DNA of 64,000 bases from Polynucleobacter sp. MG-5-Ahmo-C2. Lineage in GTDB: Bacteria > Pseudomonadota > Gammaproteobacteria > Burkholderiales > Burkholderiaceae. Position numbers and translations under genes: made by a program. Below the pieces are notes generated by a model. That model was not told the origin of the DNA. It saw nothing but the letters and a program-made list of their open reading frames with translations, and made no database searches. The stretch covers positions 1,757,949 through 1,821,948 of the forward strand of contig NZ_CP061304.1 of assembly GCF_018687735.1 (NCBI RefSeq), read 5' to 3'. This document shows positions 1-64,000 of the stretch, one piece after another (the stretch's first letter is position 1; every line of letters begins with the position of its first letter).

Positions 1-455
1 CACGCCAGCAAATCTACACTCGCCGCCGCAAGCTCTTTAGCTGAACCGCAAAGCGGTGTATCAATCCAAGGGCCAAATGCAGAATTAGGCGATAACAATT
101 GCGCCGATTCAACTTCAAATACCTCAGCCAACCCAGAAATGATCGCAGTCTCAACGTCGGACTTATTGTTAGCCTTCATTAAACGTAGTAGCCAAGCAAC
201 TAAGCTCTGCTGGGTTTTATCGTTACGGCTACCAAAGTGCAACATCTCACTCAAACGACGATTGAGTTCTTGATTTTGAGTGCGCAACACGGTCATCTGC
301 CGTTCTTGCAATGAGATCGTACGATCTTCATGTGGATGCTTAATGCGAATCTCATTAAAGAGGTCTGCGTAGCGATCAAAGAAGCCGGGGGTTGCCTTCA
401 ACCACTCGGCAACCAACTCTTCTTGCTCGACCTGTTTTGGATCTATTGCACTCAT
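1..455 (-). CDS. DUF484 family protein (C-terminal part outside window)
   Basis: The reading frame starts at an ATG at 455 and is still open at base 1, so about 151 N-terminal residues are visible. They begin MSAIDPKQVEQEELVAEWL and continue with the helical stretch around residues 20-70 (PGFFDRYADLF, then RTISLQERQMTVLRTQN) that is typical of DUF484 proteins, which have a coiled-coil N-terminus and a GAF-like domain after it. The family's role is not settled; in many proteobacteria the gene lies between dapF and xerC. It lies just downstream of gatB on the same strand (11 bases between the gatB stop and this start), so it may be co-transcribed with gatCAB. The family call comes from recognition of the N-terminal pattern only. 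Confidence 0.75.
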   Translation of the reverse strand, partial: MSAIDPKQVEQEELVAEWLKATPGFFDRYADLFNEIRIKHPHEDRTISLQERQMTVLRTQNQELNRRLSEMLHFGSRNDKTQQSLVAWLLRLMKANNKSDVETAIISGLAEVFEVESAQLLSPNSAFGPWIDTPLCGSAKELAAASVDLLA

Positions 456-466
456 CAATGTCTTTC

Positions 467-1939
467 TTAACTTAGTTTTTTACGCAAGAGTTCATTTACC
501 TGAGTAGGGTTCGCCTTGCCTTGCGATGCCTTCATAATCTGACCAACAAGTGCATTGAACGCCCTCTCTTTGCCAGAGCGGAACTCTTCGACTGACTTTT
601 GATTGGTTGCAATCACTTGATCAATGATGGCCTCAATAGCTCCACCATCACTAATCTGTTTGAGGCCCTTAGCATCAATCACTTGATCAACAGTGCTTAT
701 TGCCTTGCCAGCAACAGCCTCGTCCCACAAAATTGCAAAGATATCCTTAGCGATCTTATTAGAGATAGTGCCGTCTGACACACGGGTGAGTAATGGGGCT
801 AGATGCTCAGCCTTCAGTGGCGCATCAGCAGTTGCAATCCCCGCACGATTTAGGGAAGAGGCAAATTCACCAGCAATGAAGTTTGCAGCGGCTTTGGCTA
901 AAGGCTTACCCACAATCGTCAATAGCTCCACAAATACTTTTGCAGTATCGCGATCTTGTGTCAGTAATTGGGTGTCATAAGCGCTCAAACCATAGTCTGC
1001 TTGCCATTGCTCGCGAAGCTGCGCAGGAAGCGCTGGCATCTTGCTGCGCACTTCTGCAATCCACGCATCATCAATCATGACCGGCAGTAAATCAGGGTCT
1101 GGGAAATAGCGATAATCGTTAGCATCCTCCTTGCTGCGCATACTACGTGTTTCACCACGATCAGGATCGTATAAACGAGTCTCCTGAACAACTGTCCCGC
1201 CATCTTCGATCAACTCAATCTGGCGACGCACTTCGTATTCGATTGCCTCTTCCAAGAAGCGGAAAGAATTCAAATTCTTAATCTCGCAACGCGTACCAAA
1301 TTCTTTTTGCCCCATTGGACGTACAGAAACGTTGGCATCACACCGGAAGGAGCCTTCCTGCATATTGCCGTCACATACCCCTAACCACACTACTAGGCTA
1401 TGCAGAGCTTTTGCATAGGCAACTGCCTCTGCAGCGCTACGCATGACAGGCTCTGTAACGATTTCTAAAAGTGGGGTGCCAGCACGATTCAAGTCAATGC
1501 CGCTGGAGGGCTCGCCATGAGGCCCAAGAAAACCCTCTTCATGAACAGATTTACCTGCATCTTCTTCCATATGGGCGCGCGTTAATTCAACAATCTTTAT
1601 TTCGTCATCAACCAAGATTTCAAGATGGCCGCCCACCACCACCGGAATTTCCATCTGGCTAATTTGATATCCCTTGGGTAGGTCTGGATAGAAGTAATTT
1701 TTACGCGCAAAGATACTTGCTGGTGAAATCTTTGCCCCTACTGCCAATCCAAAACAAATCGCGTGCTCAACGGCCTGGCGATTAAGCACGGGCAACACTC
1801 CTGGCAAAGCTAAATCCACTGCGCATGCTTGTGTGTTCGGCTCTGCGCCAAAGCGCGTACTAGCACCACTAAATATTTTTGAGTTGGTTTTTAGTTGAGC
1901 GTGGGTCTCAAGACCAATAACGACTTCCCATTGCATCAT
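467..1939 (-). CDS. gatB: Aspartyl/glutamyl-tRNA amidotransferase subunit B
   Basis: GatB is the kinase and tRNA-binding subunit of GatCAB, which converts Glu-tRNA(Gln) and/or Asp-tRNA(Asn) to the amidated form. The 490 residues match the usual family length. Visible hallmarks are the N-terminal [22 protein letters not shown] near residue 123, the signature [15 protein letters not shown] near 150-164 and [12 protein letters not shown] near 280. The C-terminal 140 residues form the YqeY-like tRNA-binding tail. The start overlaps the gatA stop by 4 bases, showing translational coupling. Either of two consecutive Met codons (1939 or 1936) could be the start. Confidence 0.97.
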
Positions 1940-3453
1940 GCCACCCCACTAGCTTGTCGCAAATGCCAATCGGTGGCTTGTTGATATTGATGCGCCACTT
2001 GTAACAGGCGCGCCTCAGAAAAGTAATTACCAATCAGCTGCATACCGATTGGTAAATTATTTACATTAAATCCGCAAGGCGCACTCATTGCTGGTAGTCC
2101 CGCTAAATTAGTTGAGAGCGTATAAATATCTTCTAAATACATTTGCACTGGATCTTTTGACTTTTCGCCTAAGCGCCAAGCTACATCAGGTGCAACGGGC
2201 CCTAGAATCACATCACACTCTTTAAATGCTGCCTGAAAATCAGCTGCAATAATGCGACGAATTTTTTGTGCCTGCAGGTAGTAAGCATCATAGTAGCCGT
2301 GGCACAGCACATAAGTGCCAATCAAGATACGGCGCTTGACTTCCGCACCAAAGCCTTCGGTACGAGACTTCTGATACATATCACCAAGATCTTTGTATTC
2401 ACTGGCACGATGGCCATAGCGCACACCATCAAAACGGCTCAAGTTACTCGACGCTTCTGCTGGCGCTAATACGTAATAGACTGGTATAGATAATTTTGTT
2501 TTAGGCAAGCTAACTTCAACTAATTTTGCACCCAAGCCTTCTAGAGCCTTCGCAGCTTCATTGACAGACTTCGCAACATCGCTTGCTAAGCCTTCGGCGA
2601 AAAATTCTTTTGGCAAACCAATCCGCAACCCTTCTAACGGTTTCGCAGAATTTGTGCTGCTCTCTTGCCAACTTTGATTGAGATAACGACCATAGTCTTC
2701 ACCTGAATCCGCGAGGGATGTCGAGTCGCGTTGATCATGCGATGACATTGCAGATAGCACCAGAGCACAATCCTCGGCAGATTTGCCCATAGGGCCAGCC
2801 TGATCCAAAGAGGAGGCGTAGGCAATCATGCCGTAACGAGATACGCGCCCATAACTAGGCTTAATGCCCGTAAGACCACAAAATGCTGCTGGTTGACGGA
2901 TGGAGCCGCCAGTATCGGTGCCGGTAGCAATCGGCGCTAAGCCAGCTGCAACGGCAGCAGCAGAGCCGCCCGAAGATCCACCAGCAACATGGGCTGCATT
3001 CCAAGGATTTAATACAGGGCCATAGGCGGAGTTTTCGTTCGAAGAACCCATGGCAAATTCATCCATATTGGTCTTGCCAAGGCAAACCATGCCAGCACCA
3101 TGGGGATTGCTTTCATCAGGGATGCCAAGATTAGCAACCACCGTAGCATCAAAGGGGCTTTGATAGTCAGCCAGGATTTTGGAGGCAGCAGTCGTGTTCC
3201 AACCGCGAGTTACAAAGACATCTTTGTGCGCTATTGGAATGCCAGTCAACTTGCCACCTTTGCCAGATGAAATTAACTTATCTGCCTTATATGCTTGTTC
3301 TAAACTTAAGTGAGCATTCACATCTAAATATGCATTCCACTGCTTTCCAGCCTGAATACGGTCTAAAAAGTACTGGGTTAATTCGGCACTAGAAATCTCT
3401 TTAGCGGCCAGAGCTTTTGCCATGAGCACGATGGGGGTGTTGTGCCAACTCAT
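1936..3453 (-). CDS. gatA: Aspartyl/glutamyl-tRNA amidotransferase subunit A
   Basis: GatA is the amidase subunit that releases ammonia from glutamine for the GatB reaction. The 505-residue protein carries the amidase signature: a catalytic Lys at about residue 77 ([10 protein letters not shown]), and the Ser-rich [15 protein letters not shown] segment, giving a Ser-cisSer-Lys triad with Ser160 and Ser184 ([11 protein letters not shown]). The start at 3453 overlaps the gatC stop by 4 bases. The gene order gatC-gatA-gatB on one strand is typical of betaproteobacteria. Confidence 0.97.
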
Positions 3454-3743
3454 TCAATCACCCTCGGAACTAGGAAGTAGCCATCCTGCTGGGCCGGGGC
3501 TGACTTCATATTCTCCGCACGGCAATCAGGCTCACTTACTTGATCCTCCCGCATTGGTTGTGCCAAGTCACGCAAAAAGAGGATGGGGTGGGCAAGGGGC
3601 TCCAGCCCGGTGGTATCGACAGCCTGCATTTCCTCTACCAGCGAAAAAATAGCCTGCAACTGAGGTAAAACTGCCTCAGCTTCTGCCTGATTTAACTCAA
3701 GCCTAGAAAGGTGCGCAATGCGCTGGACATCATCAAGATTCAT
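3450..3743 (-). CDS. gatC: Aspartyl/glutamyl-tRNA amidotransferase subunit C
   Basis: This 97-residue protein is the small scaffolding subunit that wraps around GatA and holds GatA and GatB together. It begins [17 protein letters not shown], the conserved GatC opening, and has the [14 protein letters not shown] segment that follows in the family. An in-frame ATG lies 33 bases upstream (3776), but the extra residues have no counterpart in GatC, so 3743 is chosen. The gene is divergent from mreB with about 60 bases between the two starts. Confidence 0.95.
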
Positions 3744-4847
<1,104 letters not shown>

Positions 4848-4871
4848 GCGACATACACGTCGATCAGGGCA

Positions 4872-5807
4872 TTGCAACATAGCGCTCCTCCACTTTTTAG
4901 ACAGGGCATTCCAGCCTTACTTAAACTGATTGTCTGTCTATCGGTCGGCATTGCTTTGATGCTGATCGACTTTCGCTTTAAAGCACTCGATCCCATCCGC
5001 AATCATGCGAATTGGGTATTGCGTCCACTTGAATACATCATGATGGCCCCACGTAATGCTTATGAGGTAACTTCAGAATATTTCACCACTCGCTCAACGC
5101 TTGAACAAGAGAATCAGACAATGAAAGTTCGCCAAGCCGAACTTTCATTGCTGGCGAATCAATCCGAATTCTTGCTGATTGAGAATCAAAATTTACGCGA
5201 GCTGATGTCCCTGCAAAAACAAGTTTCATTCGAAACCTTGCCTGTTGAAATTCTGTTTAATCCACCCAATCCCATTTCACAGCGCATTGTGATTAATCGC
5301 GGCAGCAATGATGGTTTAAAGCTAGGCAACCCAATTGCTAATGACGCCGGCATACTCGGGCAGGTAGTTCGGCTATATGAGCGTTCAGCCGAAGTATCGC
5401 TATTGGAAGACCGTGACTTTGCAGTTCCGGTACAAGTTGCCCGAAATGGACTTAGAGCAGCCGTTTTTGGTGCTGGCCGGGGCAATCCATTGGAGTTGCG
5501 CTACTTACCTGTTGCTAGCGATTTAGAGGTTGGTGATATCTTACTCACCTCTGGTATTGATGGCGTTTACCCACCAGGTTTTGCAGTAGCGGTTATTAGC
5601 AAAATTGAGCGTAACGCTGACAAAAACTCCTCTAACGTATTTTGCATGCCAGTGGCAGCAGTCAATCGTTATCGTCAAGCACTAGCCTTTTTATACGACC
5701 CGCAATTTGATGCTAAGGCCCCAATAGTTAGCAATAAACCCTCATCAGGTACGCCCTTAACCAATAATCCAGGTCGTCGTCAAACTCGGGCGCGAGGAAT
5801 GCAATGA
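4872..5807 (+). CDS. mreC: Rod shape-determining protein MreC
   Basis: MreC is a bitopic inner-membrane protein whose periplasmic part forms filaments that activate PBP2. The 311 residues show one N-terminal membrane segment (about residues 14-32), a coiled coil (about 70-115, rich in Glu, Gln and Leu) and the two beta-barrel domains with NRGSNDGLKLGNPI and GDILLTSGIDGVYPPGFAVA. The start codon is TTG at 4872; no in-frame ATG upstream fits better. The C-terminus carries a Ser/Pro/Arg-rich tail. The stop overlaps mreD by 4 bases. Confidence 0.95.
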   Translation: MQHSAPPLFRQGIPALLKLIVCLSVGIALMLIDFRFKALDPIRNHANWVLRPLEYIMMAPRNAYEVTSEYFTTRSTLEQENQTMKVRQAELSLLANQSEFLLIENQNLRELMSLQKQVSFETLPVEILFNPPNPISQRIVINRGSNDGLKLGNPIANDAGILGQVVRLYERSAEVSLLEDRDFAVPVQVARNGLRAAVFGAGRGNPLELRYLPVASDLEVGDILLTSGIDGVYPPGFAVAVISKIERNADKNSSNVFCMPVAAVNRYRQALAFLYDPQFDAKAPIVSNKPSSGTPLTNNPGRRQTRARGMQ

Positions 5808-6328
5808 TTGATATTCAAAGCGGTTATATCCTTCGCCCAGTAAGCCCGGTGTTTATTTATTTCAGCTTGTTTTGTGCGCTATTGCTCAATTTTTTGCCGC
5901 TTGGAAACTTCGGCTGGGTGCCAGATTGGCTAATCATCTGCATCATATTTTGGAATATTCATCAGCACCGCTATGTCAGCGTATTCTCGGCATTCTTCTT
6001 GGGCTTGATGATGGATGTACACAATTCCGATTTATTAGGATTGCACGCCTTTAGTTATTCACTAGTCGCTTACATCGCCATTTCTTGGCATCGACGCATT
6101 ATTACGCTCCCTCTATTATCACAAGCTCTGCATCTTCTACCGATATTCCTGCTGGTTTCATTGTTTCCCGTATTGGTGCACTGGCTACTGAGCGGGGAGT
6201 TATATTGGTGGGCCTTAACGGGCGCTATTCAAGCCATCGTCGAAGCACTACTTTGGCCACTAGCAACTCACGTCTTATTGGCGCCCCAGCGAAGACCGAT
6301 TGATGTTGATCATAATCGGCCACTCTAA
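5804..6328 (+). CDS. mreD: Rod shape-determining protein MreD
   Basis: MreD is the integral membrane partner of MreC in the elongasome. The 174-residue product is strongly hydrophobic with about five membrane helices and the family pattern LPLGNFGWVPDWLIICIIFW and FFLGLMMDVHNSDLLGLHA. It overlaps mreC by 4 bases and is followed after 8 bases by mrdA, so it is translated within the same operon. Confidence 0.94.
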   Translation: MIDIQSGYILRPVSPVFIYFSLFCALLLNFLPLGNFGWVPDWLIICIIFWNIHQHRYVSVFSAFFLGLMMDVHNSDLLGLHAFSYSLVAYIAISWHRRIITLPLLSQALHLLPIFLLVSLFPVLVHWLLSGELYWWALTGAIQAIVEALLWPLATHVLLAPQRRPIDVDHNRPL

Positions 6329-6336
6329 GAGCTTGT

Positions 6337-8244
6337 ATGGTTTCTTTTAAAAAACCGGACCTCGATTCGTTTCAAGAACGTATTCATATTGCCGCTTTAT
6401 TTGTAACATTTTGTTTCTTACTTTTAGTAACTCGCCTAGTGTGGCTGCAGCTCATCAGTCACGGTAAATATGCCTTGTTGGCCGAAAGCAATCGCATCGC
6501 TCTAGTCCCGGCCCCAGCAAATCGCGGCTTAATTATTGACCGTAATGGCATTGTGATTGGCCGAAACTATTCGGCCCTCACTTTAGATGTGAACGCAGAG
6601 GAAGCTAGGGAGAATATAGATCAGCTCATTAATAGCCTTTCTGAAATTATTGATATCTCCCCTAGAGATCGCCGTAACTTCAAGCGCTCTCTGGAAGATT
6701 CCAGAAATATGGGCACATTTCCCTTACGCTCCATGCTGAATGAGGCTGAAACTGCTCGTTTTATGGCTAATCGCTACCGCTTTCCAGGGGTTGAGATCCG
6801 GGCCAGGAGCTTTCGCGAGTATCCCTATAACGAATTAGCATCCCATTTAATTGGCTATATCGGTCGTGTTTCCCAGCGCGACAAAGAACGTATGCAGGCT
6901 GAGATTGAGAGCTCTAAAGTAGATGACTCTGACGCTCTTCAAACCTCTTTTTTACCCGGCATTCAGTACGTTGGAAAGATTGGTCTAGAGCAAAGCTATG
7001 AGAGTGTTTTACGTGGTGTCCCTGGTTACGATCAAGTGGAAATTACAGCGGGTGGCAAACCGGTAAGAACGCTTTCTAACTCTCCATCTGTACCAGGTAA
7101 AAACATTGTGCTCTCGGTTGATATCAAATTGCAATACTTGGTAGAGCAACTCTATGGCAATTTCCGTGGTGCATTTGTTGCTATCGAGCCAGAAACCGGC
7201 GATGTCCTAGCCTTCGCTTCTAAGCCCAACTTTAATCCAAATGATTTCGTTGAGGGCATTGATTCGGTAACCTGGAAAGAGCTTAATGACTCCCCACAAA
7301 AACCGCTCTATAACCGCCCGCTTAAAGGAATTTATCCGCCAGGCTCAACCTATAAACCTTTTATGGCGCTTGCTGCTCTAGAAAACAAAAAGCGTACGCC
7401 CTCACAATCTATTTTTGATCCAGGTTATTTCGACTTTGGTAATCACACCTTCCGCGACGACAAAAAAGGTGGTCACGGCACCGTAGATATGCAAAAGTCA
7501 ATTGTTGAGTCTTGTGACACGTATTACTATATGCTCGCTCGCGATATGGGTGTAAACATGATGCATGACTTCATGAAGCCACTCGGGTTTGGTCAAATTA
7601 CCGGCATTGATTTGCAAGGCGAAGCTAAAGGTGTACTACCCTCAACTGAGTGGAAGAAAAATACCTTCAAAAAACCTGAACAGCAGAAATGGTACGAAGG
7701 TGAAACGATTTCTTTAGGTATTGGTCAAGGCTATAACGCGTTCACTATTCTGCAATTAGCGCATGCAATGGCCAACGTAGCTAATAACGGTATTGTGATG
7801 AAGCCGCACCTAGTAAAAGCAATTGAAGATCCATTTACTCGTAACAGGGTTTTAACAACACCAAAAGAAAGCTATCGCATTGACCTGAACCAAGAAAATA
7901 TTGAGATCGTCAAAAAAGCGATGGTCGAAGTAAATAACTCTGGAACATCTGCAGCTGCCTTCAAAGGGGCTGGATATCAGGTTGGCGGCAAAACCGGTAC
8001 TGCGCAAGTTTTTAGTTTAAATTCAAAAGACTATAAACATGGATCTACTGCAGAATTTCTGCGAGACCACGCTTTATATATTGCATTTGCTCCTGCAGAT
8101 AAACCCACCATCGTGATTGCAATGGTGGTTGAGAACGCAGGTTTTGGTGCGCAATATGCAGCGCCGATTGCGCGAAAGGCGCTTGACTACTACATTGAGG
8201 GCAAGTGGCCTAAGGAGATTCCTGAATGGAAAAGAGCCCCTTAA
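6337..8244 (+). CDS. mrdA: Penicillin-binding protein 2, elongasome transpeptidase
   Basis: This class B PBP cross-links peptidoglycan during lateral growth, with RodA as its glycosyltransferase partner. In 635 residues it has an N-terminal membrane anchor (about 17-38), the pedestal/dimerisation domain (about 60-240) and the transpeptidase domain. Active-site motifs are STYK (nucleophile Ser337, Lys340), SCD at 392-394 and KTGT at 552-555. The 3' end overlaps the rodA start by 19 bases. Length and motif spacing are normal for PBP2. Confidence 0.97.
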   Translation: MVSFKKPDLDSFQERIHIAALFVTFCFLLLVTRLVWLQLISHGKYALLAESNRIALVPAPANRGLIIDRNGIVIGRNYSALTLDVNAEEARENIDQLINSLSEIIDISPRDRRNFKRSLEDSRNMGTFPLRSMLNEAETARFMANRYRFPGVEIRARSFREYPYNELASHLIGYIGRVSQRDKERMQAEIESSKVDDSDALQTSFLPGIQYVGKIGLEQSYESVLRGVPGYDQVEITAGGKPVRTLSNSPSVPGKNIVLSVDIKLQYLVEQLYGNFRGAFVAIEPETGDVLAFASKPNFNPNDFVEGIDSVTWKELNDSPQKPLYNRPLKGIYPPGSTYKPFMALAALENKKRTPSQSIFDPGYFDFGNHTFRDDKKGGHGTVDMQKSIVESCDTYYYMLARDMGVNMMHDFMKPLGFGQITGIDLQGEAKGVLPSTEWKKNTFKKPEQQKWYEGETISLGIGQGYNAFTILQLAHAMANVANNGIVMKPHLVKAIEDPFTRNRVLTTPKESYRIDLNQENIEIVKKAMVEVNNSGTSAAAFKGAGYQVGGKTGTAQVFSLNSKDYKHGSTAEFLRDHALYIAFAPADKPTIVIAMVVENAGFGAQYAAPIARKALDYYIEGKWPKEIPEWKRAP

Positions 8245-9377
8245 TCAAAATAAAAAGTTTTTTCTTTGGCATATTTGCTGGGCTTGATCGCCAGCTAGGC
8301 CTTATTCTGCTTGGCTTGGCAATGGTTGGCTTTTTTACATTTCTATCTGCGAGTCAAAATACGCCCGTACAAATCGCAGATGAGTTGCGCAATCTTGCAC
8401 TCTCATTTGTGGTGATGTGGATCGTCTCTCGCATTCCACCAAAGTGGTTAGAAATGGGTGCCGTTTGGATCTATGGCTTTGGTGTTGCATTACTTGTCGC
8501 AGTTGCTGCATTTGGCTTAATTAAAAAAGGTGCGCGTCGTTGGTTAAATATTGGCATTGTTATTCAGCCATCTGAAATCATGAAAATTGCGATGCCACTC
8601 ATGCTCGCTTGGTACTTCCAAAAGCGCGAAGGCATTCAGAAGACTTGGGACTACGCTGTAGCATTAATTATTTTGGCTATTCCCGTTTTTCTAATTGCTC
8701 GTCAACCCGACTTAGGGACAGCACTCCTTGTCTCTGCCGCAGGACTCTACGTGATCATTCTGGCCGGTTTGCCATGGAAATGGATTTTGCCTTTTGTTGG
8801 TATCGGCGTTTTTGGAATTCTGCTCATTATTATTTTTGGCAGCACAATTTGTGCGCAAGATATAGTCTGGCCCCTGGTACACAACTACCAAAAGCACCGT
8901 ATTTGTACCTTGCTAGATCCCAGCAGTGATCCGCTTGGAAAAGGCTTTCATACCATTCAATCCATGATTGCCATTGGCTCAGGCGGCTTTTTCGGCAAAG
9001 GCTGGTTTCAGGGAACTCAAGCCCATTTGGAATTCATTCCAGAAAAACATACTGACTTTGTATTTGCAGTCTTCTCGGAAGAATTTGGCTTGCTTGGCAA
9101 TCTCATATTGATTGCCCTTTTCTTTGCCCTTATCAAGAGAGGTTTAGCAATCTCGGCAAGTGCGCCCAACCTATTTACTCGTTTATTGGGCGCCTCAGTA
9201 ACACTCATTTTCTTTACTTATGCATTTGTCAATATTGGCATGGTGAGTGGCCTACTTCCGGTTGTCGGAGTTCCACTACCGTTTATTAGCTATGGTGGAA
9301 CGGCCCTAGTGACCCTTGGATTTGGTGCTGGCATATTGATGAGCATTCATCGCCATCGCCGCCTTGTGCAAAGTTAA
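8226..9377 (+). CDS. rodA: SEDS-family peptidoglycan glycosyltransferase RodA
   Basis: RodA polymerises lipid II into glycan strands in the elongasome. The 383-residue protein is a polytopic membrane protein with the SEDS features KKGARRWLNIG, QPSEIMKIA, RQPDLGTALL, a large periplasmic loop containing WFQGTQAHLEFIPEKHTDFVF, and the C-terminal VGVPLPFISYGGTALV signature. The ATG at 8226 lies inside the mrdA 3' end (19-base overlap). It is the last gene of the shape operon and is followed by a strong terminator. Confidence 0.97.
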   Translation: MEKSPLIKIKSFFFGIFAGLDRQLGLILLGLAMVGFFTFLSASQNTPVQIADELRNLALSFVVMWIVSRIPPKWLEMGAVWIYGFGVALLVAVAAFGLIKKGARRWLNIGIVIQPSEIMKIAMPLMLAWYFQKREGIQKTWDYAVALIILAIPVFLIARQPDLGTALLVSAAGLYVIILAGLPWKWILPFVGIGVFGILLIIIFGSTICAQDIVWPLVHNYQKHRICTLLDPSSDPLGKGFHTIQSMIAIGSGGFFGKGWFQGTQAHLEFIPEKHTDFVFAVFSEEFGLLGNLILIALFFALIKRGLAISASAPNLFTRLLGASVTLIFFTYAFVNIGMVSGLLPVVGVPLPFISYGGTALVTLGFGAGILMSIHRHRRLVQS

Positions 9378-9416
9378 TTTAAAAATAGTTAGCTTGATTT
9401 TTTGAATTCTTGAAGG

Positions 9417-9452
9417 AATAAAAAAGCCCGGCATGCCGGGCTTTTTTATCAA
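9417..9452. terminator. Bidirectional rho-independent terminator
   Basis: A perfect GC-rich inverted repeat (AAAAAAGCCCGGC, centre AT, GCCGGGCTTTTTT) lies between the convergent rodA and HU genes. It has A and T runs on both sides, so it can stop transcription in both directions. Confidence 0.93.
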
Positions 9453-9463
9453 GCAAGGAAGAA

Positions 9464-9748
9464 TTACTTCTTGCGCTTGTTAACTGAATCCTTAAATGCT
9501 TTACCAGCAGAAAACTTCACTGTTTTAGCTGCAGCGATTTTGAGTGGCTCACCAGTTTTTGGATTACGGCCCATACGAGCTGCACGCTTGCCAGATGCAA
9601 ATGTACCGAAACCGATCAGTTGTACTGAATCGCCCTTGGTAACAGCTTTGATGATGTTCTCAATTGCTGAATTCAATGCAAATTCAGCTTTTGCTTTAGA
9701 GATCTCCGCGTCGTCAGCAATCGCTGCGATTAGTTCGGCTTTGTTCAA
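9464..9748 (-). CDS. HU-family histone-like DNA-binding protein
   Basis: HU bends and compacts DNA as a dimer. The 94-residue protein begins (M)[21 protein letters not shown], has the beta-arm region [24 protein letters not shown] with the DNA-intercalating proline in RNPKTGEP, and ends with the Lys-rich [11 protein letters not shown] choose the TTG at 9748 as start because an AAGGAG ribosome site sits 6 bases upstream. An ATG 36 bases further upstream would add residues absent from the family. The gene is monocistronic and convergent with rodA. Confidence 0.93.
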
Positions 9749-9861
9749 GTGAAGCTCCTTATAGATATTGATGTCAGCGCACATTACGCTTACATGATTT
9801 TAACCACAAAAAATTACAAAAATAAAGCTTCGTTGCAGCAATTTTTTAATTCCACTACAAA

Positions 9862-10227
9862 TTACTCATCCAAAACAACTATATCGGAAACAAAATATTC
9901 TGTGTCGCCAAAACAATTTGTAGGCAAGCCAATATGCTGTTCATATTTTAGGGCTACCTTTTTTCCTAAGTTAGCATTTATTTTTTGCGCTACGGCATCT
10001 TCACGCACCGTAAAGAGGAATTTTTCTGACATAGTGCCAGGCATGGAAACCATCGCCAACTCACCTTCCCAAGTTTTACATATGTAGCCACGATTCGAAA
10101 ATTTCTGCACATATCCTGCACGCTCGCCACTTCCATAGCTCCAAGTGAGCATCACCCATGTGTATGCCGAAACACCCACTAGGCCAATTAAAACAAGGCT
10201 TAAGAGCCCCTTTATAAACCTATTCAT
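9862..10227 (-). CDS. Conserved membrane-anchored protein of unknown function
   Basis: The product is 121 residues from the ATG at 10227, which has an AAGGA ribosome site 7 bases upstream. An in-frame ATG at 10254 would add nine unlikely residues. A single hydrophobic segment spans about residues 6-24. It is followed by SYGSGERAGYVQKFSNRGYICKTWEGEL, a pattern I recognise from small proteins often mislabelled 6-phosphogluconate dehydrogenase; no dehydrogenase fold is possible at this size. It is probably a periplasmic or envelope protein with a beta-rich domain. It stands alone between the HU gene and a divergent LpxO-like gene. Confidence 0.75.
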   Translation of the reverse strand: MNRFIKGLLSLVLIGLVGVSAYTWVMLTWSYGSGERAGYVQKFSNRGYICKTWEGELAMVSMPGTMSEKFLFTVREDAVAQKINANLGKKVALKYEQHIGLPTNCFGDTEYFVSDIVVLDE

Positions 10228-10379
10228 ACGATCATCCTTAGTCAATGTCCACATAAACCCTAACTGGGCGCCGGAAACTATCTTCTTTCAGTATATGAGC
10301 ATCCCCCGATAAGAAATAGTCCATCAAGAGCCTACAGACAAATTAAAATGTTGCCAGTTACCTCACATTGGCAATCTCC

Positions 10380-11282
10380 ATGCAAATTCGACACATTGTG
10401 TTTTTTATTTTTGTAGCCTCAGCTATTTATGTTTATTTTAGAGGCAAAGTTCGCTTTGGGATCGTGAGATCACTTATGGACTACCAGGTGCTTTTAGCTC
10501 CCGTCAATACGCTTTTATATTTATTTTCCAAAGTAAAAGCAAGTGCTTTTATTCCAGTAAGCCAATTTCCAGAAATGAAGCTTTTACAAGATAACTGGGA
10601 AATGATTCGCCAAGAGGCGCTCTCATTAAATGCAGATGGCGCTATTGCAGCAGCAACCGGCTATAACGACATTGGCTTTAACTCCTTCTTTAGGACAGGT
10701 TGGAAGCGTTTTCACCTCTATTGGTACGGAAAAGACTTACCCTCTGCGCAAGCGAACTGCCCTAATACAGTGGCGCTCCTCAAGTCCATACCAAGCGTTA
10801 AAGCAGCGATGTTTGCCTCTTTGCCCCCAGGGGCAACACTGGTGCGCCATCGCGACCCCTACGCAGGATCTTTGCGCTATCACATTGGCCTTGTTACGCC
10901 AAATGATCCCAAGTGCTTTATTGAGGTTGATGGGGAGCGCTATTTTTGGAAAGATGGCGAACCTGTCATGTTTGATGAAACCTACATTCACTTCGCTGCA
11001 AATGAAACTGATCATCAACGCATCGTTTTATTCTGCGATGTTGAGCGCCCCGTTTATACGAAAGTAGTGCGATGGATTAATCATTGGTTTGGTCGCTATG
11101 TTATGAGCGCAGCAGCATCCCAAAATGTTGCAGGTGAAAAAGTTGGATTTGTAAATGTCGCATTTAAATACTTCTATCACCTCAGAGCGCAAGCCAAAAA
11201 GCTGAAAGCTTCACATCGCAGCGTTTATTACATTGGCAAATGGGTCTTAATTTTGGGAATCTTGTGGGCGATCTTTTGGTAG
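10380..11282 (+). CDS. Aspartyl/asparaginyl beta-hydroxylase-type dioxygenase (LpxO-like)
   Basis: This is an Fe(II)/2-oxoglutarate-dependent hydroxylase of the Asp/Asn hydroxylase family. Family members called LpxO 2-hydroxylate a lipid A acyl chain at the inner membrane. The product is about 300 residues with an N-terminal membrane segment (about 4-20) and a C-terminal one (last 20 residues). The core carries the metal-binding HRDPYAGSLRYHIGL and, about 40 residues later, a second His with the following Arg in HFAANETDHQR. A TTG at 10368 is an alternative start. The two membrane anchors and motif layout favour LpxO, but the substrate is inferred. Confidence 0.85.
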   Translation: MQIRHIVFFIFVASAIYVYFRGKVRFGIVRSLMDYQVLLAPVNTLLYLFSKVKASAFIPVSQFPEMKLLQDNWEMIRQEALSLNADGAIAAATGYNDIGFNSFFRTGWKRFHLYWYGKDLPSAQANCPNTVALLKSIPSVKAAMFASLPPGATLVRHRDPYAGSLRYHIGLVTPNDPKCFIEVDGERYFWKDGEPVMFDETYIHFAANETDHQRIVLFCDVERPVYTKVVRWINHWFGRYVMSAAASQNVAGEKVGFVNVAFKYFYHLRAQAKKLKASHRSVYYIGKWVLILGILWAIFW

Positions 11283-11579
11283 CTAAGGTTTAAGTGTCTC
11301 AATAATCTGCTCAAGACTAATCGGCGCCCAGATTTCCACCCGCTTCTTTCGGCTATTTTGCCCAGAGATAAATTGAATTTGTTTTTGAGGAATCTTGAGT
11401 TGCTTCGAAAGCCAGGCCAACAGAAGCTCGTTAGCCTTATTTTCTAGGGCGGGTGCTTGAAGAGAAATTTTTAGACAGCCATCGTGTAAACCCGCCACTT
11501 TGGTGAGCTTTGCCCCTGGCTGACAATGCAGATTTAACGTAATTCCGTTAGGGGTTTGTTTTAGCCAAATAGGAGTCAT
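11283..11579 (-). CDS. DUF167 (YggU) family protein
   Basis: The 98-residue protein shows the DUF167 pattern: LNLHCQPGAKLTKVAGL, KISLQAPALENKANELLLAWLSKQL and the C-terminal ISGQNSRKKRVEI. The family is widespread, small and of unknown function. It is convergent with the LpxO-like gene and ends one base beyond it. It is divergent from the carbonic anhydrase gene, with only about 22 bases between the starts. Confidence 0.9.
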   Translation of the reverse strand: MTPIWLKQTPNGITLNLHCQPGAKLTKVAGLHDGCLKISLQAPALENKANELLLAWLSKQLKIPQKQIQFISGQNSRKKRVEIWAPISLEQIIETLKP

Positions 11580-11601
11580 TAAAGTACTTTAAACTTAAAC
11601 C

Positions 11602-12267
11602 ATGATTATGAAGAGCTCTAAAACATTAGATCACCTATTTGCTAACAATCGCGCATGGGCTGAAGGGATGATCGCCAAAGACCCCGATTTCTTTAAGCGC
11701 CTAGTAAACCAACAAGCCCCAGAATACCTTTGGATTGGCTGTGCCGATAGTCGCGTACCCGCCAATGAAATTGTTGATCTTTTGCCAGGTGAGCTATTTG
11801 TTCATCGCAATGTAGCCAACGTGGTTGTTCATACAGACTTAAATTGTTTATCTGTAATTCAATTCGCAATTGACTTATTGAAAGTCAAACATATCTTGGT
11901 AGTTGGGCACTATGGTTGCGCTGGTGTACATGCCGCACTGAGTGATCGTCGTGTAGGTCTTGCTGATAACTGGTTGCGTCATGTTAAGGATGTGCACCAA
12001 AAACATGAGCGCTACTTGGGTGAAGTTTTACCAACACCCAAACGTCAGGATCGTTTATGTGAGCTCAATGTGATTGAACAAGTCGTCAATGTATGCGAAA
12101 CCACTATCGTTCTAGATGCTTGGGCCCGCGGCCAAGATCTTACTGTGCATGGCTGGGCTTATCGTCTTGATACAGGGCTTGTAAAAGATTTAGGAATGTC
12201 TTGTAGCTCTACTGAAGAGATGGAAGTTCGCTACAAAAAAACTTTAACCCGTTACGACTCCGAATAA
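11602..12267 (+). CDS. can: Beta-class carbonic anhydrase
   Basis: The enzyme interconverts CO2 and bicarbonate in the cytoplasm, supplying bicarbonate to carboxylases. The 221 residues include the zinc and catalytic motif WIGCADSRVPANEI (Cys and Asp-Arg dyad) and the second zinc site VVGHYGCAGVHAA (His and Cys), the classic Can pattern. Two in-frame ATG codons (11602 and 11608) are possible starts. The next gene begins 7 bases after the stop. Confidence 0.95.
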   Translation: MIMKSSKTLDHLFANNRAWAEGMIAKDPDFFKRLVNQQAPEYLWIGCADSRVPANEIVDLLPGELFVHRNVANVVVHTDLNCLSVIQFAIDLLKVKHILVVGHYGCAGVHAALSDRRVGLADNWLRHVKDVHQKHERYLGEVLPTPKRQDRLCELNVIEQVVNVCETTIVLDAWARGQDLTVHGWAYRLDTGLVKDLGMSCSSTEEMEVRYKKTLTRYDSE

Positions 12268-12274
12268 TCCGCAT

Positions 12275-13174
12275 TTGCTCAAATCATTTTCTAATTACGC
12301 AGTAGTTGCTTTTCTGAAGCTCCTTTCCCTGTTGCCCTATAGACTTTTGGTGTCGATTGGCTATGGCCTTGGTTACATTGCTGCCCGCATTCCGGGGGAT
12401 CGAAATCAGGTTGTAAAGACAAACCTGCAGCTGTGTTTTCCCAAATTGAATAATGTGGAGATTGATCTGTTGCGCAAAAAACATTGGCGCCTACTTGGTC
12501 GAAGCCTGGTTGAGAAAAGTATTATTTGGTTGGGCAGCAAGCAACAGCTGGCCGATATGATTGAAGTGAAATCAGCCGTAGACCTAGCGAGTAAAAAACC
12601 CCGGATTTTAGTTAACATGCATTTCACCGGCATTGAGGGCAGCATTATTTTGAGCGCTCTTGCAAAGCAAAATCATTGGCCACGCACTTCTGGGTTTTTT
12701 CAAAGAATGAAAAGCCCCTTCTTCAATCAGAAAATTATTGAATGGCGTAATCGTTTTGGTGGCAATTCAATTGATCGGCAAGGGAACTCAAAAGAAATTA
12801 TTCGGGAGATTCGTAATGGCGACTTCATTATCATTGCGCCAGATATTGACCTTGGTACAAAAGATTCCGAATTCGTTCCTTTTTTTGGCATTGAAACCAA
12901 TACCATTACTGCGGTATCACGTCTAGCCAAAATTACCGGGGCTGATGTTTGTCTGATGACAACCACTTTAAAGTCAGATGAATCTGGCTACCTTTGTGAA
13001 ATCAGCAAACCCTTGGAAGATTTTCCGGGGCCCGATCCCAAATCAGATACTGCTCGCCTAAACCAATATTTTGAAAAAGAAATTCGCCTGCGCCCTGCTG
13101 AATACTATTGGGTTCATAAGCGCTTTAAAAATCCTCCTGGCAACGAAGCCAATCCCTATAAGCCTTCTATCTAA
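12275..13174 (+). CDS. LpxL/HtrB-family lysophospholipid acyltransferase
   Basis: This is a membrane-associated acyltransferase of the lipid A late-acylation family, which transfers a secondary acyl chain onto lipid A precursors. The 299 residues have a hydrophobic N-terminus (about 1-28) and the HX4(D/E) catalytic box HFTGIEG near residue 114. Further family segments follow: RRFGGNSIDRQG-like and APDIDLGTKDSEFVPFFG. The C-terminal EYYWVHKRFKNPP is typical of the family. The start is TTG at 12275, 7 bases after the carbonic anhydrase stop. The acyl-chain specificity cannot be told. Confidence 0.9.
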   Translation: MLKSFSNYAVVAFLKLLSLLPYRLLVSIGYGLGYIAARIPGDRNQVVKTNLQLCFPKLNNVEIDLLRKKHWRLLGRSLVEKSIIWLGSKQQLADMIEVKSAVDLASKKPRILVNMHFTGIEGSIILSALAKQNHWPRTSGFFQRMKSPFFNQKIIEWRNRFGGNSIDRQGNSKEIIREIRNGDFIIIAPDIDLGTKDSEFVPFFGIETNTITAVSRLAKITGADVCLMTTTLKSDESGYLCEISKPLEDFPGPDPKSDTARLNQYFEKEIRLRPAEYYWVHKRFKNPPGNEANPYKPSI

Positions 13175-13199
13175 AGGTCTTTTAACCTATCATTGAGGG

Positions 13200-13952
13200 A
13201 TGAGTGAGCGTATTGGGCTATTTGCCGACCTTCATAGCAATCTAGAGGCTTACGAGGCCTGCATGGCCAGGGCTGAAGAACTTGGCGTAACCCGCATGGT
13301 CTTTTTGGGAGATATTGTTGGGTATAACGCTGATCCCGTAGCCATCATTGATCGCATTGCCGAATTGGTAGAGGCGAAAAAAGCAATTGCTGTATTGGGC
13401 AACCATGATGAGGCCATCTATAAAGATAGTCACAAGCAAATGAATGCCAGCGCAAATACCGCCATCGAATGGACTAAGACTCAGCTAAAAGAAAATCATA
13501 TTGAATTTCTGAAAAATTTACCGCTGATAGTGAACGAGGAAAAAATTTGTTTTGTGCATGCTTCTGCTCAAAATCCTGCCGATTGGAACTACGTCACCGA
13601 TAGCATGAGCGCCTGGCATTGTGCCCAACACTCCGGCAAAAACTATACCTTTGTAGGGCATGCGCATGAACAGGCTCTTTTTTATCAAAGTGCCGTTGGG
13701 AAATTAATTCGATTTGCACCCCATCCCGGTGATGAAATTCCAGTCTTACAACATCGCCAATGGGTTGGGGTTGTTGGTTCCCTTGGTCAACCAAGAGATG
13801 GAAATCCAGAAGCCTGCTTTGCAGTTTTTGAGCCCGAAACTGAAGTGCTGACATTTCATCGCACTCCGTATGATCATTTTTCTGCTGCAGAAAAAGTTCG
13901 CCGTGCTGGACTTCCGGAAGACTTAGCCAATCGCTTAATTACTGGCAAATAA
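13200..13952 (+). CDS. Calcineurin-like metallophosphoesterase
   Basis: This 250-residue enzyme has the dinuclear-metal phosphoesterase motifs in order: DLHSN near residue 9, GDIVGYNADP near 38, GNHDEA near 67, a His in FVHAS and GHAHEQ near 158. It resembles small YfcE/protein-phosphatase-like enzymes. It is separated from the following protein kinase gene by only 4 bases, so a role as the phosphatase opposing that kinase is an attractive inference. No motif proves a protein substrate. Confidence 0.88.
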   Translation: MSERIGLFADLHSNLEAYEACMARAEELGVTRMVFLGDIVGYNADPVAIIDRIAELVEAKKAIAVLGNHDEAIYKDSHKQMNASANTAIEWTKTQLKENHIEFLKNLPLIVNEEKICFVHASAQNPADWNYVTDSMSAWHCAQHSGKNYTFVGHAHEQALFYQSAVGKLIRFAPHPGDEIPVLQHRQWVGVVGSLGQPRDGNPEACFAVFEPETEVLTFHRTPYDHFSAAEKVRRAGLPEDLANRLITGK

Positions 13953-13956
13953 ATCA

Positions 13957-15375
13957 ATGCCAATCAACACAGATATTGAAGCAGTAGATGACATATTTCA
14001 AGAGGGTAAAGTAGTTGATGGCTTTGTATTGGGAAAAGAAGTTCATAGAGGTGGTATGGCGAGTCTTTTCTCGGCCACGAAAGAAGGAATTAATGGCCCC
14101 ATCCTAATTAAGATACCTCGAGTAGGAAAAGATCAGCCAGTTGAGAGCTTAATTGGTTTTGAAACAGAGCTGACCATTCTGCGCTCGCTGAAAAGCCCCT
14201 ATGTTCCAAAGTTTTTAGGTGCGGGAAATATGGCAACTCGCCCTTACATCGCCATGGAAAGGGTTGAGGGTCGGCCACTAGAAGACCTCATTCAGGAGGG
14301 CAAAGTTTTTACGATTGATGAAGTGGTTCGCATTGGCGCCGATCTCGCACAAGCGGTTCAATCACTGCATTCGCAAGATGCAATCCATTTAGATATCAAG
14401 CCAGAAAATATCCTGATTGATGCCAAAGGTAAATTAACGCTGATTGATTTTGGTCTATCGCATCATGAGCGCTATCCAGATTTACTTGCAGAGGAAATGC
14501 GCAAGGGAATTGGCTCTGCGCCCTATATCTCTCCCGAACAAGTAGCTGGCGTACGGTCTGACTCACGCAGTGATATTTATTCCATTGGTGTGATTATGTA
14601 TGAACTACTCACTGGTGAATTGCCTTTTGGCAACCCTCAAACCATGAGTGGCCTCAGAAGACGTATGTGGGCAGAGCCCTTTCCGCCACGCGCGATTCGT
14701 CGAGAAATTCCCCGCTGGCTACAAGAGGTAGTTTTGAGATGTCTAGAGCCGCAAGCTGCGGGTCGTTATCAAAGCGCTACCCAACTACGACAAGTATTAC
14801 GAGATCCTGAGGGCATCAGAATTACAGAACGTGGTGAGCGAGTAGAGCCGCCCAGCTTTTGGCAAAACCTGAAGGGCATCTTTAGAGCAGCGGGCTACGA
14901 ACCCTCCCCAAGTCCTCGTCCTAGCATGGGTAACTACGATGCCCAGTTGATCATTGCCGCAATTGATACCCGTCAATCTGATCAAGACTTACGAGAACGC
15001 ATGCAAGTCACCGCCAAAAACGTATTGCTTGCCTATCCCGAAGGTCGTTTAATTTGCCTGAGTACTATCGCAAGCACCCCGACCTATGAGGGCAATCATG
15101 AAAGCGAAACTGCAAGCGGTATCGTGCGGGGACACTTAGTTCAGCTAATGGAGTGGGCTAAACCCCTCAAGCTTCCTCCAGAAAGAATTTCTTATCACGT
15201 TCTGGAAGCGCTTGATCCTGCCGCACGGATTGTGGAGTTTGCGAAAGACAATGATGCGTCTCTCATTTTGATTGGTGCATCACACAAACCCCCTAATAAG
15301 GTCACGCCCTGGAGAACCTCCATGACAAAGATTGTTGAAGAGGCGCCTTGTAGCGTTCATATTGTCCGCACCTAA
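13957..15375 (+). CDS. Serine/threonine protein kinase fused to a universal stress protein domain
   Basis: The first roughly 280 of 472 residues form a Hanks-type kinase: a Gly-rich loop around EVHRGGMASLF, ATP-binding Lys52, catalytic HLDIKPEN with Asp146, DFG at 164-166 and the APE-equivalent SPEQ near 192-195. A linker rich in Pro and Ser follows. The C-terminal part (about 325-472) is a UspA-like domain ending SLILIGASH..WRTSMTKIVEEAPCSVHIVRT. There is no membrane segment, so this is a soluble kinase rather than a PASTA-type wall sensor. The same two-domain design is known in Burkholderiales. It follows the phosphoesterase gene by 4 bases. Confidence 0.92.
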   Translation: MPINTDIEAVDDIFQEGKVVDGFVLGKEVHRGGMASLFSATKEGINGPILIKIPRVGKDQPVESLIGFETELTILRSLKSPYVPKFLGAGNMATRPYIAMERVEGRPLEDLIQEGKVFTIDEVVRIGADLAQAVQSLHSQDAIHLDIKPENILIDAKGKLTLIDFGLSHHERYPDLLAEEMRKGIGSAPYISPEQVAGVRSDSRSDIYSIGVIMYELLTGELPFGNPQTMSGLRRRMWAEPFPPRAIRREIPRWLQEVVLRCLEPQAAGRYQSATQLRQVLRDPEGIRITERGERVEPPSFWQNLKGIFRAAGYEPSPSPRPSMGNYDAQLIIAAIDTRQSDQDLRERMQVTAKNVLLAYPEGRLICLSTIASTPTYEGNHESETASGIVRGHLVQLMEWAKPLKLPPERISYHVLEALDPAARIVEFAKDNDASLILIGASHKPPNKVTPWRTSMTKIVEEAPCSVHIVRT

Positions 15376-15422
15376 AAATCTGCTTTAGCGCCTGGTGCGA
15401 GTAATTACCGGATAATGGAGAT

Positions 15423-16160
15423 ATGGAAGAAAAAGTACGGGTTTCTAAACTGCTGTCAGAGTTGGGCTTATGTTCACGTCGTGAAGCAGACTCCTATATA
15501 GAGCAAGGCTTAGTCACTATTGATGGCGAAGTAGTCAATGAGTTAGGAGTTCGCGCTTATCGGCATCAAAAAATTGAATTGCAATCTGGTGCTAAAGCAC
15601 AACAAGCTTCTCGCATTACTGTAATTCTGAATAAACCTGTTGGCTATATCTCTCACTATGATGATGAGCAAGAATACCAACCAGCAGCCTCCTTAATCAC
15701 GCCTGATAATTACTTTGCCAGCCCACTTGATAGAGGCCGCAACCCTCGCTTTAACACTAAAGGTCTAGCGCCTGCAGGTAGGCTCGACATTGACTCAACT
15801 GGGATGCTGGTACTAACCCAAGACGGCCGCATCGCCAAGCTATTGATTGGTGAAAACAGTCCAATTGAAAAAGAATATTTAGTTCGCGTTGAAGGCGCGC
15901 TTTCCTTTGAAGACTTAGATCGGCTGAAACATGGCTTGTCTCTAGACGGTGTTGCGCTCAAGCCAGCACAAGTGAGCTGGCAAAATGAAGATCAACTCCG
16001 ATTTGTATTGCGCGAAGGTCGTAAGCGCCAGATTCGTAGAATGTGTGAAATGGTTGGGCTCAAGGTTATTGGCCTAAAGCGCGTCAGAATGGGACGCATT
16101 TCACTGGGGCCGCTGCCCCCAGGTCAATGGCGATTTATAAGGCCTGAAGAGCAATTCTAG
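15423..16160 (+). CDS. RsuA/RluB/RluF-family rRNA pseudouridine synthase
   Basis: The enzyme isomerises uridine in ribosomal RNA. In 245 residues it has an N-terminal S4 RNA-binding domain (VRVSKLLSELGLCSRREADSYIEQ) and the catalytic core with AGRLDIDSTGMLVLTQDG, whose Asp is the catalytic residue, then EKEYLVRVEG and the C-terminal EGRKRQIRRMCEMVGLKVIGLKRVRMG. The family members differ in the uridine they modify; the sequence leans towards RluF or RluB but I cannot decide. It is followed directly by prfC on the same strand. Confidence 0.9.
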   Translation: MEEKVRVSKLLSELGLCSRREADSYIEQGLVTIDGEVVNELGVRAYRHQKIELQSGAKAQQASRITVILNKPVGYISHYDDEQEYQPAASLITPDNYFASPLDRGRNPRFNTKGLAPAGRLDIDSTGMLVLTQDGRIAKLLIGENSPIEKEYLVRVEGALSFEDLDRLKHGLSLDGVALKPAQVSWQNEDQLRFVLREGRKRQIRRMCEMVGLKVIGLKRVRMGRISLGPLPPGQWRFIRPEEQF

Positions 16161-16254
16161 GCAGCCTAGCGCGCTTATAATTGCCTCCAAACTAGATAAT
16201 AAGCACGGAATTACCATCGATACCACTACCTCCAGCACTCCGGCCGCAGAAGTA

Positions 16255-17844
16255 TTGCGTCGTCGCAGCTTTGCCATCATCTCCCACCCAGATGCCGGCA
16301 AGACAACGCTTACTGAAAAATTATTGCTATATGCAGGCGCCATCCAAATCGCAGGAAGCGTTAAAGCACGCAAAGCCAGTCGACATGCAACATCTGACTG
16401 GATGGAAATTGAAAAGCAGCGCGGCATTTCTGTAGCAAGCTCGGTCATGCAAATGGAATATCGCGACTGCATCATTAATCTTTTAGATACGCCAGGTCAC
16501 CAAGATTTTTCCGAGGACACCTACCGTGTGCTAACGGCGGTAGATTCCGCTTTGATGGTAATTGATGCTGCCAATGGCGTCGAATCGCAAACCTTACGCC
16601 TACTTGAGGTATGCCGCGCTCGCAATACGCCTATCGTTACCTTCATTAATAAAATGGATCGCGAGGTTAAGCCTCCGATGGAATTAATGGATGAGATCGA
16701 AACTGCCTTAGGTATTGAGGTGGTTCCGTTTACCTGGCCCGTTGGTATGGGCAAATCTTTTGCAGGCGTGATTGATATCGCTAATATGCGTATGCGCATG
16801 TTTAAGGCGGGTGAAGATCGCGTTACAGAAGACTCACATGCCGTAGTCGATGTGAATGACCCAGTACTCAAAGACCGACTTGGAGCAGATTTAGAAAATG
16901 CCCTGGCAGAAGTAGCGCTTATCAAAGAAGCCATGCCTGCCTTTGATCGAGAAGCATTCTTGGCGGGTCGCCAATCCCCAGTATTTTTTGGCTCAGCCAT
17001 CAATAATTTTGGCGTGCGAGAAATTTTAAATACGCTTGTTGAATTAGCGCCATCGCCAGGATCACGCAAAGCACTACAACGCGAAGTAAGTCCTGCTGAA
17101 AATAAATTCTCTGCAGTAGTCTTTAAGATTCAAGCCAATATGGATCCAGCGCATCGTGACCGCGTAGCTTTTTTACGTATCTGCTCAGGACACTTTCAGC
17201 GAGGCATGAAATTAAAGATTTGTCGTAATAACAAAGAGGTGCGCACCAACAATGCATTGTCTTTTCTTTCACAAAGACGCGACATTTTGGATGAGGCATT
17301 TCCAGGTGACATTATTGGATTACCCAATCATGGCCTGTTACGGCTGGGCGACACCCTTACTGAAGGTGAGCAATTGCAATTTACTGGCCTGCCTTTTTTT
17401 GCCCCAGAAATTTTTCGCATGGTTGAATCTGCAGATCCCTTGCGCTCTAAACAGCTCAGAACTGGCCTCATGCAACTCGGCGAAGAAGGCGCTATTCAGG
17501 TATTCCGTCCCATGGCTGGCGGCATCATGCTCCTAGGAGCCTTCGGTCAGCTGCAATTTGAAGTCGTAAGTCATCGCTTACAAACTGAGTATGGCGCTGA
17601 AGTGCGCTTGCTACCTGCTCGTTATAACTTAGCGCGCTGGGTTAGCTCAGATGATCCCGTTGCTTTGAAAAAATTTATTCAAGAAAATATCCATCGGATG
17701 GCAGAAGATGTTGTAGGTGCATCTGTTTTTCTTGCCTCGCACAAATCAGAACTGGATGTGGCCCAACAACGTTGGGAATCCATTCAATTCCATGCGCTGA
17801 GAGAACATGCCGGTCTCATTTATCAATCAGACCTAGCTGGTTGA
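16255..17844 (+). CDS. prfC: Peptide chain release factor 3 (RF3 GTPase)
   Basis: RF3 is the GTPase that recycles RF1 and RF2 from the ribosome after termination. The visible 529 residues contain the G1 loop SHPDAGKTT, DTPGHQDFSEDTYR (G3), NKMDRE (G4) and the RF3-specific FKIQANMDPAHRDRVAFLR and RPMAGGIMLLGAFGQLQFEVV segments. The start is uncertain. The TTG at 16255 is the only canonical start codon near the family N-terminus. The frame stays open upstream into the previous gene without ATG, GTG or TTG, and an ATC at 16216 preceded by CGGA would give an N-terminus closer to the usual length. Confidence 0.93.
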   Translation: MRRRSFAIISHPDAGKTTLTEKLLLYAGAIQIAGSVKARKASRHATSDWMEIEKQRGISVASSVMQMEYRDCIINLLDTPGHQDFSEDTYRVLTAVDSALMVIDAANGVESQTLRLLEVCRARNTPIVTFINKMDREVKPPMELMDEIETALGIEVVPFTWPVGMGKSFAGVIDIANMRMRMFKAGEDRVTEDSHAVVDVNDPVLKDRLGADLENALAEVALIKEAMPAFDREAFLAGRQSPVFFGSAINNFGVREILNTLVELAPSPGSRKALQREVSPAENKFSAVVFKIQANMDPAHRDRVAFLRICSGHFQRGMKLKICRNNKEVRTNNALSFLSQRRDILDEAFPGDIIGLPNHGLLRLGDTLTEGEQLQFTGLPFFAPEIFRMVESADPLRSKQLRTGLMQLGEEGAIQVFRPMAGGIMLLGAFGQLQFEVVSHRLQTEYGAEVRLLPARYNLARWVSSDDPVALKKFIQENIHRMAEDVVGASVFLASHKSELDVAQQRWESIQFHALREHAGLIYQSDLAG

Positions 17845-18090
17845 TTATTTATTTTTGACCTGCGCTAGCTTACAGTCAAAAACTGCAACCAGTTGCGTAT
17901 CGCTATTTCTAAAAGAGGCAATCTTGCCATATTGCGCACAGTAGTCAGCCGCCTTTTTTGTCAATTGCTCCATGGTCTCGCCGCTACTGTTTAAAAAGGT
18001 AACGTGATTTGCATCAGATGCATCCGTGTACACGGCTGCACACGCACTCAAAGCCAATAGGCAAAATACAGTAGGGAAATAAAGCTTCAT
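17845..18090 (-). CDS. Small lipoprotein of unknown function
   Basis: From the ATG at 18090 the product is 81 residues. It has a short signal peptide (MKLYFPTVFCLLALSAC) whose LSAC is a lipobox, so it should be lipid-anchored after cleavage before Cys. The mature part (ETMEQLTKKAADYCAQYGKIASFR..AVFDC) has two further Cys residues that could form a disulfide. It is convergent with prfC and starts one base after its stop. No function is recognised. Confidence 0.75.
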   Translation of the reverse strand: MKLYFPTVFCLLALSACAAVYTDASDANHVTFLNSSGETMEQLTKKAADYCAQYGKIASFRNSDTQLVAVFDCKLAQVKNK

Positions 18091-18115
18091 ATATATCATT
18101 CCTTATTTTTAAGTG

Positions 18116-18346
18116 CTATTTGGACATAATCTTCTCAACCAGTAAGGCGGTTATCTTGGTGGCAAGTGGTCTATAAATCAAAATGCAAACAATGGCGACG
18201 GGATAGGCCACCGACCATACCTCAAGCCATACTAGAAAGAAATTAGCAGCAGGCCCAACGCGCAAAAAGGTGGTTGCGAGCGTGATGCTTAATGACATCA
18301 AACACCCCATAACCAAGGCAAAGATGATATTTGGAAGATTAATCAT
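18116..18346 (-). CDS. DUF2798 family small membrane protein
   Basis: The 76-residue protein consists mainly of two hydrophobic helices (about 5-27 and 36-58) with the DUF2798 pattern FALVMGCLMSLSITLATTF and WSVAYPVAIVCILIYRPLA. The function is unknown. It lies 25 bases upstream of the lipoprotein gene on the same strand and may share its transcript. Confidence 0.8.
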   Translation of the reverse strand: MINLPNIIFALVMGCLMSLSITLATTFLRVGPAANFFLVWLEVWSVAYPVAIVCILIYRPLATKITALLVEKIMSK

Positions 18347-18473
18347 GCCCTCATCATAGCGCCTGAACTTTTAAGCTGTTATTCTGAACTGTGATCACTA
18401 TTGTGCGCCCTAGATAGGGGGATCTCTTGAGCATCTCTCTTGAATTCATCATTTCATTACCCTAGGAAAACTC

Positions 18474-18653
18474 ATGGCTGTAGGCCAAAATCAAAGAAAC
18501 AGAAAAAATGACCCCATGCTCACAAAAACAGGCAAACCACGCCTTGGGCCACTAAACGCTACTCAGCTCAATAAACTACTCGAGGCCAGCAATAAGCCAA
18601 AAGAGAAAAGCAAAATTTTGCGCGCAATTAGTAAACAGGCAGCTGCTGCATAA
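18474..18653 (+). CDS. Small basic hypothetical protein (59 residues)
   Basis: The frame starts at an ATG at 18474 and runs to TAA at 18651-18653. The 59-residue product is soluble and rich in Lys, Arg, Asn and Gln (MAVGQNQRNRKNDPML, then KTGKPRLGPLNATQLNKLL and a Lys-rich C-terminus ending KQAAAA). GGAAAA lies upstream as a weak ribosome site. A dedicated terminator follows 6 bases after the stop, which supports a real expressed gene. The basic character suggests RNA or DNA contact, but I recognise no family. Confidence 0.65.
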   Translation: MAVGQNQRNRKNDPMLTKTGKPRLGPLNATQLNKLLEASNKPKEKSKILRAISKQAAAA

Positions 18654-18657
18654 ATAC

Positions 18658-18688
18658 CAAGCCCCGATATTTCGGGGCTTTTTTTGAT
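18658..18688 (+). terminator. Rho-independent terminator
   Basis: The inverted repeat AGCCCCGA TAT TTCGGGGCT is followed by a run of seven T. It sits immediately after the 59-residue gene. Confidence 0.92.
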
Positions 18689-18732
18689 TTGAATGTTTAT
18701 CATGGGCAATCAACTCTCCTAAAAGGAATCGG

Positions 18733-19128
18733 ATGATTAGCTACCGAGTCAATGCCAACATCACTACAGAGCAAGCCATCGACCTCTACACTCATTCAAC
18801 ATTAGGAGAGCGAAGGCCCATTAATAACATCAATACTTTTGAGTCCATGCTCAAAAATGCAAACCTCACTATTACGGCATGGGATGGTGACAAGTTAGTC
18901 GGCATATCGCGCTCATTGACTGATTTTGCTTATATTGCCTACTTGGCTGACTTAGCAGTGGACCAAGAATATCAACGCACAGGAATCGGCAAGCAATTGA
19001 TCGAGGAAACCCAAAATCATCTGGGCCAAGATTGCATGATCGTCCTGCTGGCTGCGCCAAAAGCACATGAATACTACGAACACTTAGGGTTTGAACATCA
19101 CCCACGAGCCTGGACTCTCAAGAAATAA
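18733..19128 (+). CDS. GNAT-family N-acetyltransferase
   Basis: The 131-residue protein has the GNAT core: YLADLAVDQEYQRTGIGKQLIEETQ, where QRTGIGK is the acetyl-CoA pyrophosphate loop, then a final strand and YYEHLGFEHHPRAW. The length fits single-domain GNAT enzymes. The acceptor substrate is unknown. A GGAATCGG ribosome site precedes the ATG. Confidence 0.88.
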   Translation: MISYRVNANITTEQAIDLYTHSTLGERRPINNINTFESMLKNANLTITAWDGDKLVGISRSLTDFAYIAYLADLAVDQEYQRTGIGKQLIEETQNHLGQDCMIVLLAAPKAHEYYEHLGFEHHPRAWTLKK

Positions 19129-19148
19129 TTAGCCCTTATTATTGCTAC

Positions 19149-19793
19149 ATGACTACAACACGCTTTTGCTTAGTGCGCCATGGAGAAACCGATTGGAATG
19201 CCGAGCGCCGCCTGCAGGGCCACACTGATATTGAGCTAAATACTCGCGGCTTAGCCCAGGCAACTCAGATGGCCAGAGCTCTGAAGAACATGAATTTTGA
19301 ATTTGATGTTCTCTACACCAGTGACTTACAAAGAGCTCGGCAAACCGCTAAAGCCATCGAAAGCTTGTACTCGGTTTCGGCTATTGGCCACAGTGCCCTG
19401 AGAGAACGTAATCTTGGTGCTTTGCAGGGTCTCACCCTGAATGAGGCGCCCCACATTGAGCCAGATCTCTGGCAAGCTCACCTGAGCAGAGATATTCACC
19501 AAGAGATGCGTGGCGGAGAAAGTATCCTGCAATTTTCAAGTCGGATCAAATTTGCGCTTGATGAAATTCAAAAAAGTCATGCTGGCAAAACTATTTTGCT
19601 AGTAAGTCATGGCGGAGCCTTAGACATGATGTATCGAATAGCAAGTAATCAAGCGCTTGATTCAGAAAAAGTAGTAGCCGTTCCAAATGCATCGCTCAAC
19701 TGGATTAGCCATGATGGATTGGGCTGGAAAGTCGAAAACTGGGCAGACACTAGCCATCTTGATAGCTTGGCCCTGGATAACTTGGACCTCTAA
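19149..19793 (+). CDS. Histidine phosphatase (phosphoglycerate mutase-like)
   Basis: This 214-residue enzyme carries the RHG motif LVRHGETDWNAERRLQGHTDIELN with the catalytic His at about residue 11, SDLQRARQTA, RERNLGALQG and the second catalytic His in LLVSHGGALD. This is the cofactor-dependent phosphoglycerate mutase/CobC-type fold. Members include broad phosphatases; the real substrate is not evident. It follows the GNAT gene by about 20 bases. Confidence 0.88.
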   Translation: MTTTRFCLVRHGETDWNAERRLQGHTDIELNTRGLAQATQMARALKNMNFEFDVLYTSDLQRARQTAKAIESLYSVSAIGHSALRERNLGALQGLTLNEAPHIEPDLWQAHLSRDIHQEMRGGESILQFSSRIKFALDEIQKSHAGKTILLVSHGGALDMMYRIASNQALDSEKVVAVPNASLNWISHDGLGWKVENWADTSHLDSLALDNLDL

Positions 19794-19803
19794 AGTAGTG
19801 AAC

Positions 19804-20574
19804 ATGAAACTATTCCTAAAAGCCCCTGCTTATCTGCTGCTTGTCCTTCTATCGACACCACTGTATGCCATGGACGATGTTCCAGATAGCCTCCCAGATC
19901 ATATAGTCGGCGATATTGGTGCAGCGGTCTACACCTCCAACCTGCGCATTGGAACTGAAGGAACGCAATCTCTAGCATTGCCCTATGCCTTTTTTGACTA
20001 TCAGCGTTTTTTTGTGCGCATTGATGAGGTAGGCATTAAAACCGTCAAGATGGGTTATGGTTACTTAGAAGTCATCGGCAAAATTAATCTGGATTCCTAT
20101 AAAGTGAAGTCGCCATTTAATGGCACCTCGATTAATCGTAGCGATCCAATACCTCTTGGTATAGGAAGCTTTCAAGAAACTCCCATTGGTGGATTCTTTG
20201 TGAACGCCTATCATGATTTTGGAAAATCCAAGGGTGCTCTTTATGAGTTTCTTTATTTTGCTGAACTAGAAACCTATCAGAAAATTATTGTTTATCCACA
20301 AGTGGGAGTAGAGAGGCAATCAAGCCAGTATGCCAATTACTACTACGGCATCAATCCTGGAGAGTCCCAACTCACAGGCTATAGCGCCTACTCGGCACCG
20401 GCTACTAACAACCTACTAGCAGGTGTAATGGTTGAGATACCTGTAGTCGATAACTGGTATGTGAATGTATATGGCAAGCGCAAATGGATGGGTAATGGGG
20501 TTAACAATAGCCCAGTGATGAATCGCTCTTTTCAAGACAATCTATTTGTTGCCCTGGCTTATCGCTTTAAATAA
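19804..20574 (+). CDS. MipA/OmpV-family outer membrane protein
   Basis: From the ATG at 19804 the product has 256 residues, beginning with a Sec signal peptide (about 1-22, ending LSTPLYA). The mature protein starts with DIGAAVYTSNLRIGTEGTQS and continues with alternating aromatic and polar beta strands. It closes with DNLFVALAYRFK, an outer-membrane barrel ending. These features match MipA/OmpV proteins, which are barrels of uncertain transport or scaffolding role. The last 8 bases overlap the convergent TauE gene. Confidence 0.82.
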   Translation: MKLFLKAPAYLLLVLLSTPLYAMDDVPDSLPDHIVGDIGAAVYTSNLRIGTEGTQSLALPYAFFDYQRFFVRIDEVGIKTVKMGYGYLEVIGKINLDSYKVKSPFNGTSINRSDPIPLGIGSFQETPIGGFFVNAYHDFGKSKGALYEFLYFAELETYQKIIVYPQVGVERQSSQYANYYYGINPGESQLTGYSAYSAPATNNLLAGVMVEIPVVDNWYVNVYGKRKWMGNGVNNSPVMNRSFQDNLFVALAYRFK

Positions 20575-21340
20575 GACGCAAACGATTTACTAATGCCCCT
20601 AAAAAAGACATCGCCAAGATAGAGGCTCCTGAGATCAGCATAACTAGCTCCATCAGCAATAAAAACTTCTCTTCTGGTAAAGCTAAAACAATTCGTTTAG
20701 AAAAAATTGAGCCTATCAAGACAAAGCCGCCAATCAATAGACCCTGCACAATTGCAGCGGCATTTAAAAAACCAAGCTGATGAAAAGTAATCCCCTTGGT
20801 CAATAAAATGGATAAGGTGCTTGCAGCCTCAGTGCCCAAGAAGGCGCCCTTCGTTAAACCAAATGCCAAGAAGAATGGTGTATTAATGGCGCCTGTCGTC
20901 GCCACTATTCCAGTGAGATAGCCAATTCCAGCACCCACCAAACTCATTTGCCATAGCTTCAAATAAAAATTCTTTTTTCGCATCCATCTACGAATCGGAA
21001 TAAGGAAAATGAGAAAAAGCCCAAGGGTAATTTCAACAAGACGATCGTTAAGAGCAACCAAAGTATTCACGCCTAATATCACTGCGGGTATTGCAGTGAT
21101 ACTGTAGACAAAACATACCTTCCAGTTGATCGCGCCCCACCACAAAAAGATACGAGATAAATTTGCGACTGTGGCAACCAGTGCAATCACGGGTATTGCT
21201 TGAATTGGCCCGTAAAAATACACTAGGGCTGGCATTAAGATAATCGTAGTACCGAATCCTATAACGCCCCCCAAAACCCCAGCGCCCAGACCCAGGAAGC
21301 CCAGTACTAAGGCCTGAATCAGTAGGTCTGGAAAAATCAT
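20567..21340 (-). CDS. Sulfite exporter TauE/SafE family permease
   Basis: The 257-residue membrane protein has about eight hydrophobic helices and the family's GAGVLGGVIGFGTTIILMPALVYF opening, repeated more weakly after the middle (GIGYLTGIVATTGAINTPFFLAFG). TauE/SafE proteins move small sulfur-containing or organic anions across the inner membrane; the substrate here is unknown. It is tail to tail with the MipA/OmpV-like gene. Confidence 0.88.
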   Translation of the reverse strand: MIFPDLLIQALVLGFLGLGAGVLGGVIGFGTTIILMPALVYFYGPIQAIPVIALVATVANLSRIFLWWGAINWKVCFVYSITAIPAVILGVNTLVALNDRLVEITLGLFLIFLIPIRRWMRKKNFYLKLWQMSLVGAGIGYLTGIVATTGAINTPFFLAFGLTKGAFLGTEAASTLSILLTKGITFHQLGFLNAAAIVQGLLIGGFVLIGSIFSKRIVLALPEEKFLLLMELVMLISGASILAMSFLGALVNRLRLI

Positions 21341-21355
21341 ACTATTAAATTACCG

Positions 21356-22657
21356 TCAATTTTGTGGGCAGGCATTCGCTAAAGTTTTTCCTGCAATACG
21401 ATCCTTTACCCAAGGTAAATATAAAGGTGCGGCGGTGCCTGGCGTAGAAAAATGGGTTTGTTCTCCCGGCAATTGAACTCTATCAATATTGCCGCCCAGC
21501 TTACACATCTGTTTTTGATAAAGCTCGCCCATCACGGGGGGTACAACCGTGTCTTTTGTGCCCCAGTAAATAACTACGGGGGCCAATGGCTTAACTGGAT
21601 TAACACTTCCCCTCAAAAACGCTTGGGCCCACGCCAAAGTATTCTGCGCCTGAGGCTTTAAGAGATTTTTATATTCTGAACCATAGGCATAGTTCAAGGT
21701 ATCGGCTGATGCATGAATACACTTATTAGAATAAATTGTATCGATTGCTTTAGCGCCATCATCGCTTAATAAATCCGTTAATTGAAGATTTGGAAAGGCT
21801 GCCTGTGTACCCCATAGGGTCATCGAAAAATGTGCAAAGTTAAAAACATTATCTGAGAAACTTGCCGTTAACTCACTAATCATTTTTTCTGATATCGCTT
21901 GATCAAGCCTAGTTCCAGGCATTGTTACCGCAACATCATAGGGAGCTAGTGCCACGAAACCTACTGGCTGAATATCGTCAAATGCCGTTCCTTTTTTGGA
22001 GACGTAATCTGGCATGCTGGCGGCAGCAATAGTAGTTCCACCACCTTGTGACCAGCCATAAATGATTGCCTTCTTGCCCGCGCCGGTTTCTGGCATAGAA
22101 CCAACCGCTCTAATTGAGTCAATCGTATCTTTGGCCTGAGTAATTGCTACTGCGTATTGATGCTTGCCCCCGCCGCCCTGACCCTGATAGTCAGTGCCAA
22201 CAACTACATAGCCTTCTTTAATAAAGGCCTCTACGCTTGGAAGTCCATAATCTGTCCAAGAGTTTCCATTCAATAAGAAATATTCATTTAGTGGAACAGC
22301 GGGATTGGTTAATTGGGACGGCCCACAGTTTTGCGCCGTTCCTGTAGTGCCATGTGCCCATGCCATTACCGGCCTACCCTTTGCTGGGGCCTTACCAATC
22401 GGCGCAACAATGAGTGCAGTAGAAATGGTTTTTCTATCGCTCACATCTGAAGAGATGTATGCAATTCGCCATGCTTGTGCTCCAGAAATGGGTGTTGGTA
22501 TTTGTTCTTTTTTGATGACTTGTCCCAATTTACCCTCTGGAGTCATTTTGCTCACAGCCTGATAAAAAGGAGGAATCGATGGTTCTGCGTGAGAGACTGC
22601 CGCATACAGACTAAAGCCAATAGATATAGCAACAACTTTGCATAAGATCTGTTTCAT
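21356..22657 (-). CDS. Secreted lipase-like alpha/beta hydrolase
   Basis: From the ATG at 22657 the product has 433 residues with a signal peptide (about 1-24). The nucleophile elbow GWSQGGGTT (GxSxG) lies near the middle, and later segments VVIYWGTKDTVVPP (Asp) and PGEQTHFSTPG (His) can supply the rest of the triad. The architecture resembles the secretory lipase family (LIP), which hydrolyses triglycerides or esters outside the cytoplasm. A second in-frame ATG at 22672 is less likely because it adds charge before the signal peptide. Confidence 0.8.
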   Translation of the reverse strand: MKQILCKVVAISIGFSLYAAVSHAEPSIPPFYQAVSKMTPEGKLGQVIKKEQIPTPISGAQAWRIAYISSDVSDRKTISTALIVAPIGKAPAKGRPVMAWAHGTTGTAQNCGPSQLTNPAVPLNEYFLLNGNSWTDYGLPSVEAFIKEGYVVVGTDYQGQGGGGKHQYAVAITQAKDTIDSIRAVGSMPETGAGKKAIIYGWSQGGGTTIAAASMPDYVSKKGTAFDDIQPVGFVALAPYDVAVTMPGTRLDQAISEKMISELTASFSDNVFNFAHFSMTLWGTQAAFPNLQLTDLLSDDGAKAIDTIYSNKCIHASADTLNYAYGSEYKNLLKPQAQNTLAWAQAFLRGSVNPVKPLAPVVIYWGTKDTVVPPVMGELYQKQMCKLGGNIDRVQLPGEQTHFSTPGTAAPLYLPWVKDRIAGKTLANACPQN

Positions 22658-22736
22658 TCTGGCTGACCCCAACGTAAATTAATAAAATTATTCTAGCGAA
22701 GCTTTTATATTCCAGACTGGAGGGCGAGAGTGTTGA

Positions 22737-23291
22737 CTAACGCTTTTTTAAATAATCTACAACCCAAGCTGCGTCGCTGTCGCTCGGAAAGATTGGATAG
22801 TGAACAGCTTCGATCACGCCATGATTCGCTATCAGAGTAACTCGCTTCAGCAATGTCATACCTGCCGCAATAAAAGTTGGCATATCCAGTGCTTTTTGAA
22901 ACTCATAATTTGCATCACTTACAACCGGAAATGGTAAGTGCAGTCTATCAACCATCTCTTGTTGATAATCTGTGGTTTGAACGCTTAAGCCCATTACATC
23001 AGCGCCAAGAGCCTGTAACTCTTGATAGTGATCTCTAAATGCACAGCTCTGTGGCGTGCAGCCTCGAGCACCAGGAATCTGATCCCAGCCATCAGGCAAA
23101 GCCACATTAGGCTGCCCCGTCATTGGGTAACAATAAATCACCAACCTTCCCTTAACGCCCCCGATTTCAATCAACTGGCCATTGGTGGCCCGCAATGAAA
23201 GGTTGGGAAGCCTCATGCCTTGTAGATGATCCGTAGAGCCATCATCCTGCGGAATAGGAAGATCGGCAGGGAGTTCGCTAAAGTTTGTCAT
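22737..23291 (-). CDS. Peroxiredoxin (AhpC/TSA-like)
   Basis: The 184-residue protein has a thioredoxin fold of the peroxiredoxin type. It has VIYCYPMTGQP, an expanded loop, then GCTPQSCAFRDHYQELQALGADVMGLSVQ, where GCTPQSC carries the reactive cysteines, followed by LPFPVVSD. It would reduce peroxides using a thiol partner. The loop inserted between the Pro-Thr region and the Cys is longer than in standard AhpC; such proteins are often annotated simply as peroxiredoxin. Confidence 0.85.
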   Translation of the reverse strand: MTNFSELPADLPIPQDDGSTDHLQGMRLPNLSLRATNGQLIEIGGVKGRLVIYCYPMTGQPNVALPDGWDQIPGARGCTPQSCAFRDHYQELQALGADVMGLSVQTTDYQQEMVDRLHLPFPVVSDANYEFQKALDMPTFIAAGMTLLKRVTLIANHGVIEAVHYPIFPSDSDAAWVVDYLKKR

Positions 23292-23306
23292 ATGTAATGA
23301 AGGGGA

Positions 23307-23459
23307 TTATCTGCCCTGACAAACAAGCGGCCGCTCCCAGATTGGCTTTTCTTCACTAGGGCCGCAATTGACCCCTACCGATGAGTCGGTACTAGCAAGG
23401 CAACCCCCTAGAAGCGCAACAAATAAAAGCAAGGAAACTAGTTTGAATATTTGCTTCAT
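23307..23459 (-). CDS. Small lipoprotein (50 residues)
   Basis: The frame from ATG at 23459 to TAA at 23307 encodes MKQIFKLVSLLLFVALLGGC with a clear lipobox (LGGC, Cys20), then a 30-residue mature peptide with two more Cys residues and several acidic and basic residues. Signal plus lipobox support a real gene, probably a small envelope lipoprotein. No family is recognised. Confidence 0.6.
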   Translation of the reverse strand: MKQIFKLVSLLLFVALLGGCLASTDSSVGVNCGPSEEKPIWERPLVCQGR

Positions 23460-23499
23460 ATAAAGACATCCATCAATTTATATGATGACATTCTCTCAT

Positions 23500-23739
23500 G
23501 TGCCGCGAAGCGGTAACCAGGCCAAGAAATTACCTGAGGGTGGCTTTAATGCGCCTCAGTGACGTGGGGCGTAGCTGAATGGAGCGACCATCCACTTCTA
23601 GACCGCCTTTTTTAGTGGAAGGTCAAATAAATAACCTCCAAAACCTCAAGTTTCTCTTAAGTTTTCCGTTATTTGATATGTAAAGGCACGGTTTTATGCA
23701 AAATTTATGGTTAAATGACAGTAGGTCATTTATATATGG
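23500..23739 (+). other. Inverted-repeat-rich leader upstream of the flagellin-like gene
   Basis: This gene-free stretch holds at least four inverted repeats in series: CCGC-GAA-GCGG; GGTAA with TTACC about 11 bases later; CTGAGG with CCTCAG about 15 bases later; and an 11-bp arm pair GACCATCCACT / AGTGGAAGGTC at 23586-23624 with one mismatch and a T-rich loop. It could be a structured RNA leader or the remnant of a mobile element. It matches no riboswitch I can recognise. Confidence 0.4.
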
Positions 23740-24582
23740 GTGCCTCGAGTGTCTTCCTTAATTTCCAAGCTTTCCCCCACATTATCTAATGCGATAAACA
23801 CCGTTCAGAGTAAAGTCGCAACTGTGCAAACTACATTAGCAACTAATGTAAATCCAGATTTAAGTGCGGCAAGCGCGAGCGCTATTTTGACCCTCACCTC
23901 AGACTTGAGCACCTGGGATACAAGAGCGACTAATCTAAAGACAGTAAAAGATATTGTTGACGTTGCACAGACGGGGCTTACATCAATCTCTAGCCTGATG
24001 TACCAAATGAAGACTTTAGCTAACTTAGCCGATTCGTTAGATCCAACAAGCTCAACTTATGACACTGAACTCAATAGCCTTTGGGCTAGTTATATCACTC
24101 TTGCAAACCAAATTACCAACACCGCTAGCAGTGCGTACATCAATAGTAATAGTAACAATCTACTAACAAGCGACGACGGAATCACTATTTATCCGGCACT
24201 CAGCTCAGACACAAACTCAACTATTGCCCTTACGAATAATTACGAGGATATTGGCAATCTATTTTCAGATTACAGCTGGACTGAAGGTGATACAGACTAT
24301 CTCAGCCCCGGGGTTACATATGATGAGCTAACAACATACATAAGCAAACTCTCAGCAGACCAATCGGCTTTAACAGGATACGGCACCCTATTAAGCTCAG
24401 CCATTAGCAATATTACTGGGATCGAGAGTGGGATTAATTCTTATATCAGTAATTTGCAGGATATTGATACAACAGCCCTACAAGCAGACTTACAGTCATA
24501 TAACAATCAACTAAGTATTGATTATTATTTAGTAGGCCAAATGAATGCGGCGGCCTCTTCTGAATTGGCGATCTTTCACTAA
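23740..24582 (+). CDS. Flagellin-like protein (isolated)
   Basis: The start is GTG at 23740 (or GTG at 23749). The 280-residue product is low in charge, very rich in Ser, Thr, Asn and Leu, and lacks a signal peptide and cysteines. The segment around residues 75-120 (VDVAQTGLTSISSLMYQMKTLANLA..TELNSLWASYITLANQI) mirrors the conserved N-terminal D1 region of flagellins and hook-junction proteins. The last 50 residues (GYGTLLSSAISNI..DIDTTALQADLQSYNNQL..SSELAIF) resemble their C-terminal helix. No flagellar gene is near. The N-terminal consensus of real flagellins is weak, so this is a divergent or orphan member. Confidence 0.55.
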   Translation: MPRVSSLISKLSPTLSNAINTVQSKVATVQTTLATNVNPDLSAASASAILTLTSDLSTWDTRATNLKTVKDIVDVAQTGLTSISSLMYQMKTLANLADSLDPTSSTYDTELNSLWASYITLANQITNTASSAYINSNSNNLLTSDDGITIYPALSSDTNSTIALTNNYEDIGNLFSDYSWTEGDTDYLSPGVTYDELTTYISKLSADQSALTGYGTLLSSAISNITGIESGINSYISNLQDIDTTALQADLQSYNNQLSIDYYLVGQMNAAASSELAIFH

Positions 24583-24595
24583 AAGTGGGTTGTAA

Positions 24596-25195
24596 TCATT
24601 TAGAGGCATCAGCTAGTTCCCGACTAGGATATATTGTGTGGGAAAGATATCCTCCATCTTTATTTACCCTCACCAAAACCATATCACCCTGACTGATATT
24701 TTTCCCCATAAAGGCTCGAATATTGACATGATGTGTGACCAGAATAATGGGGGCGTTAGCTTGCTTATCTAATGTACCTTTAATAAATTGCGTTAGTTCT
24801 TTTGTTTTCTTTTGCTCCAAGCTCATATCATCAAAAAAAGAGCTTAGTGACAACTCTGTTTTTACAGGGCCCAAATTCAGCAGCCGAGCCGTATCAGAGC
24901 ATCTGCACCAAGGGCTACTGAAAATTCGAGCATTCTCGATACCTTGCCTGCTTAGCCAATCGCCAATCGCTTTGGCTTGCTTTTTCCCATAATCACCTAA
25001 GTTGCGTTGGGTTGAACACTGGCCAATTACATAGCCAGCTGGGTCTCCATAGCCGGGAGCATCAGCATGTCGCATCAATAAAACATGCTGGCCATCTTTT
25101 AGATCGTCTGCTAGGCCAGCGTTTACTTGCGAAGCAAAAAGTAGGGTGCTGAATACAAAAATTAAAGTAAGAATTTTTTGATTAAAGCGGCTCAT
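24596..25195 (-). CDS. Periplasmic histidine phosphatase-like protein
   Basis: From the ATG at 25195 the product has 199 residues. It has a signal peptide (about 1-26, ending ASQVNA) and the histidine phosphatase motif HVLLMRHADAPG with RHA in place of RHG. FSSPWCRCSDTA follows, then a second His in ILVTHHVNIRAF. The protein should act in the periplasm on phosphate esters or be a binding protein of the same fold. It is convergent with the flagellin-like gene. Confidence 0.82.
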   Translation of the reverse strand: MSRFNQKILTLIFVFSTLLFASQVNAGLADDLKDGQHVLLMRHADAPGYGDPAGYVIGQCSTQRNLGDYGKKQAKAIGDWLSRQGIENARIFSSPWCRCSDTARLLNLGPVKTELSLSSFFDDMSLEQKKTKELTQFIKGTLDKQANAPIILVTHHVNIRAFMGKNISQGDMVLVRVNKDGGYLSHTIYPSRELADASK

Positions 25196-25267
25196 TTGAA
25201 TAGGATTATTTGGTAGTTGAAATAAGAGCCCCATCCTAATCTAAGGTGCGAAATTCTGCCAGATCAA

Positions 25268-25300
25268 AATAAAAAACCGCCCTAAGGCGGCTTTATTGCT
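25268..25300. terminator. Rho-independent terminator
   Basis: The inverted repeat ACCGCC CTAA GGCGGCT with an upstream A-run (AAAAAA) and a downstream T-rich tract lies downstream of the wHTH regulator gene (stop 25337, minus strand). Read on the minus strand it gives a stem followed by a T6 run. Confidence 0.75.
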
Positions 25301-25336
25301 TCTTGATAACCCAAGGCATAAAAAGGACTATCCCAC

Positions 25337-25690
25337 CTAACTACTTTTTAGCGCCTTCTCTAAACAAGCAGATAAATCCTCATAATGCTTCATTGCTTTT
25401 ACTGTAGGAACCACTTGCTTTCTACGAGCATCGGCCTTGTCCTCATTGAGCTTTACGTAACCCATTGCGACTAAATTCTGAATGCGCCCATGGAGCGTCG
25501 CTTGTGAACCAAGTTCACGCAAGGAAATCAAATCGCTAACCAGCAGCACACTGCCTTGTGAGGCTCCCAAGGCAATGCGGTTAAGGAGTTGCTCTTCGGT
25601 TGCATCTAGTTTCTTACCTGGACTGATTCGATCTAGGCCATCCATAAAATTCAAAAAACGAATATAGGCTGAAGGTTTAATAGCTTTCAT
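25337..25690 (-). CDS. MarR-like winged-helix regulator
   Basis: From the ATG at 25690 the product has 117 residues. The segment TEEQLLNRIALGASQGSVLLVSDLISLRELGSQATLHGRIQNLVAMGYVKL looks like a winged helix-turn-helix: LRELGSQATLHGRIQNL is the recognition region, and the wing is KADARRKQVVPTVKAMKHYEDL. It lacks the long terminal helices of a full MarR. It is divergent from the membrane-protein gene at 25760 with 69 bases between, so it may regulate that gene. Confidence 0.75.
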   Translation of the reverse strand: MKAIKPSAYIRFLNFMDGLDRISPGKKLDATEEQLLNRIALGASQGSVLLVSDLISLRELGSQATLHGRIQNLVAMGYVKLNEDKADARRKQVVPTVKAMKHYEDLSACLEKALKSS

Positions 25691-25759
25691 GGCCGAGATT
25701 TTACCCCCCCCGTGGTAAAAACCAGTATGCTGTGCACTAATAAAGCTCATAATTATTGA

Positions 25760-26332
25760 ATGCCTATTTTCAAAGCCTTTGGCCAATCCCTCGTCGAAGT
25801 CGCCCTTAGTATCACGCTTTATATGGGATTCTTTTACGTCAATAAATTCATTACTGCGCCACTTGAAGATGCTAGAGGGGTTAATTGGATTTTCCTGCCT
25901 GCGGGCATCCGTATTTTTCTGACGCTGATATTCGATTACTCCGGCGCCATCGGCTTAGCCATCGCCTCTTTGTTCATTAACTATATTGGCTACTATTACG
26001 CCGACCCAATGACAACCCTGGGCATTGCGATTATCTGTGCGGCGGCACCTCTACTGGGTAGGCATTTTGTAATTCACAACCTTCGAGTTCGACCGGATTT
26101 GAGCAATATTTCCTTCAAACAGCTTTTGGGGTCAATCCTTGCATACTCTTTATTGAGCTCGGGATTTCATCAGTTATGGTTTGTGACAAGGGGCCTAGAT
26201 TCGGGCAGCTTAAATCACTTCATTGCCATGTTCTGCGGAGATGTGATGGGGTCAATCTTATTCGTAGCCACAATCAAATATGGTATCGATCTTGTAAAAG
26301 GCAAGCGAGGTAGAGATCATTTGATTGAGTAA
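25760..26332 (+). CDS. Hypothetical multi-pass membrane protein
   Basis: The 190-residue product is hydrophobic with about five or six membrane helices. It contains VNWIFLPAGIRIFLTLIFDYSGAIGLAIASL and closes with a short basic tail (KGKRGRDHLIE). The pattern WIFLPAG..R is reminiscent of MASE1-type integral membrane sensor domains, but no output domain is attached. It is divergent from the MarR-like gene. The function is unknown. Confidence 0.65.
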   Translation: MPIFKAFGQSLVEVALSITLYMGFFYVNKFITAPLEDARGVNWIFLPAGIRIFLTLIFDYSGAIGLAIASLFINYIGYYYADPMTTLGIAIICAAAPLLGRHFVIHNLRVRPDLSNISFKQLLGSILAYSLLSSGFHQLWFVTRGLDSGSLNHFIAMFCGDVMGSILFVATIKYGIDLVKGKRGRDHLIE

Positions 26333-26360
26333 TGCTGTTTTTCATGGACGGTCTAGTCAC

Positions 26361-26384
26361 AGGGAGGATTGAAAATCCTTGAGA
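26361..26384 (+). repeat. Degenerate hairpin motif of the array (CAGGGA..GGATT/AATCC)
   Basis: The segment CAGGGAGGATTGAAAATCC contains an 18-base exact match to the tRNA-Phe anticodon arm, in reverse orientation to the gene. It also resembles the CAGGGAT-NNNNN-ATCCC hairpins found between palindromes of the later clusters. It marks the left edge of the tRNA-Phe-linked array. Confidence 0.4.
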
Positions 26385-26442
26385 AATGGAATCTAACCAA
26401 GCCGAGCCTCAAGAGAAAATGGCCTGTTTACTGGGCTATCTT

Positions 26443-26460
26443 GATTCTTGGTGACCTAGG
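26443..26460 (-). repeat. Degenerate tRNA-Phe 3'-end fragment F1
   Basis: GATTCTTGGTGACCTAGG resembles the shared ATTCTTGGTGGCCCGGG that marks the 3' end of tRNA-Phe and its flank in the other fragments. It is preceded by CTGGGCTATCTT, like the sequence preceding fragment F5. It lies 23 bases before the aquaporin stop, the same position as the fragments at the other modules. Confidence 0.45.
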
Positions 26461-26482
26461 TCCAGGAGGCTTAATCCTATCG

Positions 26483-27130
26483 CTAAGACTGCCGCTTTGA
26501 ATGACAAAACAATACTAGCATCACCAATGCCGCCAGCACTTCAAAAAGCGCAAATCCGAAAACATCATTCGGGGCGATTCCAACAAATGTATTTGTCAAA
26601 CTTCTTGCTAGGGCAACGGCAGGATTGGCAAAAAATGTTGAAGAAGTAAACCAATAGCCTGCTGTGACAGTTAGGGCTACAAGCATGGGTACTCTATCTT
26701 TAGCCTCTTTGTCACCAATACGAATTACCGCGAGTAATGCGAGGGTTGATACAAATTCACTTACCCAAATACCTGGGCCTGCTCTGACCTTGGTAGATTC
26801 TTGAATTATGGACAGACTGTACATTAAATGGGTCAGCCATATTCCAGCAATAGCGCCACTGAACTGACAAACCCAGTAGCCCAACATTTTTTTCAAATCG
26901 AGATGGCCCAACTTCCAAAACATCAATGTAACGACTGGATTGAAATGCGCACCAGAAATGGGTCCAAGCAAAGTAATTAGCACATATAAGCCTGCTCCGG
27001 TGGCAATGCTGTTTCCTAGAAGCGCGACTGCAGCATTACCAGCCCCCAATGTCTCGCCCATAATTCCCGAGCCGGTAACGATTGCTAGTAGCAGGGCTGT
27101 GCCAATAAATTCAGAGAGGTAAGATTTCAT
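26483..27130 (-). CDS. Aquaporin/glycerol-facilitator family channel in the ars operon
   Basis: This 215-residue MIP-family channel has six hydrophobic helices and the two pore boxes. The first is NPV (SGAHFNPVVTLMFW) instead of NPA; the second is canonical (FFANPAVALARSLTNTF). In other bacteria (for example Sinorhizobium AqpS) an aquaglyceroporin in the ars operon lets arsenite leave the cell after arsenate reduction. That role fits here because no ArsB or Acr3 pump is present. The start overlaps the arsC stop by 4 bases. Confidence 0.88.
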   Translation of the reverse strand: MKSYLSEFIGTALLLAIVTGSGIMGETLGAGNAAVALLGNSIATGAGLYVLITLLGPISGAHFNPVVTLMFWKLGHLDLKKMLGYWVCQFSGAIAGIWLTHLMYSLSIIQESTKVRAGPGIWVSEFVSTLALLAVIRIGDKEAKDRVPMLVALTVTAGYWFTSSTFFANPAVALARSLTNTFVGIAPNDVFGFALFEVLAALVMLVLFCHSKRQS

Positions 27131-27606
27131 GCTTTTGTGTGAATCTCTTTTAGGCTCATTGAATCTAGTTTATCCAATGGCATTGCGGCAAGAATGTTAA
27201 TTCGCTTTTCAAGTCCATTCATAACGCTTACGAAAGCGGCTTTCTTTTCTAAGTCTGTACCCTGAACTTGTGATTGATCTGGAAAGCCCCAGTGAGCAGT
27301 CACAGGCTGGCCCGGCCAATAAGGGCATTGCTCGCCAGCAGCTTGATCACAAACAGTAATGATGAAATCCATCTTAGGAGCATCAGGCAGCCCATAGACA
27401 TCCCAACTTTTGCTTTTGAGCTTGGCTGAGTCATAGCCCATTTCTTTTGCGAGGTCGGCTGCAATGGGATTAACAGAAGTGCCTGGACTAGAACCCGCTG
27501 AATAACCAACAAACTTGCCACTTGGGTGAGTAGAAGAAAGTGCCTCACCAATAATTGAGCGGGCTGAGTTATGGGTGCATAAAAATAGAATGTTGTATTG
27601 TTTCAT
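27127..27606 (-). CDS. arsC: Arsenate reductase (low-molecular-weight phosphatase type)
   Basis: The 159-residue protein belongs to the LMW-PTPase family of ArsC. The phosphate-loop CX5R motif is CTHNSAR (Cys10-Arg16) near the N-terminus, and FIITVCDQAAGEQCPYWPGQPVTAHWGFPDQS is the conserved C-terminal active-site region with its Asp and extra Cys residues. It reduces arsenate to arsenite using thiol cofactors. It overlaps arsR and the aquaporin gene by 4 bases each, forming one operon. Confidence 0.93.
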   Translation of the reverse strand: MKQYNILFLCTHNSARSIIGEALSSTHPSGKFVGYSAGSSPGTSVNPIAADLAKEMGYDSAKLKSKSWDVYGLPDAPKMDFIITVCDQAAGEQCPYWPGQPVTAHWGFPDQSQVQGTDLEKKAAFVSVMNGLEKRINILAAMPLDKLDSMSLKEIHTKA

Positions 27607-27932
27607 TTGGCCTTGGCTTTCTGAAGAGGTTGAACGAGGCTACACGGTTTACCACCACAGCAGTTATCTAATAAAAACTCACTTAACTTTAGTACCTGTT
27701 CTGCATTTGGGCGATAAATCAAATTACGGCTTTGACGCTCAACCAACAAGAGTTCGGCATCAAGCAAATCTTTTAGGTGAAAACTAAGCGTGGCATTAGG
27801 AATGCCTAGTTTTTCAATAATCTCGCTCGGAGTTAATCCCTTATCACCACGCTGAACAATGAGGCGAAATACATTAAGCCGGGTTTCTTGCCCTAGTGCG
27901 AGAAATGCTGAAATAACTTGAGTATTTTTCAT
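27603..27932 (-). CDS. arsR: ArsR-family arsenite-responsive repressor
   Basis: This 109-residue winged-helix protein has the ArsR HTH (LTPSEIIEKLGIPNATLSFHLKDLLDAELL) and the wing VERQSRNLIYRPN. It lacks the ELCVCDL motif of the plasmid ArsR. Instead the C-terminus carries CCGGKPC (Cys91, Cys92, Cys97), the arrangement known from ArsR of Acidithiobacillus. It should bind its own operator upstream of 27932 and release it on As(III). Confidence 0.92.
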   Translation of the reverse strand: MKNTQVISAFLALGQETRLNVFRLIVQRGDKGLTPSEIIEKLGIPNATLSFHLKDLLDAELLLVERQSRNLIYRPNAEQVLKLSEFLLDNCCGGKPCSLVQPLQKAKAK

Positions 27933-27978
27933 ATTTCCAATTATATGGAAATATATATTTCATGATTGTGACAACTAA

Positions 27979-28039
27979 TATCGTTTCAGACGATAGTAAG
28001 CAGCATCAGGATGTCTAGTGGATAAGTTCTTTTAAGGAC
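27979..28039. repeat. Degenerate palindrome cluster C0
   Basis: TATCGT-TTCAG-ACGATA at 27979-27995 and GTTCTTTTAAGGAC at 28026-28039 are weak versions of the palindromes P1 (GTCGTTTTAAACGAC) and P3 (GTCCTTTAAAAGGAC) of the later clusters. They have the same spacing element (CAGGATG) between them. The cluster lies between the arsR promoter region and the DUF1003 gene end. Confidence 0.5.
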
Positions 28040-28078
28040 AAATCATCATTCGAACAAATAGGCGAGAGATACCGCCTC

Positions 28079-28594
28079 TTACTTGCGATAGCTATCAAAT
28101 TTTTGACTCAGCGCCTCTACGGCCTTTGTTAAGGCGAACAGCTCTTTCTCTTTCATCATATCTATTTTTTGATGGAGCAATTCAATTTCCAGCTCTGCCT
28201 TTACATTAACCTCAAAATCATTATTAGCCTGTTGCCGATCAATTTCTGAGAGTCGATTTTGGCTCATCATAATTGCCGGTGCGGTATAGGCAGCCTGAAA
28301 TGACAGCATTAGATTTAAAAGAATAAAGGGGTACGGATCCCAAGTATTGCTGTTGCTTATTGAGTTATAAACAATCCAAGTAGAGATACATACACTTTGG
28401 ATAATGATGAACTTCCAAGATCCCACGGTCTTTGCTACCACATCTGATATTTTTTGCCCGATAGTTAATGATCCGATGGGCTGTTCTATGTGCGCAGAAC
28501 TTTGAAGGGGAAGACCGGCGCGGTGCTTTCTTCTGTGGGCACGCAGAGCCTCTAAAACTTGTAGCTCTTGATTGGTGGGCGTAGCTATTGTCAT
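28079..28594 (-). CDS. DUF1003 family membrane protein
   Basis: The 171-residue protein has the DUF1003 pattern: IGQKISDVVAKTVGSWKFIIIQSVCISTWIVYN and PFILLNLMLSFQAAYTAPAIMMSQNRLSEIDR, with two membrane helices. A charged C-terminal coiled coil follows (KAELEIELLHQKIDMMKEKELFALTKAVEAL). The function is unknown; members are sometimes called cyclic nucleotide-binding by mis-annotation. It stands alone within the array. Confidence 0.88.
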   Translation of the reverse strand: MTIATPTNQELQVLEALRAHRRKHRAGLPLQSSAHIEQPIGSLTIGQKISDVVAKTVGSWKFIIIQSVCISTWIVYNSISNSNTWDPYPFILLNLMLSFQAAYTAPAIMMSQNRLSEIDRQQANNDFEVNVKAELEIELLHQKIDMMKEKELFALTKAVEALSQKFDSYRK

Positions 28595-28626
28595 GTGGCT
28601 CTCCTAATAAACTTCACTCTACACCC

Positions 28627-28668
28627 TATAAACAATAAAACCACCCGTAGGTAGTTTTATTGTTTATA
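28627..28668. repeat. 19-bp inverted repeat immediately before a tRNA-Phe fragment
   Basis: TATAAACAATAAAACCACC and GGTAGTTTTATTGTTTATA form 19-bp arms with a single mismatch around a 4-base loop. The right arm abuts fragment F2. It can act as a bidirectional terminator-like hairpin, though it is AT-rich and unusually long for one. Confidence 0.75.
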
Positions 28669-28680
28669 GGTGGCCCGGGG
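28669..28680 (-). repeat. Short tRNA-Phe 3'-end fragment F2
   Basis: GGTGGCCCGGGG is identical to the last bases of tRNA-Phe read on the opposite strand. The similarity fades after it (GACCTGGGTTCTAG versus GACCAGGGCCTAGG in other copies). It lies 24 bases before the stop of the glycosyltransferase gene. Confidence 0.55.
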
Positions 28681-28704
28681 AGAAGTTGACCTGGGTTCTA
28701 GCCA

Positions 28705-29370
28705 TTATTCAAAGTCGTAACTTTTCTCTAACTCCGGTATCTGGAAAATTTCATGAGAGTATTTCAAAAAATTTTCTCGGTGCCTTCTATAGAATAAAAG
28801 TCCCTCTTTGATACTAGCTACAGAGGCACCTTGTTCAAGCATCTTATCCCAAAGGTTCCAATCCTCTTGGGGGTGGGCACCATCTTCATATCTCTTTTTA
28901 TAGCCGATTTTTTGACCCAAGGCTGTTCTATACATCATGGATCCGTGATGCTGTTCTTGACGATTCCAATATAAATCACCTTGATGGGGAAACGCTTGGA
29001 TGGGTATCCGCATTAAGATGTCCTTCTTTAATTCTCCGGTAACAATAACGTCGTAAGTGACAATATCGGCACTGGCATTAGATAGCATTTCAATTGCGTC
29101 TGAGCGCAACCAATTATCAGCCCCTATAAATAAGACATACTCAGTATTTACTCTAGAAAGCATGTCTTGAAAGTTATCTACAACACCTAAATTTTCATCC
29201 CTCAGTACGTATTCAATATCAGGATATAAAGCTGGTAAATGATTGCAATCAAAGCCACCATCATCAACAAATAAAATTCTCGCAGGAGAAATCGTTTGGG
29301 AGAGCAGTGACTCGATGCAATGGGCGGCAAGGTGTCCATATCTATAAGAAGCAATAACGACAGTAATCAT
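28705..29370 (-). CDS. Family 2 glycosyltransferase
   Basis: From the ATG at 29370 the 221-residue product begins MITVVIASYRYGHLAAHCIESLL, a GT-A fold opening. VDDGG provides the first nucleotide-sugar contact and FIGADNW the metal-binding acidic pair. The later EDWNLWDKMLEQGASVASIKEGLLFYRRH is the usual acceptor-side segment. It lacks membrane helices. As a single-gene module between tRNA-Phe fragments it has no surface polysaccharide neighbours to indicate a substrate. Confidence 0.85.
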   Translation of the reverse strand: MITVVIASYRYGHLAAHCIESLLSQTISPARILFVDDGGFDCNHLPALYPDIEYVLRDENLGVVDNFQDMLSRVNTEYVLFIGADNWLRSDAIEMLSNASADIVTYDVIVTGELKKDILMRIPIQAFPHQGDLYWNRQEQHHGSMMYRTALGQKIGYKKRYEDGAHPQEDWNLWDKMLEQGASVASIKEGLLFYRRHRENFLKYSHEIFQIPELEKSYDFE

Positions 29371-29555
29371 ATTGAGTGTCATTAGAGCATGAAACCATGA
29401 CATTAATACTCATATAATTCGAACCGCCATTCCCCAGACCCCAAAGATGCTTTGAATATTTTTTGGCGTTGCAGAATCGATCAATTAAATACATGTAATG
29501 AGCAAGTAACAAAGAAATTGTAAATTCTTTGGTTTTCTTCCAACACTTAGGTTTC

Positions 29556-29974
29556 ATGCCACTAATTCGTAAAATTCTTTTGCTTCTTATTTTGATGGGG
29601 TCCTGCTTTGTTGCTCTGTCTTCTGAAGTAAAGTACGTAGTCCTACTTGAAAATGGAGTCAAAGCAGGTCATCAAACCGTCAAACGTCATGGCAATAAAG
29701 TTGATGTTAATTTTGACTTTAAAGAAAATGGGCGAGGACCAACCCTAAAAGAGCACATAACGCTAGCCTCTGATGGGACCATGAAAAACTATCGCGTTTC
29801 GGGTATTTCTGAAATGGGTGGTGCAGTAAGAGAACAATTTACCATCAAACATAGCCCCAAGAAATTAAATCAAGGCGGCTTTTATCTTCCCATGAATTCC
29901 TCTTGGGAGGTAAATTCGCTGATGATTACCGCCCTTAGTAAAAGTAAGAACAATTACTTACCATTGCTCCCCTC
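29556..29974 (+). pseudogene. Truncated N-terminal part of an amidohydrolase-like exported protein
   Basis: The frame from ATG 29556 starts with a signal peptide (MPLIRKILLLLILMGSCFVAL) and continues EVKYVVLLENGVKAGHQTVKRHGNKVDVNFDF..NGRGPTLKEHITLA. I recognise this as the N-terminal extension found before amidohydrolase domains. It then runs straight into a tRNA-Phe fragment at 29975 and ends in unrelated sequence at 30059, overlapping the toxin gene tail. The metal-binding domain is entirely absent, so this is a 5' remnant cut at the fragment. Confidence 0.6.
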
Positions 29975-30016
29975 GGGCGGAATCGACCACGGCTACAGGA
30001 TGCCTACATCCGCACT
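29975..30016 (-). repeat. Degenerate tRNA-Phe fragment F3
   Basis: GGGCGGAATCGACCA (29975-29989) is identical to the T-arm part of fragments F6 and F8, and AGGATGCCTA downstream matches F4. GGAT-GCCTAC-ATCC makes a small hairpin at the position of the tRNA anticodon arm. It lies just before the stop of the YoeB gene and marks where the amidohydrolase-like gene is cut. Confidence 0.6.
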
Positions 30017-30032
30017 TAGACTAATGCCTACT

Positions 30033-30299
30033 TTATTCGTAGTGAGTCCACATTCTTAAGATTCGAACCGTCTTCTCCTTGCGGAAAATTTCATAAACTA
30101 AGCGATGCTGAATATTAATTCTGCGTGAGTAAGCCCCTTTTAGATCACCAACTAACTTCTCATAAGGCGGTGGATTTTGTAGGGGATCTACTTCTAAAAT
30201 ATCCAATAAAGCCTGGGTTTTATCTTTAAGGCCAGCGGCAGATAGTTTTTTTGCATCCTTAATGGCATATTTGGAATAAGCTAAATTCCAAGTCACCAC
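30033..30299 (-). CDS. yoeB: Txe/YoeB-family mRNA interferase toxin
   Basis: The 88-residue toxin has the RelE/YoeB fold signature. It has WNLAYSKYAIKDAKKL, then NPPPYEKLVGDLKGAYSRRINIQHRLVYEI with the catalytic Glu and Arg region, and ends MWTHYE, the conserved YoeB C-terminus. YoeB cuts mRNA on the ribosome. It overlaps the antitoxin gene by 7 bases, the usual coupling. Confidence 0.92.
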   Translation of the reverse strand: MVTWNLAYSKYAIKDAKKLSAAGLKDKTQALLDILEVDPLQNPPPYEKLVGDLKGAYSRRINIQHRLVYEIFRKEKTVRILRMWTHYE

Positions 30300-30535
30300 T
30301 TCAATGCCCTTTTACTTTTAGCAATAGGCTCAGCCATAGCGTCTTTAATTGATTCACGCATTCCTGGAATTGCCAATAGATACAGCGTCTCCTGAATAGC
30401 GCTCCAATCTTCTTCAGAAACTAAAACCGCATTTGCTCGCTTACCAGAAATAACTACTGGCTTGTGTGACTCTGCTGTCTGATCAATCAACCGGTAGAGA
30501 CCGGCGCGTGCTTCGCTTGCGGTTATTGTGGTCAT
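30293..30535 (-). CDS. yefM: YefM/Phd-family antitoxin
   Basis: From the ATG at 30535, preceded by AGGAG 8 bases upstream, the 80-residue product begins MTTITASEARAGLYRLIDQ. It includes KPVVISGKRANAVLVSEEDWSAIQET, the Phd/YefM DNA-binding and dimerisation pattern. The C-terminal half should wrap the toxin. An ATG at 30583 would add 16 residues across the operator and is unlikely. Confidence 0.92.
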   Translation of the reverse strand: MTTITASEARAGLYRLIDQTAESHKPVVISGKRANAVLVSEEDWSAIQETLYLLAIPGMRESIKDAMAEPIAKSKRALKW

Positions 30536-30557
30536 GATTTCACTCCTTTTGAATATA

Positions 30558-30573
30558 GTACGCAAAAGCGTAC
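30558..30573. promoter_or_regulatory. Palindromic operator of the yefM-yoeB operon
   Basis: GTACGC-AAAA-GCGTAC is a perfect inverted repeat 23 bases upstream of the antitoxin start. It sits where YefM-type antitoxins bind to repress their own operon. Confidence 0.75.
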
Positions 30574-30612
30574 GCTTTGTCAAGTTGCCATCTCATGCGC
30601 CTGACCAAAAGA

Positions 30613-30641
30613 AAATGCCCCGCATATAGCAGGGCATTATT
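30613..30641. terminator. Terminator-like hairpin preceding fragment F4
   Basis: AATGCCCCGC ATATA GCAGGGCATT is nearly identical to the hairpin at 39809-39834, which also directly precedes a tRNA-Phe fragment. On the minus strand it would terminate transcripts leaving the kinase module. Confidence 0.75.
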
Positions 30642-30646
30642 AAGTT

Positions 30647-30681
30647 TGGTGGCCCGGGGCGGAATCGAACCAGGGCCTAGG
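30647..30681 (-). repeat. tRNA-Phe 3' fragment F4, minihelix type
   Basis: Bases 30647-30672 are identical to the 3' 26 bases of tRNA-Phe (CCA, acceptor strand and T-arm). They are joined directly to GGGCCTAGG. On the minus strand the GGCCC next to the T-arm can pair with the acceptor GGGCC, as if the middle of the tRNA had been deleted while the acceptor stem was kept. The kinase stop codon follows 11 bases later. Confidence 0.8.
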
Positions 30682-30691
30682 ATGCCTAACT

Positions 30692-32410
30692 CTAGCTATA
30701 GGCAGCAGATGGCAATTCAATGACAAACCGTGTACCACCGCCAACCAAATCCTCATGATGGATTGAGCCACTATATCTAGTAACAATATGCTTACAAAGC
30801 CATAAACCTAGACCCATACCAGTCTGCTTGGTTGTACTCAGGAGCTCAAAAAGCTGGGGTTTGAATTCAACGGGCACACCTGGCCCATTGTCAGAAACAC
30901 TGAGACGGACGGACTGACCAACCTTAGTAGCCTCTAATGCTATACGATGCTGGAGCGTTCCTGACTTAGCCAAAGCCTGAATTGCGTTATTCAGTAGATT
31001 TAATATGACTTGCTCGATTTCAGATGGATTCACCATAATCACCAGATCATCATCGACTCGAAGCTGAATTTGAATATTCTTGCTCTTAAGCTCTGGCTTG
31101 ACAATCTCTAGAACGCTTGAAACCAAGTCGCCCAATTGAACTGCTTGAGTGTTGGATTCGCCATCTGTAAAGATTGATCTGAGGGATTTAACAATCGTCG
31201 CAGCCCTCGTATTATCTTGCTCAAGTGAATCCAAGATTTCTTTACCCAACTCAGGATTAAGAGCCCCATTTTCTAATTTCATTTTAAGAAACTGAATATT
31301 CAGATTCGATGCGCCAAGTGGTTGATTGAGTTCGTGCGCAATGGATGCCGATAGGGCACCAGTCGCCGCGGTCTTATTGGCTTTTAGTAGTGAGCCAACC
31401 ATAAAATCGCGTTCGTCTAATAACATTTGTATTTGTGCTTTTTCTTTTTTCAGCCTTTTATTCCAAGACCAAAAAAGAATGAGTCCCAGCAATAGCATCA
31501 CCCCAAAGATGGATGCGTAAATTGCCACAATACGCCAATAACCATAATCAAATCGTACTGAAAACCATTTTTCTTTTAGGCTTTGCTTTTCCTGCTCAGT
31601 TAATGTGTCGAGCACTTTGTTGGTTAAGGTGACTAACTCAGGCCAATCCTTTCTAACCATCATAGACTCACCCTGAATGGGAAAGTTTGTAGGGGCCGCT
31701 ACTGTAAGATTCGAAAAACCATACTGAGCGATCATAAAAGTAGCATTGACTAAGTCCGCGACATAAGCATCGCCAACGCCCGATGAAATGGCTTGTAGCG
31801 CTTCATGTTGTGTCTTTTTTTCGATAAACTCAAAATCAGATACCTCTTTACGCACCAAGCCATTTACGACAAAGCCCTTAACGCCTACAATTTTTTTTCC
31901 AGACAGATCACCAAGCGAAATAATTCGCGCGCTATCGGTCCTAGTGATAATTACCCATGGAGAGAAAAGGTACTGATTTGTATACAGCACATACTTCAGT
32001 CGTTCTGGTAAAAATCTGCCAGTCATGAACACATCTGGACCATTCGCTGTTCCTATAAAAGGGATTGCCTCAGAAAAAGAGCCAGAGAATTGATCTTTGA
32101 ATTCGCAATTTAGCTTATATACCGCACATGTAATCTTGGCGTAATCTATTGCCAAGCCAACGGGCTGCTTTTTATCGTAAAAATATGGCGGGGCTTCAGC
32201 ACTTACCCAAAATCTAATTTTATGATTGGCATCGATCCACTGTTTTTCAGAATCCGATGGCTGAATTTTCCCAATCAAGCGATCTGAAATCGCTACAACA
32301 TCTGGGCTAATAGCATCATCTTTTATCTGAGCCAACGCATTGGAAGTAAAGATCCCAATAAAAAAGACAATATAAATATTGCTTAAATGGATTTTGGCAA
32401 TATTTTTCAA
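30692..32410 (-). CDS. Hybrid receptor: periplasmic binding domain (SBP family 3) plus histidine kinase
   Basis: The 572-residue protein starts with a signal or anchor (1-27). A family 3 solute-binding domain follows (about 45-265, with IRFWVSAEAPPYFYDKKQPVGLAIDYA), then a membrane helix (about 277-298) and a short coiled coil. The kinase part has H-box SIAHELNQPLGASNLN, N-box LNLLNNAIQAL, DNGPGVP and GMGLGLWLCKHI. It senses a small external ligand, probably an amino acid or related acid, and autophosphorylates. No response regulator is adjacent, which is unusual; it forms a single-gene module. Confidence 0.9.
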   Translation of the reverse strand: MKNIAKIHLSNIYIVFFIGIFTSNALAQIKDDAISPDVVAISDRLIGKIQPSDSEKQWIDANHKIRFWVSAEAPPYFYDKKQPVGLAIDYAKITCAVYKLNCEFKDQFSGSFSEAIPFIGTANGPDVFMTGRFLPERLKYVLYTNQYLFSPWVIITRTDSARIISLGDLSGKKIVGVKGFVVNGLVRKEVSDFEFIEKKTQHEALQAISSGVGDAYVADLVNATFMIAQYGFSNLTVAAPTNFPIQGESMMVRKDWPELVTLTNKVLDTLTEQEKQSLKEKWFSVRFDYGYWRIVAIYASIFGVMLLLGLILFWSWNKRLKKEKAQIQMLLDERDFMVGSLLKANKTAATGALSASIAHELNQPLGASNLNIQFLKMKLENGALNPELGKEILDSLEQDNTRAATIVKSLRSIFTDGESNTQAVQLGDLVSSVLEIVKPELKSKNIQIQLRVDDDLVIMVNPSEIEQVILNLLNNAIQALAKSGTLQHRIALEATKVGQSVRLSVSDNGPGVPVEFKPQLFELLSTTKQTGMGLGLWLCKHIVTRYSGSIHHEDLVGGGTRFVIELPSAAYS

Positions 32411-32479
32411 AATGAATTTGTTGGCGCCTTTTTTTCTTAAATTCTATAGCAATACTTTGGCAGAACATAGAGGTAATAA

Positions 32480-32560
32480 ATGTCGTTTTAAACGACATTG
32501 AGAGTTAATGGACTCTTGACCGACACAGGGATGTTTAATTGACATGTCCTTTAAAAGGAC
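32480..32560. repeat. Palindrome cluster C1
   Basis: P1 is ATGTCGTTTTAAACGACAT at 32480-32498, a perfect palindrome around one base. CAGGGATG follows at about 32526. P3 is GTCCTTTAAAAGGAC at 32546-32560. The cluster lies between the kinase start and fragment F5. Confidence 0.9.
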
Positions 32561-32620
32561 AATTCATGATGAGGATATCGGGCTCTAATGGTGGCTACCC
32601 CTACCAAGCCACTAAAGAAA

Positions 32621-32641
32621 ATAGCCCAAAAAGTGGGCTAT
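32621..32641. terminator. Hairpin preceding fragment F5
   Basis: ATAGCCCA AAAAG TGGGCTAT is a stable stem 10 bases before the 45-bp tRNA-Phe repeat. It is placed as at the other fragments. Confidence 0.65.
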
Positions 32642-32646
32642 TGAGA

Positions 32647-32695
32647 TTCTTGGTGGCCCGGGGCGGAATCGAACCACCGACACAAGGATTTTCAA
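32647..32695 (-). repeat. tRNA-Phe 3' direct repeat F5 (45 bp exact, 49 bp with flank)
   Basis: Bases 32651-32695 are identical to 43617-43661, the 3' 45 bases of the intact tRNA-Phe from anticodon loop to CCA. The match continues 4 more bases (TTCT) outside the gene. Beyond it the sequence still resembles a tRNA weakly (a Phe-like GGAGGATATTTGAAAATCC arm on the minus strand) but cannot fold into a full tRNA. This has the form of an attR site. The rest of 32696-32884 holds no gene I can support. Confidence 0.93.
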
Positions 32696-32884
32696 ATATC
32701 CTCCGATAGACCGCTTTCGCAAGCATTTCAAGGGCTTGAGTCACTAGTCTCGACTTATCAAAAACTATACGTCCTTGTGCCGGTCAAATTTGGCAATGAA
32801 ATCAGAATCTTGCGAGGGGCAATTTTTCTGTGCGCACAGATTGTGTTGCCATATCCTTCCACTCAACTGCCATAGTGTCTTGTA

Positions 32885-33017
32885 ATGTCGTTTAAAACGA
32901 CATCTATCGTTAATTATCGCGGCAACTTTTACTTTGATAGCCTTATATGCGTATATACGCATATATGAGATGTCTTTTTAAAGGACGTTTCAGTAAGCGT
33001 CTATTACATCGACGCTT
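32885..33017. repeat. Palindrome cluster C2, downstream of cydB
   Basis: P1 ATGTCGTTTAAAACGACAT is at 32885-32903. P4 ATATGCGTAT/ATACGCATAT is at 32945-32964. P3 GTCTTTTTAAAGGAC is at 32972-32986 with one mismatch. AAGCGTC / GACGCTT arms at 32995-33017 are related to P2. The cluster lies immediately before the cydB stop. Confidence 0.88.
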
Positions 33018-33028
33018 AAATTGCTGTT

Positions 33029-34042
33029 TTAGTAATAACTAAGCGGCTCAGTTTTGCCCCAGAAGATTTTGTAGGAATAAATGGTGTATCCGATAATAGT
33101 TGGTAGCACAATTACAGCGCCCCAAAATATTACCCATAATGACTCTGTAGCGGAAGCCGCTTCCCAGATTGTCATTTTGTCCACGACGATATAAGGAAAC
33201 ATGCTGTAAGCAATTCCTAAAAAAGCCAGAACAAAGATGGCTACGCTTAGGGCAAAAGGAATCCAAACTGCCGCTGGCTTATCTCTTTGCATTTTTATCA
33301 AGTTCAAATCAATTAAGACAAAACACGCCAGGGTCAGAACTGGAAAAGGAAGTAAGAAAAAGATATTAGGAAGGTTAAACCACTTAGCCGCAATCGCTGA
33401 ACTAAAGAATGGTGTCGCCACAGAAATAATCCCAACACCTAGCGCCGTTAATAAGAGGCATTTTCTTGCCCAGCCAACAGCCTTAAGTTGTAACTCGCCA
33501 GACGTCTTCATAATCAGCCAGCTGGCTCCTAATAGAGCATATCCAGCAGGCAGACAAAGCGCCACGATGAAAGAAAATATCCAACCTAAGTAGCCCGAAT
33601 CAAAACCAATCACCTCTCTACCAACCATCACACCTTGGGATGCCGCCGCCAAGAAACTACCAAAAAAGAATAAAAAATTCCAGACTGCCTTCTGGCTCAA
33701 ATGTGCTTTTGCGCGAAAGTCAAAAGATACGCCTCGCAATATTAAGCCGGCCAACATGATGCCCACAGGCAAATAAAGCTCGGTCAGAATGATTCCATGT
33801 GCCATTGGAAAGGCAATCAAGAGTACGCCAACTCCAAGCACTAACCACGTTTCATTCGCATCCCAAAAAGGGCCGATTGATGAAATCATGATGTCTTTTT
33901 CAGAATCGCTTGCCTGATTTAATAAGATGCCAACGCCTAGGTCATATCCGTCCAGAACAACATAAGCGACCATAGCAATGCCCATTGCAACCAAAAAGAA
34001 AAGTGGCAACCAACCCGATGGTTCAGATAAATTAGGAATCAT
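33029..34042 (-). CDS. cydB: Cytochrome bd-type quinol oxidase subunit II
   Basis: CydB pairs with CydA to reduce oxygen at low concentration using quinol. The 337-residue protein has eight or nine membrane helices and the family opening FLVAMGIAMVAYVVLDGYDLGVGIL, then SSIGPFWDANETWLVLGVGVLLIAFP, which are conserved in CydB. It starts 2 bases after cydA. The palindrome cluster C2 follows the stop. Confidence 0.95.
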   Translation of the reverse strand: MIPNLSEPSGWLPLFFLVAMGIAMVAYVVLDGYDLGVGILLNQASDSEKDIMISSIGPFWDANETWLVLGVGVLLIAFPMAHGIILTELYLPVGIMLAGLILRGVSFDFRAKAHLSQKAVWNFLFFFGSFLAAASQGVMVGREVIGFDSGYLGWIFSFIVALCLPAGYALLGASWLIMKTSGELQLKAVGWARKCLLLTALGVGIISVATPFFSSAIAAKWFNLPNIFFLLPFPVLTLACFVLIDLNLIKMQRDKPAAVWIPFALSVAIFVLAFLGIAYSMFPYIVVDKMTIWEAASATESLWVIFWGAVIVLPTIIGYTIYSYKIFWGKTEPLSYY

Positions 34043-34044
34043 GT

Positions 34045-35397
34045 TTATGCTCCGGCAATGCTGTTGGTCAAGCCTGATTTTTGCCCATCAATAATATGCA
34101 CAGGATTAGTTTGTCTTGCCAAATAAAAAACCACCCAAATGTAAGAAACAATGAGTCCCAAATAAAGTACTACGTACATCACCAAGGTTCCCAAAATCAT
34201 ATTAGTAGGCACTTTAGTAACTGCATCAGCCGTTTTTAGGACTCCACTAACAAGATAGGGCTGTCTACCAATTTCAGTCACGTACCAACCAGCAAGCACT
34301 CCTAGCCAACCAGAAAATGTCATAACGTTTAGAGCTTTTAAGAACCACCTTGGTAATTCTTTACTTTTTCTGGTCAGATAAAAGCCAATGCCTGCAGTAA
34401 AGAGCATCAACATACCAATGCCGACCATAATGCGAAAAGCAAAAAACACGGGCTTAACTGGTGGAGTAGCGCCAGGGAAGGCATCTAAACCTTTCACCTC
34501 TCCATCTAATGAGTGAGTCAAATATAAAGATGCCAGCTTTGGAATGGCTATTTCATATTGATTAGCTTTAAGGCTTTCATCGGGTATGGCAAACAAAACC
34601 GCAGGGGCACCTTTTGTTGTTTCCCAAATTCCCTCCATTGCCGCCACTTTTACAGGCTGATACTCTAACGTATTTAGGCCATGCAAATCACCAAGCACAA
34701 TTTGAAATGGTGTCAATACAACCGCTACAGACATTGCTAACTTAATCAGGGCTCGGTTGCCAGAAAGATTAATGCCCTTTAAATATCGATAAGCAGAAAT
34801 GCCTGCAATTAAAAATGTTACCGTCAAAAATGAGGCTGTCATCATATGGAACAAGCGATAGGGCATCGAAGGATTAAAGACAATCTCAATCCAACTGGTC
34901 GCATGTGCTTGTCCATTGATCATCACAAACCCTTGTGGAGTTTGCATCCATGAATCTAATGCAATGATCCAAAATGCTGAAAGCGAAGTACCGAAAGCAA
35001 CTAGAAATGTGGCGACAGTATGAGCCCTTTGAGAGACTCGCTTAGAGCCAAACAACATGATTCCTAAAAAAGTTGCCTCAAGAAAGAATGCGGATAAAAC
35101 CTCATAACCCAGTAATGGCCCTGCGATATTGCCTACAGTCTCCATATATCCAGGCCAATTGGTTCCAAACTGAAAGCTCATCGTAATGCCACTAACAACA
35201 CCCAGAGCAAAAGTTAAGGCAAATATCTTGACCCAGAATTGATAAGCATCACTCCATATCGAATCGCCTGTTTTATTAAATTTAACTTTGAAATAGAAGA
35301 GTACCCACCCCAATGCAATGGATATCGTTGGGAAAAGAATATGAAAGGTCATATTCGAAGCAAATTGAATTCTGCTCAAAATAAGCGTATCAAGCAT
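34045..35397 (-). CDS. cydA: Cytochrome bd-type quinol oxidase subunit I
   Basis: CydA carries the three haems and the quinol site. The 450 residues include the N-terminal LSRIQFASNMTFHILFPTISIALG with haem-ligand His19, EVLSAFFLEATFLGIMLFG with the conserved Glu pair, and GRQPYLVSGVLKT, the GRQP motif. The quinol loop is short, as in the cyanide-insensitive (Cio) subclass. No clear FNR box is visible upstream; the start region is followed by palindrome cluster C3. Confidence 0.95.
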   Translation of the reverse strand: MLDTLILSRIQFASNMTFHILFPTISIALGWVLFYFKVKFNKTGDSIWSDAYQFWVKIFALTFALGVVSGITMSFQFGTNWPGYMETVGNIAGPLLGYEVLSAFFLEATFLGIMLFGSKRVSQRAHTVATFLVAFGTSLSAFWIIALDSWMQTPQGFVMINGQAHATSWIEIVFNPSMPYRLFHMMTASFLTVTFLIAGISAYRYLKGINLSGNRALIKLAMSVAVVLTPFQIVLGDLHGLNTLEYQPVKVAAMEGIWETTKGAPAVLFAIPDESLKANQYEIAIPKLASLYLTHSLDGEVKGLDAFPGATPPVKPVFFAFRIMVGIGMLMLFTAGIGFYLTRKSKELPRWFLKALNVMTFSGWLGVLAGWYVTEIGRQPYLVSGVLKTADAVTKVPTNMILGTLVMYVVLYLGLIVSYIWVVFYLARQTNPVHIIDGQKSGLTNSIAGA

Positions 35398-35517
35398 TTA
35401 ATTACCTCTTATTGATAGATTACCTAAATTATTATGCTCTTTACTTTCATGGCTTGCTGAGCCTGACTTAATAGTCTTTTTCTCAACATGATGATTGAAA
35501 TGAAAGTGCTAATAGCC

Positions 35518-35588
35518 ATATATGCGTATATACGCATATATAAGATGTCCTTTTAACGGACGCTCGAGTCTGCGTCGCTTAAATCGAC
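35518..35588. repeat. Palindrome cluster C3, upstream of cydA
   Basis: P4 is extended here to a 24-bp perfect palindrome at 35518-35541 (core ATATGCGTAT/ATACGCATAT). P3 GTCCTTTTAACGGAC is at 35547-35561 and P2 GTCGCTTAAATCGAC at 35574-35588. The P4-P3 pair repeats the order and spacing seen in C2, so cydBA lies between two copies of this arrangement. Confidence 0.88.
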
Positions 35589-35596
35589 ACTTGAAG

Positions 35597-35773
35597 TTAA
35601 AGCTCTTTATATTTCTTACCCAACTTCTCAGGATTGCCATTTCCATAAAGACACCACTGCTTAATTTCTTCGGTGAGCTGTTCAATATCCTTCATCTTCA
35701 GATTTCTAAAGTCTTCAAGCCCAATAGACCCAGTCTGTCTTAATTTCTCTAGAGCTTCTTTTAATGCCTTCAT
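35597..35773 (-). CDS. Small hypothetical protein (58 residues) between palindromes
   Basis: The frame from ATG 35773 encodes MKALKEALEKLRQTGSIGLE, then DFRNLKMKDIEQLTEEIKQW and a short Gly/Asn turn ending KLGKKYKEL. It is highly charged and mostly helical, with no cysteines except one and no signal. It lies exactly between P2 of cluster C3 and the isolated P1 at 35799. It might be a real small protein or a remnant; no family is recognised. Confidence 0.45.
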   Translation of the reverse strand: MKALKEALEKLRQTGSIGLEDFRNLKMKDIEQLTEEIKQWCLYGNGNPEKLGKKYKEL

Positions 35774-35798
35774 ATGAGTTTTAGATAATGCCGAATTT

Positions 35799-35813
35799 GT
35801 CGTTTAAAACGAC
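35799..35813. repeat. Isolated P1 palindrome
   Basis: GTCGTTTAAAACGAC is the same 15-base palindrome core as in clusters C2 and C4. It is followed by ATCGCGAGTTAAGG, which resembles the flank of P1 in C1 (ATTGAGAGTTAATGG). Confidence 0.88.
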
Positions 35814-35863
35814 ATCGCGAGTTAAGGCGTAGCGAGAGCCAACTACAAAGCTCTCGCATACCT

Positions 35864-36394
35864 TCAAAGTCCTTTTTTCTCAAACCAGCGAAACATACCA
35901 AGAGTAATCAACGCGAATACTACGGCAACAACCCATTGATTAACGCCAAGAGTCTCGGGTAATCCAATCTTTCCTAAGTCGGCCCAAGCAAGCACCGTTG
36001 ATTTAAAGAATGGATACATTTGGGCATAAATTCCTGCGCCTACAACCATACCAATCACGCCAAAGATTGCAGTCCAGCGACCTTCACCCACTGCGCCTAC
36101 TGAGGTGCCAGGACAATAGCCCAAGACTGCCCAACCCACACCAAACAATGCGCCGCCCACCAAAATGCCACCGACATTCATTGCTTTAAGGCTCAATGTA
36201 ATAAGCCCCATCTCATGCAAAGCTAAAACACCAAACATACCCACAACAATGGCTGAGAGCATGAACTTAAATATTGTCATGTCTTTTAATAGCAATGCGG
36301 CAACTTGCTTGTCATAGCGTAGAACACGCCCTTTTTGTAATAAGAAACCAAAGATAACGCCAGTTGCTAATCCTAATAGTTGATCTATAGACAT
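35864..36394 (-). CDS. YeeE/YedE family membrane transporter, second half-size subunit
   Basis: This 176-residue protein has about five membrane helices and the Cys-containing motif GVGWAVLGYCPGTSVGAVGEGR typical of YeeE/YedE proteins, which take up sulfur compounds such as thiosulfate. With the preceding gene it forms a pair of half-length proteins that together equal a full YeeE. The stop codon is about 50 bases from the isolated P1 palindrome. Confidence 0.88.
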   Translation of the reverse strand: MSIDQLLGLATGVIFGFLLQKGRVLRYDKQVAALLLKDMTIFKFMLSAIVVGMFGVLALHEMGLITLSLKAMNVGGILVGGALFGVGWAVLGYCPGTSVGAVGEGRWTAIFGVIGMVVGAGIYAQMYPFFKSTVLAWADLGKIGLPETLGVNQWVVAVVFALITLGMFRWFEKKGL

Positions 36395-36396
36395 GA

Positions 36397-36951
36397 TTAG
36401 CTTGCCTTTCTGTACATGAAGCTTGCGACGATGACGCCAAAACCAAAGAACATGGCTAATGCGACAAAAGAACTTACTGATAACTGCATCATGCCGCTCA
36501 GTCCATGTCCACTAGGACAGCCATCGGCTAAGCGAGCGCCAATCATTGCCACGATGCCGCCAACAAAAGCAAATACAGCACGCTTTGGAACTGAAGAGCC
36601 AAAACGTTTTTCCCATAATGGTGGCAGGCTTTCTAACTTAAAACTGCCATCCATTTTTGAGGAAAGCAATGCGCCAAAAAAGATGCCAATCACCATGAGA
36701 AATTGCCAATCAATAACAACTTTTTCTTTTGCGTAATAAACATTTTGTGCAACATAGCTAGGGTCTACCACTTGAACTGCTAGACCTGCCGCGCGAACAA
36801 AAGTAGTTGATGCTCCTAAGTAGGTGGACTTGCCCATATAAACGGTAGTCAGATAGACAGAAACGATAGCCAGCACTCCAACTAAGGCACCTGCCAAATA
36901 GGGACTCCAACCTTTAGAGCTAGATGCTCTGGTTTGTTCTGGATTGATCAT
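36397..36951 (-). CDS. YeeE/YedE family membrane transporter, first half-size subunit
   Basis: The 184-residue protein has four or five membrane helices and the signature GARLADGCPSGHGLSGMMQLSVSSFVALAMFFGFG with the conserved Cys. It ends 2 bases before its partner starts. The upstream DUF2892 gene and an FNR-type site suggest induction under low oxygen. The transported compound is inferred to be thiosulfate or a related sulfur species. Confidence 0.88.
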   Translation of the reverse strand: MINPEQTRASSSKGWSPYLAGALVGVLAIVSVYLTTVYMGKSTYLGASTTFVRAAGLAVQVVDPSYVAQNVYYAKEKVVIDWQFLMVIGIFFGALLSSKMDGSFKLESLPPLWEKRFGSSVPKRAVFAFVGGIVAMIGARLADGCPSGHGLSGMMQLSVSSFVALAMFFGFGVIVASFMYRKAS

Positions 36952-36996
36952 CTTGGATCCTTATCAGTGATTTGCTTGTTAGCTGTTGGCAAAAGA

Positions 36997-37209
36997 TTAC
37001 TTAGAACAACTGCCATTGCTACAGCCAGCGCCGCAAGAATTGATTCCCAAGATTGGATACATTGGGCAGAACTTAAATAAGCCAGTTGCCAAAGGAATAA
37101 TGCCAATCCAGCCCCATACGCCAACCACATTGCTTGCGGCTAAACCAACTAAGACCAGTCCAACAGAGATGCGTAGTACGCGATCGATACGGCCAACATT
37201 ACATTTCAT
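36997..37209 (-). CDS. DUF2892 (YgaP-like) small membrane protein
   Basis: The 70-residue protein begins MKCNVGRIDRVLRISVGLVLVG and has two membrane helices, GWIGIIPLATGLFKFCPMYPILGINSC, and a Cys-rich end (SCGAGCSNGSCSK). This is the DUF2892 pattern also found at the C-terminus of YgaP rhodaneses. It probably works with the YeeE pair in sulfur trafficking. A competing frame at 36948-37130 in the same region is rejected. Confidence 0.88.
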   Translation of the reverse strand: MKCNVGRIDRVLRISVGLVLVGLAASNVVGVWGWIGIIPLATGLFKFCPMYPILGINSCGAGCSNGSCSK

Positions 37210-37270
37210 ATAACCCCCATTAATTATTATTTTTGCTTTGTTAAGACTATGCTCATAAGCACCAAGCCAT

Positions 37271-37284
37271 TTGATCTATATCAA
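37271..37284. promoter_or_regulatory. FNR/DNR-type binding site
   Basis: TTGATCTATATCAA matches the FNR consensus (TTGAT-N4-ATCAA) perfectly. It lies 62 bases upstream of the DUF2892 start, a good place to activate the DUF2892-YeeE-YeeE operon when oxygen is low. Confidence 0.8.
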
Positions 37285-37310
37285 TAACTTGTCTGCATTG
37301 AGCGGTGTTA

Positions 37311-37324
37311 CCACCCGAAGGTGG
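37311..37324. terminator. Small hairpin after the Met-rich gene
   Basis: CCACC-CGAA-GGTGG forms a stable tetraloop hairpin just beyond the stop of the 37347-37706 gene on the minus strand. There is no clear T-run. Confidence 0.45.
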
Positions 37325-37346
37325 CTTCTACCCACGCTCAACTGAT

Positions 37347-37706
37347 TTATCCGCAGTTTCTGCCCGACATCATTTGCGGGCCATGTCCTGCTGGCAAAGT
37401 AATGCCTTTTTCTTTGGCGCGCTTTTCCATCTCTGTATGTGTAGCTGTCATGATTGCTTGCCGCTCTTCTACTGTCTTGGCATCAATCATCTTGTCCATC
37501 ATGGCCAGTCTTTCGGCAGGAGTCATCAACTCACGCATAATTTTCATGTTGGCGTTTTGCCCCATCATCTGACCTTGCATCATTTGGCCACGCATCATGC
37601 CTGGGCCCATGCCATTACCCATTGGACCTGGCTGAGCATAGGCTACAGCCAATCCAAGACCCATGACAGTGGCAACGCTAATTGCAATTTTGTTTACAGT
37701 TTTCAT
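37347..37706 (-). CDS. Met-rich periplasmic protein, probably metal-binding
   Basis: From ATG 37706 the 119-residue product has a signal peptide (about 1-24, ending AVAYA). A Met/Gly/Gln-rich stretch follows (GPMGNGMGPGMMRGQMMQGQMMGQ), then helices with LMTPAERLAMMDKMIDAKT, similar to Spy/CpxP-like LTxxQ helices. Met-rich regions of this type bind Cu(I). It follows a heavy-metal chaperone gene, so a role in copper handling in the periplasm is likely. Confidence 0.75.
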   Translation of the reverse strand: MKTVNKIAISVATVMGLGLAVAYAQPGPMGNGMGPGMMRGQMMQGQMMGQNANMKIMRELMTPAERLAMMDKMIDAKTVEERQAIMTATHTEMEKRAKEKGITLPAGHGPQMMSGRNCG

Positions 37707-37728
37707 TTTGAATTTCCTATTCATTTAG

Positions 37729-38007
37729 TTAGTTACAGCAACAACTTGTGCCACTCTTACAAGAACCACTCTTAGCCTTTGCTTGAGGCGATGCATCAGA
37801 ACTGATCTTTGCGGGATAACCATCCTCTTCTAATGCCGCAATAATCTCTTTTACCTGTTGCGAGATATTGCCTTCAACCTTGACTGCGCCAGAGGCAAGA
37901 TCTACCTCAACCTTTTGCACCCCAGCAATTGAATTAATGGCTTTTTCAACATGCTTTACGCAAGCACCACAAGTCATTCCACTTACCGTTAAATTGATTG
38001 TTTCCAT
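37729..38007 (-). CDS. Heavy-metal-associated (CopZ-like) chaperone
   Basis: The 92-residue protein has the HMA fold with METINLTVSGMTCGACVKHVEKAI, where CGAC is the metal-binding CxxC. VEVDLASGAVKVEG and ALEEDGYPAKI follow. An extra Cys-rich tail (SCKSGTSCCC) extends beyond the domain. It is a soluble Cu(I) or similar chaperone, and an AGGAGG ribosome site precedes it. It is divergent from the Crp-type regulator gene. Confidence 0.9.
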   Translation of the reverse strand: METINLTVSGMTCGACVKHVEKAINSIAGVQKVEVDLASGAVKVEGNISQQVKEIIAALEEDGYPAKISSDASPQAKAKSGSCKSGTSCCCN

Positions 38008-38058
38008 ACCAACCTCCTTTGTATGAATTGATTATTCGCTCAATCATCCAAAGAGCGT

Positions 38059-38072
38059 ATGATTTAAATCAT
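38059..38072. promoter_or_regulatory. CRP/FNR-type palindrome at the regulator start
   Basis: ATGATTTAAATCAT contains the FNR half sites TGAT and ATCA with the standard 4-base spacing. It abuts the ATG of the Crp/Fnr gene, a position suited to autorepression. Confidence 0.65.
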
Positions 38073-38678
38073 ATGGACATCTATATTCCTGAACTGCTAA
38101 AGGAGCTCCTGCCCAAAGGACTATTGGGGCAATGTCATGCCCATCACTTTGAAAAAGGTGATTACCTTTTCCATCAGGGCAAAAAACCTGAATACATGTT
38201 CTTTATTGTTTCGGGCGAAGCTGTTCTTACGAGAATCAGTAGCCATGGAGAGCCCACTACATTACAAAGATGTAAGGGTGGCTTTGTCAGTGAAGCCAGT
38301 TTGTTAGTAGATGCTTATCACTGTGATGCTATTGCGACTCACAATGGACAAGCGATCACGCTACCCATTAAATCTTTAAGAGAAGCACTCGCCGATAGCA
38401 AGTTCTCAATGAAATGGGTGCAGTTGCTTAGCAAAGAGATCATGCGCCTTCGAACACAATCTGAACGATTGGGACTTAAAGACATTCGCAGTAAATTAAT
38501 TCATCTGATTGAGACCGAAGGCAAACAAGGCGTATTGACACTTCAGTCTGATTTCAAATCCATGGCTTCAGAGATCGGCGTTACGCATGAGGCGTTATAT
38601 AGGGCTATCGCCACATTAGAAAAAGAAGGTCTACTAGAAAAACATCCTGATTCCTTGGAATTGCTAAAGAAAAAATAA
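38073..38678 (+). CDS. Crp/Fnr-family transcriptional regulator
   Basis: From ATG 38073 the 201-residue product has a cyclic-nucleotide-type sensor domain (about 10-120, FEKGDYLFHQGKKPEYMFFIVSGEAVL) and a C-terminal HTH (MASEIGVTHEALYRAIATLEKEGLL). It lacks the N-terminal Cys cluster of FNR; one Cys is near residue 21. It is therefore more like DNR-type or haem/NO-type regulators. It probably controls the surrounding YeeE and metal genes through the TGAT-N4-ATCA sites. Confidence 0.88.
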   Translation: MDIYIPELLKELLPKGLLGQCHAHHFEKGDYLFHQGKKPEYMFFIVSGEAVLTRISSHGEPTTLQRCKGGFVSEASLLVDAYHCDAIATHNGQAITLPIKSLREALADSKFSMKWVQLLSKEIMRLRTQSERLGLKDIRSKLIHLIETEGKQGVLTLQSDFKSMASEIGVTHEALYRAIATLEKEGLLEKHPDSLELLKKK

Positions 38679-38691
38679 TACTCAAGAGGTA

Positions 38692-38807
38692 ATGTCGTTT
38701 AAAACGACATCTCAAGCACCGACCCTAGATGAGTGTCGCTTAAATCGACACTTGACCACTACAGGGATGTCAAATCCCCCGTTCATTAAGCGTCCTTTAA
38801 AAGGACG
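38692..38807. repeat. Palindrome cluster C4
   Basis: P1 ATGTCGTTTAAAACGACAT is at 38692-38710 and P2 GTGTCGCTTAAATCGACAC at 38733-38751. A GGGAT-GTCAA-ATCCC hairpin lies at about 38764-38778. P3 CGTCCTTTAAAAGGACG is at 38791-38807. This is the full P1-P2-hairpin-P3 order and it precedes fragment F6. Confidence 0.92.
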
Positions 38808-38897
38808 ATTCAATATGGAGATATCTGGGAGAAATGGTGACTGACCGCGGCTGACACTAGAGATTCTATGGGCCAACTCTAATGCTTCAAGAATTCT

Positions 38898-38932
38898 TGG
38901 TGGCCCAGGGCGGAATCGACCAGGGCCTAAGG
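38898..38932 (-). repeat. tRNA-Phe 3' fragment F6, minihelix type
   Basis: TGGTGGCCCAGGGCGGAATC matches the tRNA-Phe 3' end with one change. It then continues GACCAGGGCCTAAGG, so the T-arm is joined directly to a GGCCC that can pair with the acceptor strand, as in F4 and F8. The DUF4239 stop follows 22 bases later. Confidence 0.78.
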
Positions 38933-38953
38933 AGTTCTCATCCTATCTGAAAA

Positions 38954-39736
38954 CTACATCTGCCTTGCTTTCATTAGTTTAATTGTGTCAACAATCGCAT
39001 CAGGCTGAATTGCCGTCTCCCCTAGGAATGGCTGATCAAAAATGAATACGATGGCCAAGAGCGAGGCGAGCACCACCATCTGAACGCCCAAAGAAAATGA
39101 CTCTTCACGGGAGGGCTTATAAGCTGAAGAAAGCAATGTCTTGGCCACAAAAAGAATGGCGATTGCCAGCCAATAAATATATGGGATTTGAATATGGGCA
39201 ATCTCAATTCTTGAATCTCGTGACTCTGCTATAGATTCGGTTAATTTGACTATTTCACCGTAAAGCATTTCTTCACGACCATTTGATGGCTTAATGCCCA
39301 CAGCCGCTCGTGCTACAGGCAAAAATAGTTTTTGGGTTTTATCGCTTCCGTGCCCCTCATAAAGAGTGGGCCACTCATCTTTCACAATTGATTCGGTGTA
39401 AGCAAGTAGGTCTGATCTTATGACATCAAACTTATGGTCGCCATAGCGAGTCAATAACCGATCCAGATTGTTAATTTGGGTTGCCTCAAGCGAAACAATC
39501 GCGTCAGATTTTTGAAAATTGGTTAAGGCTTGAACCATTGAAAACGCGATGATTGCCGCTAAGGCCGACACCATGGTGCTGTGGATACTGATTGATAGTT
39601 CTCGTTCCTCGCCCGGTATCAACTTATTTAAAATAGGCCTTAGAATGGCATGAAGTGAATACATCGCAATTAAGCAGGCTATTGAGAACAGCAGAATAAT
39701 TAGCCAATCAGGCCATGAATTAAGTATCTTGATCAT
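38954..39736 (-). CDS. DUF4239 (bestrophin-like) membrane protein
   Basis: From ATG 39736 the 260-residue protein has two N-terminal helices, the second within HSTMVSALAAIIAFSMVQALTNFQ. A helical periplasmic or cytoplasmic part with VSLEATQINNLDRLLTRYGD follows, then two C-terminal helices. This is the DUF4239 pattern, distantly similar to bestrophin channels. The function is unknown. It is a single-gene module between F6 and F7. Confidence 0.82.
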   Translation of the reverse strand: MIKILNSWPDWLIILLFSIACLIAMYSLHAILRPILNKLIPGEERELSISIHSTMVSALAAIIAFSMVQALTNFQKSDAIVSLEATQINNLDRLLTRYGDHKFDVIRSDLLAYTESIVKDEWPTLYEGHGSDKTQKLFLPVARAAVGIKPSNGREEMLYGEIVKLTESIAESRDSRIEIAHIQIPYIYWLAIAILFVAKTLLSSAYKPSREESFSLGVQMVVLASLLAIVFIFDQPFLGETAIQPDAIVDTIKLMKARQM

Positions 39737-39808
39737 TATTGGGATCCTATTTTTTGTTTTTACTAAACCCTGCCAATTTAAACATTTTTCTGCGTCAGAG
39801 CAAATGAA

Positions 39809-39834
39809 AATGCCCCGCACGAAGCAGGGCATTA
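39809..39834. terminator. Terminator-like hairpin preceding fragment F7
   Basis: AATGCCCCGC ACGAA GCAGGGCATT is nearly identical to the hairpin before F4 at 30613. The flank GAAAATGCCCCGCA is also shared, so hairpin and fragment travel together. Confidence 0.75.
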
Positions 39835-39843
39835 TTTAAATCT

Positions 39844-39867
39844 TGGTGGCCCGGGGCGGAATCGAAC
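39844..39867 (-). repeat. tRNA-Phe 3' fragment F7
   Basis: The 24 bases are identical to the tRNA-Phe 3' end up to the T-loop (GGAATCGAAC), then diverge to TCGCGATCGACGG. The TAXI-protein stop codon comes 15 bases after. Confidence 0.85.
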
Positions 39868-39881
39868 TCGCGATCGACGGA

Positions 39882-41279
39882 TTAATATCTGGAATTAGAT
39901 GCAATTTTACTTCTTACTAATTCAATCGCACTAAGGAGATTGAAGTATGAATTTTCCATGCCAATGGGTACTCTTTCAGAGATAACCTGTTTATTTAATT
40001 TCTCTAGCCGCTGAAGAAGGTATTCAGCATCAGATTTAACTAATTGAGAAGCGGTGATCTTTCTCTCTATTGAGAGTAATTCCTCAAGATATGGACTTTG
40101 CCTGATTTCATAATTAATAGAACGCAACTTCATATTTAATTTTGCCAATGGATACAGTAGCGCAAATGCGGTGAGCAAGAAAATCCATAATCTATTTGTA
40201 AATCCTGCTAAGAAAAAAGGAAGGTGACTAAATATTTGCGGCACACCTTGGTTATAAAATTTTCTAGCAACTGGGCTTATGGGTATAGAGGGGTCCATAT
40301 ATTTCGGAAATTCCCCTCTAGATGCAAAAAACAAACTTTTAAAATCTTGTAAACAATCACGTACAGTTACAAGGAGTAAAGTTTGAACGTCTTCATTCAA
40401 ATCCTTCTTAACAGCAAGCGTTGTAGTAGTAGCAATTAAAGAAATATCTTTATCAGGTATTGATTTAGCAATATCAACAGAATGGGCTGGTAAGACAAGT
40501 TTTTCAAGGTATGGAACTGACATTTGATAAGCTTTTGCATCTGGTATACCCATTAGTGCAATTTTTGGGTTTCTGAGTAGAAACTGAACTTTCCTATCAT
40601 GATAGGGCATCACTTCAATTGTGCAATCTAATTTCGATTTGAGGAGATCTTCAAAGTCAGCCTCGTAAGAGCTGACTCTAAAATTATTTCGACTGGCAAT
40701 CTCAATTCCATTCGCCTCAAAAAGGCGCTTTACTAAGGGGAGAGTGCCTCCCCCTGCTGGTCCTAAGCCTACGTTTAAATTAAGTCTTGCTAAATCTTTG
40801 AATTCTTGCGGCATTTTTACTAAATCTTTTCTACAGAAAATCCATACTGGCTCATAGGCAATGCTTCCGAGTGAGTAGAAATTTTGTGATTGCTCATTGC
40901 TTATGGCCCCACCTTGAATAAGAGCAACATTGACATCACTATTCGGATTCTCGAGCAGATTAGCATTTTCTATAGTGCCAGCTGTAGCAATTAAATCCAC
41001 TTTTAAGCCATTTTCCTCAAGCGAATCTCTGAAGGCCTCCGCCAACCTGGTGTAAGCATACTCTGTGCTTTTATTTGTCGTTAAAGTGACTGAGCGTGGC
41101 GGGAATGGTTTAAGAAGCAATATGATAGCCAGCAAAATGGCTATGACTATGATGAGGAATATTTTTCTCTCAATAAATAGTTCTTTGAGTGCTAGAAATT
41201 CATCGCGCAGAACTAACTTAATGTAGTTGAATCCTTGATTTTTCAAAGGTATGACCTTTAATCGGAAATTGAGGGGCAA
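39882..41279 (-). CDS. Membrane-anchored TAXI-family solute-binding protein
   Basis: The 465-residue protein has a basic N-terminus and a membrane helix (about 37-57). A TAXI-type binding domain follows (about 65-330) with GTIENANLLENPNSDVNVALIQGGA and PVWIFCRKDLV, then a second membrane helix (about 365-385) and a C-terminal coiled coil. TAXI proteins normally serve TRAP transporters, but no permease is here. The extra C-terminal segment suggests a sensor or scaffold variant. It forms a single-gene module. Confidence 0.8.
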   Translation of the reverse strand: MPLNFRLKVIPLKNQGFNYIKLVLRDEFLALKELFIERKIFLIIVIAILLAIILLLKPFPPRSVTLTTNKSTEYAYTRLAEAFRDSLEENGLKVDLIATAGTIENANLLENPNSDVNVALIQGGAISNEQSQNFYSLGSIAYEPVWIFCRKDLVKMPQEFKDLARLNLNVGLGPAGGGTLPLVKRLFEANGIEIASRNNFRVSSYEADFEDLLKSKLDCTIEVMPYHDRKVQFLLRNPKIALMGIPDAKAYQMSVPYLEKLVLPAHSVDIAKSIPDKDISLIATTTTLAVKKDLNEDVQTLLLVTVRDCLQDFKSLFFASRGEFPKYMDPSIPISPVARKFYNQGVPQIFSHLPFFLAGFTNRLWIFLLTAFALLYPLAKLNMKLRSINYEIRQSPYLEELLSIERKITASQLVKSDAEYLLQRLEKLNKQVISERVPIGMENSYFNLLSAIELVRSKIASNSRY

Positions 41280-41460
41280 TCTTTCGGTATTGAGAATTAT
41301 ATGGCAATGAATGAAGGGTTTTTAGAATTCAATTTTTCTAAGTAATAGCCGTAAGCAACCCCTCAGACCACAATCTACTGGTATCGCCATTGAGAATGTG
41401 TAGTAATTGCCTAGATACTTTCCAGCATGCCCAGCATTACTTAAAGTAACGCCTAAAAGA

Positions 41461-41492
41461 CAAAACCCCCACCATTGCTGGTGAGGGTTTTG
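41461..41492. terminator. Hairpin with flanking A/T runs
   Basis: The arms CAAAACCC and GGGTTTTG, extended by CACCA / TGGTG around a short loop, form a strong stem between the TAXI gene start and fragment F8. Confidence 0.6.
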
Positions 41493-41558
41493 TACGACTC
41501 GACACATAGTTAACACTTTATGCCGTGGAATGAAAGTACGAAGATTGCTTACTGCAGG

Positions 41559-41584
41559 TGTAAACCATGTGTCCGGTACGGACC
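41559..41584. repeat. IS-end-like repeat copy 1
   Basis: TGTAAACCATGTGTCCGG followed by the partial palindrome GTCCGGTACGGAC. It resembles terminal inverted repeats of IS481/IS21-type elements as I remember them. No transposase gene is present. Confidence 0.5.
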
Positions 41585-41593
41585 GGTGTTTCT

Positions 41594-41640
41594 TGGTGGC
41601 CCAGGGCGGAATCGACCAGGGCCTAGGATGTCAAATCCTT
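41594..41640 (-). repeat. tRNA-Phe fragment F8, minihelix type with anticodon-arm-like hairpin
   Basis: TGGTGGCCCAGGGCGGAATC matches the tRNA 3' end with one change (shared with F6), then GACCAGGGCCTAGG. GGAT-GTCAA-ATCC lies at the position of the anticodon arm. The phasin-like gene stop is 38 bases further. Confidence 0.78.
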
Positions 41641-41677
41641 GAGGCATTAATGGGTATGCCCTGGCCTGACAACTTTT

Positions 41678-42064
41678 TTATATCTGACTGGCATCTTTAT
41701 AAATCTGCTGATGCCCTTTATCCATTAGCTGAAAGAAGCTGTCCATAAATTGATGATGTTGCTCAGCCATGGCGCTATAAATTGTTAGATTCGTTTGTCC
41801 AAATGCTTGACAGGCAATAGTCATGGCCGCCATAAATTCATTAGGCTTACTATGATCAACCGCTTCAACTGCTCTATCAGTAACCCGCTCATTGGCTTCT
41901 TGCATTAACTCAATTAATTCTACGTGTAATTTTTTATGATTTTCAATAGAATTACTCGTCATAGCCCAAATAGGCATCAGCAAACTATAAAATCCCTCCA
42001 TAGTTTTCATGGGGTTCATTTGTCCTGATGTCTGTCCTGATCCACCAAAATGGTTTAAGGTCAT
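41678..42064 (-). CDS. Phasin-like polyhydroxyalkanoate granule protein
   Basis: The 128-residue protein is mostly amphipathic helix (FYSLLMPIWAMTSNSIENHKKLHVELIELMQEANERVTDRAVEAVDHS..AMTIACQAFGQTNLTIYSAMAEQHHQFMDSFFQLM), the pattern of phasins that coat PHA granules. It overlaps the stop of the PHA depolymerase gene by 4 bases, which strongly supports this role. The primary sequence alone would be a weak match. Confidence 0.7.
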   Translation of the reverse strand: MTLNHFGGSGQTSGQMNPMKTMEGFYSLLMPIWAMTSNSIENHKKLHVELIELMQEANERVTDRAVEAVDHSKPNEFMAAMTIACQAFGQTNLTIYSAMAEQHHQFMDSFFQLMDKGHQQIYKDASQI

Positions 42065-43344
42065 GATTGGTCTCCTGTTGTAGTTACTTGGGAAGGTGAA
42101 ACTGTTACTTCATGGTGCTGATCAGCATCTTGAATAAATTGGGTAATCATTGGGGCAATCGTGCGACGAAACACTGCGCCATTAAAGGTTCCGTAATGCC
42201 CTACTCCTTGAATCAACTCGTAGCGTTTGTGTTTTTCAGGTAGGTTTGGCGTGATATCAAATGCCGCTTTCGTTTGACCAACACCACAAATATCATCCTC
42301 TTCACCTTCTATGACCATCAAATAGCTTTTGCGAATATGTTTAGTATCTACCTGATGCCAACGGCTCATCATCTTTCCTTGTGGTAAGGAATGTTCTTGA
42401 AAGACTTCTTTGATGGTTTGAAGATAAAACTCTTCGGTTAAATCCATCACTGAAAGATATTCATCATAAAAAGCTTTGCGCCGATGGGCTTCTTCTTCAT
42501 TTCCCCGAACCAATGCCTCGTGCATGGCATCAATTGAGATGGCATGACGATCAGAATTCATAGCCATAAAACTGTTTAGCTGTAAAAAACCTGGATAAAC
42601 CCTTCTGCCCATGCCTAAAAATGGTGGTGGCACAGGTTGAATCAAATTTTTCTCAAACCACTCTAGATCGTGAGATTTTGCAAACTCATTAACCTTGGTT
42701 GGATTTACTCGAGTATCAATCGGTCCAGCGATCAGCGTTAATGAGCATGGCTGACAGCGATCACCCCAATCTGACATGATGGCAGTAGTTGCAAGGGCGG
42801 CTACGGTAGGCTGACACACTGCCAACACATGGGTCTTAGGGCCTAAGAAATGCAAGAAATCAATTAAGTAGTCTATGAAATCATTAAGATTAAAGCGATC
42901 TTGATTGGTGGGAATGTTCTTGCAATCTAACCAATCAGTAATGTAAACATCATGCTCTGGTAGCATTGCCTCAACGGTACCTCGCAAAAGGGTGGCAAAG
43001 TGCCCCGAATAGGGAGCAACAATGAGTAGTTTTGGTTGATGTAATTTTGTGGCTACTTTTTTGAAATGCACTAATTGGCAATAAGTTCGCTTGAGAACTA
43101 TTTCATCTTGAATCTCAACTGCCCCTCCATTAACCTCAGTCTCATGAATACCCCACTCCGGCTTGAGATGAGCGCCTGACAATTGCTCTATGACATCTAG
43201 CCAAGCAAGATTAGATTTATGGAGTTCCGTATTAATAAATGGGTTGGCCGCACTATTTAAAGTAGCCCGCACAATCCTGAGAGATTGACGCATTGGTCGA
43301 ATACTGGAAGCAATTGTGTTTTGCAAAAGGTATAGCATGCCCAT
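42061..43344 (-). CDS. phaZ: Intracellular polyhydroxyalkanoate depolymerase
   Basis: The 427-residue enzyme resembles PhaZ of Ralstonia. It has an alpha/beta hydrolase core with the Cys nucleophile in the lipase-like box VCQPTV (Cys177), the Asp region MVIEGEEDDICG, and the His in GVGHYGTFNGAVFRR. It degrades stored polyhydroxybutyrate. The start is at 43344 or two codons later. With the phasin-like gene it forms the two-gene module next to the intact tRNA. Confidence 0.92.
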   Translation of the reverse strand: MGMLYLLQNTIASSIRPMRQSLRIVRATLNSAANPFINTELHKSNLAWLDVIEQLSGAHLKPEWGIHETEVNGGAVEIQDEIVLKRTYCQLVHFKKVATKLHQPKLLIVAPYSGHFATLLRGTVEAMLPEHDVYITDWLDCKNIPTNQDRFNLNDFIDYLIDFLHFLGPKTHVLAVCQPTVAALATTAIMSDWGDRCQPCSLTLIAGPIDTRVNPTKVNEFAKSHDLEWFEKNLIQPVPPPFLGMGRRVYPGFLQLNSFMAMNSDRHAISIDAMHEALVRGNEEEAHRRKAFYDEYLSVMDLTEEFYLQTIKEVFQEHSLPQGKMMSRWHQVDTKHIRKSYLMVIEGEEDDICGVGQTKAAFDITPNLPEKHKRYELIQGVGHYGTFNGAVFRRTIAPMITQFIQDADQHHEVTVSPSQVTTTGDQS

Positions 43345-43411
43345 CCCTTAGCTAAGAGTTTGAACCCTGATAGTTATCCTTAGATATGACAACTTGATTA
43401 CAAGCTGTTTA

Positions 43412-43526
43412 ATCTCGTTTTAAACGACATTACAAGCAGTGATGGTAAATAAGCGTCGCTTAAATCGACGGTTAACCAACGCAGGGATGACAAATCCCCA
43501 ATAAATAAAGCGTCCTTTTAAAGGAC
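43412..43526. repeat. Palindrome cluster C5
   Basis: P1 TCTCGTTTTAAACGACAT is at 43413-43430 with one mismatch. P2 CGTCGCTTAAATCGACG is at 43454-43470. A GGGAT-GACAA-ATCCC hairpin lies at about 43484-43498. P3 GTCCTTTTAAAGGAC is at 43512-43526. The order and spacing match C4. Confidence 0.92.
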
Positions 43527-43556
43527 AGTTCATGATGGGGGGATGTGAACGGCAAC

Positions 43557-43607
43557 TGTAAACCATGTGGTCGGTACCGGATGTAAACCGTGTGTCCGGT
43601 ACGGACC
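43557..43607. repeat. IS-end-like repeats copies 2 and 3
   Basis: TGTAAACCATGTGGTCGG at 43557 and TGTAAACCGTGTGTCCGG at 43582 are tandem variants of the 41559 repeat. Copy 3 matches it with one difference over 26 bases. Confidence 0.55.
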
Positions 43608-43616
43608 AGGGGTTCT

Positions 43617-43692
43617 TGGTGGCCCGGGGCGGAATCGAACCACCGACACAAGGATTTTCAATCCTCTGCTCTACCGACTGAGCTACCAGGCC
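43617..43692 (-). tRNA. tRNA-Phe (GAA)
   Basis: The 76-base gene reads 5' from 43692. The acceptor GGCCTGG pairs with CCGGGCC. The D-arm is GCTCAGTCGGTAGAGC and the anticodon arm AGGATTGAAAATCCT has anticodon GAA. The T-arm is GGTTCGATTCC within its stem, and the 3' ACCA is encoded. It is the only intact member of the fragment family in this window. It sits at the right edge of the accessory array and 58 bases beyond the ycaO-fusion stop. Confidence 0.98.
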
Positions 43693-43749
43693 AAGACTTG
43701 GGATTATAAATGAAACTGTGCTTTAGCCCAGAAATTGGCCCTGTCCCAG

Positions 43750-45954
43750 CTAAGTAGCCCTGGCATGGACCCTGGAGCGTGCCTCATGTAATTTTCTATA
43801 GCTATCGATCAAGCGATGGTGCCTATCAAGGCCTTCCAGTTTTATGCTGGTTGGAGTTAGTCCGTAGAAACGCACGCTGCCATCCACCGAGCCCATTACG
43901 GCATCCATTCTGATGTCGCCAAACATCCGGCGTAAGTTGATTATGTAGTCATCAATCTTCAAATCTTTGTTTTGCAGAATCTCCAGCACCGCCTCTAGAG
44001 CCCGATAAAATAACCTGCGCTCCATAGTATTGTCGTTATATTGAAGGAAGGCGCCAACCAGCTCTAGCGCCTCATCAAATTGCCCCAACGCTAGATGAAT
44101 TAGAAGCTTCAATTCCAGAACTGTTAGCTGACCCCAGGGCGTATTTTCATCAAACTCAACACCAATCAATGTAGCGATATCGCCATATTCATCTAGTTCA
44201 TTATTCGTGAGGCGCTCAAGCAAAGCACTTAATTGTTCATCACCCAAGGAATGGACATTCAAAATATCCTCGCGGAACAGCAACGCTTTGTTGGTGTTAT
44301 CCCAAATCAGATCTTCTACTGGATAGACCTCTGAATAACCGGGTACCAAGATCCTGCATGCAATCGCACCCAGCTGGTCGTATACCGCCACGTAAGAATC
44401 TTTACCCATATCTTTGAGAATGCCAAACAAGGTTGCCGCCTCTTCGGTATTTGAGTTCTTGCCGTGACCAGAAAAATCCCATTCGACAAAATCGTAATCG
44501 GGCTTTGCGCTGAAGAAGCGCCAGGACACAATACCGCTAGAGTCAATAAAGTGTTCAACAAAATTATTTGGTTCAGCCACTGCTTCACTTGCAAAGGTCG
44601 GCGGAGGCAAATCATTTAAGCCCTCTAAGCTTCGCCCCTGCAACAATTCCGTCAAACTCCGCTCCAGTGCGACCTCCAAACTGGGGTGCGCTCCGAATGA
44701 TGCAAACACACCGCCTGTCCGCGGATTCATCAAAGCGACGCACATCACTGGATAAACTCCACCCAGCGATGCATCCTTTACCAGTACAGGAAAGCCCTGC
44801 TCTTCTAGGCCCTGAATGCCGGCCAAAATACCGGGGTATTTAGCGAGCACTTCCTTGGGCACATCAGGAAGAGCGAGTTCGCCTTCCAGAATTTCGCGCT
44901 TAACTGCGCGCTCAAAAATCTCTGACAGACATTGCACCTGCGCCTCAGCCAAAGTATTGCCAGCACTCATACCATTGCTGACATAAAGATTTTCAATAAG
45001 GTTAGATGGAAAATAAACGGTCTTACCATCTGATTGACGTACATACGGCAACGAACAAATACCGCGCTCAGAATTTCCAGAGTTAGTATCGATTAAATGT
45101 GAGCCACGTAATTCGCCATCAGGATTAAAAATCTTCAGGCAGTATTTGTCTAGAATCTCTGTTGGCAGAGCGTCGTTGGTGGCTGGTTTGAACCAGCGCT
45201 CATTCGGGTAGTGAACAAATGTGCTGTTGGCAATCTCTTCACCCCAAAATGTTCCGGCGTAGAAGTGGTTATTGCTTAGTCGCTCGATATACTCGCCCAA
45301 GGCTGATGCCAAAGCGCTTTCCTTCGTTGACCCCTTGCCATTGGTAAAACACATCGGTGAGTGCGCATCACGAATATGTAAAGACCAGACATTGGGAATA
45401 ATGTTGCGCCATGAGGCAATTTCAATCTTGATTCCGAGATTCGCCAACATACTAGTCATATTGGCAATCGTTTGCTCAAGCGGCAAATCTTTACCAGCAA
45501 TAAAGGTGCTGGCATCACCAACTGGCTTTAGAGCCAACAATGTCTGTGCATCCTCATCCAGGTTTTTTACTTCCTCAATCACAAACTCTGGGCCAGCTTG
45601 CACCACTTTTTTAACTGTACAACGTTCAATGGAGCGCAAAATACCTTGGCGATCATTGGCAGAAATATCTTCCGGTAACTCAACCTGAATCTTAAAAATC
45701 TGCTGATATCGGTTTTCAGGGTCAACAATATTGTTTTGAGATAGACGAATATTTTCTGTGGGAATCTTGCGCGCATCACAATACAGCTTCACAAAATAAG
45801 CAGCACATAAAGCGGATGAGGCCAAAAAGTAATCAAAGGGGCCAGGGGCAGAGCCGTCGCCCTTATAGCGTATCGGCTGATCCGCGATTACAGTGAAGTC
45901 ATCGAACTTCGCCTCTAGACGAAACTTATCGAGAAAGTTGACCTTAATTTCCAT
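43750..45954 (-). CDS. OsmC domain fused to YcaO-family protein
   Basis: The 734-residue protein has an N-terminal OsmC-like domain (about 1-140: FTVIADQPIRYKGDGSAPGPFDYFLASSALCAAYFVKLYC). A YcaO domain follows (about 165-580: MCFTNGKGSTKESALASALGEYIERLS, SERGICSLPYVRQSDGKTVYFPSN, GNTLAEAQVQCLSEIFERA), then a helical C-terminus. YcaO domains use ATP to activate backbone amides. Stand-alone YcaO proteins in proteobacteria are linked to RimO-dependent methylthiolation of ribosomal protein S12. The role of the fused OsmC part is unknown. Confidence 0.9.
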   Translation of the reverse strand: MEIKVNFLDKFRLEAKFDDFTVIADQPIRYKGDGSAPGPFDYFLASSALCAAYFVKLYCDARKIPTENIRLSQNNIVDPENRYQQIFKIQVELPEDISANDRQGILRSIERCTVKKVVQAGPEFVIEEVKNLDEDAQTLLALKPVGDASTFIAGKDLPLEQTIANMTSMLANLGIKIEIASWRNIIPNVWSLHIRDAHSPMCFTNGKGSTKESALASALGEYIERLSNNHFYAGTFWGEEIANSTFVHYPNERWFKPATNDALPTEILDKYCLKIFNPDGELRGSHLIDTNSGNSERGICSLPYVRQSDGKTVYFPSNLIENLYVSNGMSAGNTLAEAQVQCLSEIFERAVKREILEGELALPDVPKEVLAKYPGILAGIQGLEEQGFPVLVKDASLGGVYPVMCVALMNPRTGGVFASFGAHPSLEVALERSLTELLQGRSLEGLNDLPPPTFASEAVAEPNNFVEHFIDSSGIVSWRFFSAKPDYDFVEWDFSGHGKNSNTEEAATLFGILKDMGKDSYVAVYDQLGAIACRILVPGYSEVYPVEDLIWDNTNKALLFREDILNVHSLGDEQLSALLERLTNNELDEYGDIATLIGVEFDENTPWGQLTVLELKLLIHLALGQFDEALELVGAFLQYNDNTMERRLFYRALEAVLEILQNKDLKIDDYIINLRRMFGDIRMDAVMGSVDGSVRFYGLTPTSIKLEGLDRHHRLIDSYRKLHEARSRVHARAT

Positions 45955-46030
45955 GGGAGTAATTTTAAGAATGGTAGCGAAAAGAGTGCTCTGCCAACAT
46001 CCTATTTGGCAGATTTATTCGCCTGCAGTC

Positions 46031-46714
46031 TTATTGCTCGCCCTTATTGCGAGATGTATCTATGCCCAGGGCTTTTAGCTTGCGATACAAGTGGGTTCTT
46101 TCTAAACCCGTGTACTCAGAAATCTTGGTCATGCTGCCACCCATGATTTGCATTTGATGCTCAAAATAAGCTTTCTCAAAGAGGTCTCTTGCTTCCCTCA
46201 AAGGTAAATCAAAATAGGTTTTTGCAATACCGCTAATGTACTCACCCTCAAGCGGCACTGGAGCCGGCTCACCAGCAGCTGGCTTTGGGGCGGCGGCCTG
46301 ATTGGCGTTGGATGGAACGGCCCTTTCCGTAGCTGGCTCAACATATTTTGGGGAACTTTCTAGGGCCTTACTAACGGTCTTCAACAGCTTTTGTAATGCA
46401 ATTGGCTTTTCTAAAAAATTCAATGCGCCAATTCGTGTAGCTTCAACTGCCGTATCAATAGTGGCATGACCAGACATCATCACCACGGGCATGGTGAGCT
46501 GACCTGTTTTAGACCACTCTTTAAGCAAGGTAATGCCATCAGTATCTGGCATCCAAATATCCAGCAAGACAAGATCAGGGCGCATTTGCTCACGAATGGT
46601 ACGGGCCTGAATAGCACTCTCCGCTGCATACACCGTATGACCTTCGTCCGTCAGAATCTCATTGAGAAGCTCACGAATTCCCATCTCGTCATCAACAACC
46701 AAAATACTAGCCAT
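46031..46714 (-). CDS. NtrX-like response regulator lacking the AAA+ domain
   Basis: The 227-residue protein has an N-terminal receiver domain (DDE triad, LLDIWMPDTDG with the phospho-acceptor Asp, MMSGHATIDTA, LEKPI). A linker rich in Ala and Pro (about 125-155) follows, then a Fis-type HTH (LPLREARDLFEKAYFEHQMQ..MTKISEYTGLERTHLYRKLKALGI). It lacks the sigma54-activating AAA+ module of classical NtrX, so it cannot open sigma54 promoters and should act as a plain DNA-binding regulator. It lies 2 bases after the NtrY-like kinase gene. Confidence 0.9.
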   Translation of the reverse strand: MASILVVDDEMGIRELLNEILTDEGHTVYAAESAIQARTIREQMRPDLVLLDIWMPDTDGITLLKEWSKTGQLTMPVVMMSGHATIDTAVEATRIGALNFLEKPIALQKLLKTVSKALESSPKYVEPATERAVPSNANQAAAPKPAAGEPAPVPLEGEYISGIAKTYFDLPLREARDLFEKAYFEHQMQIMGGSMTKISEYTGLERTHLYRKLKALGIDTSRNKGEQ

Positions 46715-46716
46715 AC

Positions 46717-49026
46717 TTAGGCCGCCTCTTTTGCTAGATTCATAAACAATACCGATACCCGCGCACCAATCACTTCTGCCCCCTGCATACGGTTTCGTAT
46801 TTCAATTTTGGCAGAGTGATCATCAATGATTTTCTTAACAACCGCCAAACCTAATCCCGTGCCCTTAGTCTTGGTTGTGACATAAGGCTCAAATGCTCTT
46901 GCCAATATCTTAGCTGGAAATCCTACCCCAGAATCACTAATTGTTAATCGCACGGCTTTTTGTTCTACGCCATTGTGCTCTCCATAGGGCACTAATTCTG
47001 TTTTTACCTCAACGACCTCGCCAGGATGGGGGCCCTCAAGCGTGGCATCTTGTGCGTTTTGTAATAGATTATGAATAACTTGCCTGAGCTGAGTTGGGTC
47101 ACCCATAATTTCTGGACAGCTTGGGTCAAGTTGAGTGCGCAAGGGGCTGCCTTCGTATAAGCCCAAAATTTCTGTAATCAGTGTATTGATCGAAACTGGC
47201 TTTAGCTGTGGGGTTGGCGTTTTGGCGAAATCCCTAAAGTCATTCACCATCTCTTTCATTGCCTGCACCTGACCAATAATGGTCTCAGTGCTGCGATTAA
47301 TCATTTCTTCCTGCTCCGGACTCAACTTACCAGCCAGCTTATGCTGCAAACGCTCAGCTGATAGCTGAATTGGGGTCAGTGGATTTTTAATTTCATGGGC
47401 CAAGCGTCTAGCAACTTCACTCCAAGCAATTGATCTTTGTGCGCTAACCACATCGGTAATGTCATCAAACACCACCATACGCAAATCTGCTGTCAGTTCT
47501 GTGCCCCGGACAAACAAGGTGACGCCCAGTTCGTTCTCAAATTCATTGGCAGTGTGTAGCTGGATTTGTTTTTGCCAGACAGGGGCCCCTTTTTGAGAAA
47601 TCTGGGGCGCGGGGGGGCTTTCATTAGCAACCGCAAGCTTCATCGTTGCAAAACCCTCTTTAATGGCCCCCTCAAACTCTGAAAGCGCCAGGTTACTGCT
47701 GAGTGGCTTACCATCTAAAAGGGTTAAGTCTTGCGCAAAAATTCGATCTGCACCCGCATTGCTCGACACTACATTGTAGTTCTTATCAAAGATACAAACA
47801 CCTGCCGTTAGGCTCCCTAGAACCTTCTCCAGGAATGCCTTGGACTCTTGCAAAGAAGTACGCGTATCAGCAAGCTGCCTAGTCATCACATTAAATTGGC
47901 GCGTCAACATGCCGAGTTCATCGCCGGTATCTAGCTCGGGCTTGGGCGATAAATCGCCTTGTGCAACCGCCTGAGTTCCCTTAAGCAGCATTAATAACGG
48001 GCGCGCTAATTGACGCCCCAGCAGCAAAGCCAAAGTGACGGCAACAAATAGAGCGAAAAATAAGGTGAGCGTTAGTGTGCCAACAAACATTTTACGAAGG
48101 CCAGCGCGCCCTAAAGACTTCTCTTGATACTCGCTATAAGCAGACTCAACAGCAAAAATATTTTTAGCTACCGGGCTTGGAATAAAGCGCACCAATTGCA
48201 AAAAATATTTATCTTCTGCGTCTTTATTGGACTCCATTTTGCCTAGCATCGGCTTCTTACGCACAATCGGCACAATCGCTCTTACCTGATAACCGCGCTG
48301 ACCATCTTCCATTTCAACCTGGTCTAAAAAAGTCACACCCTTCTTTTTAAAAGATTCGGCAACTATCTCAACGCTAGGTGCAGGTAAATATTTTTTAGGC
48401 CTTAACTCGCTCGTTAAGATCAAGTTACGCTGAATATTAAAAAGGCTAACCTCTTGAATACCGAATTGATTGCGTATCTTCATGATCATCGCGCCAACCT
48501 GATCAGATGTCGCACCAGCAGGTACTTGTACAACTTGCTCGGCGATAAAATTTCCCTCGGCAAGAATCTCTTCTTGAGCAATTCGCAAGGTAACGCGCCC
48601 CAACTCTAAGCCAGAGTTCAGTGCTGACTCGACCTTTACATCAAACCAAGTTTCAATGCTACGTGATACGAACTGCAATGAAACGCCATACAAAATTAAG
48701 CCTGGAACAATCCCAACTAAAGCAAAAATCATTGCCAATTTAGCAATCAAACGAGTGCCAAAATGGCCCCTGTACCAGCGAACACCAATCACCGTTACCA
48801 AAGTCAAAATCACCAGGGTTAGACAAACCCCAATAACAACATTGGCCGCATAAAGCCAAATAAAGTAGTTATCAAAAAACTCTGTGTTTGAGGAGGCAAT
48901 CGATAGCAAGACCAAGAGCAATAATGCGAACGCGCCAATCACTCCAATCGCAACTGGAATTGCCTTTTTTCTCCAGGCCCTAGATGTAAAAAAGGCCCCC
49001 TTTAACGGCGTTGAGGATGCTCTCAT
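46717..49026 (-). CDS. NtrY-family sensor histidine kinase
   Basis: The 769-residue membrane kinase has three N-terminal helices (two before residue 70, another near 90-110) and an extracytoplasmic region. A membrane helix near 310-335 and a HAMP segment follow, then a PAS domain (about 395-520), the H-box SEVARRLAHEIKNPLTPIQLSAERLQHKL and the ATPase motifs (LLQNAQDAT, DSGVGFP, TKGTGLGLAVVKKII). It pairs with the following response regulator. Its start overlaps the DUF4390 stop by 4 bases. Confidence 0.93.
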   Translation of the reverse strand: MRASSTPLKGAFFTSRAWRKKAIPVAIGVIGAFALLLLVLLSIASSNTEFFDNYFIWLYAANVVIGVCLTLVILTLVTVIGVRWYRGHFGTRLIAKLAMIFALVGIVPGLILYGVSLQFVSRSIETWFDVKVESALNSGLELGRVTLRIAQEEILAEGNFIAEQVVQVPAGATSDQVGAMIMKIRNQFGIQEVSLFNIQRNLILTSELRPKKYLPAPSVEIVAESFKKKGVTFLDQVEMEDGQRGYQVRAIVPIVRKKPMLGKMESNKDAEDKYFLQLVRFIPSPVAKNIFAVESAYSEYQEKSLGRAGLRKMFVGTLTLTLFFALFVAVTLALLLGRQLARPLLMLLKGTQAVAQGDLSPKPELDTGDELGMLTRQFNVMTRQLADTRTSLQESKAFLEKVLGSLTAGVCIFDKNYNVVSSNAGADRIFAQDLTLLDGKPLSSNLALSEFEGAIKEGFATMKLAVANESPPAPQISQKGAPVWQKQIQLHTANEFENELGVTLFVRGTELTADLRMVVFDDITDVVSAQRSIAWSEVARRLAHEIKNPLTPIQLSAERLQHKLAGKLSPEQEEMINRSTETIIGQVQAMKEMVNDFRDFAKTPTPQLKPVSINTLITEILGLYEGSPLRTQLDPSCPEIMGDPTQLRQVIHNLLQNAQDATLEGPHPGEVVEVKTELVPYGEHNGVEQKAVRLTISDSGVGFPAKILARAFEPYVTTKTKGTGLGLAVVKKIIDDHSAKIEIRNRMQGAEVIGARVSVLFMNLAKEAA

Positions 49027-49604
49027 CGCTTAATGAGATTGGAGCTGGTTGGCAAAAAGGGAAAGCGCAGCCAATCGCTAGAAACATTCCAATCACGATT
49101 GTTTAAGGCATTCACCTGAAATGGCTTGGGTAATTTGCTTAAATCCAAATTCATACGTAAGGAGGCCGTATATGCTTTACTTGTATCTAACTGACTACCA
49201 TCAATTACACGCCAGCCGCCAATGCTGCCAACCGCTTGCAAGGCCTCTGAAATTGTCTTTGCGGAAAATGTAAATCCTTCCGAAGCAATTCGGTACTGCT
49301 GGGTAAGGGGTTGATAGGACAGCCGAGTTTGTCTTTGGGTAAGCGCTGACTTCTCATCAAACCAGTACCAACGCGAGCGGGTTAAATCAAACTCTGTTTG
49401 AAAATACAGAACCACCCCTTTTTGCACAGCGTCTTCAAGACCAGGGGAAAGCTCAATCTGAAAAGTGGCATTTAAAAGCCAGTCGTTATCAACCCTCTCC
49501 AACTCAAAGGATTTGATTTTGATTCCTTCTGCACTTGCGCTTGTTGAAAATACACTCAACGCCATCAAGCATAAGAAGATGAATTGTTTAATTCTTTGGC
49601 TCAT
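49023..49604 (-). CDS. DUF4390 exported protein
   Basis: The 193-residue protein has a signal peptide (about 1-26). The mature part is a beta-rich domain with IKSFELERVDNDWLLNATFQIELSPGLEDAVQKGVVLYFQTEF and RSRWYWFDEK, the DUF4390 pattern. It is conserved between rsmB and ntrY in betaproteobacteria, overlapping both genes by 4 bases. It may present a periplasmic signal to the NtrY-like kinase; this is inferred from position only. Confidence 0.9.
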   Translation of the reverse strand: MSQRIKQFIFLCLMALSVFSTSASAEGIKIKSFELERVDNDWLLNATFQIELSPGLEDAVQKGVVLYFQTEFDLTRSRWYWFDEKSALTQRQTRLSYQPLTQQYRIASEGFTFSAKTISEALQAVGSIGGWRVIDGSQLDTSKAYTASLRMNLDLSKLPKPFQVNALNNRDWNVSSDWLRFPFLPTSSNLIKR

Positions 49605-50944
49605 GGCCCGTTTTTCTTAAACAAAGCATAGTAAAAACCATCACTTATATCCGTCGGCAGAATCTGTCCTGGAGCATCTAATCGTACCGCATTGCCATGC
49701 TCTGCGGTAAACCAGTGTGCTTGCCCCTCCCCCTCCTCTGGAAATACTGAGCAGGTAACGTAGAGCATTAGGCCATCGGGCTTCAACATTTTCCAAGCCT
49801 GTTCCAAAATACCACGCTGCTTGATCTGCAAAGACTTGATATCCGCCTCACGCCTTAAAAAGGGAATGTCTGGATGTCTGGCCACAATACCCGAGGCAGA
49901 GCATGGTGCATCGAGCAAAATTTTGTCGAAAAGGCGACCATCCCACCAAGATGCCTTGGATGCATCGCCTCGAAGCACCTGTACCTTGTCAGAGTGCAGG
50001 CGCAACCGGTCTAAGTTACCGCTAATCTTGCCAAGACGCTCACCATCGATTTCTAACGCCACCATCTCGCAATCAGACAGCTCTAACAAGTGTGCGGTTT
50101 TTCCACCGGGTGCTGCACAAGCATCCAATATTCGCTCGCCCGGCTGAGGGCTCAAAAGGGTTGCCGCCAACTGCGCTCCAGCATCTTGAACCGATACCGA
50201 ACCACTATAAAAGCCTGGCAGCTCTGAAACAGGAACTGCATTCCTTAAGAGCAAACTAGCGGAAAGTTTCACTCCCGCAAGCTCTTCAATTGGGTGAGAC
50301 TCAATTCCAACATCGCTCAATAGTGCCTGATATTGCTCCCGTGAATATTGTTTTTGATTAACGCGCAAAATTAACGGGGCGCGTTTTGCTTGGGCGAACA
50401 AAATTGACTGCCAAGTCTTCGAGTAATTTCGTTTTAAGTTGGCACGCCACCAGGGCGGAACAAACATCGGAACAGGATCTGGGGGAAAACGTCTTTCACC
50501 CTCTGGAGGCTGCACGACAAGACTAACCTTGCGAAGCACTGCATTCACCAGGCCTTTGGCATACATCGTTTTATCGTAGTCAGCGCAAGCGCTTACAGCC
50601 TCATCAACAATGGTGTGTGCGGCGTAGCCTCTGCCATCTGTGATTTCATTTAAAAAAAGTGCAATTGCAATACTCAACAGATGATCCACCTCTGGCGGTG
50701 GATTCTTTGGAATAAATTCTTTAATGTACTCGTGCGACCGAACCCATTTACGCAAGGCATCAAAGCTCAGGCTTTGCACAATGGGGCGCTCATGAGGATC
50801 TAATTCATCCAGAACCTCCGTCAGTGACCGGCCACTCATTACCTCACCAATAGCTTGTGCAGCAATACTGATTGCTTCAGAAAGTGGAAGACTATGCGGT
50901 ATTTTTTTATCAGTCAAATGAATTTGCTCTGGGATATGCCCCAT
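49601..50944 (-). CDS. rsmB: 16S rRNA (cytosine-967-C5) methyltransferase RsmB
   Basis: The enzyme methylates C967 of 16S rRNA. The protein of about 447 residues has an N-terminal NusB-like domain. The SAM-dependent core shows [38 protein letters not shown], the catalytic Cys in [16 protein letters not shown] and the second Cys in [12 protein letters not shown] place the start at ATG 50944, which overlaps htpX by 35 bases; a TTG at 50917 beside the htpX stop is an alternative. The frame continues upstream to 51025 but inside htpX. Confidence 0.93.
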
Positions 50945-51785
50945 TTTTTGCCATAGCCATGAGGCGTGCCACTCGCTCTTCAGTTGGTGGGTGGGTTGAA
51001 AATAATTGCGCAAGGCCGCCAGCACTTAAGGGATTCAGAATCATCATCTGTGCCGTCTCTGGATGGTGCTCCACAGCCTGAAATGGAATGTCTTGTGCGT
51101 AAGCATGAATTTTCTCTAGTGCGCAAGCTAAGGCCTCTGGGTCAGAACTAATTTCTGCTCCGCCGCGATCTGCTTCATATTCTCTTGCACGCGAAATACT
51201 CATTTGAATCAAACTCGCGGCAATGGGCGCCAAGATAGCAACCAATAGACTCGCAATCGGATTATTAGGCCTGCCCTCAGAATCACGCCCACCAAAAAAC
51301 ATTGCAAAGTTAGCGAGCGCAGAAATTGCACCAGCCATCGTAGCTGCAACTGTAGAAATTAAAATATCTCGATGCTGAACGTGCGCTAGCTCATGGGCCA
51401 TTACTCCGCGCAGCTCCCGGTTAGACAAAATCTTAAGAATTCCAGTGGTAGCTGCGACAGAAGCATTCTCTGGATTGCGTCCCGTTGCAAATGCATTGGG
51501 CGCATCCTCATTAATTAAAAATACTTTGGGCATGGGCAGGCCAGCTTTGTCAGCAAGCTCTTGTACCAATGCATAAAACTGTGGTGCAGATCGTTCATCA
51601 ACCTGCTGCGCATTGGTCATCCTCAACACCATCGTGTCGGAAAACCAATAGCTAAAAAAGTTCATGCCAAGGGCCAATAACAATGCCATTAGCATCCCTT
51701 GCTCCCCGCCCAACATCCCACCAACGACAATAAACAATGCCGTAATTGCCGCCATCAAGACAGCAGTTTTTGCGAAATTAAACAT
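50910..51785 (-). CDS. htpX: Membrane zinc protease HtpX
   Basis: HtpX degrades misfolded inner-membrane proteins. The 291 residues include two N-terminal membrane helices (about 5-50), the zinc motif HELAH ([12 protein letters not shown]) followed by two more helices, and [13 protein letters not shown] with the third metal ligand Glu. The length is normal. It starts 2 bases after the fmt stop and its end overlaps rsmB. Confidence 0.96.
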
Positions 51786-51787
51786 TC

Positions 51788-52786
51788 CTACTCCTTTGCA
51801 TGAAAGCGTATTGATTGTTCATGGGAACCAAGTGACTGCATGCAAAGACTGGGGGTCATTTTTTTTCCGCCCGGCTTTTGCATTTCTAAAATCTCAATAA
51901 CTCCCCTGCCACATTGAATAAAGGCGCCTTCCTCGCTAAAGCCTAAAAGCTCACCGGGACGGGCGGTTTCGCTAAAAGATCCGGCCTTTGGGATACGAGA
52001 GTTCCAAAACTTCATTGCAAGATCTTCAACATTGCTTGTAGCGCCAGGAAAAGGATTAAAGGCTCGAATGCGTCGATCAATTTCAGGTGCGCTCAAGCTC
52101 CAGTCAATTTCTGCCTCACCCTTCATTATTTTTTCAGCGTAAGTAATGCCTTCACCTGCTTGCGGGCTAGGAAGCATGGCCTTACCCTCTTGCAAAAGAT
52201 GTAGCACATCAACAATTAACTTGGCGCCGAGTGTCGCCAGTCGGTCATGCAAAGTGCCGCTGGTTTCTGCGGGGGTAATTTCAAGTTCATCGCTGAGGAC
52301 TGTGCCGCCTGTATCTAGACCGGCATCCATTTGCATAATACAAATACCGGTTTTTGTGTCGCCTGCTTCAATGGCCCGCTGTATCGGAGCAGCGCCACGC
52401 CAACGAGGCAAGAGAGATGCATGAATATTAAAGCTGCCATGCCTGCCTGGGCGCTGCGCAATGTCTAAAACATCTTGCGGCAAGATCAGGCCATAAGCAA
52501 CCACAACCATGACATCAAAATTAATTTCAGCAAGCCGCTGGAATGCCTCTTGCTCCTGCACCTGCTTGTGTGGGTCAGCACTATTACATTTAAGCGTTTC
52601 TGGCTGCAGCACAGGAATATTTTTTTCTAAAGCAAACTCTTTAACCGGGCTAGCTTGTAGATGCATGCCCCTGCCAGCGCGGCGATCAGGTTGAGTGAGC
52701 GTTAGAACAATTTCATGTCCAGCAGCATGTATAGCGCGCATTGCTTGCGCAGCAAACTCAGGGGTTCCAGCAAATACAATTTTCAT
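51788..52786 (-). CDS. fmt: Methionyl-tRNA formyltransferase
   Basis: Fmt formylates initiator Met-tRNA using 10-formyltetrahydrofolate. The 332-residue protein has the N-terminal [16 protein letters not shown], the active-site segment [39 protein letters not shown] and the C-terminal tRNA-binding domain with RAFNPFPGA. It begins 9 bases after def, the usual pairing. Confidence 0.97.
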
Positions 52787-52795
52787 TAGCAGCGC

Positions 52796-53311
52796 TTAAC
52801 GCTCACCCACTAACTCTTTGGTGCGCTTTTTTAGTTTTTGTGAAATACGAGTTCGCTTAAGCATCGATAAATATTCAACGAATACTTTTCCCTGTAAATG
52901 GTCAAGCTCATGCTGCAAACAAACTGCCAATAGTCCATCAGCGTCAACCTCGAATTCTTTACCAGCAATATCTAAGGCCCTCACTCGGACTTGTGCAGGC
53001 CTTTCAACCTCATCGTAAAACTCAGGCACTGAGAGGCAGCCTTCACGCCAAGACTTTTTCTCTGGGCTCGACCAAATAATTTCCGGGTTTATAAAAACCA
53101 TCAATTCATTTTGCTCATCAGACACATCGATAACAACGATGCGCTCGTGAATGTCGACCTGGGTTGCAGCCAAACCAACCCCCGGAGCCTCATACATTGT
53201 GTCGGCCATATCGGCGACTATTTTTTTAATGCGCGCATCCACCTGCGCAACTGGTTTGGCAACCTTATGCAAGCGTGGGTCTGGATAACAAAGGACATTT
53301 AGCAAAGCCAT
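52796..53311 (-). CDS. def: Peptide deformylase
   Basis: Def removes the formyl group from new proteins. The 171 residues from ATG 53311 have the three motifs [19 protein letters not shown] and QHELDHLQG (HExxH), binding the catalytic iron. An ATG at 53326 is possible but adds non-family residues. It is divergent from dprA with about 70 bases between starts and is first in the def-fmt-htpX-rsmB-DUF4390-ntrYX cluster. Confidence 0.97.
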
Positions 53312-53382
53312 ATAGGAATTATCCAACAGAGCTATCAGCCTGTCCCGATTGTTCTAATTTCCCCAAAGTTCACAATCCTTTA

Positions 53383-54057
53383 ATGCTCCAATTCCCAAAG
53401 TCAAAGCACATCGCCAGAATTACGCTAGGCGATAAAAATTACCCGCCACGTCTGAATGATTTATACGATCCCCCCAAGCATCTATATATAGATGGAAATC
53501 CCGACTTGCTCCAAATGCCCATGGTTGCAATAGTGGGCTCTCGCAAAGCTAGCGCTGAGGGCCTTAAAAATACCGCTTTGTTTGCTGAGGAGCTATCGCG
53601 AGCCGGCTTACTCATCATTTCGGGGCTTGCAAGAGGGGTTGATGGCGCCGCCCACAAAGCCATCCTGAGCCTAGGCCCCAAGCACCTCACCATGGCAGTC
53701 TGCGGGACCGGACTTGATATTGTTTACCCCGAAGAACATCTTGATTTAGCAAGCAGCATTAGGCAGCACGGGCTTTTAGTCTCAGAGCTTCCCTTAGGGG
53801 CGCCCCCAAGATCATGTCACTTTCCCAGGCGCAATCGAATTATTGCTGCGTTATCGCTCGGCGTGCTCGTGATTGAGGCAGCCGAAAGATCAGGCTCTCT
53901 GATTACTGCACGCCTAGCTGGAGAGCTGGGAAGGGAGGTTTTTGCAGTGCCGGGAGCTATTGGACACCCCCTTTCTGGCGGCTGTAACCTCCTGATACAG
54001 CAAGGCGCGAAGCTCGCAAGAAAACCTAGAGACGTCTTGGAGGAGTTAATTTTTTGA
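53383..54057 (+). CDS. dprA: DprA/Smf DNA-processing protein, short form
   Basis: DprA loads RecA on incoming single-stranded DNA during natural transformation. From ATG 53383 the 224 residues form the Rossmann-like core: YPPRLNDLYDPPKHLYIDGN, VAIVGSRKASAEG, SGLARGVDGAAHKAIL, AVCGTGLDIVYP, FPRRNRIIAALS and EAAERSGSLITARLAGELGREVFAVPG. The usual N-terminal SAM-like domain and C-terminal winged helix are missing, so it is the minimal core version. A perfect terminator follows. Confidence 0.9.
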   Translation: MLQFPKSKHIARITLGDKNYPPRLNDLYDPPKHLYIDGNPDLLQMPMVAIVGSRKASAEGLKNTALFAEELSRAGLLIISGLARGVDGAAHKAILSLGPKHLTMAVCGTGLDIVYPEEHLDLASSIRQHGLLVSELPLGAPPRSCHFPRRNRIIAALSLGVLVIEAAERSGSLITARLAGELGREVFAVPGAIGHPLSGGCNLLIQQGAKLARKPRDVLEELIF

Positions 54058-54058
54058 T

Positions 54059-54095
54059 AAAACCCTCATTTAAAGTGGTTTAAATGAGGGTTTTT
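54059..54095. terminator. Strong rho-independent terminator
   Basis: AAACCCTCATTTAAA and TTTAAATGAGGGTTT form a perfect 15-bp stem around GTGG, followed by T5. It lies right after dprA. Confidence 0.95.
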
Positions 54096-54279
54096 GCTCC
54101 ATTAGGGTCACAAAAATAGGTCCCAGAAAATCAAAAAACCAGTGCGTTTGGACTTTTCCCAATTTATCGGTTAATAATAAAAAAGGGATAAGCAGCTGAC
54201 CAAACCCTGATTTGGTTTAAATTGTTCATCCTTTTTCCCTATTAAAAACATCATTTCAGGCTCAAATTTAGGCAAACGC

Positions 54280-56943
54280 GTGGCTAAAGCATCTACCAAA
54301 AGCAGCTCCAAAACCTCTTCTACGGATCAACCGAAGGCGCTCATCATTGCCGAGAAGCCATCGGTTGCCAATGACATTGCCAAGGCCCTGGGCGGCTTTA
54401 CGAAGTACGAAGACTATTTTGAGAACGATGACTTTGTCATCTCCTCTGCAGTTGGCCACCTATTAGAAATTGCAGCCCCAGAAGAATATGACGTTAAACG
54501 AGGCAAATGGTCTTTTGCCAACTTACCCGTGGTACCCCCTTATTTTGATTTGCGCCCAATCGCCAAAACTGAATCACGTCTCAAGGTTTTACAAAGATTA
54601 ATTAAGCGCAAAGATATTAATTCTTTAATTAATGCCTGTGACGCGGGCCGTGAAGGCGAATTGATTTTCCGTTTAATTGCGCAACACGCAAAAGCGCCTC
54701 AAGCAATCAAGCGCTTATGGCTGCAATCAATGACTCCTGCGGCAATACGCGATGGCTTTGCAAGTTTGCGCAGCGATGAAGATATGCAACCATTGGCCGA
54801 TGCAGCGCGCTGTCGCTCAGAGGCCGACTGGTTAGTGGGCATCAATGGCACTCGCGCGATGACTGCCTTTAACAGCAAGAGTGGTGGCTTTTTCTTAACT
54901 ACTGTAGGTCGCGTGCAAACGCCAACGCTCTCCATCGTTGTTGAGCGCGAAGAGTTGATTCGTAAATTCATTTCTAAAGATTATTGGGAAGTAAAGGCGG
55001 AATTTATTGCCGCAGCAGGAATTTATGAAGGCCGCTGGTTCGACCCAAAATTTAAGAAGGATGTTGCAGAACCTGATGCACGTGAGAATCGCCTATGGAG
55101 CGAAGCTGCGGCCCAAAGCATCGTTGCAGCATGTCGCGGTAAAAAAGCGGCTGTTACCGAAGAAGCTAAACCGGCAACACAACTAGCGCCCCAGCTATTT
55201 GATTTAACAAGCTTACAACGTGAAGCGAATGCTCGTTTTGGTTTTTCTGCAAAAAATACGCTCGGTCTTGCGCAAGCGCTTTATGAACGTCACAAAGTTT
55301 TAACCTATCCACGTACTGATGCAAAAGCATTGCCAGAAGACTACTTGGATACCGTTAAACAAACGATGGAAATTCTTGCTGAGAACTCACAGGACTATCG
55401 TGCGTTTGCCAAGCAGATTCTTAAGGGCGGCCCAGAAGATGCAAAAGCAAAAGCTGGTTACGGCTGGATCAAGCCAAACAAGCGCATCTTCGATAACTCC
55501 AAAATTTCTGATCACTTTGCGATCATACCAACGCTCGAAACACCTAAAAATTTAAGCGAGCCAGAGGCAAAACTATACGACTTGGTCGTTCGCCGCTTCT
55601 TGGCTGTTTTTTATCCTGCTGCAGAATTCCGCGTCACAACCCGCATTACAGAAGTCTCTGGCCACCATTTCAAAACCGAGGGTCGTGTTCTTGTTAATCC
55701 AGGCTGGCTTACTGTTTATGGAAAATCAAACCAAGCCGACGATGAGCTTGTGCCGGTCCAAGAGGGCGAAACTGTTCAAAGCGAATCCATTGCTGCGGTT
55801 CCATTAAAAACGAGGCCGCCAGCACGCTATTCAGAAGCAACCTTGCTATCCGCCATGGAAAGCGCCGGCAAGTGGGTTGATGATGACGAAATGCGCGAAG
55901 CGATGGCAGAAAAAGGTTTAGGTACACCTGCAACGCGTGCAGCAATCATTGAAGGATTACTCGCTGAAAAATATATCGTGCGCGAAGCACGAGAACTTAT
56001 TCCCACGGCAAAAGCTTTTCAGTTAATGACATTATTGCGCGGCCTAGATGTTGAAGAATTAACGCGCCCCGATTTAACTGGTAGCTGGGAAAATAAACTT
56101 TCCTTGATCGAGCAGGGTAAGATGAATCGCGATACTTTTATGCAAGAAATTGCACAGATGACTCAGCGTATCGTCAAACGCGCCAAGGAATATGATAGCG
56201 ATACCATTCCAGGCGACTACGCGACCATGACCACGCCGTGCCCCCACTGTAAGGGTCCGGTGAAAGAAAACTATCGCCGCTTTGCCTGTGAAAAGTGTGG
56301 CTTTACGATCAGCAAAACCCCCGGTGGTCGCGCATTTGAATACCCTGAAGTGGAAGAATTGCTGCGCGAGAAAACAATAGGGCCACTACAGGGCTTCCGC
56401 AGCAAAATGGGTCGCCCATTTGCAGCCATCATCAAATTAAGTGAAATTCCAGAAGATGATGCCGACTATCCAAATGCAGGATTTAAGCTTGAATTTGATT
56501 TTGGTAATTCACAAGATGAAGAAACTGAAGCTATAGATTTCACAGGTCGCCCAGCATTGGGTGTTTGTCCAAAATGCTCTGGCGCGATTTATGAGGATGG
56601 CATGCGCTACGTTTGCGAGAACAATACTGGACCAAGCAAAACCTGTGATTTCAAAACTGGCAAAGTTGTTTTGCAACAAGAGATTTCGACTGAGCAAGTG
56701 CAGAAGCTGCTTAAAGAGGGTAAAACAGACCTCTTAACCAATTTCAAATCAAACCGCACTGGTCGTGGCTTTAAGGCTTATTTAGCCTTAGGCGCTGATG
56801 GCAAAATTGGTTTTGAGTTTGAGGCCAAAGCTGCCGGTGCAGCAAAAGCGCCTGCGAAGAAACGGGCAGGGGCTAGCGCTGCAAGCAAATCTGCGGCAAA
56901 GCCTAAGCGCGCAAGCAAAGCAAAGTCATCGCCTAGCACCTGA
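54280..56943 (+). CDS. topB: Type IA DNA topoisomerase (topoisomerase III-like)
   Basis: The enzyme relaxes or decatenates DNA through a transient Tyr-DNA link. The 887-residue protein has a TOPRIM domain (ALIIAEKPSVANDIAKAL; DAGREGELIFRLI), the catalytic region VLTYPRTDAKALPEDY with the nucleophilic Tyr, and GLGTPATRAAIIEGLL. Two zinc-ribbon-like segments (CPHCKGPV..CEKCGF and CPKCSGAIY..C) follow, then an Ala/Lys-rich tail. The start is GTG 54280. In related genera it is annotated TopB, although the C-terminal ribbons are as in TopA. Its last 166 bases overlap the convergent MnmC-like gene. Confidence 0.92.
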   Translation: MAKASTKSSSKTSSTDQPKALIIAEKPSVANDIAKALGGFTKYEDYFENDDFVISSAVGHLLEIAAPEEYDVKRGKWSFANLPVVPPYFDLRPIAKTESRLKVLQRLIKRKDINSLINACDAGREGELIFRLIAQHAKAPQAIKRLWLQSMTPAAIRDGFASLRSDEDMQPLADAARCRSEADWLVGINGTRAMTAFNSKSGGFFLTTVGRVQTPTLSIVVEREELIRKFISKDYWEVKAEFIAAAGIYEGRWFDPKFKKDVAEPDARENRLWSEAAAQSIVAACRGKKAAVTEEAKPATQLAPQLFDLTSLQREANARFGFSAKNTLGLAQALYERHKVLTYPRTDAKALPEDYLDTVKQTMEILAENSQDYRAFAKQILKGGPEDAKAKAGYGWIKPNKRIFDNSKISDHFAIIPTLETPKNLSEPEAKLYDLVVRRFLAVFYPAAEFRVTTRITEVSGHHFKTEGRVLVNPGWLTVYGKSNQADDELVPVQEGETVQSESIAAVPLKTRPPARYSEATLLSAMESAGKWVDDDEMREAMAEKGLGTPATRAAIIEGLLAEKYIVREARELIPTAKAFQLMTLLRGLDVEELTRPDLTGSWENKLSLIEQGKMNRDTFMQEIAQMTQRIVKRAKEYDSDTIPGDYATMTTPCPHCKGPVKENYRRFACEKCGFTISKTPGGRAFEYPEVEELLREKTIGPLQGFRSKMGRPFAAIIKLSEIPEDDADYPNAGFKLEFDFGNSQDEETEAIDFTGRPALGVCPKCSGAIYEDGMRYVCENNTGPSKTCDFKTGKVVLQQEISTEQVQKLLKEGKTDLLTNFKSNRTGRGFKAYLALGADGKIGFEFEAKAAGAAKAPAKKRAGASAASKSAAKPKRASKAKSSPST

Positions 56944-58004
56944 GATGTAATCAGCTTAGCTGCTAGGGCGGACCATAAGATGCCGCGCGATCCTAGCGCG
57001 GCAGCCAAAAAGATACCGGGTCTTTGAGTAAGCGCACCAATGATTGGCAGGCGGTCACCAGCAACGCAACGCACGCCAACAAATTCTCCAGCTTTCATTA
57101 GCGACCCTGGATCCCCCTCGGGGTAAGCGAGCAAACCTTGTGCTTGTGCGCGATTAAAGTCATCGCTGATCATTCTTGGGGAAAGGTCGTCCTCTCCCTC
57201 ATCGAAGCTAGAGCCTACAATCCAGCGGTAGCTGCCGTCTTTAAGCTGTTGGGCGGGAAGACAATAGCCATCACCTGAGATACCCACTCTTGGCAAGCGG
57301 TTTGCCCAAGCATCATTTTCTTTAATGGAAAATATGCTGAGCTGCCCGCGAACCGGCTTCAGGGGCAGACGTATTCCGATGCTGCTCATTAACGCTTTGC
57401 TCTCGATTGCAGCTGCCACCACTACCTTATCTGCGGAAAGAATTACTTCATTAGCATCATTCAATAAAAGCCATTTTTCATCAGCCTTCGCAAGTTGTGC
57501 AACGCGAGTGTTCCAAAGGCAAGATAAGTTTTCATGCTCTTGCAATAGGGCCTTACTTGTCTCAAATAAATTTAAAGAAGCGCCGCGAGGAAGCCAAACT
57601 CCGCTTTGTTGAATGCCGCAAATTTTTTCTGCCTCCTGCGCATCTAAGGGTTTTGCAATGTCGTCATCAAGATCTAAAGACTGTAGAAAACTACTTACTT
57701 CTGCAAGATCAAAATGTTTATCTTTTCTGGTTGGCTGAAAGATGCCATGCTGGTTCCAAACCTTGCCCCACCTGACCTCAGCCATTAAAAAGGCAATTCT
57801 TGTTAAACGTAGTAAACGCGGAGATCCCCTACCTATGTGTGGATGGGCAATAGCATAAGCATGGCTTGAACAAGCGGTGGCGGGTGAGGGTGCTGCATCA
57901 ATAATGCATACGGATTTGCCGCGAAGAAGCAACTCATTTGTAATGGTTGCCCCGCAAATGCCCGCCCCAATCACCACTATTTCATGGTGTTGGGGTGTTG
58001 TCAT
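56778..58004 (-). CDS. FAD-dependent oxidoreductase, MnmC C-terminal-domain type
   Basis: This FAD enzyme has the Rossmann dinucleotide fold HEIVVIGAGICGATITNELLLRGKSVCIID at the N-terminus and the MnmC signature GVRCVAGDRLPIIGALTQRPGIFLAAALGSRGI near the C-terminus. MnmC's oxidase domain removes the carboxymethyl group in the wobble modification cmnm5U. The N-terminal methyltransferase part of E. coli MnmC is not fused here. The last 55 residues are antisense to the Ala/Lys-rich tail of the topoisomerase gene and are probably an extended tail. Confidence 0.87.
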   Translation of the reverse strand: MTTPQHHEIVVIGAGICGATITNELLLRGKSVCIIDAAPSPATACSSHAYAIAHPHIGRGSPRLLRLTRIAFLMAEVRWGKVWNQHGIFQPTRKDKHFDLAEVSSFLQSLDLDDDIAKPLDAQEAEKICGIQQSGVWLPRGASLNLFETSKALLQEHENLSCLWNTRVAQLAKADEKWLLLNDANEVILSADKVVVAAAIESKALMSSIGIRLPLKPVRGQLSIFSIKENDAWANRLPRVGISGDGYCLPAQQLKDGSYRWIVGSSFDEGEDDLSPRMISDDFNRAQAQGLLAYPEGDPGSLMKAGEFVGVRCVAGDRLPIIGALTQRPGIFLAAALGSRGILWSALAAKLITSQVLGDDFALLARLGFAADLLAALAPARFFAGAFAAPAALASNSKPILPSAPKAK

Positions 58005-58037
58005 TTAGCTGGTGTAGATGGATTTGTAGTGCTGGGG

Positions 58038-59903
58038 TTAGGCACTCAAGCGTTGCTCGATTTTGCTATGGGTCTCTTTCAACTCTTTTGGCAAACGATC
58101 GCCAAGGTGATCAAACAATTCTGTATGGAGTTTTAGCTCGTTCTTCCAGTCATCAACTGCAACATGAATGGCTTTAGCAAATTTCTCTGTTGAATAATCA
58201 AGGCCATTCCAATGCATATCGCCGTGCTCTGGACAAATGCCAAATGGAGTTTCTTTGCCGCTTGCTTTGCCTTCTGCGCGCTCCAAGATCCAAGAAAGTA
58301 CGCGCATGTTTTCGCCAAAACCAGGCCAAACAAACTTACCATTCTCATCCTTGCGGAACCAATTAACGCAATAAATCTTAGGCAATACGGCGCCTTCGGC
58401 CTCCAGCTTCTTGCCTATATTGAGCCAATGCTGGAAGTAGTCGCTCATGTTGTAGCCGGCAAATGCGATCATGGCAAATGGGTCACGGCGTACAACGCCA
58501 ATTTGGCCGGTAATCGCTGCGGTAGTTTCGGAACCAAGAGTGGCAGCCATATAAACACCCTCAACCCAGTCGCGGGCTTCGCTAACCAATGGCACAGTGT
58601 TTGAACGACGTCCGCCAAACAAGAACGCATCAATTGGAACGCCTTCTGGATCGTCCCACTTAGGATCAACCGCCGGGTTATTAGTGGCGGCAACCGTAAA
58701 ACGTGAGTTTGGATGTGCGGCTTTGCGGCCTCCAGCACCATCGGCTGGAGTCCAGTCTTTGCCTTGCCAGTCGATTAAGTGTGCTGGCGGGGTTTCTGTC
58801 AAACCCTCCCACCAAACATCGCCATCATCTGTCAAACCAACGTTCGTGAAAATCACATCTTGGTTTAAAGAATCGATACAGTTTTGGTTGGTCTGGCGGT
58901 TTGTGCCTGGGGCTACACCAAAGTAACCAGACTCTGGGTTAATTGCAAACAAGCGGGTTTTGCCTGTCGCGGCATCTTTGCGTGGCTTGATCCATGCAAT
59001 ATCGTCACCAATAGTGGTTACTTTCCAACCATCAAATCCTTTTGGTGGAATCATCATGGAGAAGTTGGTTTTGCCACAAGCAGATGGGAATGCAGCCGCA
59101 ATGTGATATTTTTTACCCTCTGGTGAAGTTACGCCCAGAATCAACATGTGCTCAGCTAGCCAGCCCTGGTCTCGACCCATATTGGATGCAATACGCAAAG
59201 CAAAGCATTTTTTACCCAAGAGAGCATTGCCGCCATAACCAGAACCAAATGACCAGATCTCACGAGTTTCTGGGTAATGAACAATGTATTTGTTCTTATT
59301 GTTTGGCCAGGCAACATCTTTTTCGCCAGCAGCCAATGGCTTGCCAACAGTATGAATGCAGGGAACAAACTCACCATCGGCGCCCAATTGATTAACCACG
59401 GCCTTACCCATCCGAGTCATGAGGCGCATATTGATTGCAACATATGGGCTGTCAGACAACTCAACACCAATGTGGGCAATTGGGGAGCCTATTGGGCCCA
59501 TAGAGAAAGGCACCACATACATTGTTCTACCGCGCATGCAACCATCAAACAATGGATTCAAGGTAGCGCGCATTTCGCTTGGCTCAACCCAATTATTGGT
59601 TGGACCAGCATCTTCTTTTTTGGCGGAGCAAATAAATGTGCGGTCTTCAACTCGCGCTACATCCTCAGGATCCGAGAGGGCTAGAAATGAATTTTTACGC
59701 TTAGCTGGGTTTAGGCGCTTAAACACTCCAGCACCAACCAAAAGCTCGCAGAGCTCATCATATTCAGCCTGGGAGCCATCACACCAACGAATCGCATCTG
59801 GCTTAGTAAGGGCGGCAACTTCTCCGACCCACTCAATCAAGCGCTTGTTTTTTACGTACGCTGGCGCATTAGCATTAATTTGGCCGGCAGTTGCTGTAGT
59901 CAT
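58038..59903 (-). CDS. pckG: Phosphoenolpyruvate carboxykinase (GTP)
   Basis: PckG interconverts oxaloacetate and phosphoenolpyruvate with GTP in gluconeogenesis. The 621-residue protein has [18 protein letters not shown], the kinase P-loop [14 protein letters not shown] with the hyper-reactive Cys typical of the GTP type, and [12 protein letters not shown]. The length fits the GTP-dependent family rather than the shorter ATP-dependent enzyme. Confidence 0.97.
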
Positions 59904-59994
59904 ATGTTTTCCTATGAAGATTTAAATTTTTAATCCCGTGATTTTAACATTTTGGTCATATTTGAAGCCCTTGACCAGGCACAGAGGAAACCCT

Positions 59995-61353
59995 CTATTT
60001 ACCAATGCAGAATTGGCTAAAAATTTTTCCCAAAAGGTCGTCTGGAAGCAGCTTTCCAGTGATTTGCCCTAGGTGATTTTGGGCTAAAGATAACTCTTCT
60101 GCGAATAATTCGAGCGAATTATTCCCATTTGCTGCGAATTGTTCAGATCTTGCAATATGTTCTGAAGCGCGTTCGAGGCAGTCTAAATGCCTTCTTCTGG
60201 CTACAATCGCGCCCTCTTGGGAGCCGTTCCACCCCACAATTTCTAGTATTTTTTGCTTTAAACGGTCAATTCCATCGCCATTTTTGGCTGAAATCACAAT
60301 AACCTCTTTTGGAGCCGCGGGAGATACCAAAGACATCAAGTCTGATTTATTGATAACCTCTAAAACCGGGCACTTTGCAGGGAGCTCTTGGAGAATCCGC
60401 TCTTTCAACCCATCTTCAGCGGAATTGGGGTCCGTTAAAAAAACCACCAAGTCAGCCAGACGAATTGCATCCCAAGATCTTTCGATGCCTTTTGCTTCAA
60501 CCAGATCGCTTGTCTCACGCAAGCCGGCAGTATCAATAATGTGCATCGGCACACCCTCGATGGTGATGCTTTCTTTTACACGATCACGAGTGGTGCCTGC
60601 GATAGGGGTAACAATAGCAACCTCTTCGCCTGCAAGCCTGTTGAGTAAAGAGCTCTTGCCAACGTTAGGAGCACCGGCAAGAACAAGCTGAATGCCGTCA
60701 CGTAGAATTTTTCCCTGTTTAGCGCCATTCCGCAAAGACTCTAATTTTTCTTTGACAGCAAACAGTCGAGCGCGTGCCTGCGCATTCTCCAAAAATTCAA
60801 TTTCTTCTTCGGGGAAGTCTAAAGTGGACTCAACCAAGATGCGCAGCTGAGTAATCTCTTCAATCAGATCATTAATACTCTCCGAGAAATCGCCTTGCAA
60901 TGATCTGGCCGCGCCACGAACGGCAGCCTCACTTTGTGCGTCAATTAAATCGGCAATAGCTTCGGCCTGAGCTAAATCAATTTTGTTGTTCAAATAGGCG
61001 CGCAGGGTAAATTCTCCAGGCTCAGCAATCACCAGGCCATCAACCTTTCCCAACTCAAGGCAGCGCTTCATGACCAACTCTAGAAGCTGAGGGCCTCCAT
61101 GACATTGAAGCTCCAAAACATCTTCGCCAGTAAACGAGGCGGGGGCGGCAAAATAAATTGCGATGAGCTGATCGATGGTCTGACCACCGGCATCGCGCAA
61201 GGTAAGTAGGTTTGCCTGTCTGGGTGAAAGCGCTTTTTGAAAAAACGCTTTTGTAATTGATTGGAGGCTTTGTCCGCTGATACGAACAACCCCAACGCCA
61301 GCCCTACCAGGGGCGGTAGCTACAGCAATGATGGGCAGCTTTCTAGTCATCAT
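59995..61353 (-). CDS. mnmE: tRNA modification GTPase MnmE
   Basis: MnmE with MnmG adds the cmnm group at U34 of several tRNAs. The 452 residues have an N-terminal tetrahydrofolate-binding domain (IAVATAPGRAGVGVVRISG), a helical domain, and the G domain (GAPNVGKSSLLNRL; DTAGLRET; NKSDL). The C-terminal catalytic motif is FCIGK. The start is one of two adjacent ATGs. The MnmC-type gene in the same window acts on the product of this pathway in other bacteria. Confidence 0.97.
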   Translation of the reverse strand: MMTRKLPIIAVATAPGRAGVGVVRISGQSLQSITKAFFQKALSPRQANLLTLRDAGGQTIDQLIAIYFAAPASFTGEDVLELQCHGGPQLLELVMKRCLELGKVDGLVIAEPGEFTLRAYLNNKIDLAQAEAIADLIDAQSEAAVRGAARSLQGDFSESINDLIEEITQLRILVESTLDFPEEEIEFLENAQARARLFAVKEKLESLRNGAKQGKILRDGIQLVLAGAPNVGKSSLLNRLAGEEVAIVTPIAGTTRDRVKESITIEGVPMHIIDTAGLRETSDLVEAKGIERSWDAIRLADLVVFLTDPNSAEDGLKERILQELPAKCPVLEVINKSDLMSLVSPAAPKEVIVISAKNGDGIDRLKQKILEIVGWNGSQEGAIVARRRHLDCLERASEHIARSEQFAANGNNSLELFAEELSLAQNHLGQITGKLLPDDLLGKIFSQFCIGK

Positions 61354-61393
61354 TGCTGTATGTTTTCCATGGAATGCTTATGCCATCAATAAA

Positions 61394-63067
61394 TTACTTG
61401 GCTTCTTTTTTTCCAAACATTTGGTTAATTTGCCACTGCTGCGCAATCGATAACAAATTATTTACCACCCAGTAGAGCACTAAGCCGGCGGGGAAGAAGA
61501 AGAACATCACCGAGAATACGATTGGCATGTACATCATCACCTTTGCTTGAATAGGATCAGGTGGAGTTGGATTGAGTTTGGTTTGCACAAACATCGAAAC
61601 AGCCATGATGACTGGCAAAATGTAATAAGGGTCTGGAACGGATAAGTCGCTAATCCATAAAACCCAAGGGGCGCCACGCATCTCTACAGATGACAACAAG
61701 ACCCAATACAAAGAAATAAATACGGGGATCTGAATCACGACTGGCAAACATCCGCCCAAAGGATTGATTTTCTCTTTGCGATACATCTCCATCATTGCCT
61801 GATTTAGCTTTTGTGGCTCACCCTTATATTGCTCTTTCATTGCCATCAGGCGTGGCTGCACTTCTTTCATACGCGCCATCGACTTGTAGCTTGCGGCTGA
61901 AAGCGGGAAGAAGACCAGCTTAATCAAAATCGTCAGGAGAATAATTGACCAGCCCCAGTTACCAACATAGCCATGAATTTTTTCTAGCAACCAGAAAATG
62001 GGCTTTGCCAAAATAGTCAAGTAGCCATAATCCTTTAATAATTCAAAGCCCGGAGTAATTGTTTCTAAAACACTTTCCTCTTGTGGGCCAACAAATAGGC
62101 GAGACTTTTCAACAACCGTTGAGCCCTGCGCAACCACACCCAAAGGCGTTTGCATTCCAATGCGATACAGGCCGTTATCAATTCTTCCCACATAGATATC
62201 GCGTGCAAATTTATCGGCAGGAATCCATGCGCTAGCGAAGTAGTGCTGAACCATTGCAACCCAGGCGGGATCGCCAGCGGGCACCTGTGTTGGAAGGCTG
62301 ACCTTATTTTTATCAATCGCCGTAAATTCCAGCTTATTAAATTTTTCTTTATCGGTGTATGCGGCTGGCCCAGTAAAGGTGCTTGCCGAGAAGGCGCCAT
62401 CAAACGGCCCAATTTTTTTCTCTTGGCTACCGTCTCTTACTAACTCTGTATAGAGAACCAAGGGCGCAGCGCTAGTGCCCGACTGAGTAACACGATGGCC
62501 CACATCAACCACATAGCTTCCTGGATTAAGAATGAAGGTCTTTTCTAGCTTGACGCCATTGCGCTCGCTGGCAATGGTCAGGTATGGGCGCCCTGCGCCG
62601 TCCTTGCCCGATTGAATAAACTTAAAGTTACTAGTGTGATTTGGTAGGTCGTTATTGTTTAAAGAAATCAAACCAGAACGAGCAAAGTATTTGTGATTTG
62701 GTGTGTATTGGAAAAGTTCGACCGGCTTATTTTCTACAGTCAATGCTTTTAATAATTTTGCGTCGATTACATTGCCGCCGTTAGCGCTAATTTCCAATAC
62801 CAATACATCGTTTTGCAAAACAAACTTTTCGGCACTTTCAATCGCGCTCGAATTAACAATTGGAGCAGTGGCAATAGTCGGCGCACCCGATATTTGTGTT
62901 GGTACATCTACCTTGTTTACGGCTACAGCCTTCTCGGCTCCGGTTGGACTGCTTGCTGGCACACCACCAAACAAAGATGGCTTGCCTTCATGAACCTGCC
63001 AATTGTTGTAGAGCATGAGACCTGACATCGAGAACACAGCCCAAAGAATTGTTTTTTTAAAGTCCAT
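61394..63067 (-). CDS. yidC: Membrane protein insertase YidC
   Basis: YidC inserts proteins into the inner membrane alone or with SecYEG. The 557 residues have the N-terminal helix (4-21), a large periplasmic beta domain (about 60-330), and five core helices. These include the segments ILLTILIKLVFFPLSAASYKSMARMKEVQPRL and FPAGLVLYWVVNNLLSIAQQW, which are highly conserved. The gene lies 15 bases after yidD. Confidence 0.97.
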   Translation of the reverse strand: MDFKKTILWAVFSMSGLMLYNNWQVHEGKPSLFGGVPASSPTGAEKAVAVNKVDVPTQISGAPTIATAPIVNSSAIESAEKFVLQNDVLVLEISANGGNVIDAKLLKALTVENKPVELFQYTPNHKYFARSGLISLNNNDLPNHTSNFKFIQSGKDGAGRPYLTIASERNGVKLEKTFILNPGSYVVDVGHRVTQSGTSAAPLVLYTELVRDGSQEKKIGPFDGAFSASTFTGPAAYTDKEKFNKLEFTAIDKNKVSLPTQVPAGDPAWVAMVQHYFASAWIPADKFARDIYVGRIDNGLYRIGMQTPLGVVAQGSTVVEKSRLFVGPQEESVLETITPGFELLKDYGYLTILAKPIFWLLEKIHGYVGNWGWSIILLTILIKLVFFPLSAASYKSMARMKEVQPRLMAMKEQYKGEPQKLNQAMMEMYRKEKINPLGGCLPVVIQIPVFISLYWVLLSSVEMRGAPWVLWISDLSVPDPYYILPVIMAVSMFVQTKLNPTPPDPIQAKVMMYMPIVFSVMFFFFPAGLVLYWVVNNLLSIAQQWQINQMFGKKEAK

Positions 63068-63082
63068 TTGTATTCGCTTAAG

Positions 63083-63316
63083 TTAATGAGTTGTTTGTTT
63101 TACCGCAGGATCATAACCGCCTCGTGACAGCGGGTTACATCGCAGAATGCGCCATGCAACAAGTCCAATGCTTTTTATAAGCCCGTAATGACTAAAACAG
63201 TCGCAGGCGTATTGTGAGCAACTCGGCACATATTTACAGTGCATACCAAGATAAGGGCTCAAAAGTAATTGGTAGGTTTTTACCAGCCTGATTGCCGCAT
63301 CATTTAAAACGCGCAC
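63083..63316 (-). CDS. yidD: Membrane insertion efficiency factor YidD
   Basis: The 77-residue protein has the YidD pattern LVKTYQLLLSPYLGMHCKYVPSCSQYACDCFSHYGLIKSIGLVAWRILRCNPLSRGGYDPA, with the conserved cysteines. It helps YidC-dependent insertion. It follows rnpA by one base, in the standard rpmH-rnpA-yidD-yidC order. Confidence 0.95.
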   Translation of the reverse strand: MRVLNDAAIRLVKTYQLLLSPYLGMHCKYVPSCSQYACDCFSHYGLIKSIGLVAWRILRCNPLSRGGYDPAVKQTTH

Positions 63317-63317
63317 C

Positions 63318-63635
63318 TTAAATCAACCCCGAAATCTGAGAGCGTAGAAGGTCTTTTTCTTTTTTTCTAAGTCTGCCGCGAGTTTCGCGACCAATGGGCT
63401 TGTTGAGCTTGACCACCACATCTTTATTTAAGGTGGTGGCTTGGGCCGTCCAAACCAATTCGCGAATCATCCTTTTTAGTCGATTGCGGTCTACCGCTCT
63501 TTTTGCTAATTTCTTAGCTACAGCAACCCCCAAATCTGGTTTACTGCCATCTAAAACGGGCGCAGCATACATGCCCCAATACAAACTTGTCTTGGGGCGT
63601 ATTTTTAGTAATTCAGAAATCCTAGCGCTGTTCAA
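63318..63635 (-). CDS. rnpA: Ribonuclease P protein component
   Basis: RnpA is the protein subunit of RNase P, which trims tRNA 5' leaders. The 105 residues include GVAVAKKLAKRAVDRNRLKRMIREL, the RNR motif of the family, and a C-terminal basic helix. The start is TTG at 63635. It sits 8 bases downstream of rpmH on the same strand. Confidence 0.95.
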   Translation of the reverse strand: MNSARISELLKIRPKTSLYWGMYAAPVLDGSKPDLGVAVAKKLAKRAVDRNRLKRMIRELVWTAQATTLNKDVVVKLNKPIGRETRGRLRKKEKDLLRSQISGLI

Positions 63636-63643
63636 TGACTGGA

Positions 63644-63778
63644 TTAAACAGCCAAACGCTTACGGCCTTTTGCACGACGTGCGTTTAAAACTGCGCGCCC
63701 ACTCTTCGTTTTCATGCGAATACGAAAGCCGTGTGTACGCTTGCGACGTGTTACTGATGGTTGGTATGTTCTTTTCAT
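63644..63778 (-). CDS. rpmH: 50S ribosomal protein L34
   Basis: The 44-residue, very basic protein [40 protein letters not shown] is unmistakably L34. The ATG at 63778 opens the rpmH-rnpA-yidD-yidC-mnmE run that in many bacteria lies beside the replication origin. Confidence 0.98.
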
Positions 63779-64000
63779 GATAGATCCCTGCAAAACCTGC
63801 TATTTTCCTTGTTGCAAAGCAAAAGGTCAATCAATCTTGATGAATATGTAGGTGTTTTTCTCTATTTTTGTATGATTTTTTCTTAAACCATTAATTTATA
63901 TGGATTTTTCGGGTTTATACACAAGTTATCCACAGCTTTTCCACGTTTTTGTAGCTTGTGGATAACTTTGTAGCATCGCTACAATGGACCCTCCAAAAAT
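63779..64000. other. Origin-proximal region with DnaA boxes (probable oriC)
   Basis: Between rpmH and the window end are two perfect DnaA boxes TTATCCACA (63926-63934, and 63957-63965 in reverse orientation) and a close match TTATACACA (63915-63923). They follow an AT-rich tract at about 63835-63905. Together with rpmH this is the usual setting of oriC upstream of dnaA, which would start just past 64000. The rpmH promoter must also lie here. Confidence 0.85.

Follow-up and report, generated by a model that had tools for sequence, protein, structure and literature searches.

An array of tRNA-Phe 3'-end fragments points to a single tRNA gene as the site of repeated addition of small shared modules in Polynucleobacter

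How a single tRNA gene came to be followed by a row of copies of its own 3' end is the question raised by a locus of Polynucleobacter sp. MG-5-Ahmo-C2 (GCF_018687735.1). The window, that is the whole stretch of DNA analysed, covers 64,000 nt (NZ_CP061304.1, positions 1,757,949-1,821,948, forward strand). ARAGORN detected one intact tRNA-Phe in it, which is the insertion target and the proximal end of the array (Table 1). Using the tRNA region as the query, BLASTN matched 49 bp with 100% identity at 32647-32695, as well as 41559-41615, 30646-30672, 39841-39867 and 38894-38919, and only short pieces at 29975 and 28669. A 22-base pattern of the tRNA-Phe 3' end (up to three mismatches) was then run on the whole 1.82 Mb genome; it gave six forward matches (five fragments and the intact gene), all inside the window, and no reverse or control matches. 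With a weight matrix for tRNA-Phe 3'-end cores (threshold of 10), the 28669 copy scored 20.1 and the 26449 and 29975 copies fell under the threshold. The 29975 copy was accepted because its right half matches the class-b flank described below and the yefM-yoeB cassette, which four other arrays show bounded by a core on either side, begins there. The 26449 copy was accepted by reading only, because a hairpin, TTCTTGGTG and a class-b-like flank are present. With that one qualification, the initial annotation of 3'-end copies downstream of one intact gene, in its orientation, is confirmed.

Table 1 Features of the tRNA-Phe array, from the intact gene to the distal end (window positions).
Feature	Position	Strand	Basis or content
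Intact tRNA-Phe (GAA)	43617..43692	-	ARAGORN; Rfam RF00005, 68.1 bits
Two palindrome copies	43413..43527	.	204 and 106 bp left of intact tRNA-Phe core
Phasin-phaZ cassette	41619..43616	-	128-aa ORF and PHB depolymerase (PF06850)
Class-b fragment, left end of phasin-phaZ cassette	41594..41618	-	BLASTN, 22-base pattern, weight matrix
NMT1-like (TAXI) cassette	39869..41593	-	Single gene, PF16868, 39882-41279
Fragment, left end of TAXI cassette	39844..39868	-	BLASTN, weight matrix
Bestrophin-like cassette	38923..39843	-	Single gene, PF14023, 38954-39832
Class-b fragment, left end of bestrophin-like cassette	38898..38922	-	BLASTN, 22-base pattern, weight matrix
Three palindrome copies	38693..38807	.	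205, 164 and 107 bp left of 38898 core
Class-a module	32696..38897	-	cydB/cydA, two PF04143 ORFs, 125-aa ORF without match, HMA domain, Crp-like regulator (+ strand)
Palindrome	32886..32902	.	235 bp right of 32651 core
Class-a fragment, sole class-a copy in window	32651..32695	-	BLASTN
Terminator-type hairpin, type T2, after fragment on tRNA strand	32622..32641	-	Reading
Palindrome, TGTCCTTTTAAAGGACA type	32545..32561	.	106 bp left of 32651 core
Palindrome TGTCGTTTTAAACGACA	32481..32497	.	170 bp left of 32651 core
SBP-histidine kinase cassette	30673..32650	-	Single gene, SBP_bac_3-HisKA-HATPase, 30692-32410
Class-b fragment, left end of SBP-histidine kinase cassette	30647..30672	-	BLASTN, 22-base pattern, weight matrix
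Terminator-type hairpin, type T3	~30614-30641	-	Reading
Degenerate class-b fragment and yefM-yoeB cassette	29975..30646	-	BLASTN short piece, class-b flank fit
Glycosyltransferase gene (PF00535)	28705-29403	-	In module of 28669 fragment
Degenerate fragment, left end of glycosyltransferase module	28669..28690	-	BLASTN short piece, weight matrix
Aquaporin, LMWPc, ArsR-like and DUF1003 genes	26483-28594	-	Adjoin distal fragment
Strongly degenerate fragment, distal limit of array	26443..26480	-	Reading only; under matrix threshold

The array of tRNA-Phe fragments is real and genus-wide. Across 41 Polynucleobacter tRNA-Phe loci, the weight matrix found 201 forward core sites (160 fragments and 41 intact genes) and no reverse-complement or reversed-control sites. 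All 160 fragments lie on the 3' side of tRNA-Phe in its orientation, and none was found in the approximately 1.3 kb examined on the 5' side at these loci. The loci share with additive islands a conserved tRNA at one border as the target, and direct repeats of part of the tRNA at the cassette ends. The farther a fragment lies from the tRNA, the more mismatches its core has (within loci, Spearman 0.42 on average; 27 loci, 143 fragments), and none of 1000 permutations gave a correlation as high. An assembly artefact was rejected because the fragments recur in dozens of genomes, many of them a single contig.

The assumption that all fragments are of one kind was not borne out: 251 modules divide into 36 of class a and 215 of class b. 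In class a, tRNA identity is kept to the anticodon loop and ends exactly after its 7-mer TTTTCAA in 31 of the 36 fragments; if the definition is relaxed to disregard this stretch, the count is 31 of 39. On the other side of the tRNA, 11 of 13 long 5'-half remnants begin exactly at TTTTCAA. Taken together, the two sets of ends mark out an overlap of 7 bases, which fits a tyrosine integrase; class a thus has the fixed-position crossover overlap of 6-8 bases of tyrosine-integrase islands. Class-b modules have in common a flank of about 30 bp (215 modules), for which 337 genomes from other genera gave no match. Within it, GGGCC occurs at 0.77-0.87 per base (215 sites); it adjoins unrelated genes and the tRNA target has no GGGCC there, so its presence cannot be due to homology with the target. 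The one candidate stem in the flank showed no covariation across the 215 sites.

The classes also differ in size, with medians of 3.5 kb for class-a modules and 1.1 kb for class-b cassettes, and in the distance to the nearest ORF, which counted from core +21 has a median of 271 bp in class a and 29 bp in class b. This accounts for the 32651 copy, correctly singled out in the initial annotation as the only one not close to the stop codon of an accessory gene: it is the window's only class-a copy, with tRNA-Phe identity extending through TTTTCAA and ending there. For class b, about 50 bp separate the nearest stop codon from the start of the next core, so that a cassette amounts to little more than a single gene and its attachment site. 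The longest class-b ORF is on the tRNA strand in 162 of 215 cassettes, on the opposite strand in 46 and absent from 7; as in integrons, these are mostly one-gene, one-orientation cassettes added at one anchor. The most stringent test of the crossover found variants at core +19..+21 shared in only 4 of 32 cases, and the class-b crossover point is therefore not fixed. Variants at core +0..+15 were shared in 10 of 311 cases; only of the left half of the core is it clear that it does not move with the cassette.

Modules are shared between species as units. Among 220 modules from 54 tRNA loci, 98 belong to families whose members align with each other over at least 75% of both lengths, each of the 33 families spans at least two genomes, and recurring modules usually have different neighbours in the other genome. 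The length of a module varies by only a few bases: one measures 947-953 bp in seven loci, another 1228-1231 bp in five. From the window, the yefM-yoeB cassette recurs in five other arrays (L063, L064, L065, L072 and L085) at 89.5-92.0% identity, and the L040 locus covers 1941 of 1983 bp of the SBP-histidine kinase cassette at 87.1%, separate matches being summed. Relatives of the phasin-phaZ cassette in L041, L044, L059 and L083 (84.8-99.7% identity) lie within longer segments or at the edge of the compared stretch. The 128-aa ORF of this cassette had no Pfam match, 'phasin' being a label from the initial annotation.

The ends of 1276 homology blocks fell within 70 bp of a core in 51% of cases on the left and 38% on the right, compared with 8% (maximum 12.6%) in a rotated-core control. 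Growth occurs at the tRNA end. L066 and L083 have 6.67 kb in common at 95.5% identity. The shared stretch ends 26 bp into a core; in L066 this core is that of the intact tRNA, and in L083 three more modules follow. The 3.8 kb common to L050 and L067 (95.8%) ends in the same way, at the intact tRNA in L050 and with six more modules to come in L067. In L070 as compared with L054 (about 80% identity), a cassette separates two modules that are direct neighbours elsewhere. Cassette presence and absence among relatives, as known from additive islands, was found between species, each represented by one genome. Repeated capture of small cassettes at tRNA-Phe, as initially proposed, is therefore strongly supported by variation in module order and content and by homology breaks at the fragments; the identical order in all relatives that had been named as its refutation was not seen.

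The 40 nt following the fragments fold at a mean of -11.1 kcal/mol, compared with -4.2 kcal/mol for letter shuffles. The terminator module varies among members of one cassette family (family 0), and some recombination must therefore also occur outside the core. Palindromes are concentrated in the arrays at preferred distances from the cores, and may be arm-type sites; only part of the sites have one nearby, namely 91 of 288 cores within 400 bp to the left.

The initial annotation saw no integrase in the window, and we likewise found no PF00589 match in the 64 kb; this absence is not absolute, since the profile overlooks some divergent integrases (two of three copies of about 420 aa were missed). 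The nearest PF00589 match, XerC by its setting, is an ORF ending 0.2 kb left of the window. Besides XerC and XerD, this genome encodes a single integrase of 339 aa, located far from the array, and it has no PF13102 match. In relatives, a tyrosine integrase of about 420 aa, here termed IntF420, adjoins class-a-type junctions. It is present in 112 of 186 genus genomes and lies 123 bp from a core in four loci and about 240-415 bp from a tRNA core or 5' remnant in nine other genomes; in several of the 24 loci with a match it lies kilobases away from any core. The stretches around IntF420 were picked largely for a listed integrase or a wide gap, so that the junctions are not a random sample. IntF420 lies inside four of the 36 class-a modules (L045, L052, L056 and L084; 9.7-16.0 kb), and the other 32, including that of the window, do not carry it. 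It had no match in this genome, G134 or G106, all of which have arrays, and supply in trans or in the past must therefore be assumed. Searches of the genus genomes and loci tied no recombinase to class-b junctions. Of the suggestion that the recombinase is encoded elsewhere, the part concerning class a has good support from IntF420, but the link is unproven for the class-b majority.

We consider it probable (roughly three in four) that the single tRNA-Phe of Polynucleobacter is a reserved site to which small mobile modules of two classes are added singly by site-specific recombination. Each module would bring its own copy of the tRNA 3' end, with a terminator-type hairpin behind it. On entry this 3' end and hairpin would make the interrupted tRNA complete again, and the older 3' end would be displaced outward and left as a fragment at the module's far end, most modules reading away from the tRNA. 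Class-a modules would recombine at the 7-base anticodon loop, probably through IntF420, with the 32 modules lacking an integrase moved in trans. Class-b cassettes would recombine within the acceptor/T-arm part of the tRNA via their own flank, through some recombinase. Circular intermediates and a vector between species are presumed as well.

The strongest alternative, which we regard as unlikely, is that old integrative elements left the 3' ends and that modules are now lost, duplicated and exchanged between species by RecA-dependent homologous recombination between terminator-core repeats of about 60 bp after DNA uptake, with no site-specific enzyme. Every site being a direct repeat in one orientation would suit this, as would the terminator types swapped within one cassette family, one cassette family occurring twice in the L057 array, and an array genome (G134) with only two PF00589 matches and no tyrosine recombinase beyond these. 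Against it stand new modules at the tRNA end in two genome pairs, GGGCC next to unrelated genes, and class-a breakpoints as exact as those above. Less probable still is serial integration of integrase-bearing islands followed by decay, in which each module would be what is left of a larger element after loss of its integrase, with modules no longer mobile today. Tandem accretion at tRNA genes is well known, the four integrase-bearing elements occupy the same target, and the gradient of core mismatches agrees with it. Nevertheless, modules of 0.5-3 kb that had decayed independently would not recur at near-constant lengths in different genomes beside different neighbours; the class-b flank and gene-to-core spacing are also uniform, and this reading is already hard to reconcile with the common cassette lengths. 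A true integron or CALIN, in which an IntI-type integrase acts on folded single-stranded attC sites, is very improbable despite single-gene cassettes, adjoining stop codons, one orientation and growth at one end, given that none of the 186 genus genomes has a TIGR02249 match over the cut-off, the class-b flank has no stem covariation and the sites derive from a tRNA.

The integron-like layout first proposed is upheld, but no integron integrase reached the cut-off. As in integrons and CALINs, a cassette is a gene plus a site, new cassettes join at the anchor, and toxin-antitoxin cassettes are among the widespread ones; the anchor here, in contrast, is a tRNA gene, and each site is followed by a terminator-type hairpin. 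Islands of tRNA-targeting tyrosine integrases cross over at the anticodon loop or T-loop (sublocation scheme). Class a resembles them in that its overlap is exactly the anticodon loop and an integrase adjoins the junction in some elements, but in Polynucleobacter insertions occur on both sides of one tRNA, and 32 of the 36 class-a modules lack the integrase.

Additive flexible genomic islands have been described in which cassettes are added at a conserved tRNA and vary between strains (Alteromonas fGI1, PMC4119200), and in Ca. Actinomarinales fGI1 recently added cassettes are delimited by direct repeats of a portion of the tRNA (PMC7771536). The Polynucleobacter array shares the tRNA target and the cassettes differing between relatives with both, and the repeats with the latter. 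It differs in having cassettes of mostly ~1.1 kb, a flank specific to class b, a terminator-type hairpin at each site, crossovers of two classes and the same cassettes in many species; the available parts of the fGI1 accounts contain no dissected site. Very close in kind is fGI-2 of Ca. Methylopumilus, also a freshwater betaproteobacterium, whose island is termed additive and measures 330 bp to 42 kb (PMC10872708), although it lies at tRNA-Lys in another family and its account, in the parts available, gives no site anatomy, recombinase or cassette-level exchange. The tycheposons of Prochlorococcus (4-200 kb, as quoted in PMC10872708) are likewise cargo-bearing elements located at tRNA genes, and their tyrosine recombinase is encoded in the element itself; class-b cassettes are near single-gene and carry none. 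Islands of additive cassettes at tRNA genes are thus already known, and the Polynucleobacter array is a compact integron-like variant, not an integron. More tentatively, it could represent a cassette-capture system whose origin is separate from that of integrons, with a tRNA anchor, a tRNA-derived tag of about 30 bp, a terminator per cassette, recombinase(s) of visiting elements and a genus-wide cassette pool; the tRNA gene would then survive every insertion because each cassette brings a terminator.

Such a system would give small-genome freshwater bacteria a simple means of exchanging single genes between species without integrons, among them toxin-antitoxin pairs, transporters, enzymes and regulators. 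It raises the question of how a single tRNA gene can withstand insertion after insertion on either side. Additive tRNA islands, for which the accounts cited are mostly at the level of regions, become open to molecular tests with named sites, one crossover stretch and a candidate enzyme.

The window makes up the final 64 kb of a 1.82 Mb genome held in a single contig, and contains a tRNA-Phe gene with copies of its 3' end (fragments) to one side. That the fragments share the orientation of tRNA-Phe, as the initial annotation had it, was borne out in the window and genome-wide: a pattern search of the whole genome recovered 5 fragments and the intact tRNA, with 0 reversed, 0 control and 0 matches elsewhere.

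Features of the tRNA-Phe region, in window coordinates
Feature	Position	Strand or direction
Intact tRNA-Phe gene (one)	43617-43692	minus
tRNA-Phe 3'-end fragments	26.4 to 41.6 kb	every one in tRNA direction
17-bp palindromes TGTCGTTTTAAACGACA / TGTCCTTTTAAAGGACA, paired	32481-43527	
Adjacent ORF pair matching PF04143	35864-36951	

A 21-base form of the tRNA 3' end (at most 2 mismatches) was present in 142 of 151 genus genomes, the intact gene included, at 1 to 15 copies per matching genome; the reversed control gave 0 throughout. With at most 3 mismatches, and among the matches listed, up to 4 copies per genome were seen in 24 other genera of the family vs up to 9 in Polynucleobacter. Loci for comparison were picked for a listed tRNA-Phe position, with genomes of few contigs preferred. 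The first sample held 40 relatives' loci, the second 20 stretches (13 with tRNA-Phe, 3 of these fragment-free, and 7 without), and the third 20 stretches selected in part because an integrase was close by or the gap between the tRNA and the neighbouring ycaO region was wide, 6 of which entered the class counts. Of the 60 tRNA loci behind those counts, 6 are fragment-free. In the window and the first 40 loci, 41 in all, a weight matrix detected 160 fragments besides the 41 intact genes, a total of 201 forward sites, with 0 on the other strand, 0 in reversed sequence and 0 in the ~1.3 kb on the 5' side of tRNA-Phe. Three loci (L048, L053, L075) were fragment-free. Because the matrix was trained on the fragments of these 41 loci (threshold 10 there, 14 for later loci), strongly decayed copies are missed, and some copies inside long modules may have gone undetected.

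The DNA between fragments was compared as modules, each bounded by the leftover tRNA 3' end (core). The expectation that modules are gained or lost between fragments held in comparisons between species (one genome per species): homology breaks at cores, and modules differ. Homology blocks of at least 300 bp inside arrays (n = 1276) have 51% of their left ends and 38% of their right ends within 70 bp of a core, against a mean of 8% and a maximum of 12.6% for a rotated-core control. From 54 tRNA loci, 98 of 220 modules group into 33 families (at least 75% of both members aligned), all 33 of which span at least 2 genomes. The largest (n = 14; 642-677 bp) has 13 members at tRNA-Phe and 1 in a secondary array, and another has seven members of 947-953 bp. 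Only four adjacent family pairs occur in more than one locus, neighbours being otherwise different. Loci L054 and L070 have two neighbours in common, with one cassette between them in one locus only. The yefM-yoeB cassette of the window is found in five other arrays at 89.5-92.0% identity, with a core at both ends in four. Its phasin-phaZ cassette has relatives in L041, L044, L059 and L083 at 84.8-99.7%, inside longer segments or at the edge of a stretch. The 99.7% copy (1147 bp, L059) belongs to a genome, G031, whose ycaO region is only 77% identical, which speaks for recent exchange between species.

Two pairs of loci show growth of the array at its tRNA end. A 6.67 kb stretch with four cassettes in identical order is common to L066 and L083 (95.5% identity) and stops 26 bp into a core; this core belongs to the intact tRNA in L066, whereas in L083 three more modules come before the tRNA. 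L050 and L067 repeat the pattern, with two cassettes in common (3.8 kb at 95.8%) and six additional modules in L067. Across the 27 loci with at least 3 fragments (143 fragments), cores farther from the tRNA have more mismatches (mean Spearman 0.42, a value reached by 0 of 1000 permutations).

Sorted by the sequence to the right of the core, 251 modules from 54 loci fell into class a (36 modules), which keep tRNA identity up to the anticodon loop, and class b (215 modules), which have a flank of their own of ~30 bp. In class a the identity ends exactly after TTTTCAA, the anticodon-loop 7-mer, in 31 of 36 modules, a set picked by identity up to core position +45 and so favouring ends at or past +45; under a looser definition stopping at +36, the figure is 31 of 39. 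Elements also enter tRNA-Phe from its 5' side, seen as extra upstream DNA ending in a 5'-half tRNA remnant (L100-L116), with two such remnants each in L109 and L116. Eleven of the 13 remnants longer than 40 bases begin at the first base of TTTTCAA, the others 4 bases before and 5 bases after that start; the count omits a shorter, poorer match in L102, and L104 and L105 look like one element in two genomes. Class-a ends and 5'-remnant starts thus overlap by the 7 bases TTTTCAA, the signature of a tyrosine-integrase crossover.

The class-b flank comes after GGAATCG and has the consensus (A)ACCAGGGCC(G/T)AGGATG(C/T)CTAATCCTA over the 215 modules. With ORFs called mechanically (at least 70 aa), 180 of 208 ORF-bearing class-b cassettes have their core-nearest ORF on the tRNA strand, and the median distance from its stop codon to core +21 is 29 bp. 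The corresponding class-a figures are 28 of 36 and 271 bp. At up to 2 mismatches, the class-b pattern occurs in 38 of 61 genus genomes vs 0 of 337 genomes from 24 other genera of the family. Exact matches in a named genome collection number 47 stretches, the isolates among them all Polynucleobacter and the remaining records MAGs assigned to Polynucleobacter, Burkholderiaceae, Burkholderiales, Alcaligenaceae or an uncultured beta proteobacterium. The class-b crossover is placed within the 22-bp core and not at a single base. Variants at +19..21 are shared in 4 of 5 cases among pairs of at least 94% identity, shared neighbours included, and in 4 of 32 when the comparison is stricter on neighbours and looser on identity. 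A folded class-b site found no support, the covariation test of one stem being negative.

On the tRNA strand, the 40 bases after the fragments fold at a mean of -11.1 kcal/mol vs -4.2 for letter shuffles. Three types of terminator-type hairpin recur among the 251 module ends, T1 (109), T2 (54) and T3 (16), the remaining 72 being classed as other, and we infer that each insertion would equip the rebuilt tRNA gene with a terminator. One cassette family, encoding a BrnT-type protein (family 0; L040, L042, L043, L044, L045, L050, L066, L067, L072, L076), is found with three terminator modules and with flanks that vary between members, which points to reassortment of gene bodies with site modules. 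RecA exchange between the repeats is a better explanation of such terminator swaps than the action of a site-specific enzyme, and may well spread and shuffle cassettes; as the main mechanism it seems unlikely. On the preferred reading, small modules would be added at tRNA-Phe by site-specific recombination, with excision, module circles and enzyme action as its proposed steps.

The paired palindromes are concentrated in tRNA-Phe arrays. With at most 2 mismatches there were 18 matches at 11 places vs 0.01 expected, all at 32.4-43.6 kb of the window. Among the matches listed with 1 mismatch, this genome's 12 (7 places) all fall in the same interval, and some of those in other genomes lie outside arrays. 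Density is 0.47 per kb within arrays vs 0.065 outside. Preferred distances from the core are 105-109, 115-119, 150-154 and 170-174 bp on the left and 55-59 and 235-239 bp on the right, and 91 of 288 cores have a palindrome within 400 bp to the left. To the right of the left core, 23 of 36 class-a modules have a palindrome vs 14 of 215 in class b; to the left of the right core, the counts are 22 of 36 vs 71 of 215. The layout resembles that of arm-type sites in a lambda-like attachment site, which the palindromes may be; alternatively, they are possibly operators.

The recombinase encoded elsewhere that the initial annotation proposed, to be sought among tyrosine and serine recombinases, was partly supported. 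This genome has three PF00589 matches: XerD and XerC, assigned by their settings, and a 339-aa integrase that by reading adjoins a glycosyltransferase-like and an epimerase-like ORF. For serine recombinases, PF00239 had no match in this genome (2 of 15 genomes examined had one). PF13102 likewise had no match here, and matched in 2 of 8 genomes, above cut-off in 1. An integrase just beyond the window edge is XerC by its housekeeping setting, from a reading of the neighbours, and not a phage-type enzyme. A universal third tyrosine recombinase was also rejected, as genome G134 has only two PF00589 matches.

A tyrosine integrase of ~420 aa in relatives, which we call IntF420, is present in 112 of 186 genomes and absent from this one; of three copies, 2 match PF13102 and 1 matches PF00589. 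It was matched in 24 loci of the stretches examined, many of them sampled because an integrase was listed there. IntF420 starts 123 bp from a core in L052 (where it spans 17094-18350), L056, L114 and L115. In five loci it lies on the upstream side of the tRNA core at ~350-415 bp: L085, L091, L100 (L086 is from the same genome), L101 and L110. Four loci (L103, L106, L108 and L109) have it 241-258 bp away from a 5' remnant. Its distance to the left of a core is 179 bp in L097 and 365 bp in L111, and distances are longer in L112 (1.3 kb) and in L045, L042 and L084 (1.9-3.4 kb). Because IntF420 lies near cores, the tRNA core and 5' remnants, the class-a enzyme probably belongs to this family. Many copies are listed with one stop within the match, either decay or an end effect. 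For class b, the searches of genomes and examined loci found no recombinase; a small 188-aa recombinase that accompanies IntF420 in many elements is a candidate only.

As vectors, plasmids and phages were both rejected: 11 kb of the array had no megablast match among plasmids, and the class-b pattern no exact match in viral contigs. Relatives of IntF420 were all distant, with 1 record in the phage collection (24%) and 6 in the plasmid collection (25-33%). A 13 kb filamentous-phage-like viral contig (L169, IMGVR_UViG_3300025206_000016), whose ORFs read as zot-like, secretin-like, replication and integrase genes, is bounded at both ends by a 51-bp repeat that contains the 3' part of tRNA-Phe as far as TTTTCAA exactly. 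Judged by these ends, it is another element type, which would use the same tRNA-Phe site.

Small secondary clusters of sites lie far from the intact tRNA-Phe in L080, L081, L082 and L087 (genomes G106, G059, G018). In L081 and L082 the final site continues, by reading, into a decayed-looking tRNA-Phe 5' part, as if a second tRNA-Phe copy had once been the anchor; L081 also holds the common BrnT cassette.

Cargo is diverse. Class-b proteins match 101 Pfam families, none in more than 5 members (107 of 223 listed proteins tallied), and include solute-binding proteins, CBS, hydrolases, LysR regulators, tautomerases, aquaporins, transporters and acetyltransferases. The widest cassette encodes the BrnT-type protein and another YefM-YoeB. 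The ORF pair in the window matches the PF04143 profile at 14-149 and 171-308 of 310, as though the two ORFs each coded for half of a single protein.

In the literature searched, as far as its text was available, we recognised no description of a tRNA-Phe island in Polynucleobacter, and an earlier one may exist; in the searchable text of one Polynucleobacter paper (PMC5644125), tRNA, integrase and cassette occur 0 times and genomic island 18 times. The suggested likeness to integrons stands for the way of working but not for the defining feature, an integron integrase (0 of 186 genus genomes above cut-off). In the available parts of their descriptions, 'additive' flexible genomic islands of Alteromonas (PMC4119200) and Ca. 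Actinomarinales (PMC7771536) have a conserved tRNA as the target for gene cassettes. Four features of the Polynucleobacter array were not found in those parts: cassettes of little more than one gene that carry a conserved site of their own, two crossover classes, a hairpin per site, and genus-wide exchange at the level of the cassette. With these differences, the tRNA-Phe array of Polynucleobacter is of the 'additive' flexible genomic island kind.
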